A DNA stretch of 36,101 nucleotides from Candidatus Hydrogenedentota bacterium. Lineage in GTDB: Bacteria; Hydrogenedentota; Hydrogenedentia; Hydrogenedentales; JAEUWI01. The position numbers were made by a program, and so were the translations under genes. Shown one piece after another: positions 1-36,101 of the stretch; within the stretch, counting starts at the first letter, position 1; every line of letters starts with the position of its first letter. The DNA lies in NCBI GenBank assembly GCA_024280935.1, contig JAJRPE010000074.1, positions 1-36,101 on the forward strand, written 5' to 3'. Below the pieces are notes generated by a model that saw only the letters and a program-made list of their open reading frames with translations, made no database searches and was not told the origin of the DNA.

Positions 1-235
1 CATGGTCATCATCGTCACCATGGTCATCGTCGTCACCATGGTCATCATCGTCACCATGGTCATCGTCGTCACCATGGTCATCGTCGTCACCATGGTCATC
101 GTCGTCACCATGGTCATCGTCGTCACCATGGTCATCGTCGTCGCCATGCTCATCGTCGTCACCATGGTCATCATCGTCACCATGGTCATCATCGTCACCA
201 TGGTCATCGTCGTCACCATGGTCATCATCACCGTC
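1..235. repeat. 18-bp tandem repeat encoding (GDDDDH)n
   Basis: Thirteen consecutive 18-base units begin at 2, 20, 38 and every 18 bases to 218, with only third-base changes and one variant at 146 (His-Gly to Glu-His context). On the minus strand each unit reads Gly-Asp-Asp-Asp-Asp-His in the frame of the PilX-like gene. The array continues past the left edge, so its true copy number is unknown. The opposite strand reads as an artefactual Met-Val-Ile-Val-Val-Thr repeat. Confidence 0.95.
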
Positions 236-1555
236 GTCATTTCCGTCGCTGTCGCCCGATTTGAAGCTTAAATCTCCCATAATTTCAATTTGCCCGTTAA
301 TTTCCAACACGTTTGAGTCCGCATTAAAATACAGATAATCATCGTCTGCCACGCGATTTTCTGGATTGTCGTCGTCAGGATTGGTGGCATTGAAGTAGAA
401 AGATTCGTCCGTTCTGATGACCAAGTCACCATCAAACTGTCCGTCACTGAGCACCTCGTCAAAATACTCCGTGTGCGTATAGGGTGCCCCACCACCCGCA
501 ACCTCAACACGTTCCCCAAACTCGGGGTCAATATAGTCCCCATCCAGCAAGGGGAGATAGGCTCGCTCTCCAAAGCGATAGGTACTGGAATACCCATTGT
601 CGCTATATACGGAAGTGGGCGCGCCTCGTCGCCCATCATCCTCGACATTCGCCCCCGTCCAGCCATCCTCCACAAAGGTCACATCAACAGAAGCCTTGGC
701 TCCCGTATCATCCGTCTCGCCCGCGTCTCCAAAGACGGAATCTCCAGAAAGCAGTACAAGGCCGTTTCTCACCTGAACCCGCGTATTAAGGGTGAGTACG
801 TCGCTACCGTTCCAAACACGCGACTCAAGATCAGGCAAGCGCTCGTTCAACGCGTCGGGCATGTCTGCGTAACTGTTGCTAACAGAAAACGCGCTGCCGC
901 CGAATGCAACGCCACCCTCTAGTATGTTGTCGCCCAGGACATGAATGCTGCCATGGATATCGGCATCCCCCGTTACGGCACCGCCGACGGTGCCCTCACC
1001 AGCGAAAACGGCATTGTCCCAAATGCTGAAATTAATTTCCCGTGCAATGATTTCCGCAATGCGCTCCGTCGGCCCACTCTTCGCCATCGCATAAATGGTC
1101 ATATAGCCCTCTTCTTCGGGGCCATCGGTCAAGTCATCACCATTGTTATCAAAGCCATCGTCCTCCCAGCGCTGAACGACCGTCAATGACTGCACATCAG
1201 CCAGTGCTACATTGATGAGCGGCGACACTTCCTCGCTATCAAATGAAGGCAGATTCAAATCACTTCCCGGGGCCACCGGCAGCCACCTCTCGGGGTCAAC
1301 GCCAACAAAACCATCGCCGCCGTCTTCAATGTCTCGCCAACTCACCGCAGCGGCCGATTCAAGACCAGGCAAACAATTCTCGAAGAATTCCTGTTGGTTT
1401 ACGTGGCGGCTTTGCTGCACAATGCGCAACGTAATCGCACTCATCACAGCCAATGCAATTACCGCCAGTATCAGCGCCGACACCAACGCCATCCCTTTGT
1501 TCGTCTCTGTGTTCGTCTCTGTGTTCGCTTCTTTTTGATATTGTTTGGTTTTCAT
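1..1555 (-). CDS. PilX-like minor pilin / pilus assembly protein with Asp-His repeat tail (partial)
   Basis: The reading frame opens at an ATG at 1555 and stays open to the left edge (about 518 codons seen), so the C-terminus is missing. A hydrophilic leader (KTKQYQKEANTE...) is followed by a single hydrophobic helix near residues 22-45 (GMALVSALILAVIALAVM), as in PilX-type proteins that lack the usual Glu at +5. A long, acidic, beta-rich region follows, and from about residue 440 an uninterrupted G-D-D-D-D-H repeat. GAGGAA lies 7 bases before the ATG, inside the end of the preceding pilin gene, and only 3 bases separate the genes, so this is the last visible gene of a PilV-PilW-PilX order. 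It probably acts in the inner membrane and periplasm as a type IV pilus or pseudopilus minor component. The family call rests on the N-terminus and gene order. Confidence 0.7.
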   Translation of the reverse strand, partial: MKTKQYQKEANTETNTETNKGMALVSALILAVIALAVMSAITLRIVQQSRHVNQQEFFENCLPGLESAAAVSWRDIEDGGDGFVGVDPERWLPVAPGSDLNLPSFDSEEVSPLINVALADVQSLTVVQRWEDDGFDNNGDDLTDGPEEEGYMTIYAMAKSGPTERIAEIIAREINFSIWDNAVFAGEGTVGGAVTGDADIHGSIHVLGDNILEGGVAFGGSAFSVSNSYADMPDALNERLPDLESRVWNGSDVLTLNTRVQVRNGLVLLSGDSVFGDAGETDDTGAKASVDVTFVEDGWTGANVEDDGRRGAPTSVYSDNGYSSTYRFGERAYLPLLDGDYIDPEFGERVEVAGGGAPYTHTEYFDEVLSDGQFDGDLVIRTDESFYFNATNPDDDNPENRVADDDYLYFNADSNVLEINGQIEIMGDLSFKSGDSDGNDDGDDDHGDDDDHGDDDDHGDDDDHGDDDEHGDDDDHGDDDDHGDDDDHGDDDDHGDDDDHGDDDDHGDDDDHGDDDDH

Positions 1556-1558
1556 AGG

Positions 1559-2188
1559 CTAGTTCCTCGGCACAATCGTTTGTTCGATACTGGAAATAGT
1601 ATCGATACCATGGGGCGCCACCTTCTGCCCCGACTGTATAACGACATGTATTCCATCAGCGAGCCACTCGAACCGAAGACCGGGATCGAGAACTCCATTA
1701 CCGTTAGTATCTTCGGTCACGCCAAGCACACCGTCACCGTCCGAATCCTCACTTGGAAGCAAATTATTCGCCAATACAATAATTTTATCGTCCGTAAACA
1801 GAATCAACTGCGACTCGGCAATACCGTCCTCGTTCAGATCGTCGACATCCCGCATGAGAACCCGCTCGGGACTCAACTCGAGTTTTAATTCCGCGTTTAA
1901 TGGTATGCCATTGCCATCGGCATCCACGGGAATTTGATAGGTCAACACATCGCTGCCATCGCCCGAAATAGCCACCGAAGCTTCCGTCGCTTGCCGCAGA
2001 TCCCGAATCATTCTGAGCGCGGCAATGCGCACATCGTCATCGATCGTGGTTTTTGAAACTTGAATATCGGCGGCGCGACTCATCCCAAGCATAAGAGAAA
2101 ACCACATCCCCATCACGACGGTCATAATCGCCATGGCAATCATCAGTTCAAGTAAGGTCATACCCTTTGTAGCACCCATAATCACCAC
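1559..2188 (-). CDS. PilW/GspJ-like prepilin with N-terminal methylation motif
   Basis: This 209-residue protein carries a class III prepilin signal: a short leader ending KG, cleaved before MTLLELMIAMAIM, with Glu at position +5 of the mature protein, then a hydrophobic helix to about residue 36. The body resembles PilW/GspJ pseudopilins. It contains several Asp-rich loops (VDADGNG, DLNEDG) and a calcium-loop-like pair near residues 148-168 (DSDGDG followed by DTNGNG). The start overlaps the end of the upstream PilV-like gene by 7 bases; an in-frame ATG at 2179 is an alternative start. It would assemble with its neighbours at the tip of a type IV pilus or a type II secretion pseudopilus. The fine distinction between PilW and GspJ cannot be made by eye. 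Confidence 0.8.
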   Translation of the reverse strand: MVIMGATKGMTLLELMIAMAIMTVVMGMWFSLMLGMSRAADIQVSKTTIDDDVRIAALRMIRDLRQATEASVAISGDGSDVLTYQIPVDADGNGIPLNAELKLELSPERVLMRDVDDLNEDGIAESQLILFTDDKIIVLANNLLPSEDSDGDGVLGVTEDTNGNGVLDPGLRFEWLADGIHVVIQSGQKVAPHGIDTISSIEQTIVPRN

Positions 2189-2637
2189 CCCACCATAGTT
2201 GAAGCCGACCGCCTGTATTCTTGCCCACGACGATCTATCCAGTGCATTGATACCCGAACTTCCAGCGGATTGGGCAAGCCAGCTTGCAGATCGTCGCCTA
2301 TCTCCTCCAGCGGCAGCAAATGAAACTCCTCTTCTTCATCAATGTATTCGGCGCTAACCTCAACCTCTTCTCCCAGACCAGAAAGTTCCGGCGGCACGTA
2401 TTCTAATAACTCGTCAATATTCAGGGACTGCAATTCTTCAATCACTGTGCCGATGTGGGCCAGAGCAATGCTTCGCTGCTTGGTAACTTCTTGCACCATG
2501 TAAAACTGGAGCAGCGATCCAAAAAGGAAAACAATGAGGACAACGAAAATTGTCGATGCAAACATCACCTCAAGAAGGGTGAACCCTGCATTCGATCTTT
2601 GTACCGGCTCTCTCTCAGTTCGTTTTTGAATCGTCAT
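2182..2637 (-). CDS. PilV/GspI-like prepilin
   Basis: This 151-residue protein has the motif NAG followed by FTLLEVMFAS at about residues 17-27: the prepilin peptidase site, with Glu+5. A strongly hydrophobic helix runs to about residue 48 (VVLIVFLFGSLLQF). The remainder is short and acidic (EEVEV, DEEEEF) and ends in Trp, consistent with the small PilV/GspI class. The start is well defined: GGAGG lies six bases before the ATG. It is the first gene of a three-gene minor-pilin operon, overlapping the next gene by 7 bases. Prepilin status is clear; the subclass is less certain. Confidence 0.82.
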   Translation of the reverse strand: MTIQKRTEREPVQRSNAGFTLLEVMFASTIFVVLIVFLFGSLLQFYMVQEVTKQRSIALAHIGTVIEELQSLNIDELLEYVPPELSGLGEEVEVSAEYIDEEEEFHLLPLEEIGDDLQAGLPNPLEVRVSMHWIDRRGQEYRRSASTMVGW

Positions 2638-2834
2638 ATGTCACCTCCAGAATTGGACCATGACAATGATACCAGAAATTTTCCAGAAATACATAATTAT
2701 TGACAAAACATTTGTATTGCCCATATTTTATACTTGAAATGAATATAAATAGCACGAATACAGCGAGCACTAATAAAACACAACTATGGAATATTCCGCA
2801 CTCAAAAGTATTATTCAAGAGAATGACGTGAGAT
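2638..2834. other. AT-rich intergenic region with a possible rightward promoter
   Basis: This gap is clearly AT-richer than its surroundings and must hold the promoter of the leftward pilin operon, although no good minus-strand -35/-10 pair is visible. On the plus strand TTGACA at 2700-2705 is followed after 18 bases by TATTTT at 2724-2729, a fair sigma-70-like pair pointing towards the small ORF at 2835. The ORFs that cross this region are low-complexity and not convincing. Confidence 0.35.
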
Positions 2835-3101
2835 TTGCACACTTTACAGGCACCAGAACACAATCGAATTCAGGGCATCAAGGACGATGGGAAGCTTGCA
2901 AGAACCCACTCCTGGAACCCAACTCCGGGTCCCCCCATCGCCCTCGGCGAACTCATGAACGCCGGTCAACGCTGTACCCGTAGCCTCAGTCCGGACTATT
3001 CCACCTGGCACCGCCATCGGGATCCAACAGCCCTCGAAGGCCGCCTATCCTCCTGGCACCTTGCAACAGGTTTCAATTTGATTGGTGCCCTTGTCCCTTA
3101 A
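2835..3101 (+). CDS. small hypothetical ORF, possibly a gene remnant
   Basis: An 88-codon frame opens at a TTG (2835) just after an in-frame TGA at 2829. It ends at 3101, overlapping the convergent PQQ-propeller gene by a few bases. From about 2930 onward most third bases are C, which resembles real coding sequence rather than chance; the segment reads ALGELMNAGQRC then SLSPDYSTWH and SSWHLATG. I do not recognise it. No good ribosome binding site precedes the TTG, so it may be the 3' piece of a decayed gene rather than an intact small protein. Confidence 0.3.
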   Translation: MHTLQAPEHNRIQGIKDDGKLARTHSWNPTPGPPIALGELMNAGQRCTRSLSPDYSTWHRHRDPTALEGRLSSWHLATGFNLIGALVP

Positions 3102-4246
3102 CGCGCTTCAATGCGATACAAGCTGCGCTCGCTCCGAATGAATACGGCCTCTCCACACAGTGCTGGCGAGGCAAAGGTGCGTTCTTCGAGCGCGTTCTCC
3201 GCCAAGAGCTGGAACTTCTTTCCCGCCTGGACCACCGTCACGCCGTCCTCGTTGGTGGCACATATTCGCTTGTTGGCGTAAACAGGCGAGGCCGAAAACC
3301 TTCCCCCGACACGCTCCCGCCAATGAACACGCCCCGTCACGGCATCGACGCAGGAAAACACGCCCCGGTCGCTAACGAAGTAAAGCTCGTCGCCCACCGC
3401 CAGCATGGAAGGCGTATGTGGAGCGCTCTCCTCCGATGTCCAGGCCACATGGGTATCGCTCACATCGCCCCGCCCGCCCGTGCGAATGGGGTAAACACGA
3501 CAGGGCCTGACAAACCCCGTGGCGATAAAAACGAGGCCGTGGGTGGTTACCGGACGGGGCACGACGGAGAACCCTTCCCCGTAACGAACGCGCCAGACTT
3601 CGGCTCCGTCGTTGACATCGTAGGCACCGACCAGCCCGCTCCCGGCACTTACGACCAGCTTCCGGCCATGGTCATCAATAAGCAATGGCGTGCTGAATGA
3701 AAACTTCTTGGAAGCCTGTGTTTTCCGCTCTGTTCGCCAGACTACCTTCCCCGTGCTCTGGTCGAGCACCACGATAAAGGACTCGTCCGTGGCATCGCAG
3801 CTAAACACCAATTTACCGTCATAGAGAATCGGGGAGCCGCCGCTGCCGTGTGGCGTTTCGTAGGCCAGGCCCGTCTGGTGCCATAAAACCGTGCCGTCGG
3901 TGTCCAGACAAGCCGTGCCCATAGGGCCAAAGTGAACATAGACCCGGCCATCCGCGACAATCGGAGTGGGACCGGCATAACCATTTTTGGTGTGTTTCTT
4001 CGATTGGCTTGATCGGCGGAAGATCTCCACACCCCATAATATGGTGCCTGCGTCGGCACCGACGCAAATAGCCCGCAACGACAGGCCATCATCCTGCTCA
4101 TCCTCAACCGCCGTGGTGATGTAAATAAAACCATCGTATACGGTCGGGGAGGACTAACCGGCCCCGGGGATTTTCCGCTTCCACACTATATTCTTCTCTG
4201 GACTCCACACCAGACCCAGCAGAAAAGTCAGTCCGAGAAATAAATA
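3098..4246 (-). pseudogene. PQQ-binding-like beta-propeller (BamB-like) protein, 5'-truncated with an in-frame amber
   Basis: The intact part is a 326-codon frame from a TTG at 4078, with repeated propeller blades (AGTILWG, DGTVLWHQ, TGKVVWRTE, DGAEVWRV, TGRVHWRE), each ending in the W-R/W-x type of PQQ-like quinoprotein repeats. Homology-like sequence continues upstream in the same frame: SSPTVYDGFIYITTAVE is the usual first blade of planctomycete-type exported propellers. It is preceded by a TAG at 4154-4156 and then by WSPEKNIVWKRKIPGAG, which normally joins directly to SSPTV. A second stop, TAA, lies at 4247-4249 at the edge of a palindromic repeat. No signal peptide or WPQWRGP-type start remains. 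I read this as a decayed gene; translation from the TTG would give an incomplete, leaderless propeller. A sequencing error could explain the amber but not the missing N-terminus. Confidence 0.72.
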
Positions 4247-4317
4247 TTAACCTCAAAGAACGCAGAAAGCGCAAAGAAGAACGGCTCTTTGAGTTCTCTG
4301 CGTTCTTTGAGGTTAAT
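4246..4317. repeat. 21-bp perfect inverted repeat with AAGAACGCAGA-type arms
   Basis: The arm ATTAACCTCAAAGAACGCAG(A) at 4246-4266 is the exact reverse complement of 4297-4317, separated by 30 bases. The spacer carries related purine-rich words (GCGCAAAGAAGAA). It lies exactly where the propeller pseudogene loses its 5' end. It resembles the purine-rich intergenic repeats also seen near 11.6 and 20.1 kb. Confidence 0.85.
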
Positions 4318-4443
4318 CATATCTGTTGATATTGCGAGGGCCTGAAATATTTGTGTCGTTATTATTCGTGGTCATTCGTGGCCAACATATTGTTGTGATT
4401 TTTGGGCGTTCTCAATCGAGTAAGGCACTGAGAGGAACGGGCT

Positions 4444-5894
4444 GTGAAAGATAAACGATTGTTCCCTTGTGGACAAACTTGTCGTGAATTCGTCTGGGAC
4501 ATGGGCGCGGGCTTTGCCGGTCTGGCCTTGTCCAGCCTGCTGTCCGGCGATGGCTTTTTTCCTCCCCGGCAATGGCGGCCGCGCAGAATCCCCTCGCGGC
4601 CCATCCACCGCAGTTTGCCACGAAAGCCAAGTCGTGTATATTTCTGATGATGAACGGGGCGCCCAGCCAGGTCGATACCTTTGACTTCAAGCCTGCCCTG
4701 GCAAAATACGCGGGCAAGACCACGCCCGAGGAAATGAAGTACATCAACTCGGGGGGCCGCAAGGTCGGCTATCTGCCCCCCGCTTGGCGCGACTTCAAGC
4801 CCGGCGGCGAGAGCGGTTTACTGATTTCTGATTACTTTCCCAACGTGAGAAAACACGCCGACAAGCTCTGCGTCATCAACTCGTGCCATACGGACAGCCA
4901 CGCCCACGGCTCCGCCCTGGTCGCCATGAACACGGGCAAGACTTTTATCGGTCGGCCTTCACTGGGAAGTTGGTGTACCTACGGCCTTGGCACAGCGAAC
5001 CAGAGTCTGCCGGGCTACGTCGTCATGCTCGACAAACGGGGCGGACCTATCAGTGGCGAGCCGAATTGGTCCAGCGGTTTTATGCCTTCCACCTACTCGG
5101 GCACCCTGTTTCGGCCCATTGGCGACCCGATTCTCGACCTCAAAGGTCCCGCCCACATAACCCGCGAGGCACAATGCGCTCAACTTGACCTCTTGGCACA
5201 GCTCAACGAAGCGCATCTTGCGGGCCTGCCGGGCGGGCAGAAACTTGCGGCACGGGTCGAATCCTATGAACTGGCCTATCGCATGCAATCCGAAGCGCCC
5301 GAAGCGGTGGACATCGCCAAGGAAACTCCCGAGACGTTGAAGATGTATGGCGTCGATCAGGAACCGACGGACGAATTCGGCCGTAATTGCCTCGTGGCCC
5401 GGCGATTGGTCGAACGGGGCGTTCGATTTGTACAGCTTTATTCCGGCGGCGGCCACCTGGAAGAAACCTGTGATGCCCACGAGAGCATCGAAAAGAACCC
5501 CGGTCGACACGGCGCGGAAGTTGCCCTGCCCATTGCTGCCCTCCTGAGCGACCTGGAGCAGCGCGGAATGCTGGACGAAACCCTGGTTGTCTGGGGGGGA
5601 GAGTTTGGCCGCATGCCCTTCAGCGAAGGCAAGGATGCCCCCGGCCGCAATCACAATCCCTATGGGTTCACCATGTGGATGGCCGGTGGCGGTGTCCGTG
5701 GCGGCATGACCTACGGCAAGACCGATGAACTGGGCTTCCAGGCCGTGGAAAACAAAGTCCACCTCCATGACATTCACGCCACGATTTTGCACCTGATGGG
5801 CATGGACCACGAGCGGCTCACCTACTTTCACCAGGGCCGCCAGGAAAGCCTCACCGATGTCGGCGACCGGGTCGTGCATGAGGTACTGGCGTAA
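4444..5894 (+). CDS. DUF1501 (sulfatase-like fold) protein with a one-base frameshift near its N-terminus
   Basis: A 440-codon frame (from 4572) carries the DUF1501 core: FLMMNGAPSQVDTFDFKP, a metal-site-like VVWGGEFGRMP followed by GRNHNPYGFTMW, and a closing HATILHLMGMDH. The natural N-terminus lies upstream in another frame. A GTG at 4444, preceded by GAGAGGAA, encodes LFPCGQTCREFVWDMGAGF and GLALSSLL, the usual DUF1501 export leader. The frames join at a run of six T (4555-4560); one more T would give a continuous protein of about 483 residues. The leader has Cys-Arg where the Tat motif normally has Arg-Arg. DUF1501 proteins are usually exported and often neighbour DUF1549/DUF1553 cytochromes, absent here. 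The function of the family is unknown. Confidence 0.85.
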
Positions 5895-5918
5895 AGAGGC
5901 CGGGCCACGACCAACGAC

Positions 5919-5986
5919 CGTCATCCTCGCGAACGCGGGGATCCAATGGTGACTTGGTGCAAATCTACGCGTTCTGGATTCCCACG
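5919..5986. repeat. REP-like palindrome between convergent genes
   Basis: CGCGGGGATCCA at 5934-5945 pairs with TGGATTCCCACG at 5975-5986 (10 of 12 bases). The left side also carries CGTCATCCTCGCG, the widespread CGTCATTCCCGCG-type intergenic word. It lies between the stops of the plus-strand DUF1501 gene and the minus-strand GH10-like gene and could end transcription from both. A related word (CCGTCATCCCCG) recurs near 27.92 kb. Confidence 0.6.
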
Positions 5987-6003
5987 TTCATGCAGGCGCG
6001 GGG

Positions 6004-7605
6004 TCAGGCATATTGGATGCGTATTTCGGCCCCGGTGAGTTGTACAGGGCTTGAGGCATCAGCGCCCAGTATTCCCTCGATCTTATTCGCGCCAACACGC
6101 ACCATGGACAAGGGCACCGGGCCGGTGAGCCAGAATAGTCCGATAGACTCTTCGAGTTCTGGATTCCGCGTGAGCACCACGGCTTGACCATTGACCCTGA
6201 TACTTGGAGCGCATTCCCCATCCACTTGCAGTCGCAGCTCCGCCTTTCCGGCTGCGGGGACATCGGACACGGGGATCTCAATTGTCGTGGCGGTGCTCTT
6301 CGTCAAAGGCTTTGGAAGACACTTCGCGTGAGGAACCACGTGGTTGATGTATCCGTGGGTTTTCATGTGGGCCTCGTTGTCGAGGCAGAACAGCTTGTCC
6401 TTTCCCGCGAGCGTGTCTGCAGCACCCAGCTCGGAGAAGGCCTGGCGGACCATGGCGTTGTGGCGTTCATCGCCCGGCGAAGGGAATAGATTGAAGAGAC
6501 TGACACCAGCGGCGCCCTGCGCAAAGGCATTCGCGGCGGTGGCACGCCAGGCCTCAATGCCATAGAGTTTTCCCTTCCCGTAGGGCGCACGGCGCGTCAT
6601 GCCGGAGGCACTGATGCACGGATAGGCCGGTACGCCATGCTGCTGGCAGAGTTCGGCGACTTCCGCCGTGGGCATGGAAAAGGGCACGTAGCCCCCGCCG
6701 ATGGTTACAAAATCTACGAGACCCTCGTCGAGCCAGGCGCTGATGTCGGTCCCCATGTAGCGGCCCTGCGCACGGGTGAGGGCAACCCGCGTGGCAAGCA
6801 GGATGGGCCGACCGCGCTCCTTGCCGATCCCTTCAAGCATCGTCCGAACCTCGCGCATGAGCCCGGTCAGCAGATCGATCTCGGCCTGGGTCGCGGCTTT
6901 CCCGCCCACGGTCTCTGGAAAATGGATGGGGTGGCGCAACCAGTCCAGGTCAATCCCGTCGACATCATAGTTCTCCGCGACCTCCTTTATCAGCGCTATC
7001 GTACGTTGACGCACATCGGCGCGGCTAAAATCGACACCCGCCCACCAGCGTGCCTGGGAACCCGGCTCATTCGCGGCCCAGTCTTCCCGTTTCCCGAGCA
7101 GCGCATCGGGATGGTCCGTTTTCCACTGGGGCCAGAGTTGCGGGGTAAAGGCATCATGAATGTCGTTCATGCGCAGGGTCCAGATGGCTTCAATGCCGTT
7201 GGCGTGCGCAAAGTTGATGGCGATCTTGAGCGGGTCCGTGCCCTGGTCGAGCAAGGCCTGCATATTATTGTTGGCGAAGGGACCCTCGCGGTTGAGAAAC
7301 ACCTCACCCACCTCCGTCTTGTGCGTGAAGTAATTGAAGGACTGGGTGGTGCAATAAAACAGGGTGTCCACCTGGGTATCGAGCATATGCTTCAGGCGAA
7401 CACCAACGAATCCTTCCGGTGTCGCCGCATCGGGATGCCAGACATCGTCACCGTCGTCGTTAAAGATGATACGGCGCTGCCGACGGGCCAGGGCGTTGCG
7501 AGCTTGCTCCCTGGTTTTCCCGGAAGCAATTGTGGGAAATCCGGCAGCTATGGCAGCTACGGTCGTGTGGCGAAAAAACTCACGCCGGGTGGAGTTCTTT
7601 TTCAT
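6004..7605 (-). CDS. Tat-exported glycosyl hydrolase 10-like (GHL10/DUF187) protein
   Basis: This 533-residue protein starts at an ATG at 7605 with GAGGA seven bases upstream; a longer frame to 7644 lacks a site. The leader STRREFFRHTTVAAIAAG is a clear Tat signal. A TIM-barrel follows with the GHL10/DUF187 feel: RIIFNDDGDD at the start, NGIEAIWTLRMND, an ARWWAGVDFS strand-end motif, then YDVDGIDLDWLRHP, whose Asp residues are the probable active-site strand. The last 120 or so residues form a beta-sandwich-like accessory domain. Substrates of this group are mostly unknown glycans. The gene is followed in the same direction by nothing on its strand until the convergent DUF1501 gene, and it lies 96 bases downstream of the GH20 gene. 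Confidence 0.82.
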   Translation of the reverse strand: MKKNSTRREFFRHTTVAAIAAGFPTIASGKTREQARNALARRQRRIIFNDDGDDVWHPDAATPEGFVGVRLKHMLDTQVDTLFYCTTQSFNYFTHKTEVGEVFLNREGPFANNNMQALLDQGTDPLKIAINFAHANGIEAIWTLRMNDIHDAFTPQLWPQWKTDHPDALLGKREDWAANEPGSQARWWAGVDFSRADVRQRTIALIKEVAENYDVDGIDLDWLRHPIHFPETVGGKAATQAEIDLLTGLMREVRTMLEGIGKERGRPILLATRVALTRAQGRYMGTDISAWLDEGLVDFVTIGGGYVPFSMPTAEVAELCQQHGVPAYPCISASGMTRRAPYGKGKLYGIEAWRATAANAFAQGAAGVSLFNLFPSPGDERHNAMVRQAFSELGAADTLAGKDKLFCLDNEAHMKTHGYINHVVPHAKCLPKPLTKSTATTIEIPVSDVPAAGKAELRLQVDGECAPSIRVNGQAVVLTRNPELEESIGLFWLTGPVPLSMVRVGANKIEGILGADASSPVQLTGAEIRIQYA

Positions 7606-7701
7606 GACATCGTCCTCATTATTTGCTTGTCGTTGAAACTTCACTTCCCCGACAGCCCAAGCAAGAACTGCTCGGTGCCTGGGGCATTCGACGCACCGTG
7701 C

Positions 7702-9258
7702 TCATGGCTTTGTTTCATCGTAGGACACCACGCCAGACACTTGGAGAATGGGAATCTGTTGCTGCTGCCGACGATAAAAATCCGGCCAGCTTGTCTGTTC
7801 CTTTGGCGACCAGGCCCGCTCGGCGATGGCCAGGAGCCTCGGAAACAACTGGGCATCGGTTCGTGCAGGCGTCCGGTCAATGTGCGACCAGAAATTGGCC
7901 TGTATGCCAATAATATGCTTCTTCTGGGCATCCGAAAGACCCTCGGGAATGGGGTTAAAGGAATAGGCGTGCTCTGAGCTGATACGTTCGTAGGTGTAGT
8001 CGAAATAACAATGGGTCGTCGGGGACATGACTACATCGTGGCCCATGGACGCGGCGGCTTTTCCGTTTTCAACACCGCGCCAGTTCATTACCGAGGCATT
8101 CGGCGCGAGACCGCCTTCCAGGATCTCATCCCAACCGATAAGGCGGCGATTGTGCTTGGTAAGGATATCTTCGATACGTTTCACGAAATAGCTTTGCAGT
8201 TCATGGGTATTCTTCAGGCCTTCTTCCTTGATGCGCGCCTGACACTTTGAGCACGCCTCCCAGCGGTCCTTGGGCGCCTCGTCGCCACCGATGTGAATAA
8301 AGGCGGACGGAAAAACAGCAACGACTTCCGAAAAGACGTTCTCGAAGAATTCAAAGGTCTTTTCATTCCCGGCGCAAGCGATGTCCCGCGTGATATGGTC
8401 GCCTTCAAAGAACGGATAGATCTCAAAGGGGCCGCCCGTGCAGGGGAGTTCAGGATAACAACTCAGAATGGCAAGGCTGTGTCCGGGCAACTCGATCTCG
8501 GGCACAATGGTTACATTCCGCTGCTGCCCATACTTGACCAGCGCCCGCATATCCTCCTGCGTATAAAATCCGTGATAGGCATCTGGCTGTTTATACTTTT
8601 CCGGGAAACGCGCGCCTTTCCGCGTCAATTCAGGATACCGCTTAATTTCCAAGCGCCACCCTTGATCATCCGTCAGGTGCAGGTGCAGCACGTTCATCTT
8701 ATACATCGCCATACGGTCAATGGTCTTGCGCAGATAGTCCAACGATTGAAAGGTGCGGCTGCAATCCAACATCAAGCCGCGCCATTGAAAGCGGGGCTGG
8801 TCTTTGATACGAACGCAGGGAATCCCATGAGGGGATACAGTTGGCTGCAACAACTGCCCCAATGTCTGCACGCCATATAAGAGTCCGGCGGGCGTGGGGG
8901 CCTGAATCTGGATGCCCTGTTCCGTGACATCAAGGGTATAGCCTTCGTCACCGAGGGATGATGGCATCATGCGGAGCACAATGGCATCTTTGGGTGCGGC
9001 TTGAGAGGCCTCGAGGAGTTTCGGTTTTTGCTCAGGAATGGCAGAGGCCAACATGTCGCAGAGCCTCCCCCCGAGCCACCGCAGGGCCTCGGTGTCCTCG
9101 CTGATATAGACCGATGTATGGATCGAGGGGGCATAGAACCCCGTTTGCGACTGAACTTCCATCGGCCAGGGAAGGAGGGATAGGTCTTCACTGTACACGG
9201 TAAAACTAATCAAGGCTGTCATTATCCATATCGTGATGAAAGCAGTCCGGCGAATCAT
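7702..9258 (-). CDS. GH20 beta-N-acetylhexosaminidase, secreted
   Basis: This enzyme removes terminal beta-linked GlcNAc or GalNAc from glycans by substrate-assisted catalysis. The start is the ATG at 9258, with GGGAGA six bases upstream; it gives a Sec signal (MIRRTAFITIWIMTALISF) and a 518-residue protein. An N-terminal GH20b-like domain ends near GLLYGVQTLGQLL. The barrel begins at FQWRGLMLDCSRTF and includes MNVLHLHLTDDQGWRLEIK and VPEIELPGHS, and the catalytic pair is HIGGDE at residues 322-327 (Asp326, Glu327). WDEILEGG and NFWSH are typical of late strands. It probably acts in the periplasm or at the surface. It lies between a GH10-like gene and UroD-family genes. Confidence 0.93.
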   Translation of the reverse strand: MIRRTAFITIWIMTALISFTVYSEDLSLLPWPMEVQSQTGFYAPSIHTSVYISEDTEALRWLGGRLCDMLASAIPEQKPKLLEASQAAPKDAIVLRMMPSSLGDEGYTLDVTEQGIQIQAPTPAGLLYGVQTLGQLLQPTVSPHGIPCVRIKDQPRFQWRGLMLDCSRTFQSLDYLRKTIDRMAMYKMNVLHLHLTDDQGWRLEIKRYPELTRKGARFPEKYKQPDAYHGFYTQEDMRALVKYGQQRNVTIVPEIELPGHSLAILSCYPELPCTGGPFEIYPFFEGDHITRDIACAGNEKTFEFFENVFSEVVAVFPSAFIHIGGDEAPKDRWEACSKCQARIKEEGLKNTHELQSYFVKRIEDILTKHNRRLIGWDEILEGGLAPNASVMNWRGVENGKAAASMGHDVVMSPTTHCYFDYTYERISSEHAYSFNPIPEGLSDAQKKHIIGIQANFWSHIDRTPARTDAQLFPRLLAIAERAWSPKEQTSWPDFYRRQQQQIPILQVSGVVSYDETKP

Positions 9259-9471
9259 AGTCTTCTCCCGATAAAGATGTTGGTTATCCAATAGAACTCG
9301 GAAATCGTTCACGACACTAACGCAACACGGGACGAGATTATCGTAGCATAGGCGTCCCGCCAATATTTTGTGATGCTAAGCGTTCCCACAGCTTCTCGTG
9401 TGTTTGATTGAGTAGTGCGCCTTTTATGTCGGGCAGGAATGCCCAACCCCCTTTGTTCGTGGCCCTTATCC

Positions 9472-10530
9472 TTATTCGACCCAAGCATACTCATAGCCCG
9501 TTTCAAAGAGGGCCACCACATTTTCCGGCGGCGACACTGCCTGAATGTTGTGGCAGGGTGCGAGGATATATCCGCCGCCCTTTCCCAGGATACGGATATT
9601 TTCTATTACCTCTTCGCGCACCTCTTTGACGGTGCCAAAGGGCAAGGTTTGCTGGTTATCCACAGCGCCGTGGAACATAATCTGTGTGCCAAAGTCCCGC
9701 TGAAGGTCTTCCCGAGCCATGCCGGGGCAACGCCATTGGATTGGATTCAACACTTCGGAGCCAATAGCGATCATATCCGGGAGGATATCCCGAATGGCCC
9801 CATCGGAATGGAAAAATGGATGGGAGCCATGCTGCTTTGTCAGTTCGTTCATGCGCTTCATGCGGGGCAATAGAAACTCTCGGATTTGGGCGGGCGAATA
9901 CATCAGCGATTCCTGCCCGCCAAGATCCTCGGCCACGTAGGTGATCAAAACCTGGCCGGGGATGCTCTCAAAAATACGCAGGCTCGTTTCGTGGCAAAAG
10001 TCGAATAGCTTATCCAGGCAGTAGTGAACGATGTCTGGGTTGACCAGCAGATCAATGAAGGCCTGCTCATCGCCACGCAGATTCTTGTAGAGCAGAAAAG
10101 GCTCCGAGCCACCGCCGATAATCGGGCGGTGCTCTTGCCCTTTAATCTGCGCGGGTAATTGGGAAAAGTCGTACCAGTCCACCGACGGCCAGGTGTAGTT
10201 GGCTTCGATCTCTTCAACGGAGTTAAAAGCCGCCAGGGGATTGCTAGTCGCTTCGTTATAGGTGCCCGCGCCGTATGCTACAGAGCGGTACGCAATGCCC
10301 CATATATCGGTGCCTTCTTTCGGCTGATGTCCCGCCAGCTTCGGACCGACGATAATCGGTCGGTCGATGTGGAGGCGCTCCAGCATGGTGTCATAGTCAC
10401 AGCCAAGATGACGGAGGAGTTTCTCCCGCGCTTCGTCGGTCATCCAGATATCCATGGGGATACGATCCGGCTTCTTAGCGCTTAACACCGCCTCCCAGCG
10501 CTCACGGGATGTCATCGTTTCTTTGGGCAC
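9472..10530 (-). CDS. uroporphyrinogen decarboxylase-family protein (methyltransferase-like)
   Basis: This 352-residue cytoplasmic protein has a UroD/MtaA-type TIM barrel: an N-terminal MTSRERWEAVLSAKKPDRIP, central FHSDGAIRDILPDMIAIG, GAVDNQQTLPFG, and a C-terminal GGGYILAPCHNIQ. The His in FHSDG and the Cys in APCHN sit where methyltransferase members bind zinc. The GTG start at 10530 directly follows the stop of the upstream UroD copy and has GGAGG seven bases before it, so the pair is translationally linked. True HemE is unlikely because no haem genes are nearby. A role in corrinoid-dependent methyl transfer is possible, but no corrinoid protein is seen in this window. Confidence 0.85.
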   Translation of the reverse strand: MPKETMTSRERWEAVLSAKKPDRIPMDIWMTDEAREKLLRHLGCDYDTMLERLHIDRPIIVGPKLAGHQPKEGTDIWGIAYRSVAYGAGTYNEATSNPLAAFNSVEEIEANYTWPSVDWYDFSQLPAQIKGQEHRPIIGGGSEPFLLYKNLRGDEQAFIDLLVNPDIVHYCLDKLFDFCHETSLRIFESIPGQVLITYVAEDLGGQESLMYSPAQIREFLLPRMKRMNELTKQHGSHPFFHSDGAIRDILPDMIAIGSEVLNPIQWRCPGMAREDLQRDFGTQIMFHGAVDNQQTLPFGTVKEVREEVIENIRILGKGGGYILAPCHNIQAVSPPENVVALFETGYEYAWVE

Positions 10531-11561
10531 TTAAAGGCCTCCGGTGCTAACCGCATTAATCAGAGCACGCACATTTTCTTCCGGTGTCTCCGGCGCGAGG
10601 GCACACCCTGAACTGAGCACAAAGCGACTTCGCTCCGCTGCTTGCACCGCCGCTTGTGTTCTTCTGCACGCCGCTTTTACCGCTTCCGGGCTTCCCTGGC
10701 ACAACAACGCAACCGGGTCGATGTTTCCCCACAGGGCAATCTCATCCGGCACGACTTCGCAGGCCAACTCCATATCGAGATCGTGGTCTACTTCCAGCAC
10801 ATCCGCGCCACTCGTGGCCATGGCGGGCAGCAATTCCGTGGTATCGCCACAGATATGAAGCGACATAATTTTGTCCGTCGCCTCATGCAGCGCTTCGATA
10901 ACCTGCTGCTCATAGGGTAATGCTAATTGTTCGTAGCGCTCCGCGCCCAGCATGATCACCGGCGAATCCCCCATGCTCAACATGTCCGCGCCATGCGTCG
11001 CCATTGCCTTTCCATAGGCCACGCCATAGTCGGCGCAAGTGCTGAGCAGCGCTTCCAAAATTCTGGATTGGTAATGCTCGCCAACATCACCTCCTGCACG
11101 CCGGCCACCGCGCAAGCCAATGAAAAGGGCGCTTGGTCAAGACAGGCCACAATAAAGGCTTCGTCGCCAATTGCCCGTTTGACTTGGGCCAAGGCATCGA
11201 GCATGAGGGGCTGCCGCCCTTGTGTCGTTGGATCCGGCGGCGGGATGCGTTCGAGGTCGGCCCGGCTTCGCACCACGGGCACGCCATCGCCGCCGAGGGG
11301 GCTGCCTGCGTCGGCAAAGCGCACCCCCCCACCCATGGCCTCCGCCGTTACCCAGGTATCCGACGAGACCCACACCGCATCTGGCTTGAAGCGTTCATAG
11401 TAGGCGAGCACACTCTCTGCCAGGCAGTTGGCATTCAGGGTGTAATCGCGCATGGACACCCCGGCTTGGTGTGCGCAATAGTGGACTGCCAGCGGGCCGC
11501 ATACGGGGCGGGCGACAGGCTTCCCCTGGAGGGTGCTGTAGACCAATTCTCTGGCATTCAT
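10531..11561 (-). pseudogene. second uroporphyrinogen decarboxylase-family gene, split by a one-base frameshift
   Basis: Two frames together make one UroD-family protein of about 343 residues. The first, from ATG 11561 (GAGAGG upstream), carries MNARELVYSTLQGKPV through VMLASITNPEFWKR. The second continues as LLSTCADYGVAYGKAM, DMLSMGDSP, SLHICGDTTELLPAMA, WGNIDPVALLCQGSP and FVLSSGCALAPETP, which is the usual C-terminal half with its His and Cys. The switch is at about 11048-11052, where AAGCGCTG would need one more base (AAGCGCCTG) to stay in frame. Downstream of the shift the first frame stops at 10977. It is either a recent mutation or an assembly error. It is the leading gene of a UroD pair, its end touching the start of the next copy. 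Confidence 0.82.
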
Positions 11562-11599
11562 GGGAACCTCTCGAATTTTCTAAGCTGAGTCACACCCAA

Positions 11600-11637
11600 C
11601 GTTTTTTCACCACGAAGACACGAAGAGCACGAAGAAT
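11600..11637. repeat. purine-rich ACACGAAG interspersed repeat
   Basis: The stretch TTTTTTCACCACGAAGACAC continues as GAAGAGCACGAAGAA. This CACGAAG-rich word is a common short intergenic repeat in environmental bacteria. It sits between the UroD gene start and the large palindromic element and has relatives near 4.25 and 20.06 kb. Confidence 0.6.
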
Positions 11638-11641
11638 TATC

Positions 11642-11859
11642 GTAGCCGTTCACGGCACGGACACCTTATAGTCAACAAAAAAACCTGCGGGTGCCACGGG
11701 TAGGCCCGCTAGGGTTTACCCGTGCAGAATCGCTCCCTCTGAATCTGGTTCGTCTTCCTCATCGGTAGGAACAACACGGGTAAGCCCTGAGAGGCCTACC
11801 CGTGGCACCCGCAGGTCGCTTTGTTAAGGAGCAAGACGCCATGGGTCGTGAATGCTTAC
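11642..11859. repeat. nested palindromic (REPIN/MITE-like) element, copy 1
   Basis: This 218-bp element is bounded by GTAGCCGTTCACGGCACGG on the left and CCATGGGTCGTGAATGCTTAC on the right, imperfect terminal inverted repeats. Inside, a perfect 24-base inverted repeat (11683-11706 with 11793-11816, core GTGCCACGGGTAGGCC) encloses AGGGTTTACCCGTG and CACGGGTAAGCCCT. Each half is itself a hairpin because CACGGGTA pairs with TACCCGTG. It begins 7 bases downstream of the Gfo/Idh stop. There is no ORF of note inside. Copies 2 and 3 lie near 28.05 and 30.75 kb in the same orientation. Confidence 0.92.
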
Positions 11860-11865
11860 GAATAA

Positions 11866-13083
11866 TCAGCCCGCATAGATTCTGCGTTTCTCACGGTCGT
11901 AGCGCATGCGCTGCCCAGTTTCGAGGGCCGCCGCCGCCATAATCGTGGCTACGGAATGCTGGTGCCCAAACTCGATATCGGCTACGGGACGTTGGCGGCT
12001 GCGCATGCATTCGAGCCAATTGGCCATGTGGTCACCGTCTTCTCCCGAGGATAATTTTCCCGCTTCAACTTCTTTTCCTTTTTCGCCGCCCACACCGGAG
12101 TAGGTCTGGTCTTCCAGATTCAGTGTGCCGTTTCGACCATGGACGGTGTAGTGGGTGCCCGCGCTATTGGTCAGACTCATGCACCAGTTGAAGAGGTAGC
12201 CTTCGGGATAATCAATCAGGGCATGGAAAACGTCGGTGTGTTCGCGACCATCTTTCCACACATAGTTTCCACCGTGCGCGACGGCGCTGTTGGGGTAGTC
12301 CGAACCCATCACCATGTGCGCGGCGTCGATAAGATGGGTCATCCACAATCCAGAGATACCATTCGTACACATGCGATAGAGATGCCAGCGCCGCAGGAGG
12401 CGCGGATCAAAGGGAACCTTCGGGCGGTTGAAGAGGTAGGCGTCCCAATCGACATCTTGTTCCACACAATTGCTGAAGTCGCGCGCCCACCTCGGGTGAT
12501 TGAAGCAATTGCTCGCGGATATGCGGCTTACGTGGCCCAGTTTTTCCGCAGCGATGAAGTCGTGGGCGGCTCTCCATCGTCCTTCACTCCGGCGCTGGGT
12601 ACCCACCTGCACAACACGGTCGTTCTTCCGCGTGAGGTCAAGGGCCTCGTTCGCCTCCTCCACCGTGAGGGACATGGGCTTCTCGACATAGACATCCTTG
12701 CCCGCTTGCAGGGCCTCGATCATGATGGGCGTATGCGCAAAATCCGGCGTAACGATGACCACTGCATCAATGTCGTCTCGCCCAAGCACCTCGCCAAAGC
12801 GCGATGTCTGGAAGGGTTTCTTGCCGAAGAGCTCTTCGACACGCTTGGCCGAGGATTCGCGATTGGGCCGCCACACGTCACATACGGCGGCAATCTCTAT
12901 GTTGTGCGCTTCCTGCAGCCGGGCCAGTGAGCGAATGTGGGCTTGACAGCGCCCCCCCGTGCCAATCATCCCAATACGGATGCGCTCATTGGCCCCGGCG
13001 GCTGAAAAGCTCATCATCCCAGCGCCCAGGGCCAATCCTGATGAAGCCAGAAATCCCCGGCGTGACGGTGATGGGTCAGACAT
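11866..13083 (-). CDS. Tat-exported Gfo/Idh/MocA family oxidoreductase
   Basis: This is a 405-residue NAD(P)-dependent sugar or inositol dehydrogenase-like protein. The start at 13083 gives the Tat leader SPSRRGFLASSGLALGAG; the frame extends to 13278 but only through a palindromic repeat. The Rossmann motif is GMIGTGGRCQ, followed by VVIVTPDFAHTPIMIEAL and the family hallmark EKPMSLTVEEA with the conserved Lys. The C-terminal domain contains the NWLECMRSRQRPVADIEFG segment typical of exported planctomycete paralogues. Exported members of this family oxidise or bind sugar derivatives, and the substrate cannot be told here. A weak AGGAG site lies 9 bases upstream. It has palindromic elements on both sides and may be a single-gene transcript. 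Confidence 0.93.
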   Translation of the reverse strand: MSDPSPSRRGFLASSGLALGAGMMSFSAAGANERIRIGMIGTGGRCQAHIRSLARLQEAHNIEIAAVCDVWRPNRESSAKRVEELFGKKPFQTSRFGEVLGRDDIDAVVIVTPDFAHTPIMIEALQAGKDVYVEKPMSLTVEEANEALDLTRKNDRVVQVGTQRRSEGRWRAAHDFIAAEKLGHVSRISASNCFNHPRWARDFSNCVEQDVDWDAYLFNRPKVPFDPRLLRRWHLYRMCTNGISGLWMTHLIDAAHMVMGSDYPNSAVAHGGNYVWKDGREHTDVFHALIDYPEGYLFNWCMSLTNSAGTHYTVHGRNGTLNLEDQTYSGVGGEKGKEVEAGKLSSGEDGDHMANWLECMRSRQRPVADIEFGHQHSVATIMAAAALETGQRMRYDREKRRIYAG

Positions 13084-13136
13084 GATTATTATCTCCTGTT
13101 TGCTTCGCTGCGTGGGGCACGACGAAATTGTCCTGG

Positions 13137-13268
13137 GTAAGCGTTCACAATACGTTGTTGTTGGCGGAGCCAACGCCCTTATGTTCCCCTCCCTGGAGGG
13201 GTTAGGGGTGGGTTTGAGCGTGCAAGTAAAAATTAACCCACCCCCAGCCCCTCCGAGGAGGGGAGCCT
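13137..13268. repeat. hairpin-rich element beginning with GTAAGCGTTCAC
   Basis: The left end, GTAAGCGTTCAC (13137-13148), equals the terminal word of the 216-bp elements. A perfect 6-bp hairpin GTTGGC/GCCAAC follows (13160-13174). Then comes a 29-base arm (13186-13214, CCCCTCCCTGGAGGGG...) pairing at 25 of 29 bases with 13235-13263 across a 20-base loop. It ends three bases before the stop of the HzsA-related gene and could form its terminator. Confidence 0.8.
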
Positions 13269-13271
13269 TTT

Positions 13272-15719
13272 CTACCACAGGGTGGGTTGCACAATCTCTC
13301 CCCGGAGTTGCGCTTCGCCGCCTTCCTTTTCATAGACGCCATAAAAGATAGAAGAGGAATCGAGCCATACCGTCAGGCGGTGTAGCTCCTCATCGGTGAG
13401 TTCAACATCGTAGTGCCCTTTGCTCAACAGCTCATAGAGCTTTGAGGCCCGTGCGCCAAACTTTCCAGGCCGCGTGCGCATGAGATCGCCATACTTCCAG
13501 AATCCGAACTCGGGCACAAGGCTGTGGTAGGAGGCGAACCAGATTCGGCGGTCCTTGGCAATGACCTCATCGTCCAGGCGCGGTGCCTTCTCCGGGTTGT
13601 CCTGATGGCACGACACACAATTCTTGTCTAATACGGGCTGCACCAGACGCGGATAGCTGAAGGGATTGGTTCCATCCACATCGGGCACCAGGGGCAATGC
13701 GGGACGTTGAAAGGCAATAGGTTGGTGACTCATCACCTTAGGCACGGCGGTCTTCGACGCATGGCAGCCCTGACAGGAAAGTCGTTCACCGGGCTTCACG
13801 TAGGTCGACGAACGCATGGACTGAATGGCCAGACCCTTTTCGTCCAACGCCTGAAAGAACAGCTCTACATTGGGCGGCACAACAAAGTGGGCGCTGCCGT
13901 CCGCTTCCACCGGGGTCGTGCCAAGAATATAGCGTGCCAGGATGACCGAGTCCGCCCCTTCGTGTCCAGGCAGCCGCATTCCTATTTCATGGGGCGGCTC
14001 GCCGGACGGCACCGACATGGGGATAATCTGATAGACACGTAACGCCGCTATTTTCGTACCTTCGGGCCAGGGGGTCTGGCTATTGTAAACATCCACCACG
14101 GCAACGGTTGCTTCCGCTGTTGGGTCGTCAGGGAGGGGCGAAGGGATCACCGGTGGAGTCCTTCGTGCCCGCAACGGAACGGGGTTTTGAGAGGAGATAT
14201 CGGGGTCGCGATAGATAAGTTCCTTGTTGCCAAAGGCATCCACAAGATAAAGGCCGTAGTTGCCAACCAAATCGTAGTTTCCCTGCCTCCCTTGATTCTG
14301 TCCCATTTCGGCATCATAGGCGCAGAGAAAATATTTTTCGCTCAGCGGCCAGGGCGTGCCATAGGCTTGGGCACCGCCCTGCGTTTCGGGAAAGCCCACC
14401 TCTGGGGTCACTCGTTTCACCGGAGCCATCTTATCGTCATCCTCCACCCGAGGATCAACAATGATAAGAGAGCCAAAGGCCTGCCCATGATGGGGAGCAG
14501 CCGTGGCCACATACTTGTGTGATCCGGGAATGGCGCGAATATCCAGTTCCATATCTGGCCGCGTAGCGCGGGGACTGAAGTTCCCGTGGACCGCCCGAGA
14601 ATCCCGGCCATCCGGCGTGGTAATCCAAGGCTGGTGCGCGGCGCATCCTTCGCGATCCACGTAGTCCCACCGCGTGTAAATAATCCGCCCTTCGTGGGTA
14701 ACGCTTGGGTGCCATTCGTTGGTTTCATGGGGACTCAAGCCCCGAATATCTCCGCCATTGTCATTCATGTCATAGAGGGTGTAGGTGGGGCAGACGCGCC
14801 CGCAACGCAAATAACCACCGCGCCGTTCGCTGATGAAGACAACGCGGCCATCGGGCATCCAGCAGGGGTCAAAATCGTTCCAGGTGCCGTCGGTCAACTG
14901 CTCCAGTTGAGAACCGTCCGCATTCACTTTGAAAACGTGGTAGCTGCGCCCCTGATTCCAGTGTCCCCTTGTCGCGTCGGTATGGAAGTCGTGCTCCGTG
15001 TCTCCCTTGCATTCAGTGTACGCAAAAAGGATCTCATTTCCATCGAAGGACAGATCGGGAGAGAGAAAGGAACCGCCCGCGAGGGTGTTTCCTTTCAGCC
15101 GTCCTTTTTCGACCACGGAGTCCGCCAGGATATCGACTGCCTTCGTCGTGTCGCCAAAGGGGTCAGAGAGTTCAAACAGCCCGCCGCCGGGCCGCGCATT
15201 GATGCCGTAATACTGGTCGCACATATGGTTAAACGAAGCGCGATGTCGTTTCAGGAAAAGGATTTTATCGAAGTCCAACAAAGGATTCGAGAAGGCGATA
15301 TCCCTGCGAAGCAAGCAAACCTCGATGTACAGCGCCTTCCTCTTTTCCTTCGATGCTACGGCGGCTTCCCGGCTACGTGATCTCAGCACGTCAAGCCGAC
15401 TTGCCCTATCCAGAAGTTCTGGAGAAGGCACTGCCTCGGCAGAGCGCAGATCGTCCAGCAACGCACGGGTGCGCCTCAAGACAATATCCAGGGGATCGCG
15501 GTCATCAGGCCGTATCGAGGCCGCTCGGTTATGGGTCTGGGATACCAATCGGCCAATGACTACTTGTCGCTTCACATCCCTGATCAGTGACTCGTACTGC
15601 TGATCCAGTTCCGCGTGAAGCGCTGTTTCCTTGCCCTGTTCCGCAGACGTGGCATCGGCGGATATCCCCACGGCCAAACCAAGAACGCACAGGCTGATAT
15701 AGGTACAGTATCGGTTCAT
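13272..15719 (-). CDS. HzsA-related dihaem cytochrome with TolB-like propeller
   Basis: This 815-residue exported protein starts at ATG 15719 (AGGTG six bases upstream) with a Sec signal (MNRYCTYISLCVLGLAVG). An alpha-helical region is followed by a TolB/PD40-type propeller from about residue 200 (SPDLSFDGNEILFAY, MPDGRVVFISERRGG, GRIIYTRWDYVDREG). A C-terminal cytochrome region has two haem c motifs, CQGCH at 649-653 and CVSCH at 701-705. This layout matches proteins annotated as related to the alpha subunit of anammox hydrazine synthase. The true enzyme also needs beta and gamma subunits, which are absent, so hydrazine chemistry should not be assumed. Periplasmic electron transfer or an unknown oxidation is the safest reading. 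Confidence 0.87.
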   Translation of the reverse strand: MNRYCTYISLCVLGLAVGISADATSAEQGKETALHAELDQQYESLIRDVKRQVVIGRLVSQTHNRAASIRPDDRDPLDIVLRRTRALLDDLRSAEAVPSPELLDRASRLDVLRSRSREAAVASKEKRKALYIEVCLLRRDIAFSNPLLDFDKILFLKRHRASFNHMCDQYYGINARPGGGLFELSDPFGDTTKAVDILADSVVEKGRLKGNTLAGGSFLSPDLSFDGNEILFAYTECKGDTEHDFHTDATRGHWNQGRSYHVFKVNADGSQLEQLTDGTWNDFDPCWMPDGRVVFISERRGGYLRCGRVCPTYTLYDMNDNGGDIRGLSPHETNEWHPSVTHEGRIIYTRWDYVDREGCAAHQPWITTPDGRDSRAVHGNFSPRATRPDMELDIRAIPGSHKYVATAAPHHGQAFGSLIIVDPRVEDDDKMAPVKRVTPEVGFPETQGGAQAYGTPWPLSEKYFLCAYDAEMGQNQGRQGNYDLVGNYGLYLVDAFGNKELIYRDPDISSQNPVPLRARRTPPVIPSPLPDDPTAEATVAVVDVYNSQTPWPEGTKIAALRVYQIIPMSVPSGEPPHEIGMRLPGHEGADSVILARYILGTTPVEADGSAHFVVPPNVELFFQALDEKGLAIQSMRSSTYVKPGERLSCQGCHASKTAVPKVMSHQPIAFQRPALPLVPDVDGTNPFSYPRLVQPVLDKNCVSCHQDNPEKAPRLDDEVIAKDRRIWFASYHSLVPEFGFWKYGDLMRTRPGKFGARASKLYELLSKGHYDVELTDEELHRLTVWLDSSSIFYGVYEKEGGEAQLRGEIVQPTLW

Positions 15720-15792
15720 CTTTACACCTACTTTTTATTGATTCAGATCAAGGAAGCCTTACGGCGCTTCAAATTGTGCGTTCCCGCGCAAA

Positions 15793-15847
15793 GAAGGGAC
15801 AGACCCGTCTGCGCTCGTACCTCGCTCCGCTTGCGTCAGTCCCTTTT
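15793..15847. terminator. repeat-like hairpin downstream of the beta-propeller gene
   Basis: AAGGGACAGAC at 15794 pairs with GTCAGTCCCTT ending at 15845, enclosing GC-rich inner words (GCGCTCG, CTCGCTCCGC). A T run follows on the plus strand (CCCTTTTTT). It starts within about 5 bases of the minus-strand stop of the propeller gene. The sequence type (GGGACTGACGCAAGCGGAGC on the minus strand) looks like a REP unit. Confidence 0.6.
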
Positions 15848-15851
15848 TTGC

Positions 15852-16823
15852 TCAGTGAAACACCTCACCCTTCAGGGCATCACCGGGCACATCAAGAATC
15901 TGCACACTTGCGATGGTCCGCATGGTTTTGTGATCCTGAAAAGTCCATACCACTTTTTTATCCGGCGTAACTTCAATAAGGTGTGGGGCCTTGCCAAATT
16001 CACCATGGCCAACCCAGTTCGACATGACCGTGTTGCCGTTGGGAAGGCGATGAAGACCGGCCATGAATTTGAGAGAAATTCCGGGTAGTTCATCGTGCGC
16101 GATCTTCCAGACTTCCTTCCCGTCGGGGTCAACCTCGAAAACCGACGCCGCCTTCTGTTTGTCGCCGCACGCGATCAGCGTATTGCCGTTCGGGAGACGC
16201 ACCACACTGTGGGGTCCGCCGGGCGCCGCGAATTCCTTTACCACGGTGCCATCGGGCGCGTATTCCCGCACGACCTCGTCCCCGGATAGCGCCACGAGAT
16301 AGTTGCCGTTGGCCAGCTTCCGGGCATTGCGCATGTAAAGGTGCCCCCCATCTTTGCCTTCGGGAAGCAGCCTTAGTTCGAACACGATTTCGCCATTTGG
16401 AGCAATCTCCAACAACCTTCCGGCGCTGCATTCACCGACAAAGGTGTTTCCATTGGCCAAGCGCTGGCAGGCATATATTTCGCTTTTCGAGGCATATCGG
16501 AAGACGATTTCCTTGTCCTGGGTGACTTCTGTAACACCCGTTGCCGTGTTGAAAAGCAGGTTGCCGTTGGGGAGCACCCAGAGGTCGTCGCAGGAACCGC
16601 CCGTATCATATTCCCATTCAACCTCACCGGAGGCGTTTACGATGAAGACCTTGCTGGCCGTGTAGTCGGCGGCGGCGAATCGATGGCCTTTGCCCGTTTG
16701 GATATCGCCCGCGTCTGCCTCGGACTGCCCCTGAGCCGAGGCTGCGGCCAATCCCATCACAGCAATCATCAGGACGGATGCCCATGGACAAATATGCCGT
16801 GTTCTTTCGTTACGTTGAATCAC
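15852..16823 (-). CDS. secreted beta-propeller protein with NGN-type blades
   Basis: This 323-residue protein starts at a GTG (16823) with AAGGAG about nine bases upstream. It has a Sec signal (WASVLMIAVMGLAAASA). It consists of repeated blades with the motif LPNGNLLF, LANGNTFV, LANGNYLV, LPNGNTLI and LPNGNTVM, each with a W-x-Y/W or V-W strand (VEWEYD, VVWTFQD). Such propellers are PQQ-like or arylsulfotransferase-like in fold; no catalytic residues are evident. It lies only 21 bases downstream of the trihaem HzsA-related gene, so the two are probably cotranscribed and may work together in the periplasm. Whether it binds a cofactor is unknown. Confidence 0.8.
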   Translation of the reverse strand: MIQRNERTRHICPWASVLMIAVMGLAAASAQGQSEADAGDIQTGKGHRFAAADYTASKVFIVNASGEVEWEYDTGGSCDDLWVLPNGNLLFNTATGVTEVTQDKEIVFRYASKSEIYACQRLANGNTFVGECSAGRLLEIAPNGEIVFELRLLPEGKDGGHLYMRNARKLANGNYLVALSGDEVVREYAPDGTVVKEFAAPGGPHSVVRLPNGNTLIACGDKQKAASVFEVDPDGKEVWKIAHDELPGISLKFMAGLHRLPNGNTVMSNWVGHGEFGKAPHLIEVTPDKKVVWTFQDHKTMRTIASVQILDVPGDALKGEVFH

Positions 16824-16844
16824 TGAAAAACGCTCCTTGCTTGG

Positions 16845-19700
16845 TTATCGTTTCGATGAAACACTTATGCGGTCTGTCGGCTGTTGTGGGGAAAGGGTGA
16901 CGGCCTTCCGCACGGGCGCTGATCGCTCCGAACCGGAACGAAGCACCAGTGCATAGTGCTGCGGCCCCTTGCGCGCCGCCGAATCCACATAGTGGAAGCC
17001 CTTGGTCTCCGTCAGTAATGTTCCGGGTCCAGGCGTAAATCCCGCCGAATCACCGCGATGGACTTCGCCAACCAGGCCAATCGTCCGGGCCGAACGCTCC
17101 CACGACAGGCGCACCGCGCCATCCTTAATCACCTGCGCCTCAAGGAGTGGCAGGGGATCGGGGAGTTCTGGCGGCATAAACTGGCGGGAATAGCCCGCTA
17201 TGATCTGCGCGCCGGGCATGTCCACGCGTGGAGCCATGAGGGCGGTCTCGCGCCCTTCGCGGATAATATTCAGCATGGCCTGGTAGTGGGGATCTTCGGT
17301 CGAAGCGAACCGTGAGACGGGCTTGGCAACGCTGTTGTCTTGCGGAGGTTGGGCACCCTGCTCCAAGAAGGTCTCCACGGGCAGAACACCATGGGCATAG
17401 CTGCCCGTCACCAGCAGGCGAATTCGGCGATGGCGTGGATCCGATTTGCGATCCTGGCACAGGCCCAGTCCACCGCCATCAGCGCCAATCGCCAGGGGCG
17501 CACGCAAGATGCGGCTTTGCTCAGGTTCCTTGTAATTGAACCAGTCGTTCTCAAATTGAATGGTCTTGTCACGTTCATGGCACGTCATGCATCCCGCCGA
17601 AGCCATCTCCTTGATAAGCTTCTCTTTGGTAACGGGCCATTCCGGCACGGCACAGCCATGTTCCGTGTAATCCCAAGTTCCGTTATAGAGGCCATTGGTA
17701 TCGATCCAGGCCATGATCAGGTCCCGTTCGCGCCGCGTAAGATTGGGAATGTATCCGTCGTGCCCATCGGCGACGATTTCGGCGAGGGGCGCGGCACCAG
17801 AACCGTGGCTGCGGGGCGCGAATATCTGGGCGGACCAATGGGCGGTGCCGTTCATACAGTCGATGCCCGCAATAAGCGTGGCCGTCATCTGAGACTCCCG
17901 GCGACTGACCAGATTCTCGTAGCTGATGTTAAAGTGTTCGGTCCAGCCCCCCGACAGGTCGAGTCTCGCCGCGAATCCCTTTTCGCCGCCATGACACGAG
18001 ACACAACGCTTGTCGAAGACGGGCTGCACCATGGTGGGGTAGTCGATGTAACCGCTCCCCCACGATTCATCCTGCAGCTTCAAAACCCCTTGCTGGTGGG
18101 CCTGGCGGACACCCAAATTGGACGGTGTGGCGAATCGGTCTTCATGACAGCCAACGCAGGAGCGCGTTACACCGGGCACGGCTTGGACAAAAGTCCGCAT
18201 ACTCTGAACTAGACGGCCTTCGCCATCCAGCGCCTGAAAATAGACGGCACGCCCAGATGGCACTTGGAAATGAACTGACCCGTCGGGGTTAACCGGAACA
18301 ATGCCGAGAAAGTTCTTCACGCTGAAGGCCAGCGCCGCACTTACCAGAAAGGTCTGGTTATACGCCCGGCCCGACGAGGCGCTTGCCCTGGAGGTTTCTT
18401 CGATCACGCGAAGCCATTTAACTTCGCCGCGCTTGACGCCCGTCAGCCCCTGGTAAATATCTTGGACGAAAAAACTTCCCGTCTTTTCGCCGTTCTCAAT
18501 ATGGGTGTCCAAGATGCCAGGGCGGGATCGTGGCTTGACGAGGATGGGTGAATGAGAACAGATGTCTGGGTCTTCAAAAATAACTTCCCGACGGCCTGAA
18601 CGGTCCATCATCACAATCGCGTTGCGCGCGGCCCCCTCCGAACGGCTGCTGGCCAGCAACACGTCCTTCGAAAGCGGCCAGGGTTCACAGGAATCGCCCA
18701 GATCGTGGGTTGGGTCCTCCGGGTGATCGAAATTAGTGATGGCCTCGGCCCCGTTCTTCGTATACCGCGTATCGATTATTGCCACGGAGCCACGGGGCGC
18801 TCCGTTGTGGCGCGTAAGTGAGGCGGCGATCAGGTAGGGTGCGCCGGGTACGGGCCGCGCATCAAGGAGTGCCTCGGGGCGCACCATATTGTTGGCAAAG
18901 AGGGCCGTCTCGTTTCGACCGTCCGGGAAAACTGTCCAGAGACTCTGTTGCGTGAGGGCGGTCTTGTCGACGTACTCCCAGCGTCCGTAGAGAATTCTTC
19001 CATCGGGCAGCACGCAGGGGTCGAACTCGTTCACGTTGTTCACGGAAATAGGCCGGATATCGCTCCCGTCGGCGTTCATGACATGGAGGATATCCACGCC
19101 CGTGTTGAAGCAGGGTACAAGCCCGTTCGGTCGGGTCGTCGTCAGTATGATGCGCCCGTCCGGCAGGTAGGCCGGTGACACATCATGGTGGACCGGAAAG
19201 CGCCCCTGGCAAAGTTCCTTGCAGTCCGAGGGATCCGTTATGCGCTTCAACCCCGTCCCATCGACACCGATCTCATAGATGCTCGTGGAGCCAAACTCTT
19301 CCCCCTTAAAGCAGAAGAGAATCCGTTTTCCGTCCCACGACAGGTCTGGATCGCTGTACACGCCCTCGCCCAGCGTTTCCGCCGTAGTGGGGTCGATGAC
19401 CGGCCGCACCACGTGCTTGGAAGACTCGTCCCAGGGATTCTCGATAACGTAGATTCCGCCGCCCGGCCCCCATTTGTAGTAGGTGTCATAGATGTGGATG
19501 CCCAGATAGGAGTGGCGCTTGGTGAAGAGAAGCGGCGCATCCAGCCTACTACGCAACGACGTTTTTTCGACCGGTTGCCCGGCCCCCGCCACGCCCGACA
19601 TAGCAACGACAATGCACGCCAACGCCATTCCGCCGACAATGGGCATCGGTGAACGCTGGCGCTTACCCGCCTGTAACGATGCAATTCTGAGACATTTCAT
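16845..19700 (-). CDS. HzsA-related trihaem cytochrome with C-terminal Fn3-like domain
   Basis: This is a large exported protein of about 951 residues. The start at 19700 is chosen because it gives a signal sequence (PIVGGMALACIVVAMSGVAGA); the frame opens further to 19796 without a better site. A propeller occupies about residues 60-400 (DPDLSWDGKRILFCFKG, LPDGRIILTTTRPNG, LPDGRILYGRWEYVDK). Three haem c sites follow: CVGCH at 515, CVSCH at 566 and CMTCH at 704. After the third haem there is a conserved helical region, then a C-terminal beta-sandwich resembling Fn3 (VRLSWERSARTIGL, HYALVLRSGS). It is a longer relative of the protein at 13.3-15.7 kb and probably cotranscribed with the propeller downstream. 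Substrate and redox partners are unknown. Confidence 0.87.
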   Translation of the reverse strand: MKCLRIASLQAGKRQRSPMPIVGGMALACIVVAMSGVAGAGQPVEKTSLRSRLDAPLLFTKRHSYLGIHIYDTYYKWGPGGGIYVIENPWDESSKHVVRPVIDPTTAETLGEGVYSDPDLSWDGKRILFCFKGEEFGSTSIYEIGVDGTGLKRITDPSDCKELCQGRFPVHHDVSPAYLPDGRIILTTTRPNGLVPCFNTGVDILHVMNADGSDIRPISVNNVNEFDPCVLPDGRILYGRWEYVDKTALTQQSLWTVFPDGRNETALFANNMVRPEALLDARPVPGAPYLIAASLTRHNGAPRGSVAIIDTRYTKNGAEAITNFDHPEDPTHDLGDSCEPWPLSKDVLLASSRSEGAARNAIVMMDRSGRREVIFEDPDICSHSPILVKPRSRPGILDTHIENGEKTGSFFVQDIYQGLTGVKRGEVKWLRVIEETSRASASSGRAYNQTFLVSAALAFSVKNFLGIVPVNPDGSVHFQVPSGRAVYFQALDGEGRLVQSMRTFVQAVPGVTRSCVGCHEDRFATPSNLGVRQAHQQGVLKLQDESWGSGYIDYPTMVQPVFDKRCVSCHGGEKGFAARLDLSGGWTEHFNISYENLVSRRESQMTATLIAGIDCMNGTAHWSAQIFAPRSHGSGAAPLAEIVADGHDGYIPNLTRRERDLIMAWIDTNGLYNGTWDYTEHGCAVPEWPVTKEKLIKEMASAGCMTCHERDKTIQFENDWFNYKEPEQSRILRAPLAIGADGGGLGLCQDRKSDPRHRRIRLLVTGSYAHGVLPVETFLEQGAQPPQDNSVAKPVSRFASTEDPHYQAMLNIIREGRETALMAPRVDMPGAQIIAGYSRQFMPPELPDPLPLLEAQVIKDGAVRLSWERSARTIGLVGEVHRGDSAGFTPGPGTLLTETKGFHYVDSAARKGPQHYALVLRSGSERSAPVRKAVTLSPQQPTDRISVSSKR

Positions 19701-20320
19701 TGGCTTCCCACCATGTCTGCTTATCTTCTGATTCACATACTCATCGATAGACGATGCCCCAATCCCCAAAACAGTTCTCCCCGAGGATTTGTCCAATATT
19801 CAGTGTATCACAACAAAGGGCATCCGCAAGCGTTGAACTAAACGGCTTCGCCGTAAATCTATGTTGCCGTTGCTCAAACATCAATCCAGTCGGACGTGCC
19901 GCACGATCCCGTCAGGACTCGTGCGGCACGACTACTATTCGTAGCCGTCCTTTTAAGCACCCCGCGTCCAGGCGGACCAAGTAACCAAGGCCCGTCCGGT
20001 GCATATCACGGTCTCGACAGACCAGCCCGAGCATCCTTTTTCCTATAATCGCCACGAAAGCACCAAAGAAAACTAGTGTGTCTTCGTGGTGAAATGCTTC
20101 TTTTCTTTGGCACGCAAAGGCGCAAAGACGCAAAGGTTGGGCAAGATTATTCTCAATCCCTGCCTGGAGTATTCAGGATTCGGCCTTTCAGGCCGAAAAC
20201 GACATCGCAAACTCAAAATTTATTGTCGATAACAGGCTCCAAAGGGCACTAAACTACAGGGAGGCTTCCGTGTATACTGATAGCCTGTTTATGGTGGGAA
20301 AACAAGGGAGATTTATCGCT
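19701..20320. other. 620-base divergent intergenic region with several palindromes
   Basis: This region separates the leftward HzsA-related gene from the rightward ThuA gene. It contains a perfect 11-bp stem (GTGCCGCACGA 19896-19906 with TCGTGCGGCAC 19919-19929, 12-base loop), a hairpin TTCGGCCT/AGGCCGAA at 20179-20197, and a purine-rich repeat near 20.05-20.14 kb. TATACT at 20273-20278 is a possible -10 for the ThuA gene, but no matching -35 is seen. I find no convincing gene here. Confidence 0.6.
20051..20136. repeat. purine-rich CACGAAAG / CGCAAAGACGCAAAGG repeats
   Basis: Two oppositely oriented units lie together: GCCACGAAAGCACCAAAGAA with the partly complementary GTGTCTTCGTGGTG, then CACGCAAAGGCGCAAAGACG. 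This matches the common AAGAACGCAAAG-type intergenic repeat style seen also near 4.25 and 11.6 kb. Confidence 0.65.
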
Positions 20321-21811
20321 ATGAAAAGTTGGTGTTGTTTCGGTGGGGCGACAGGCATGTTAAAGGCTATTCTCTGTGTACTGGCAGCCACCTTCACTTT
20401 GAGTGTCGATGGCGCTGCCCGGCAACCAGACCCAAGTACGGGGGATGCGCTCCGTGTGCTCATCCTTACGGGGCGCCACAACCACGATTGGGAAGCGACG
20501 ACACCCTTCCTCAAAACAATGTATGAGGAGAGCGGACGTTTCGTCGTCGACGTGACGGAAGACCCGGCCTCCCTGGACGCCGATGCACTCGAACCCTACG
20601 ACGTGCTGGTGGACAACTACGCCGCCTATCCCGATATGACGGGGCGGCAATGGGGCAAAACCGCCGAGGACGCTATCGTCGAATTCGTGCGCCAGGGCAA
20701 GGGCATGGTTTTGTTTCACGCGGCCGTCGCGAGTTTTCTGGACTGGCCTGAGTTTCTCGAAATGGCGGGGTGTAGCTGGGGTGAGGATTCTGCCCATGGC
20801 CGACGGCACGAGTACAACGTAGACATCGTCGATCATGACCATCCCATCACCCATGGGCTGCACAGTTTCGCGACGAGCCGCGACGAACTCTATCACCGCC
20901 TCGACATGCATCCGCCCATTCAGCTATTGGCTCGTTCCTACTCCATGGCAAGCGCCAAGGGTTCCGGGCGCTACGAACCTATGGTGCTGACAACCGACAT
21001 TGGGCAAGGCCGCTGTTTTTATACGGCGATGGGGCATGATGTCGAAGCCATGGAGGGCGCGGGCTTTCAAGCTGTCATGCTGCGGGCAACCGAGTGGGCC
21101 GCCACGGGCGCGGTAAACATGCCGCCCCCGGATGCCCTGCCTGCGCGAAAACTCCAGGCCGTGGTGCTCACCGGCGGACATGATTTCGACGAGGAGGCCT
21201 TCCCGAAGTTGTTCGAGGGCGATGAAGCCGTCTTGTACGATGCCGTCCATCAGGAGAAGGACAGCAAAATCTTCGAGGACATTTCGGACTGGCCCTATGA
21301 CGTAATCGTGCTCTACAACATGAGCAACAAGATTTCCGAGAAGGGGCGGGCCAATTTTCTGCGTCTGCTCGATCAGGGCACCGGGCTGGTTGTCCTGCAT
21401 CACGCGATTATCGCCTACCAGGAGTGGCCCGAGTTCGCGCGAATTATTGGTGTGAATTATTATCAGGAGGAAAGCACCATCAACGGCGTGACCTATCCGA
21501 AGTCCACCTACAAGCATGATGTGGACATGCCGCTACGCATCGAAGATGGGTCGCATCCGGTCACCCAGGGCCTCAAGGACTTTGTCGTTCACGATGAGAC
21601 GTACAACGGCATGACTTTCGGCGCGGCCAATCAGGTTCTGGTCTCCACGAAGCATCCCGCAAGCGCGAAATCGATTGCCTGGGTGCGCCAATACAAGAAC
21701 GCGAAGGTGTGCTTCATCCAGGTTGGTCACGGGCCGCAAGTTTTCACGAACCCGAACTACCGACAACTCGTTCACCAAGCCGTGCATTGGGCCGGGACTG
21801 CCCCAGAATAG
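20321..21811 (+). CDS. secreted protein with two tandem ThuA domains
   Basis: The protein has 496 residues from ATG 20321, preceded by AAGGGAG about 10 bases upstream; a GTG-initiated frame from 20270 is less likely. A signal peptide (MLKAILCVLAATFTLSVDGA) follows a short N-terminal stretch. The first ThuA-like domain runs from about residue 42 (LRVLILTGRHNHDWEATTPF, GMVLFHAAVASFLDWPEF, YTAMGHD). The second starts near residue 275 (LQAVVLTGGHDFDEEAFPKL, GLVVLHHAIIAYQEWPEF, FIQVGHGPQ). Both keep the glutamine-amidotransferase-like fold motifs, which suggests an internal duplication. ThuA proteins act on sugars (trehalose use in rhizobia, or as an exported planctomycete family) but the reaction is unknown. 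Confidence 0.9.
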   Translation: MKSWCCFGGATGMLKAILCVLAATFTLSVDGAARQPDPSTGDALRVLILTGRHNHDWEATTPFLKTMYEESGRFVVDVTEDPASLDADALEPYDVLVDNYAAYPDMTGRQWGKTAEDAIVEFVRQGKGMVLFHAAVASFLDWPEFLEMAGCSWGEDSAHGRRHEYNVDIVDHDHPITHGLHSFATSRDELYHRLDMHPPIQLLARSYSMASAKGSGRYEPMVLTTDIGQGRCFYTAMGHDVEAMEGAGFQAVMLRATEWAATGAVNMPPPDALPARKLQAVVLTGGHDFDEEAFPKLFEGDEAVLYDAVHQEKDSKIFEDISDWPYDVIVLYNMSNKISEKGRANFLRLLDQGTGLVVLHHAIIAYQEWPEFARIIGVNYYQEESTINGVTYPKSTYKHDVDMPLRIEDGSHPVTQGLKDFVVHDETYNGMTFGAANQVLVSTKHPASAKSIAWVRQYKNAKVCFIQVGHGPQVFTNPNYRQLVHQAVHWAGTAPE

Positions 21812-22157
21812 AGCACGCCCGAATTGTCAGGAAAAGGGCACAAAGCAGAACAGGGCAGTAAGCCCAAGATATACTTCTGGCGGCTTCGTTACATTTTGAG
21901 CGCAATAACGATGGACGTTTTCTTGACTATTCCCCCGCAAAAGGGCGATCATTAGGCGAAGTAATCCCCATCTTGCTTAGGTTTTCAGGGAGTACAAGCA
22001 CCGCTCTCTTAAATGGCCTGACGGGCTGAACACATCTCACTTCTCTCAAAAAAAACCGTAACCATCCAGACCAGCGACTGTACCCAATACGTCGTCGTAT
22101 GTCGATTTGCTATTGGGACCCTTGTTGGACAACGTTGTAGAAACACAGGAACACCGA
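21812..22157. other. 346-base intergenic region, no clear feature
   Basis: Both flanking genes read rightward. The best promoter-like words (TTGACT near 21.92 kb, TTGCTA near 22.11 kb) lack a well-spaced -10, and no strong terminator is visible after the ThuA stop. A tract of eight A follows CTC near 22.05 kb. I see nothing else of note. Confidence 0.5.
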
Positions 22158-22634
22158 ATGAAGATCCAAGACAAGAGTATTGTCTCTATTCACTACAAAC
22201 TCACCGATGAGGAAGGCATCGTAATCGATTCCTCGGAGGGACAAGAGCCGCTCGTTTACATGCAAGGGACCAAATCTATCGTCCCAGGGCTGGAAAATGA
22301 GCTTGCCGGAAAATCTGTTGGCGCCAAGCTGCAGGTGACGGTCCAGCCCGAAGACGGCTACGGCCCGGTGAATCCGCAACTGATACGAACGGCCAAGCCT
22401 GAAGCTTTCAACGGGATCGACGACGTAAAGCCGGGCATGACGTTCACGGCAAAAGGGCCTGAAGGCCAGGTTCAGCAGGTTATCGTTGAAGAAGTTTCCG
22501 AAGCGGGGATCAAGGTCAACGCCAACCACCCGCTGGCGGGCAAGGTGTTGCAATTCGATATCGCGGTCGAAGAGGTCCGTGCCCCCACGCCGGAAGACCT
22601 CGACGAGTTTACGAAAAGCATCGACGAAGTCTGA
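22158..22634 (+). CDS. slyD: FKBP-type peptidyl-prolyl isomerase, SlyD-like
   Basis: This is a 158-residue cytoplasmic prolyl isomerase and chaperone. The ATG at 22158 has AGGA eight bases upstream; an earlier in-frame start at 22107 lacks one. The FKBP core is split by an insert-in-flap domain as in SlyD: KSIVSIHYKLTDEEG and IVPGLENELAGKSVG, then PEDGYGPVNPQL, VKPGMTFTAKGPEG, and finally VNANHPLAGKVLQFDI, the SlyD signature (NHPLAG). The C-terminal His/Cys-rich metal tail of E. coli SlyD is missing, as in many bacteria. It ends three bases before the convergent M24 gene. The symbol rests on the NHPLAG and insert motifs. Confidence 0.9.
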   Translation: MKIQDKSIVSIHYKLTDEEGIVIDSSEGQEPLVYMQGTKSIVPGLENELAGKSVGAKLQVTVQPEDGYGPVNPQLIRTAKPEAFNGIDDVKPGMTFTAKGPEGQVQQVIVEEVSEAGIKVNANHPLAGKVLQFDIAVEEVRAPTPEDLDEFTKSIDEV

Positions 22635-22637
22635 CCG

Positions 22638-23795
22638 CTACAAGTTCACGATTCTCATGTGCTTCTTGGATATCTTTGCCACGCCAGTCTTGGTCAACCG
22701 AACGCCGTTTTCCCAGCGCAGACCAAAATCCTTGTCGTGGAAGAAGGTATCCACTTGAAAAGTCATGTTTTCTTCGAGCGTGTAGTCGGAGGTCGATTCC
22801 ATCCAAGGGCGCTCGACTTCCATCATGCCAATCCCGTGGCAGGGTCCGTAGAGCATGTGCTTCATGAAACCCCGTTTCTTAACAAAGGCCTCGTATTCGC
22901 GGACCACTTCGGCGGCCGACTTGCCGGGCTTCAAAAGCTCGGCGGTCTTGAAATGGGCTTCGAGTCCAAAATCGACGAGACGCTGCTTGCGGGCGGGGAG
23001 CTTGCCAATGCAAATGGGCAATCCGACACTCGATGAGTAGCCCCCGACCCGCGCACCAATATTGAGTTGGATGATCTCGTTCTTCTTAATCTTGTTGTGG
23101 GTGGGACGGGAAATGGCATGTTTGGTCGCCGGACCGCAGAAACAGTAGAGGGCATGCCCCTCGTACTCGCCGCCGTGGGCATAGATCTCTCGTTGCGCGA
23201 TACCAATAACTTGTAGCTCCGTCATGCCGGGCTTAATCTCATTGAGAATGGCATCCACGGCCTTTTCGCTGACTTGGTAGGCTTTCTTCGCGAGTCGCAA
23301 TTCATTGGGACTCTTGTCGATGCGCAGGTGGATCAGGGTGTCGTCCGCCTTGATGAGCTTGACCTTTGGCAGCTCTTGCGTCAGGCTCATGTAGACAGGC
23401 AGGGGCATGATGGAGTAGCCCACGAGTCCCAGCTTCTTGAGCTTGCCGTTCGGCATCGCTTTCTTGACGATATCCTTGAAATTTGCCACGGCAATACCCG
23501 GATAGTCCGGGTCGGCGGATTCGCGGTACTCCACCATCATCTCGATACGCCGTATCTTGCTGCGGCCCTTGGCGTAGGCTTCGCTTTCCGGTCCTATAAT
23601 GAGAATGGGGGATCCTTTGGCGGGCACAAAGACGCCTGCCGATTCGAAGGTCGGCCAGTATTCCGACAAATACCGCACGTTCGCGAAATCCGCCTCATTG
23701 GAATGGACAAGGGCGGCATCCAGCCCGGCTTCACGAATGTTCTTCTGAAACTTTTTGATCCGGTCTTTGTACTCTTTGTCGGGTATACGTTGCAT
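22638..23795 (-). CDS. M24-family (creatinase/aminopeptidase P fold) protein lacking metal ligands
   Basis: The protein has 385 residues, with a creatinase-type N-terminal domain (about 1-150) and a pita-bread C-terminal domain. The usual first Asp ligand is Asn245 (LNIGARVGGYSSS) and the second is Ser256. The His is kept (GPCHGIG, His320), the next Glu is Asp349 (FQVDTF), and the last Glu falls in VRLTKTG, without acid. A metal-dependent aminopeptidase is therefore unlikely. Creatinase itself works without metal and keeps a different His near HAISRPTHN, which is similar here. It is cytoplasmic. A paralogue lies at 28.2-29.4 kb. The substrate is unknown. Confidence 0.85.
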   Translation of the reverse strand: MQRIPDKEYKDRIKKFQKNIREAGLDAALVHSNEADFANVRYLSEYWPTFESAGVFVPAKGSPILIIGPESEAYAKGRSKIRRIEMMVEYRESADPDYPGIAVANFKDIVKKAMPNGKLKKLGLVGYSIMPLPVYMSLTQELPKVKLIKADDTLIHLRIDKSPNELRLAKKAYQVSEKAVDAILNEIKPGMTELQVIGIAQREIYAHGGEYEGHALYCFCGPATKHAISRPTHNKIKKNEIIQLNIGARVGGYSSSVGLPICIGKLPARKQRLVDFGLEAHFKTAELLKPGKSAAEVVREYEAFVKKRGFMKHMLYGPCHGIGMMEVERPWMESTSDYTLEENMTFQVDTFFHDKDFGLRWENGVRLTKTGVAKISKKHMRIVNL

Positions 23796-23868
23796 GGGAA
23801 TTTTCCTTTGTGATTACACGGACGTGGGATTTTCTCTATAATCGGACGTTCGCCCAAGAGGACCGGCA

Positions 23869-24053
23869 AGGGTGCCACCCTCACGCGGAGGAGCGAAGCG
23901 GGGGAGCTTGCGGGTGCAAGTTTCCAGAATATACTGGATACCGAAAAAGAAACTGTATGGGTTGTTGGAAGTCAAATGATGACGCAGAGGATTGCCGTAA
24001 GCCCGCACCCGCAAACTTAGCCGGGAACCGGCTGCGTGTGAGGGTGGCACCCT
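23869..24053. repeat. second-type nested palindromic element
   Basis: A perfect 16-base arm AGGGTGCCACCCTCAC (23869-23884) pairs with 24038-24053. An inner pair (CTTGCGGGTGCAAG on the left, CCCGCACCCGCAAACTT on the right) gives a second stem. The flanks are GAGGAGCGAAGCGG and AGCCGGGAACCGGCTGCG, the latter another hairpin. It lies in the gap between the deacetylase stop and the M24 start. It differs in sequence from the 216-bp elements but shares the GGGTGCCAC word and the overall design. Confidence 0.85.
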
Positions 24054-24114
24054 CAATGCTTTCTTTGCAGACGCTGAGTCTACTAACATGGAAGCACAAT
24101 CCAGCGACCCCATA

Positions 24115-25002
24115 TCAATAAAGCTCAGCCAATTGGCGTGTTTGATAAAATTGTGCGCCTTGTGACAGCAGCTTCTTGATGAGGATATCCAGCTGCTCTG
24201 TCGCGTAGTCGCCGCAGTTTTTTACGATAAACGGATCGGGGGTAACGGCACCCTCGCCGTAGTGGATGGCCCCTTCCGGCATGGGATGAAATTCCCAGGG
24301 GTGCATGTAGAAACACAATACAGGCACGCTTACGCCCTGTTCAATCGCGAAGGCCGTGAAACTGTCGATGTGCTTGAGAAGGGCTTCGGCGCTTTCGGTG
24401 CGGAACAGGGGCCATTGGTCGAGGTCGCGACCAAAGGGGTCTTTGTGGGGCCGGCCCAAATCAGCAAAATTAGGAATCTGGAGCAGACGCATCGAGCCGG
24501 GTATGGTCCAATCCTTTTCCGAAGGATGATAGGGTTCCAGCCGGTCGCGGAAGTGGAACATGGGCAAGGTCGCATCAGCGACATAGCCTAGTTCCTCCAG
24601 GGCATTGGTCACAATGGTGGAGCCAAACAAGCGGGGGCACCGAAACGAAACCGGACGTTCGCCCGCAATGGACTCAATTAGCTCGGTGCATTTCCTCAGT
24701 CGGTTGGGCACCTCTTCGGGCAAGATGGGGAAGGCTCCGGGAATAGGCCACAGCGGCTCCCCAATCGTTTCGTGGAAAAGGGTATGGGCCGCCACTTCGT
24801 GCCCGGCCTCTTTTACGGCCTGAACGACTTCGGGCGCTTCCTTTGCCGCATCACCGGTAAAGAAGAAGGTGGCGGTTACGTTGTTTTTTGCCAGGGTATC
24901 GAGGATGGCTGCGGCACCAGGGCGGAGTCCCTCGTAAAAGGGGGTCCAGCTCCCGATATCGGTTTCCATGTCAAAGCCGAGGGCTACCCGTGACGATTCC
25001 AC
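24115..25002 (-). CDS. polysaccharide deacetylase family protein, cytoplasmic
   Basis: This 295-residue protein has a NodB-type fold: LGFDMETDIG at the start, which supplies the catalytic and metal Asp, TATFFFTGDAA, then HEVAAHTLFHE, giving the HxxxH metal pair. There is no signal peptide. The sequence resembles PuuE-like or sugar-processing deacetylases more than cell-wall enzymes. The GTG start overlaps the preceding gene's stop by one base (TAGTG), so translation is coupled. It is the last gene of the symporter operon, which suggests it acts on an imported N-acetylated or amide compound; the substrate is not known. Confidence 0.85.
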   Translation of the reverse strand: MESSRVALGFDMETDIGSWTPFYEGLRPGAAAILDTLAKNNVTATFFFTGDAAKEAPEVVQAVKEAGHEVAAHTLFHETIGEPLWPIPGAFPILPEEVPNRLRKCTELIESIAGERPVSFRCPRLFGSTIVTNALEELGYVADATLPMFHFRDRLEPYHPSEKDWTIPGSMRLLQIPNFADLGRPHKDPFGRDLDQWPLFRTESAEALLKHIDSFTAFAIEQGVSVPVLCFYMHPWEFHPMPEGAIHYGEGAVTPDPFIVKNCGDYATEQLDILIKKLLSQGAQFYQTRQLAELY

Positions 25003-26042
25003 TAGATTTTCTCCATGAAGGTGATATGCTCTCGTTCCCGCAAGTAACGTTTCAGTTCGGATATCGGACCCTGTAAAATGAGTGTCTCCGACTGAATTCG
25101 GCTTGGCGCGACCAAGTCATTGCAGGTTTGCAACGCGCCGATAGTTTCAAGTTCGTAGAAGTCCAGATCGCCACCATTAAAGACGCTGTAAAGGTCACGG
25201 GCCGACCAGGGTCCCCCGGGCTGATCATTGTCGGCGATGTTGAAATAGCGCCCGCCCTGCTCGGCGGTCTTGCGCAGCACCAATAAATTTCTTGCCGGAT
25301 CCAGCGAGCCTATGAGGCGCGGGGAATGGGACACGGACACACCGATCTGGTGGCGGTCCGGGCCGCCCAGCGCAAAGGTAAAGCCCCCGTCGTGGTATTG
25401 GATACGGTCACCAGGAACACCGTAGTAATCATCGTTCACGCACCCGTTGGAATCGGTTACGGCCGCAAAGGCGATGATACCGTCGCCCCCCGGAAACTGC
25501 TCCAGCGACCAAGGCGCGATGAGGAAGGTCTCAACCTCGAGATCATCCTCTACGGCAATGGCATCGTCACAGAAATAGCGTATTCCCTTGAGGTCGAAGC
25601 CCTCGGGTACCGGGTGGTCGTGGGCAATCGATACGTTGCGGAGCATGGTAACCGTCGTGGTCACGCCAGCTCTGTTGATTAAGGTGCCCGACTTCATGAT
25701 GAGCGCCTGGTCTTCATCCGCATCCATAATTTCGGCGGGTGCATCGCCCACGAGGGAAGGCACGTACCATTCATCACTGTCCGGGGGATAGTTGAAGGCG
25801 AAGGACCCGCCTTCTGGTGCGGGCCACAGCGAGTTTCCGCCCAGATTGTTGAACTCCGTTTTGGAGGGTTTCGCCACCAGGGGCACATCAAGCCGATGAA
25901 TCAGTTCATCGCCCAAGGTGCAGAAAATGCGCCCTTGCAGCTTTGGGCAGACGAAGACAATACCATCTTGCCCCGGCAGTGGCACCACATCTGGAGCGTG
26001 GACCCGCAGACAATCAATAAACTCCGCCAGCGTTACAGCCAT
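25002..26042 (-). CDS. conserved hypothetical protein resembling DUF6786
   Basis: A 346-residue soluble protein without signal peptide. The segment FNNLGGNSLWPAPEGGSF and the later RYFNIADNDQPGGP recall the DUF6786 family of planctomycete-like bacteria, probably an all-beta, aldose-epimerase-like sandwich; this is from memory, not a search. It begins 8 bases after the 54-aa membrane protein and overlaps the deacetylase by one base, so it belongs to the symporter operon. A sugar mutarotase-like or binding role would fit, but no catalytic residues are evident. Confidence 0.72.
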   Translation of the reverse strand: MAVTLAEFIDCLRVHAPDVVPLPGQDGIVFVCPKLQGRIFCTLGDELIHRLDVPLVAKPSKTEFNNLGGNSLWPAPEGGSFAFNYPPDSDEWYVPSLVGDAPAEIMDADEDQALIMKSGTLINRAGVTTTVTMLRNVSIAHDHPVPEGFDLKGIRYFCDDAIAVEDDLEVETFLIAPWSLEQFPGGDGIIAFAAVTDSNGCVNDDYYGVPGDRIQYHDGGFTFALGGPDRHQIGVSVSHSPRLIGSLDPARNLLVLRKTAEQGGRYFNIADNDQPGGPWSARDLYSVFNGGDLDFYELETIGALQTCNDLVAPSRIQSETLILQGPISELKRYLREREHITFMEKI

Positions 26043-26050
26043 GCCGTGCC

Positions 26051-26215
26051 TTACTCCTCTACGTTTTCTTCGGAAGTTTCGTGCCCCTCACGCAAGGTGC
26101 GCAGCAGGGACTTGATATCGCGTGCCCCCTGGATCGTTACCCATACGGCCATGATGGAAAAGCTGCCTACACTTAGAATCATCAGCCATTTCCATAGTCC
26201 CATCCAGAAATTCAT
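26051..26215 (-). CDS. 54-residue single-pass membrane protein coupled to the SSS symporter
   Basis: This small gene runs from ATG 26215 to TAA 26051, with GGAGG eight bases upstream inside the symporter gene. Its ATG overlaps the symporter stop as ATGA. The product has a hydrophobic segment at about residues 6-30 (GLWKWLMILSVGSFSIMAVW) and then a charged amphipathic tail (ARDIKSLLRTLREGHE) ending in acidic residues. It is shorter than the known small partners of SSS transporters (DUF4212 and YhdT types) and I do not recognise its family. Strict coupling suggests a subunit or stabiliser of the symporter. Confidence 0.75.
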   Translation of the reverse strand: MNFWMGLWKWLMILSVGSFSIMAVWVTIQGARDIKSLLRTLREGHETSEENVEE

Positions 26216-27804
26216 GGGGTTTCCTCCGTGGTATTTCTGATGCCCTTATCGGGAAAGAGCAGTGAGCCGATTATCATACCCGTACACGCCAGCGCGACCG
26301 TGGTCAGTCCGATATGAGCACTCGTGGCCCATTCCATGAACGAATCAGCGGTGCTGTCCGAGATGGGCAGCACGTGATAAACGACCATGCCCCGAAAATC
26401 CTCGAACCCCATAAAGGCGAAAAAACCAGCCGTGAGGGCGGCATAGGCCCCCGCGTTGCTGGCTGGCTTCCAATACAAACCCGCAACGAGTAAAGCGAAT
26501 GCCCCGCAGAAATACAGCGCGGCCGTCATCGACATAAAGTCCCACAGGCTCTGCTTTAAGGGAAAGAAGAAACTGATGAGAAGAATGGTGATGCCAATGG
26601 CGATGATGAAAGCGCGGGTAATGTAGATTTGGGCGCGTTGCGATACTTCCCTGCCAACCAGTGGAATAACCACGTCGTTGGTGAGGACCGTGCTCCAGCA
26701 CAAAAGGTAGCTGTCGTGGGTGGACATGAAGGCCGCAATCATGGCCGCAGTTACAATACCTATGATGCCCATGGGAAGGATGCGCCCCAGGAATACAGGC
26801 ATGGCGAAAAGCGTATCAATGGCGGTGTCCGATTCCATGCCTGGCTGGAAGGCTTCCTTGAGCTCAGGAATCGTCATAAAGGCAGCAAAGGCAGCAATGC
26901 CCCAGAAGAAGGGGATGATAGTGCGGATGAAAAAGGACAAGGAACCAAACATGAACTGCCGCTTGACGGTCTGCTCGCTATCACACGCCAGCGCACGTGC
27001 CACCGACGTGGGCCAGATGGCGCAGACCACGAGCCCCATGAAGGCCATCCATATCACGTAACTGGACCCGAACTCTCCCCCCTCCATCAGGGGATTGTAG
27101 GCGGCTTCTCCCTTCTCCGCCACCACGACGGATACAATGTCGCTCCAGGAAATAAAGTAGAGGGCCATCCCGGTGGTGACCAGCAGGCCCATGGAGAGGA
27201 CGACGAACTGAATGTAATCGGTGATGATAACCGACACCATACCGCCCAGGACCGTGTAGAACAGCACGAGACTCAAGAGAGCCACCATCACTACATTAAG
27301 GATGGCACCGTCCATGGGGAGTCCGGTAATACCCACGATAAACTTTGCACCGGCGTTGAGATACATCCCCATACAGAAGATACCGCCCAGCGCCAGCAAA
27401 AGGGCGCCATAGACTTGGACCCCCTTCCCGTAGCGCTTGCCGTAAAACTCGGGAATTGTCAGTACTTCATGACGACGCAAATCGGCCACGATGAATCCGG
27501 TCAGACCCACGAAGAAGGTGACCACACCGGCCAACAGGCCAATATGAAAGGCAGCAAAGCCTCCCAGATAACCCACCTGGGCGTTGTACATCACCGTAAC
27601 GAGGCCCAGCTCCGTCCCCGTAAGGGTCGCCACGGAAAGGGCGGTGCGTACGCCGCGCCCCGCCACCACATAATCGGTCATATTGCCGATGTACCGGTTG
27701 GCAATAATCCCAATGGCGACGGAGATAGAGAGGTAAACCGCCACAATGCCCCAGTCCAAGCCGGAAAAATTGGTACCTTGGATAATCGCGTCAAACTGGT
27801 CCAT
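26212..27804 (-). CDS. sodium:solute symporter (SSS) family transporter
   Basis: This 530-residue polytopic inner-membrane protein starts at ATG 27804 with AAAGGA five bases upstream; the longer frame to 27852 lacks a site. About 13 hydrophobic segments are visible. The first helices contain DWGIVAVYLSISVAIGI and TLTGTELGLVTVMYNAQVG, and the family segment YTVLGGMVSVIITDYIQFVV follows. The Na2-site region reads AFMSTHDSYLLCWSTVLTND, close to the SSS pattern. It would import a small organic solute, plausibly a sugar or sialic-acid-like compound, with Na+. It heads a tight operon with the 54-aa protein, a DUF6786-like protein and a deacetylase. A weak promoter candidate is TTGACG (27860-27865, minus strand) with TAGGCT 18 bases downstream. 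Confidence 0.92.
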   Translation of the reverse strand: MDQFDAIIQGTNFSGLDWGIVAVYLSISVAIGIIANRYIGNMTDYVVAGRGVRTALSVATLTGTELGLVTVMYNAQVGYLGGFAAFHIGLLAGVVTFFVGLTGFIVADLRRHEVLTIPEFYGKRYGKGVQVYGALLLALGGIFCMGMYLNAGAKFIVGITGLPMDGAILNVVMVALLSLVLFYTVLGGMVSVIITDYIQFVVLSMGLLVTTGMALYFISWSDIVSVVVAEKGEAAYNPLMEGGEFGSSYVIWMAFMGLVVCAIWPTSVARALACDSEQTVKRQFMFGSLSFFIRTIIPFFWGIAAFAAFMTIPELKEAFQPGMESDTAIDTLFAMPVFLGRILPMGIIGIVTAAMIAAFMSTHDSYLLCWSTVLTNDVVIPLVGREVSQRAQIYITRAFIIAIGITILLISFFFPLKQSLWDFMSMTAALYFCGAFALLVAGLYWKPASNAGAYAALTAGFFAFMGFEDFRGMVVYHVLPISDSTADSFMEWATSAHIGLTTVALACTGMIIGSLLFPDKGIRNTTEETP

Positions 27805-27940
27805 AGATTCCTTTCGCGGATAACAACGTCGAGTTAGCCTAATCGAAGTCATTGCGCGTCGTCAAATTGCGTTTCGACAACCGTTGAATTCAGGTGGGCT
27901 TCTTCCACAACCCAAGACCGTCATCCCCGTTTTCATGGGA

Positions 27941-28163
27941 ATAACGTTGACTTTTCTCGCTTTTTTGCTCAGCGCCTCAAAAGAAGGCTGTCGGGCGCCA
28001 CGGGTAGGCCCGGTAGGGTTTACCCGTGCAGAATCGCCATTTCTGAATTTGGATCATCTCTCTCACTGATAGGAGCTACACGGGTAAGCCCTGAGAGGCC
28101 TACCCGTGGCACCCGCAGATTGATTTTTTAAGGACCAAGATTCCACGGATAGTTAACGCTTAC
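27941..28163. repeat. nested palindromic (REPIN/MITE-like) element, copy 2
   Basis: The 223-bp copy of the repeat near 11.7 kb. The core CCACGGGTAGGCC (27998-28010) pairs perfectly with 28097-28109, and the outer stem is decayed (GCTGTCGGGCG against ACCCGCAGAT). The right end GTTAACGCTTAC is intact, and the left end ATAACGTTGAC is degenerate. It lies downstream of the second M24 gene's stop and upstream of the symporter gene. It has the same orientation as the other two copies. Confidence 0.88.
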
Positions 28164-28190
28164 GTTTTTTGTGACGAGTTCCGGGCGAAT

Positions 28191-29357
28191 CTATCCAAGC
28201 AGATACGCATCCATCCTGGGACTGAAAGGAACAGGGCCATTCTCGGTGATTTCATAGCCAGTTTCGATGCGGGCACCATGCCACTTGGGATGGCCAAAGA
28301 AACTGATGTCCACACATACGGCCATGCCAACTTTCAGCACATCTTCGCTGCCGGGTCCGAAGAAAGGGGATTCTGCCTCATGCAGCCCAATAGTGTGGGC
28401 AAAGGGGCACACCAGATAGGGCATGAGGCCGTGCTTTTCGTAATAGGTCCGGCCCGGCACATCAATTTCTTTGCCCTTGACGCCCGGCTTGAGCAGCGCC
28501 TTGGTCAGCCGAAAGACCTCCTTGAGATGATTCAGGCACTCCTCCTGGTCGGCGGTATAGGTGCCGGAAACGGGAAGCAGGTCGCCCATCACGCCAGCGT
28601 AACCGTTGACCTTGGGGGCCAAGCCAATCATCACCAGTTCACCTTCCTCCATGACACGCCCCGTCGCCGTGGGGACGACCGCTTTCGCACGAGGGCCAGA
28701 ACCGACAATCGCTGTAAAGCCAAATCCTGTGGCACCTTTGTCCCGCGCCGCAAACTCACCCGCTGCCGCGACTTCGATCTCCGATATACCAGGGGCAATC
28801 TTGGCCTTCATCGCATCGAAGGAGCGATCCGCCAGGGCGAATGCGGCCCGAATCTGCTCCAATTCCCACGGGGATTTGTAAAAGCGCAACGCGACGAATT
28901 CGTCCGTGATATCAACCAGGGTCGTGCCGCTGAATCCCGCTTCGATTTGGCTGTAGCATTCGGCGGGCATGCGGCCACCGCCGACCATGCCCACGCGCTT
29001 CACTTCACCCAAAGTTTCTTTCAATTCGGCAAAGAGTCCGGGAAAATCCGTAATCTCCGCATTGGGGTATTCCTCGTCAGGCACCATGAACACGGAGAAG
29101 TTCCGCGTTTCGGTGATGGCGCTATCCAGCTTTGCGAAGGGTTCGCTTTCGGGGCCACCCAGTAGCATCGGTTTGCCGGTCTTTGGGACGAGGACCGTGC
29201 CGATTTCAAACTGGGGACACCACCCCGTCAGGTACCAGCCATTTCCGATGTTGAATTCATCGTAGTAGACCAAGGCAATATCCAAATCTTTGGCTGCCAT
29301 GATGGCCCGCACTTTTTCCAAACGTTTGTCGCATTCGCTTTGTGTTAGATAGCCCAT
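28191..29357 (-). CDS. second M24-family (creatinase-fold) protein lacking metal ligands
   Basis: This protein has 388 residues from ATG 29357 (GGAG seven bases upstream). The frame continues to 29960 but would overlap the AraC gene and has no site. The N-terminal domain resembles the protein at 22.6-23.8 kb (GPESEPFAK, VPDEEYPNAEI). In the C-terminal domain the two Asp ligands are replaced: IGLAPKVNGYAGVMGD puts Gly and Val at these positions. The His is kept (FAHTIGLHE), the fourth ligand is Asp (CVDISF) and the last Glu is kept (ARIETGYEI). It is cytoplasmic, divergent from the AraC gene, and may be its target. It probably belongs to the same unknown pathway as its paralogue. Confidence 0.85.
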   Translation of the reverse strand: MGYLTQSECDKRLEKVRAIMAAKDLDIALVYYDEFNIGNGWYLTGWCPQFEIGTVLVPKTGKPMLLGGPESEPFAKLDSAITETRNFSVFMVPDEEYPNAEITDFPGLFAELKETLGEVKRVGMVGGGRMPAECYSQIEAGFSGTTLVDITDEFVALRFYKSPWELEQIRAAFALADRSFDAMKAKIAPGISEIEVAAAGEFAARDKGATGFGFTAIVGSGPRAKAVVPTATGRVMEEGELVMIGLAPKVNGYAGVMGDLLPVSGTYTADQEECLNHLKEVFRLTKALLKPGVKGKEIDVPGRTYYEKHGLMPYLVCPFAHTIGLHEAESPFFGPGSEDVLKVGMAVCVDISFFGHPKWHGARIETGYEITENGPVPFSPRMDAYLLG

Positions 29358-29609
29358 AACTATGCTCCAACTATTGAGAGTCCAAGGATTTATGCAAACC
29401 ACGCACGGGCAACCCTTTGTGGGCCACCGAACAAGCAACCACAATGACAGCATCGCCACAACACGAAGAGCAACGTCAGTCACTGCTTGTATTCTTTGCA
29501 GGTACTGCCTACAATGGGATTGAAGGGGTTTCCACCAACGCCAAGCAGGAAAGGGCATTATGCTATGATTGGGCGAAATTGTATTGTGTGTTTTCGATAA
29601 GGTTTTTGT

Positions 29610-30602
29610 ATGAAACCAAGAATTCCGCCCAAAGCAGCCTATACGTCCACCCTCCACAAAGTGGGCGTCAGCGCCGCAAGACCGGTGCGTGTGGCCTCCT
29701 GGATCGCCGGCATGGAGCGAACAGGGGATATCGCGCCCGGTGATGCGGATTATCCTGGATGGCACTATGGCTCCGCCGTATGGCTGCACGAGCAGGACAA
29801 ACGCTTCCACGATCATGCCTACTTTGAAATTTGCATCGTTCGTCAGGGAACGGCGTGGCATGAAACCGGGTATTCGAGGGATGAATTGGGACCGGGAACC
29901 GTGGTTGTTATGGCTCCGGGAATGGTCCATGCCATTTACAGCGCCCGCGACTTGCACCAAACCAATCTATACTACTTGACGGAATGGCTGGCAGATGACC
30001 TCATGAGCCACTGGAGAGAGGCCGCGTTTGTGCCACTATTCCTCGCTGCCGTGCTCTTTCGCCGAAGCCATATAGGGCCGATTCCCCAGTTCAGTTTGAA
30101 CATCGATGAACTCGGGAGTATCGACCATGAGCTGGCGAATATTACGCGGGAATCCGCTCTGGAACGGCCCTCCCTGATTTTCCTGCGCTCCTGCCTGCTC
30201 AAGATATTGATCGTGATGAGCCGGGCTGCGGTCCGCGAGTCTTCCGTCGAACTGAGCCTTAAATTTCGCAAGGAAGTAGTGACGGGACTGGAACATATCG
30301 AGGACACCATTCTTCGACGGGATAGCTTTCGGGTGGCAAATCTCGCAATAGAGCTGGGACTTTCGCCTGCGAATTTGGCGGTGCAATTTCAAAAGTCCAC
30401 GGGGTGGAGTCCCATGGCCTATTACCAGCATCGGCGCGTACAGCATGCCTGTCGGCTCTTGCTCGATCTGGAAAAGTCCATTACGGATATCGCCTATGAG
30501 CTTGGGTACTGCGACTCGGCCCACTTCACGCACCTCTTCAAGAAGCACCAAGGGACATTACCTTCGGAATACCGGCGGCTCTACGCGAAGACCAAGAGAT
30601 AA
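29610..30602 (+). CDS. AraC-family transcriptional regulator
   Basis: This is a 330-residue cytoplasmic regulator. The N-terminal half has an AraC cupin-like ligand domain (FHDHAYFEICIVRQG, GPGTVVVMAPGMVHAIYS). The C-terminal half has the two helix-turn-helix units: RVANLAIELGLSPANLAVQF, and SITDIAYELGYCDSAHFTHL followed by FKKHQGTLPSEYRR, the family signature. The start at 29610 has only a weak AAGG eight bases upstream. It is transcribed away from the second M24 gene with about 250 bases between them, so that gap is a likely regulatory site. It probably senses a carbohydrate and may act on neighbouring hydrolase or symporter genes. Confidence 0.93.
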   Translation: MKPRIPPKAAYTSTLHKVGVSAARPVRVASWIAGMERTGDIAPGDADYPGWHYGSAVWLHEQDKRFHDHAYFEICIVRQGTAWHETGYSRDELGPGTVVVMAPGMVHAIYSARDLHQTNLYYLTEWLADDLMSHWREAAFVPLFLAAVLFRRSHIGPIPQFSLNIDELGSIDHELANITRESALERPSLIFLRSCLLKILIVMSRAAVRESSVELSLKFRKEVVTGLEHIEDTILRRDSFRVANLAIELGLSPANLAVQFQKSTGWSPMAYYQHRRVQHACRLLLDLEKSITDIAYELGYCDSAHFTHLFKKHQGTLPSEYRRLYAKTKR

Positions 30603-30640
30603 GCAGCCACTCGCCGCGAAGACTTCGCGAAACGATTTCG

Positions 30641-30856
30641 GTAAGCGTTCACGGCACGGGCAACTATAGTCGACAAAAAGACCGTCGGGTGCCACGGGTA
30701 GGCCCGGTAGGGTTTACCCGTGCAGATGCACGGTCTCTGGTTTTGGATCGCCTCCCTCACCGATAGGAACTACACGGGTAAGCCCTGAGAGGCCTACCCG
30801 TGGCACCCGACGGTTGTTTTTTTAAGGACCAAAATGGCATGGGCCGTAACGCTTAC
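30641..30856. repeat. nested palindromic (REPIN/MITE-like) element, copy 3
   Basis: The cleanest copy, 216 bp. It starts GTAAGCGTTCACGGCACGGG and ends GGGCCGTAACGCTTAC, terminal inverted repeats. A perfect 24-base arm (30681-30704 with 30791-30814, ACCGTCGGGTGCCACGGGTA) surrounds AGGGTTTACCCGTG and CACGGGTAAGCCCT. T runs flank both sides of the stem. Its outer stem letters (CCGTCGG) differ from copy 1 (CCTGCGG), but both pair perfectly with their partners. It lies between the convergent AraC and TIM-barrel gene ends. Confidence 0.93.
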
Positions 30857-30869
30857 CCTTTTCGCGACC

Positions 30870-33698
30870 CTACTCCACCAACGGCTCGCCTCGGGTAATC
30901 AGCACCACCCGGGCGCGGGGGTTGAGGCCTTCGGTGCATTCCGCGTGAAAGGCCACGGCGTTCTCCCCGGTGTGAAGCGTTGGAACGGTGCCCTGAGGCT
31001 GAACCTCTGCAAGAAGTTCCCCTTTTGGCCCATAGAGCTTGCAGTCCTCCATGGAATTAAATTCGAGGTAGGTGCCGCTTTCCATTTCCACCGGGAAGGT
31101 GATGCTCTGGCCGCCGATGGTTATTTTGGGGTTCTTGAGGGTGTTCGTGACGACGGGCAGGGCCTTCACCGGGCTAATATAGCAGCCAATCTTCCCGCCC
31201 TTGGGCACCATGTTGGACCAGAGAGCGAAGGACTCGATGTTGCCAAAGCTTACGTCCTCGCGATAGATCGCGTAGTTGCCGCCATAGGGCCAGCCGAATT
31301 GGGTAATGCGGTCGCCCTCGTGTTCGATCAACTCGAAATAGCGCCATCCCGTAAAATCAACAACGATGTACTGGTCCCCTATGCCATGGGAAATATGGCC
31401 TGGACTCGCGAGTTTCAAATTCAGAACCTCCCCCTTGCCGTCGCCATGCACCCAGACACCGAGGCCCTGGGTCTTCGACAGATCCAAGGTTGGGGAATAG
31501 GTCTTGCCCAGTTGGGACCAAGCTCCTTTTGCGGCATGGTCTTCGTTGCGCACCGTCAGGTAGCCGCTCGCGTCGCCGACCTTTACTTCGCCGGTGGAAC
31601 GTGTCAGGGACGCGGTCACACCCTTTTGCGATGAACGCACATTCAGGGCATCGGGATCGCCGAAGTCCTCAATGACAACAGCATCGCTGGAATCGTAGGG
31701 TTGCGCGGCCATCAGCGCTTCGATACGCAAGCGCAGGGGCTGGGAAGCGAAATCGTTCGTGGTGGTCCACGTGTTGCTCCAGCCATCCATGCCGCGAACC
31801 TTGTGTTTCGCGTACTGGACAGGGCGGAACTGCCATTCGCCATCGGCGATTTGCTCCAGCGTGTACTCGTCGCCTGGGACGCGAAGTTTCGCCTTGACGC
31901 TCTCGGGGAAGTAATCCGCATGGCGGAGTTCCTCGTATTGGCGGAAGATGGGCGCAAGGCGTTGGAACGCGGGATTGGTTTTGATGTTGCCTGGATTGAC
32001 ACCCATCAGGGAAAAACCGAAACCGTTGCCCAGGCATTTCGCCATGAGATACTCGATGTCGTCGGGATAGGTGGGTTCGAAACGGGCACCCTTCCAGGTT
32101 TTGACGGCCCACCATCCGAGATTCATAGGAAGAAACATCTTTGCACCGGACTGGTTTGCCGCAGCATGGAGGTCAATAAATGCTTTGTGCGAACGGTTGG
32201 GGTGATCCCAGGCACCCATGCGGGCGCGGACGTACCAGAGATGGTGATGGAAGGTGCTCATCTCGAAAAGGGCGGGTTTGTTGAGCCGCTTCGCGATCTC
32301 GAAGACAAATTTTGAGCCATAGTGCCACCTGTTTTCGCGGCCACCGAGTATGTCCTCCCCATCCAGGGCATCAAGATAGATCATGTCGAAGCCGCACTCG
32401 TTAAAGGTTTCGGCGGTGTTGTTGGCAATCTCCGCGAGCAAGGTCGAATCCGCGTCCGGCGTGAACAGCCCGAAGCACTCCTTGAGATGGTAGACCTTGG
32501 CGTTGGCGGCATGTTCCGCCACCTGGGTGCCGTAAGCGCCGCGTGTGCAGCCCGTGAAAGCGAAGGGGGCTTCTTTTGCAATGCCGCTGTAGGTAATCAA
32601 TTCGTCGTCGATTTGGAGTGTCACGCTGTTGCGCACAAAGAAACCCGTCGTCGTGGACATGGCCTCTGTGGACTCCACGACGGGTACGGCATCCGCTTCG
32701 GCTGACAGGGACTGCGCGAGGGTGAAGGTGGCGTCCTTGCCGAGGCGCGGATCGGGGATGGGTGTTACGTAGGGCGTGTCCTTGGCGATGAAGAAGGCGT
32801 AGGTGTGGAGGCCCGCCGCGATACCCGCTTCGTGGAGTTTGTCCAGGACTGCCTTCACACTGGCGCGGCCATTGGGGAATAGCTTGGGATTGGGGCGGCA
32901 GTCGCCGAAACGAAGGGAAGTGCCGGTGTGGAAGTCGATCTGGGTGATGCCGAGTTCCTTGACCAGGGCAATCCAGTCGTCGACGGTCTCCTCGGTGCAG
33001 CCGCCAAAATCGAAAAGGTAGGAGCCGCGATTGATAGGGACATCGAGTGCCCATGGGCCGCCAATATCGGATTTGGGGAGTTCTTCGGCGGCGGACACCA
33101 CGTCCTTCATGACATCGCGAAGCTGCGCCTGGGCACACGCGATGACGGCGATCTTGGCCCCCTTGAAGCCGAAACGTTCATAGCAGGTTGCCTGTAAGCG
33201 ACTGCTGGGGCCGGGAATCCCTGGCACGTTCGTCTGGAGATTGAGGGCAAGCACACTGGCGGCAAAGGGTTCCTTGAGATTGCCCGCGAGGGTCAGTTGC
33301 GTGTCGAAGTAGGTGAGGGAATCCATCTCGCCCGACACCTCCACCACTTCAAACGTGAGATAGCGGGGCTGCACCTCGACACGCAGGACGGCCCGTGCCG
33401 CCGCCCCGTCAAAAGCCAGATTCAGCAGTCCCTCCGAATAGGACACCGACGTGATGGGGAATTCCTTTCCGGCTTGACTCACACGGGCAAAGGCCGATAC
33501 AGCCTCGCGGTCACCGTAGGCCGTGCCCGTGGCCTTGTCGATAAAACCGAGGTTGCTGCCATCAGCGCCAAGAACGATCTGAACACAATCGTTCTCAATC
33601 GTAATTACATTTTCCCCGTGTACCGACGCGGTTTTGGAATCCGCCACGTCCGAAACGGCGGGAAGCACCGCCAGTATCAAGATTGCCAAGAGCTTCAT
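30870..33698 (-). CDS. large secreted TIM-barrel protein, probable glycoside hydrolase
   Basis: This is a 942-residue protein starting at ATG 33698 (GGAAG nine bases upstream) with a short Sec signal (MKLLAILILAVLPAVSD). The N-terminal 250 or so residues look like a beta-sandwich (NVITIENDCVQIVLG). A barrel-like region follows: VDDWIALVKELGITQIDFHT, then VLDKLHEAGIAAGLHTY, and GFDMIYLDALDGEDILG with Asp residues at strand ends. An unusual insert (VTLQIDDELITYSG, FTGCTRGAYGT) interrupts the barrel. C-terminal regions are sandwich-like (VVDFTGWRYFEL). The fold recalls GH27/GH36-like enzymes; I cannot name a family. It faces the AraC gene across an element and may be controlled by it. Confidence 0.75.
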   Translation of the reverse strand: MKLLAILILAVLPAVSDVADSKTASVHGENVITIENDCVQIVLGADGSNLGFIDKATGTAYGDREAVSAFARVSQAGKEFPITSVSYSEGLLNLAFDGAAARAVLRVEVQPRYLTFEVVEVSGEMDSLTYFDTQLTLAGNLKEPFAASVLALNLQTNVPGIPGPSSRLQATCYERFGFKGAKIAVIACAQAQLRDVMKDVVSAAEELPKSDIGGPWALDVPINRGSYLFDFGGCTEETVDDWIALVKELGITQIDFHTGTSLRFGDCRPNPKLFPNGRASVKAVLDKLHEAGIAAGLHTYAFFIAKDTPYVTPIPDPRLGKDATFTLAQSLSAEADAVPVVESTEAMSTTTGFFVRNSVTLQIDDELITYSGIAKEAPFAFTGCTRGAYGTQVAEHAANAKVYHLKECFGLFTPDADSTLLAEIANNTAETFNECGFDMIYLDALDGEDILGGRENRWHYGSKFVFEIAKRLNKPALFEMSTFHHHLWYVRARMGAWDHPNRSHKAFIDLHAAANQSGAKMFLPMNLGWWAVKTWKGARFEPTYPDDIEYLMAKCLGNGFGFSLMGVNPGNIKTNPAFQRLAPIFRQYEELRHADYFPESVKAKLRVPGDEYTLEQIADGEWQFRPVQYAKHKVRGMDGWSNTWTTTNDFASQPLRLRIEALMAAQPYDSSDAVVIEDFGDPDALNVRSSQKGVTASLTRSTGEVKVGDASGYLTVRNEDHAAKGAWSQLGKTYSPTLDLSKTQGLGVWVHGDGKGEVLNLKLASPGHISHGIGDQYIVVDFTGWRYFELIEHEGDRITQFGWPYGGNYAIYREDVSFGNIESFALWSNMVPKGGKIGCYISPVKALPVVTNTLKNPKITIGGQSITFPVEMESGTYLEFNSMEDCKLYGPKGELLAEVQPQGTVPTLHTGENAVAFHAECTEGLNPRARVVLITRGEPLVE

Positions 33699-33963
33699 CA
33701 ATAATTCTTCCTGCGTTACCTGTTTGTCGTTGGCTTTTGCGCGCTATCGTCAGACGCTTGTAGGAATGTGTCTCCCGACCTTGATTATGATATCACGTCG
33801 TTGGCATCATGAGGTGTATTATGGATGAAAAGGTCTTAAATAAGTTTCACAGGATGGGAGCTTAACCGCAACAGGGTGAATTTCAAGGTTCCAGTCTGGC
33901 CCATAATGGCGATAGCGGAGTCCCTTGCGGTATCTCAAACATATCACGACTAAAGGTGTAGCG
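33699..33963. other. divergent intergenic region
   Basis: The 265 bases between the TIM-barrel gene (leftward) and the HzsA-related gene (rightward) should hold both promoters. An AT-rich stretch near 33.78-33.85 kb (TATGATATCACG, GGTGTATTATGG) is the most promoter-like part. No strong -35/-10 pair or palindrome is evident. Confidence 0.4.
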
Positions 33964-36101
33964 ATGAAGTTTGGATTCAGCGGTTACGTGCTCTCGGGAC
34001 TTGTGCTGGCGCTCAGTTTTATTTCGTCGGCTCAGCAACCGGAGATCGGGTTTGGCGGCGCAAAGTGGATCTGGCATGCACCTGTGACCGGTGAAACCCC
34101 GAAGAGCTTCTCCGCCAGTACCCGTTATTTCCGAACGGAATTTTCCCTGCCCGAGAGTCCTGCCGTGACATCCGCTGAGATCATAATCACCTGCGACAAT
34201 CTGTTCGTCCTCTATGTCAACGGGCGACTCGTGGGAGAAAGCGAATCAGGCAATGCCTCTTGGAGCCATCCCAAACGCTTTGATCTTTCGGGGCTGCTGG
34301 CACCGGGGCGTGTTGTTCTGGCGGTGGAGGCCATCAACACCCTTCCCGGCCCGTCGGGGTTACTGGTAAAATTCGTGGCCGGACTGGAGAATGGTGATCA
34401 AATCGTTGTCCCCTCGGATGGAACTTGGAAAACATCTTCTAAAGAAGCCACAAACTGGGCGCAGCCCGATTTTGATGATCAGAAATGGGCCACGGCTCTG
34501 GAACTGGGTGAATACGGTATCGCGCCCTGGAAAAGGGTAGCCGCGCCACCTGCGGGGAAAGTCCCAAAAGCGTCCGATCAAACGGCGACTTCGCTTCTTG
34601 CCAAAACCGTGCTGGAAAAGGAACCGGGAGAGGACTTCGCCTGGCCCGAAGCCCTTGTATTCGTGGGGGAAGACTGTAGTTTATACCGTCCCGCCAAGAA
34701 TACGGGCGACTCCGCCTACGACAGTCTCAGCGTGACGATATTTAACGCACGTAAATCCCGTGCATTCCCCGAGCATGATCTTCCCGCGCCGATGAAGGTT
34801 GGGCGCAAGCTAATGGTGCTCAAACCGGCCCGGCCCGGCGTTCAGCCCCGCGTGCTGGTTGATGCGGGAACCGGGGCGCTCGGTTCGCCCAGTGTGTCCT
34901 ACGATGGGAAGTGGGTCTATTTCTCCATGGTCACGGATGGCGGTTCCTTTTTTCACCTTTACCGGGTTCCCGCCGAGGGCGGTGTTCCGCAACAATTGAC
35001 CGATGGTCCTTTTTTTGACATTGATCCGGCGGAATTGCCCGATGGCCGCATCGTTTTCGCCTCGACACGGGTGGGCACCTTTGAGGAATATCACAGCCCA
35101 CCTGCCCGCGGATTGTTCGTTATGAACGTGGATGGCTCGGGGATAGATTCCATCACGAATACGATTATCTTCGACAACGAGCCGGAAGTACTGGCGGATG
35201 GCCGCATTCTTTTTATCCGTTCCGATAATTTCTTTGATCGGGGCAAGGTGGAAACCTTGTTGCACGCCACTTTTCCCGACGGCACCAGCGGCTACACGGA
35301 ATTCGGACTCGATATGGGGCCCGAATATGGCAACCGTCTGCGGGCCAATTACTGCGGCAGCCCGGCACCCATGCCGGATGGGCGTGTGGCCTACCTCTCT
35401 AATGCCGGTGTCGTTGTGGGACGTATGGGTTACGATCAGCGCTATCTTCAGCACATCCCCCTCGAAGCGGGCGATGTCGCGGCGTTGCCCGACGGGCGTC
35501 TGCTTTGCACGGTGGGACGGGAGACTTCCGTTGAAACGGAAGTGGCTGGAGAAAAGAAAAGCGTTTCTGAATTTAATTACGACAGCATCACCATTCTCGA
35601 CCCGGACAGCCGTCCGCCCGTGTGGACCCGCGTCTACGACGCTCCCGGTGAAGCGATTCATTCACCGGTCTATCTGGGTGCGCGAACCCGGCCCCCTCTG
35701 CGCCCTGGGCTTGTGGCGAAGTCACCGGAGAACGGAGAGAAGGCCACCGGTATTCTCTTCTGTCAGAGCGCCCAATTCACGAAGAACACCACCGCCGGAT
35801 GGGATCGGATCCGTGCGATCCGGGTGCTGGCAGGCATAGGGCTTACGACCCGCTCCTCCCATGCCTATATTGTTCACGCGGGCAACGAGACCGTCGAGCT
35901 GGGTACCGTTCCGCTGGCACCCGATGGTTCCTTTGCCATCGAAGTGCCCGCCGATACGCCCATCGCCTTGCAGGCCGTCGATGCCGAGGGCCGCTCTGAG
36001 TTAAACGAAATGTCCTGGATTTATGTGCGCCCTGGAGAAACGCGAAGCTGCGTCGGGTGCCATCAGCCCCGGCAATCCGCACCCGTCTCGAATGCTCCCC
36101 G
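33964..36101 (+). CDS. HzsA-related cytochrome with N-terminal sugar-binding-like domain (partial)
   Basis: The frame opens at ATG 33964 (AGGTG six bases upstream) and runs off the right edge (712 codons seen). A Sec signal (LSGLVLALSFISSAQQ) is followed by a jelly-roll domain at about residues 28-190 (AKWIWHAPVTG, TCDNLFVLYVNGRLVGES), similar to the N-terminal domain of bacterial rhamnosidases. A propeller comes next (SPSVSYDGKWVYFSMVTDGG, LPDGRIVFASTR, LADGRILFIRSDN) and the first haem c site CVGCH begins at residue 696, near the edge. More haems probably lie beyond the window. It is the third HzsA-related protein here and the only one with a carbohydrate-binding-like front. Protein function is unknown. 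Confidence 0.85.
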   Translation, partial: MKFGFSGYVLSGLVLALSFISSAQQPEIGFGGAKWIWHAPVTGETPKSFSASTRYFRTEFSLPESPAVTSAEIIITCDNLFVLYVNGRLVGESESGNASWSHPKRFDLSGLLAPGRVVLAVEAINTLPGPSGLLVKFVAGLENGDQIVVPSDGTWKTSSKEATNWAQPDFDDQKWATALELGEYGIAPWKRVAAPPAGKVPKASDQTATSLLAKTVLEKEPGEDFAWPEALVFVGEDCSLYRPAKNTGDSAYDSLSVTIFNARKSRAFPEHDLPAPMKVGRKLMVLKPARPGVQPRVLVDAGTGALGSPSVSYDGKWVYFSMVTDGGSFFHLYRVPAEGGVPQQLTDGPFFDIDPAELPDGRIVFASTRVGTFEEYHSPPARGLFVMNVDGSGIDSITNTIIFDNEPEVLADGRILFIRSDNFFDRGKVETLLHATFPDGTSGYTEFGLDMGPEYGNRLRANYCGSPAPMPDGRVAYLSNAGVVVGRMGYDQRYLQHIPLEAGDVAALPDGRLLCTVGRETSVETEVAGEKKSVSEFNYDSITILDPDSRPPVWTRVYDAPGEAIHSPVYLGARTRPPLRPGLVAKSPENGEKATGILFCQSAQFTKNTTAGWDRIRAIRVLAGIGLTTRSSHAYIVHAGNETVELGTVPLAPDGSFAIEVPADTPIALQAVDAEGRSELNEMSWIYVRPGETRSCVGCHQPRQSAPVSNAP

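Follow-up and report, generated by a model that had tools for sequence, protein, structure and literature searches.

Three copies of a nested palindromic element lie in the 36,101-nucleotide stretch of DNA analysed here (the window), a contig from a Candidatus Hydrogenedentota bacterium. As the original prediction had stated, all three share one orientation and lie close to minus-strand stop codons, with gaps of 6, 27 and 13 bases from the right ends of copies 1, 2 and 3, respectively (Table 1). Copies 1 and 3 are complete and contain the nested palindrome, the internal inverted repeat and the hairpin in each half that had been described for them. The terminal words said to be common to all copies are exact in copy 3 only, copy 1 starting with GTAGCCGTTCACGG and finishing with GTGAATGCTTAC. 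A second copy does exist where one had been placed (27941-28163), but its left end is unrecognisable and it matches the family only from about 27959 onwards. Known Rfam RNAs gave 0 matches to the window at gathering score. The gene adjoining copy 2 has a relative at 75% identity in genome G001 with no REP or end words behind it, and in this search for an empty site the neighbours of the relative differed too. Relatives of the gene beside copy 3 were found in G001 and G002 at 43-44%.

Table 1. Positions of the three copies, their parts and adjoining features in the window.
Feature	Position	Strand	Remark
Copy 1, composite: IS66-type MITE + REPIN core	11642-11859	+	218 bp
Copy 1 left target duplication, GAATTATC	11634-11641	.	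7/8 identical to right flank
Copy 1 right target duplication, GAATAATC	11860-11867	.	
Copy 1 left tag, CTGC	11685-11688	+	
Copy 1 left REP	11689-11724	+	
Copy 1 right REP, inverted	11775-11810	-	
Copy 1 right tag, GCAG	11811-11814	-	CTGC on the other strand
ORF adjoining right end of copy 1	11866-13278	-	
Another IS66-type end, then CCCCTCC/GGAGGGG palindrome pair	13137-13266	+	Right end not found
CGTC-type REP hairpin in place of copy 2 left end	27919-27946	+	Resembles the description in excerpts of PMC3733652
Copy 2, composite without its left end	27959-28163	+	Classed as half
Copy 2 left REP	27993-28028	+	Tag TGTC at 27989-27992
Copy 2 right REP	28079-28114	-	Tag GCAG at 28115-28118
ORF adjoining right end of copy 2	28191-29960	-	
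Copy 3 left flank, CGATTTCG	30633-30640	.	6/8 identical to right flank
Copy 3, composite	30641-30856	+	216 bp
Copy 3 left REP	30687-30722	+	Tag CGTC at 30683-30686
Copy 3 right REP	30773-30808	-	Tag GACG at 30809-30812
Copy 3 right flank, CCTTTTCG	30857-30864	.	
ORF adjoining right end of copy 3	30870-33701	-	

Copy number, ends and target duplications

A genome holding only these three copies had been named beforehand as telling against a mobile or structural reading, and many more were found. A pattern for the 30-base hairpin, allowing at most 3 mismatches, matched 310 places in the genome per strand, whereas its reversal matched 0; for the exact end word the figures were 213 and 1. By extrapolation, the genome may hold about 100 copies of the 216-bp unit. 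From 126 loci we dropped 4 that left no room for the end search and then, from the remaining 122, another 26 in which no two REPs formed a pair 100-140 bp apart, so that 96 were classified; the fetched contigs had mostly been picked for containing hits. Stretches C1-C20 (216,826 bases), among which C18 had been picked for a hit, contained 3 composite, 1 half and 3 stand-alone loci. The unit has the ends and flanks of an IS66-type MITE: it runs from GTAAGCGTTCACGG to CCGTGAACGCTTAC, its terminal inverted repeats start GTAAGCG/GTAACCG, as expected of a MITE of the IS66 family, and the MITE arms of the composite are about 43-45 nt long.

Target duplications at the ends had been proposed as a check on mobility, and 8-bp direct repeats do surround the whole unit. 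The comparison covered 47 copies, namely those in which the two ends and the two flanks were all available; a 48th two-ended copy was left out for want of a flank. Direct repeats of 7/8 or 8/8 bases were present in 24 of the 47 copies (8/8 in 13, 7/8 in 11), the other 23 showing flank repeats of 6/8 or less, compared with a control that paired the flanks of different copies and gave 7/8 in 0.23% and 8/8 in none. Exact repeats end at 8 bp, as none of 9-12 bases occurred in the 47 copies. Of 6 loci in genome G114 occupied by IS66 copies with the ends GTAACCATTCAGG/GTAACTATTCAGG, 5 have exact 8-bp repeats, and IS66 ends of the GTAAGCG type with 8-bp repeats are described in excerpts of PMC11946415.

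The genome also contains a 657-bp relic of an IS66 transposase gene that has undergone an internal deletion; it encodes both ends of TnpC between GTAACCGTTCACGG and CCGTGAACGCTTAC, which are ends of the same type as those of the MITE. The flanks of this relic (GAATCCCG/GGAATTCC) show no clear target duplication, and it is the only one found, a complete IS66 transposase not being detected in the assembly (94.8% complete, 661 contigs). The 8-bp duplications and IS66-type ends are not known from the RAYT mechanism, which is not known to make target duplications, and a DDE transposase of the IS66 family is therefore most likely to have moved the 216-bp unit. On account of the duplications around the unit we rejected a RAYT as mover of the whole. 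The original prediction of a REPIN or small MITE mobilised by a RAYT is thereby divided: a REPIN fits the core and a small MITE the complete unit, but a RAYT is unlikely to have moved the latter. End words also bound two larger spans, of 2862 and 2411 bp, which contain unrelated ORFs.

The REPIN-like core and the RAYT gene

The usual view is that REPs and REPINs rely on RAYT transposases. The core of the unit is REPIN-like and consists of two REP hairpins with variable tags; the hairpins stand in inverted order and the REPs exceed the spacer in conservation, as in a REPIN. In an alignment of 44 copies, from which 4 were omitted for low score or similarity, identity was 0.97-0.98 in the REP halves, 0.74-0.82 in the ends and arms and 0.70 in the spacer, and tag identity between copies was 40-42%. 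Distance correlations among the parts of the unit (REPs, tags, arms and spacer) lay between -0.12 and 0.43, values that do not distinguish exchange by a RAYT from mutation.

The search for a RAYT (Y1) gene suggested with the original prediction returned 18 Y1 genes. One RAYT gene lies between inverted REPs that stand 7 and 11 nt from the gene ends. Its protein scores 94.2 bits with the NCBIfam model REP_Tyr_transpos (cut-off 80) and, among the named genomes, has three distant relatives, the best at 41% in a Planctomycetota MAG. The REPs around this gene have the same skeleton as the core, with different stem and loop letters. Y1 genes lay within 400 bp of REP-1 words in 2 of 18 cases, compared with about 1.2 expected from an estimate of density, and therefore the RAYT link rests on the arrangement and the sequence family.

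Hairpins with the same skeleton also occur in the sister species G002 and G003, where they have no MITE arms and the end words are at control level, and within the genome itself 30 of the 96 classified cores lack both arms. These data bear on the explanation that the unit is an ordinary IS66 MITE that developed its palindromic interior by itself, independently of any RAYT. Such a MITE would show the IS66-type ends and duplications, and palindromic interiors without REPs do exist in some other MITEs of this genome, but a core that stands alone, relatives without the ends in both sister species and a RAYT gene bracketed by related hairpins make this origin unlikely.

A proposed carrier and its cargo

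We consider, with a probability of about 0.78, that the 216-bp unit is an IS66-family non-autonomous transposon (MITE) with a REPIN as cargo. An IS66 transposase acting in trans would recognise ends like GTAAGCGTTCACGG and insert the 216-bp unit, while the REPIN would have been captured in this lineage and afterwards copied mainly as cargo; more speculatively, RAYT-linked turnover, gene conversion or selection inside the MITE might have left the REP halves near-identical. The sampled 1.08 Mb contained no MITE arms without a REPIN, and the capture step is thus unseen there. We regard it as very improbable that the unit is a plain REPIN or BIME, moved in its entirety by a RAYT and with ends that are a mere outer stem. 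It is true that the genome has RAYT genes as well as REP hairpins with tags, and that no other part of the unit is as well conserved as the REP halves, but the 8-bp target duplications surround the whole unit, the arms are absent from the 30 cores mentioned above and the same ends are found on several unrelated short elements of the genome, some of them without REPs.

What had been described as a compensated outer stem is, on our reading, a variable REP tag. It has the form CNNC, stands next to the hairpin, varies between copies and fails to pair in most of them. The form CTAC is GTAG on the other strand, and the polarity is therefore unlike the usual 5' GTAG. The tag dinucleotides agree on both sides in 20 of 53 copies, above the 11.7 obtained on shuffling (p = 0.003), and differ in 33, and the two variable outer pairs are broken in 21/44 and 12/44 copies. 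Compensation of the stem is not a rule, and on these counts compensatory selection was rejected as one; a stem varying without pairing in other copies, the outcome that had been named as contrary to the mobile or structural reading, is what the family presents. An element selected by the host as terminator or mRNA stabiliser, kept for its fold and only incidentally mobile, would suit REP halves far above the rest in conservation, the stops directly adjoining the three window copies and a consensus RNA fold of -135.8 kcal/mol (-75.9, s.d. 5.0, for 100 mononucleotide shuffles), but is hardly credible given that the outer pairs are not maintained, that the 53 composites are distributed over 26 tandem, 11 divergent and 4 convergent gaps, 5 ORFs and 7 contig edges, and that orientation to the nearby stop is opposite in 14 and the same in 7 by our home-made ORF calls. 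By the same calls, the positions of the 53 composites disagree with a place just after a stop codon as a rule, which was also rejected.

Relation to known elements

Other IS66-ended MITEs in the genome enclose REP dimers of the CGTC class, as does an IS66-ended MITE in another family of the order. Using a pattern written for this analysis, we counted 34 local inverted pairs of CGTC-tagged short hairpins, 6 of them with IS66 ends on both sides; CGTC-tagged REPs are reported without a dedicated transposase in excerpts of PMC3733652. We tentatively suggest, as a possibility short of an even chance, that IS66-type MITEs could be general vehicles for REP dimers, through independent captures in the order (GGGTGCCAC REPINs at least twice, CGTC/TGTC dimers in two families). 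This would give CGTC REPs a route of spread and, together with RAYT-linked turnover inside the MITE, would place two unrelated transposition systems on one 216-bp unit.

The GTAAGCG/GTAACCG terminal repeats and 8-bp duplications are shared with the IS66 family and its non-autonomous derivatives, as presented in sections of PMC11946415, PMC12888890 and PMC3281130, whereas the unit differs from the family in having no transposase gene, a length of about 216 bp and a REPIN inside. Those sections of the IS66 literature yielded no IS66-derived MITE family. Like the REPINs in excerpts of PMC3116915, the core has two inverted REPs as its most conserved part, separated by a spacer that is comparable in length and less conserved; unlike them, most copies here travel in MITE arms with target duplications, and the tag is a variable CNNC before the hairpin. 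The CGTC/GTAG REP dimers of A. variabilis and H. neapolitanus are regularly enclosed by palindromes, as here, but the enclosing palindrome is in our case an IS66-type MITE with duplications, whereas the portions of PMC3733652 that deal with those palindromes do not name them as transposons. MITECca01 of Cardinium (IS982) resembles our unit in the lineage-specific spread of a MITE to more than 100 copies and is unlike it in its IS family and its intact parental copies, with no mention of REP cargo in excerpts of PMC9769881.

If REP dimers do travel as cargo of a DDE-transposon MITE with duplications, this would be a second, testable route for their spread and could explain the palindromes around REP dimers in other bacteria. 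The many copies in one genome allow the conservation of cargo and carrier to be compared. Among the loci we also observed two, L061 and L099, in which a REP-2 REPIN is fused to the right MITE arm and has no left one, a further locus, L124, in which a CGTC REP is fused to a right arm, and one collapsed copy, L097.

Outer layer: IS66-type ends and target duplications

The element is a composite, whose outer layer is an IS66-type MITE and whose inner layer is a REPIN-like core. Copies 1 and 3 match the original prediction, but the third copy it claimed, copy 2, has no recognisable left end, the place of which is occupied by a CGTC-type REP hairpin. In the 94.8% complete assembly (6.76 Mb, 661 contigs, the window being contig 184), a 30-base pattern of the internal hairpin was found with at most 3 mismatches at 310 places per strand, against 0 for the reversed control, and these were counted as 310 arms because the pattern is near-palindromic. 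The exact end word TGAACGCTTAC occurs at 213 places (1 in the control) and the REP word GGGTGCCACGG at 578 (11 in the control). A sample of 1,080,741 bases, including the window and consisting mostly of contigs chosen for holding hits, yielded 126 loci, 122 of them usable. REP pairs 100-140 bp apart were present in 96 of the 122, with MITE arms in 53, one arm in 13 and neither in 30, where the core stands by itself. Since 163 of the 310 hairpin arms fall within the sample, about 100 armed copies should be expected genome-wide, as extrapolated from these chosen contigs.

Target duplications were assessed in the 47 copies for which two ends (8 or more of 11 bases in each) and two flanks were available. 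The 8-base flanks agreed at 8/8 positions in 13 copies, 7/8 in 11, 6/8 in 8 and less well in 15, whereas left and right flanks taken from different copies agreed at 7/8 in 0.23% and at 8/8 in none; exact direct repeats had length 8 in 13 copies and lengths 9 to 12 in none. At one place two MITEs are adjacent and their flanks are related, in the order AAATAATC-MITE-AAATAATC-MITE-AAATAACC. Placement close behind minus-strand stops holds for the three window copies but is not general among the 53 composites, which lie in tandem gaps (26), divergent gaps (11), convergent gaps (4), inside ORFs (5) or at contig edges (7), according to a home-made ORF caller.

IS66 transposase is matched only once in the genome, by an ORF in which the N-terminal part of TnpC is fused to the C-terminal part. 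It is located in an element of 657 bp bounded by GTAACCGTTCACGG and CCGTGAACGCTTAC, at which no clear target duplication was seen. This ORF passes Pfam PF03050 (31.3 bits, cut-off 23.1) and, being partial, falls below NCBIfam transpos_IS66 (43.5 bits, cut-off 180). A homologue in genome G062 retains the end GTAACCGTTCACGG, and IS66 copies of ~1494 bp in genome G114, with ends GTAACCATTCAGG/GTAACTATTCAGG, are flanked by exact repeats of 8 bp at 5 of the 6 loci, the repeat at the sixth being out of register by one base. Published IS66 ends include some starting with GTAAGCG and bordered by 8-bp repeats (PMC11946415) and a GTAACCG variant (PMC12888890), and 8-bp repeats are reported for two Paracoccus IS66 elements (PMC3281130).

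Inner layer: the REPIN-like core and its tags

The core is an inverted pair of REP hairpins, GGGTGCCACGGGTAGGCC...CCCGTG, whose outer edges each bear a CNNC tag; its borders are A-rich/T-rich. Two sister species (G002 and G003) contain hairpins that share this skeleton but differ in their stem letters and lack MITE ends, end words being at control level there (3 vs 6 and 2 vs 5, respectively). A whole-element search of 147 genomes, scoring at most 5 candidates per genome, gave matches only in G000, G002 and G003. On contig 43, a 197-aa RAYT gene (NCBIfam REP_Tyr_transpos, 94.2 bits, cut-off 80) lies between inverted same-skeleton REPs, 7 and 11 nt from the gene ends; a second RAYT, on contig 411 (93.7 bits, also above the cut-off), is flanked on both sides by a different hairpin family, GGGTGCCACCCTCAC. 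Because REP-1 words lie within 400 bp of only 2 of 18 Y1 genes, with ~1.2 expected from word density by our own estimate, it is arrangement and sequence, and not numbers, that speak for the putative link of the core to RAYT.

The outer stem was originally read as compensated (CCTGCGG versus CCGTCGG), a contrast which the tag and pairing counts in composites and stand-alone cores identify as a difference between tags. Of 44 aligned copies, 21 and 12, respectively, lack pairing at the two variable outer pairs, and no more than 2 do so at any of the 14 pairs that these enclose. Tag dinucleotides are equal on both sides in 20 of 53 composites, compared with 11.7 by shuffling (p=0.003), an excess that may stem from subfamilies; among the 30 stand-alone cores, 8 combine a CTAC tag on one side with a CGTC tag on the opposite side, and 2 carry equal tags. 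No part of the element varies more than the tag positions (pairwise identity 0.40-0.42), yet the nearest neighbour by arms has the same left tag in 25 of 44 cases and the same right tag in 26 of 44 (27% and 23% in random pairs), so the tags are inherited but fast-changing. Since this tetranucleotide has been proposed as a cleavage guide in known systems (PMC8266576), tag change could mark RAYT action.

Were the composite moved by its IS66 ends alone, these should be its best-conserved part. Across 44 copies, however, the REP halves average 0.97 and 0.98 in pairwise identity, the 14-bp ends 0.81 and 0.78, the arms 0.82 and 0.74 and the spacer 0.70, a ranking unchanged in the 13 copies with 8/8 duplications. 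As the REP halves and not the ends are best conserved, the REPs within the MITE are presumably subject to selection, conversion or RAYT turnover.

Other IS66-ended units and neighbouring repeats

Duplications of 7/8 or 8/8 accompany 42 pairs of IS66-type ends in the sample, a few of these pairs spanning two units, whereas five shifted controls gave 0 each; 27 of the pairs group with the window element. Other units enclose CGTC-type REP dimers (134-148 bp), CCCCTCC/GGAGGGG palindromes (92 and 150-156 bp) or a second type of GGGTGCCAC REPIN (199 bp, 7/8 duplication), and units of 247 and 276 bp are without REPs. Local CGTC-type dimers (n=34) have IS66 ends on both sides in 6 cases, left only in 3 and right only in 2; duplications in the 6 are 8/8 in 4, and 6/8 and 4/8 in the others. 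End words were the reason for fetching 4 of these 6 loci, and among the remaining 30 dimers both ends occur in 2, each with 8/8, compared with 31 of 40,000 random intervals. CGTC repeats are stated not to be associated with transposase genes, and REP dimers inside longer palindromes are noted for a few species (PMC3733652). Titles and abstract openings among the matches listed from the open-licence literature described no REPIN inside an IS66 MITE.

Among 68 genomes of the order, end words lie far above controls in G000 (273 vs 1), G013 (98 vs 3) and G015 (33 vs 3), with a smaller excess in G023 (18 vs 3), G054 (18 vs 2) and G043 (11 vs 2). G015, from another family, has a uniform 153-156-bp IS66-ended unit (L217-L229) with 8/8 duplications at 6 of 13 both-ended loci and no recognisable REPs. 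A single 211-bp IS66-ended unit with an 8/8 duplication in G051, also of another family, encloses a TGTCATTTCGAGC dimer, read by resemblance as a CGTC-class REP.

Positions of the copies and of other repeats in the window and in sampled loci (L-numbers)
Feature	Position	Description
Copy 1	11642-11859	
Copy 2	27959-28163	left end lost
Copy 3	30641-30856	
REP hairpin	27919-27946	CGTC type
Tandem array	1-226	contig end; 18-base unit, 12.6 copies, 95% match
Inverted repeat	4246-4317	32 bases, 8-base loop, 91% complementary
One-ended unit	13137-13266	IS66-type end, then CCCCTCC/GGAGGGG palindrome pair; without right end
Second REPIN-like inverted pair	23869-24053	GGGTGCCACCCTCACGCGGAGG...; hairpin family of the contig 411 RAYT flanks
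Lone right MITE arms	L061:10094-10137; L099:791-834; L124:6262-6303	left arm absent; fused to other REP types (GGGTGCCACC REPINs, a CGTC REP)
Sister-species-type REPIN	L164:2703-2819 (contig 330)	281-389 bp upstream of an IS200-type Y1 gene

Since the one-ended unit falls inside the upstream stretch of the listed ORF 11866-13278, this gene probably starts further in.

Follow-up and report, generated by a model that had tools for sequence, protein, structure and literature searches.

A Small Membrane Protein Gene Overlaps the End of a Symporter Gene

The DNA analyzed here (the window) is a stretch of 36,101 nucleotides from a Candidatus Hydrogenedentota bacterium. On its minus strand, a gene for a sodium:solute symporter of the SSS family is followed by a 54-residue frame for a small protein and by the genes for a DUF6786 protein and a polysaccharide deacetylase (Table 1). 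The stop codon of the symporter gene (TGA, 26212-26214) and the start codon of the small gene (ATG, 26213-26215) share letters in an ATGA overlap, and a GGAGG motif precedes the small frame. Both the overlap and the strong ribosome binding site were described in an earlier, sequence-only reading of the window, and the letters bear it out. The DUF6786 gene is probably on the same transcript as the small gene.

Table 1. Positions of the symporter gene, the small gene, and associated features in the window
Feature	Position	Strand	Basis
SSS (SLC5-type) sodium:solute symporter gene	26212-27852	minus	PF00474 match (E 3.4e-28); hydropathy; profile match to vSGLT and hSGLT1
Small symporter-associated membrane protein gene	26051-26215	minus	54 aa, ATG start; ORF, homologues, conservation, and selection in relatives
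ATGA overlap of symporter stop codon and small-gene start codon	26212-26215	minus	Sequence; the -4 offset recurs at 32 of 56 distinct loci
Shine-Dalgarno GGAGG within the end of the symporter coding region	26223-26227	minus	7 nt before the small-gene ATG
Transmembrane helix of the small protein, residues 8-29 (W8 to Q29)	26129-26194	minus	Hydropathy; AlphaFold2 helix
Amphipathic tail, predicted cytosolic (residues 30-45, including G30, D33, L37, L38, and L41)	26081-26128	minus	Conservation; charge count
DUF6786 protein gene	25002-26042	minus	PF20583 match (E 5e-22); 8 nt downstream of the small gene
Polysaccharide deacetylase (NodB-type) family gene	24115-25002	minus	PF01522 match (E 1.8e-19); 1-nt overlap with the DUF6786 gene

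The symporter frame encodes 546 aa from its first ATG, and the real start is probably at position 27804, giving a protein of 530 aa. Its match to PF00474 spans profile positions 1-406, the full length of the family profile, and the chain ends after TM12. The mean hydropathy over 45 symporters with a separate small gene (split symporters) likewise stops after TM12. Only the vSGLT/SGLT subgroup has a TM13 as its last helix, and PutP-type SSS members also lack it, so its absence is no bar to SSS/SLC5 membership. An AlphaFold2 model of the window symporter from a three-sequence alignment had a pLDDT of 35 and was discarded.

A single stretch of the small protein is hydrophobic (residues 10-28; mean Kyte-Doolittle value 1.94), and C-terminal to it are G30-A-R-D33 and then a charged amphipathic tail. 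AlphaFold2 models it as a single continuous helix over residues 3-53 (pLDDT 80). The hydropathy and the model thus agree with the earlier description of one hydrophobic helix plus an amphipathic charged tail.

The Small Protein Belongs to a Conserved, Unnamed Family

A second pair of symporter and small gene is found in the same genome on contig C247, and its small protein is 43% identical to that of the window. A family profile (A1) built from 21 members was run on 68 genomes of the window's phylum, all from one order; Hydrogenedentota comprise one order with several families (PMC11406978). The family was detected in 39 of these 68 genomes, 3 of which contain only a form that is fused to a symporter (see below). 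Matches at E<=0.01, both separate and fused, were also present in 32 of 392 sampled genomes from the phylum of a Phycisphaeraceae MAG (Planctomycetota). A homologue is found on a Cetobacterium plasmid as well, and across these groups the small gene is nearly always directly behind an SSS gene.

Across 37 diverse sequences from two phyla (the window protein and 36 homologues), W8, G30, and D33 are invariant, and V26, L38, and L41 are mostly kept. The window protein has no Pfam or NCBIfam match at E<=10, and no Pfam or NCBIfam family could be assigned to the 37 members. Individual members gave scattered Pfam matches (to THB, FAM210A-B, and others, with a best E of 0.01), which were rejected. When PDB sequences were searched with a profile of the small family, the matches were mainly tri-helix pieces of myosin-binding protein C (E>=0.012), which we read as a chance likeness to the amphipathic tail.

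Selection was assessed by comparing the core of the small gene between relatives of the window gene, which is itself in no pair. There were 12 synonymous versus 3 non-synonymous differences in L019/L023 (dN/dS about 0.05), 11 versus 6 in L053/L054 (dN/dS 0.15), 12.5 versus 5.5 in L054/L055 (dN/dS 0.1), and 11.5 versus 11.5 in L074/L078 (dN/dS 0.3). Overall, dN/dS was about 0.05-0.15 in close pairs with usable dS, a mark of strong purifying selection, and about 0.3-0.4 for the Planctomycetota pairs among L074, L076, and L078. The sequence-only reading had named a lack of conservation at the protein level, or equal synonymous and non-synonymous rates, as what would refute its proposal; the invariant residues and the dN/dS values show the opposite on both counts.

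In L003, the nearest relative of the window gene (symporters 80% identical), the small frame is cut short after 15 residues (MNAWMILWKWLMILS), and the ATGA overlap is retained.

Based on these sequence comparisons, we conclude that the 54-residue frame is a real gene for a conserved one-helix membrane protein. What is new here is the family itself, which has no name and serves a single SSS branch in at least two named phyla (Planctomycetota and Fusobacteriota) and probably three.

The Small Gene Is Linked to One Branch of SSS Symporters

The sequence-only reading had proposed a search for short ORFs immediately after SSS genes in related genomes, and such genes were found at 56 distinct loci: of 59 distinct separate members scanned, 56 adjoin an SSS gene and lie directly behind it. 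At 32 of these loci the small-gene start has an offset of exactly -4 nt from the end of the symporter stop codon, and at 47 the small gene overlaps the stop codon or lies within 10 nt of it. The offsets observed were -8, -4, -1, 0, +1, +2, +5, +18, +76, and +124. An ATG start is used at 55 of the 56 loci, and an SD-like motif is present at 52, compared with 38% in shuffled upstream sequence; the observed frequency is somewhat favored, as the SD entered the score by which the starts were chosen.

When the symporters themselves were searched for (E<=1e-60), matches were found at 45 places, 40 of which have a small gene behind the symporter gene; in a few of these 40, the symporter gene is interrupted by problems of frame or contig. 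Two more run off the end of a contig (G050:C608 and G052:C157), leaving three exceptions. For two of these, G026:C70 and G015:C3, the genome keeps a small gene on another contig (G026:C111 and G015:C43). The third, G056:C102, has no small gene behind it in a genome that holds another pair. The lone small genes (L144 and L145), in whose genomes G026:C70 and G015:C3 are the sole close SSS relatives, may represent natural in-trans pairs or assembly breaks. At L150 (G056:C325), the symporter lies in two frames before an intact small gene; either the symporter is frameshifted or the contig is misassembled.

Among the 68 genomes, 36 contain both the symporter branch and the small gene, 1 contains the symporter only (at a contig end), none contains the small gene only, and 31 contain neither (Fisher p 1e-18, with the relatedness of the genomes ignored). 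In this count, G010 and G064 were scored as symporter-positive from their own loci, both of which fall below the E<=1e-60 threshold of the symporter search. The window genome has about 16 SSS genes, and only 2 of them, the window gene and the one on C247, are followed by a small gene. In a tree of 75 SSS proteins, those with a small gene and those with a fused one form a single clade (SH-aLRT 99), and the 14 other SSS proteins of the window genome fall outside it. The fused proteins lie on one side of a branch with support 100. The tree was made quickly and the sequences outside the clade have long branches, so we used only its main split. These data demonstrate that the small gene marks one branch of SSS symporters and is strictly linked to it.

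A Fused Form Exists in a Sister Branch

Thirteen SSS proteins, with open frames of mostly 650-780 aa, end at the C terminus in a sequence like that of the small protein; they are known from Planctomycetota and the window's phylum. In a joint alignment, TM8-TM12 are common to the split and fused symporters, and the split kind ends there. Past TM12, the fused proteins continue with a linker (DLD..LHRG), an extra helix (TM13), the small-protein helix as TM14, and a DDG.V tail. By profile-profile comparison (hhalign), the small family aligns with fused columns 519-567 (E 1e-10), and the split symporters align with fused columns 2-447, that is, up to TM12. Residues W503, W507, W524, G529, D532, and L540 of the fused form correspond to W4, W8, W25, G30, D33, and L41 of the small protein.

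The small protein had been the query in the search that first revealed the fused members, which made a search in the reverse direction important. A profile made from the fused ends alone and run over the 68 genomes recovered separate genes, among them the window gene (E 3.3e-6). On this evidence from both search directions, we conclude that the C-terminal end of the fused symporters is homologous to the small protein. The two arrangements thus share the SSS branch and the C-terminal W..W, G..D, and L positions, but the fused one is a single polypeptide that has TM13 and the linker and that continues past the small-protein part into a DDG.V tail. Judged from sequence, the fusion in a sister branch supports a role as a subunit more strongly than adjacency does.

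A Homologous Pair Is Present in Cetobacterium somerae

A protein search of plasmid records identified a symporter in Cetobacterium somerae (Fusobacteriota; WP_240221216.1) that shares 58.6% identity with one of the relatives of the window symporter. The small gene of this pair encodes 48 aa, has the ATGA overlap and a GAGGAGG motif, and is annotated as "hypothetical protein" (WP_240221218.1, MTNILVGFWKFLICFGLVWYVITIGIVGVKGFKNIKTMLGGINAREEK). The remark that the window gene is too short for most gene finders finds no support here, since a RefSeq-derived record lists this 48-aa homologue as a CDS. WP_240221218.1 scores 31.9 bits against the family profile, and 5000 shuffled versions reach at most 11.5 bits; it does not match the NCBIfam small symporter or NSS accessory proteins. 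It has N at the position of the otherwise invariant D, so the D is not absolutely required.

A gene for a ROK regulator precedes the Cetobacterium pair and a sulfatase gene follows it, which suggests a sugar-related substrate for this symporter. C. somerae is a cultured fish-gut bacterium, and the presence of the pair in it makes an experimental test practical.

Comparison with Known Small Partners of Transporters

Genes for small membrane proteins beside bacterial SSS genes are known from DUF4212, DUF997 (YhdT), DUF485 (YjcH), and DUF3311. Those proteins have two predicted helices and are mostly encoded before the symporter gene, whereas the window protein has one hydrophobic segment and one modeled helix. 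None of the 37 members matched any of these four Pfam profiles at E<=1, in keeping with the early impression that the protein is unlike the DUF4212 or YhdT partners. Short one-helix proteins coupled to the gene of a LeuT-fold transporter are also known, namely MetS/MaaP (NSS) and the NCBI "symporter small accessory protein." The small family resembles these in being a short one-helix protein coupled to a transporter gene but differs from them in sequence. Among the NCBIfam small symporter and NSS accessory models, none matched the window protein at E<=10 and none gave a relevant match to the 37 members. We know of no fused counterpart of MetS/MaaP or of the NCBI accessory protein.

MAP17 (PDZK1IP1), the auxiliary subunit of human SGLT2 (SLC5A2), has an N-out/C-in topology, the orientation predicted for the bacterial small protein, and likewise provides one transmembrane helix for one SSS/SLC5 branch. 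Its single helix contacts TM13, the last helix of human SGLT2, and is considered part of the fixed scaffold, aiding folding and stability (PMC10803289). The systems differ in that MAP17 is eukaryotic and unlinked and that SGLT2 already has TM13, whereas the bacterial split symporter stops after TM12. No sequence relation to MAP17 emerged when PDB sequences were searched with the small-family profile, although this is a weak test with sequences so short.

The Small Protein as a Candidate Accessory Subunit

The suggestion in the sequence-only reading that this may be a new small subunit of a symporter gains support from the sequence conservation, the linkage, and the fusion. We think it probable that the small protein is an accessory subunit of one SSS branch that docks on the symporter scaffold, in the manner of MAP17 and without homology to it; the binding, the stoichiometry, and the effect on transport are what we infer. 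In the proposed mechanism, ribosomes ending translation of the symporter would start the subunit at the ATGA overlap, a coupling that would give near 1:1 amounts and allow the subunit to assemble while the symporter folds. The subunit helix would sit N-out/C-in, and its amphipathic tail would follow the cytosolic surface of the membrane or lie beneath it. Docking would use one conserved face (W8, F/Y19, V26, G30, D33, L37, and L41) and take place on the fixed side of the symporter scaffold, close to the position of TM13/TM14 in the fused form. Like MAP17 for SGLT2, the subunit would probably serve to stabilize the transporter and make it complete, and not to carry substrate.

The predicted orientation follows from the positive-inside rule, since the small proteins have on average 0.25 K/R before the helix versus 3.2 after it. 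Alignment with vSGLT and hSGLT1, whose topology is established, places the end of the split symporters, after TM12, at the cytosolic side. The extra TM13 of the fused form would return the chain to the outside, so TM14 should be oriented like the small protein. The conserved residues form a stripe on one helix face, as would be expected for a helix docked to a fixed partner. With 100 degrees per residue, the moment gave p=0.001-0.006 over residues 4-41, 7-41, and 8-41; p was lower at 97 degrees, an angle examined post hoc. The docking site is placed by position only, because the TM13 of the fused form is missing from the split pair. Points against the subunit proposal are the lone symporter at G056:C102, the N in place of D in Cetobacterium, and the presence in the fused form of a TM13 for which the split pair has no counterpart.

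The chief alternative, which we consider unlikely, is that the small protein is a conditional regulator of the symporter (an inhibitor or protease adaptor, like SgrT, MgtS, or MgtR) and not a constant subunit. Regulation of transporters by small membrane proteins is common (PMC10710835), and the small gene has moved away from the symporter gene in G026 and G015, where it could be regulated separately. However, the overlap of start and stop codons at most loci means that the two proteins are made together, and a sequence that is a covalent part of the symporter throughout the sister branch fits a fixed part better than a switch.

There is still less reason to think that the small protein has a function of its own and shares the operon without contacting the symporter. 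Small genes can hitchhike in operons, and the same two genomes with a displaced gene would fit such independence. Yet no genome of the phylum has the small gene without the symporter branch, only this branch among the roughly 16 SSS genes of the window genome is accompanied by it, and a fused form exists.

It is more improbable again that the small frame is the cut-off end of a longer symporter, produced from an ancestral fused gene by a frameshift or by programmed frameshifting, as the fused form and two frames overlapping at ATGA might suggest. A frameshift product would not be expected to have offsets that vary from -8 to +124, nearly always an ATG and an SD-like motif, and orphan copies that stand alone with their own SD; moreover, the split symporter lacks the TM13 and the linker that the fused form has. 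Finally, although short frames are common (47 ORFs of at least 20 aa overlap positions 24400-26800), a chance frame without a protein product is refuted by conservation, together with the homology, strict neighborhood, purifying selection, SD motifs, and fusion described above.

A broader proposal, which we hold to be evenly balanced between right and wrong, is that this whole SSS branch (in Planctomycetota, Fusobacteriota, and the window's phylum) needs an extra helix for transport, supplied either as a subunit of 45-60 aa or as a fused last helix. It would then be a bacterial counterpart of SGLT2-MAP17 in which the same part works both in cis and in trans. Since the helix exists both in a gene of its own and as the final part of the transporter, its role could be tested by splitting the fused form and joining the separate one. 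It is easy to miss small subunits of sodium symporters: we found no described small SSS subunit of this kind in the literature searched, and the word "subunit" is absent from a 2021 review of prokaryotic SSS transporters (PMC7918813). The proposal would offer a likely role for proteins that are now labeled hypothetical.

Gene Neighborhoods and Other Observations

No constant neighbor that would reveal a substrate was found among the pairs, as M24 peptidases, DUF6786, the NodB-type deacetylase, GH4, and sulfatase each lie near different members. The neighbors in the window (M24 peptidases, DUF6786, and the NodB-type deacetylase) point to no clear substrate. The two M24 (creatinase/prolidase-type) peptidase genes of the window, both on the minus strand, flank the symporter cluster (22638-23795 and 28191-29960), and a further M24 gene lies near a relative pair (L160:9649-10869). 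At two other loci, the small gene is followed by a gene for a protein of ∼350 aa without a Pfam match (L154:12005-13078 and L155:9006-10073); in L154 the gene after it encodes an FHA-domain protein that also matches GAF weakly, and in L155 a frame that starts similarly is found.

In another SSS gene (L095, G000:C118), the reading frame remains open for 37 codons directly past the TAG stop codon at about position 2998 (VGGADMGDRWYKNVFTWWLVFVCGILGLAFIFSGLFL). This extension resembles the last helix of SGLT-type proteins and may be a broken end, a sequence error, or a separately made last helix. The window also encodes, on the minus strand, two large proteins with the middle domain of hydrazine synthase alpha (PF18582; 13272-15719 and 16845-19796), one of which has weak cytochrome c matches as well.
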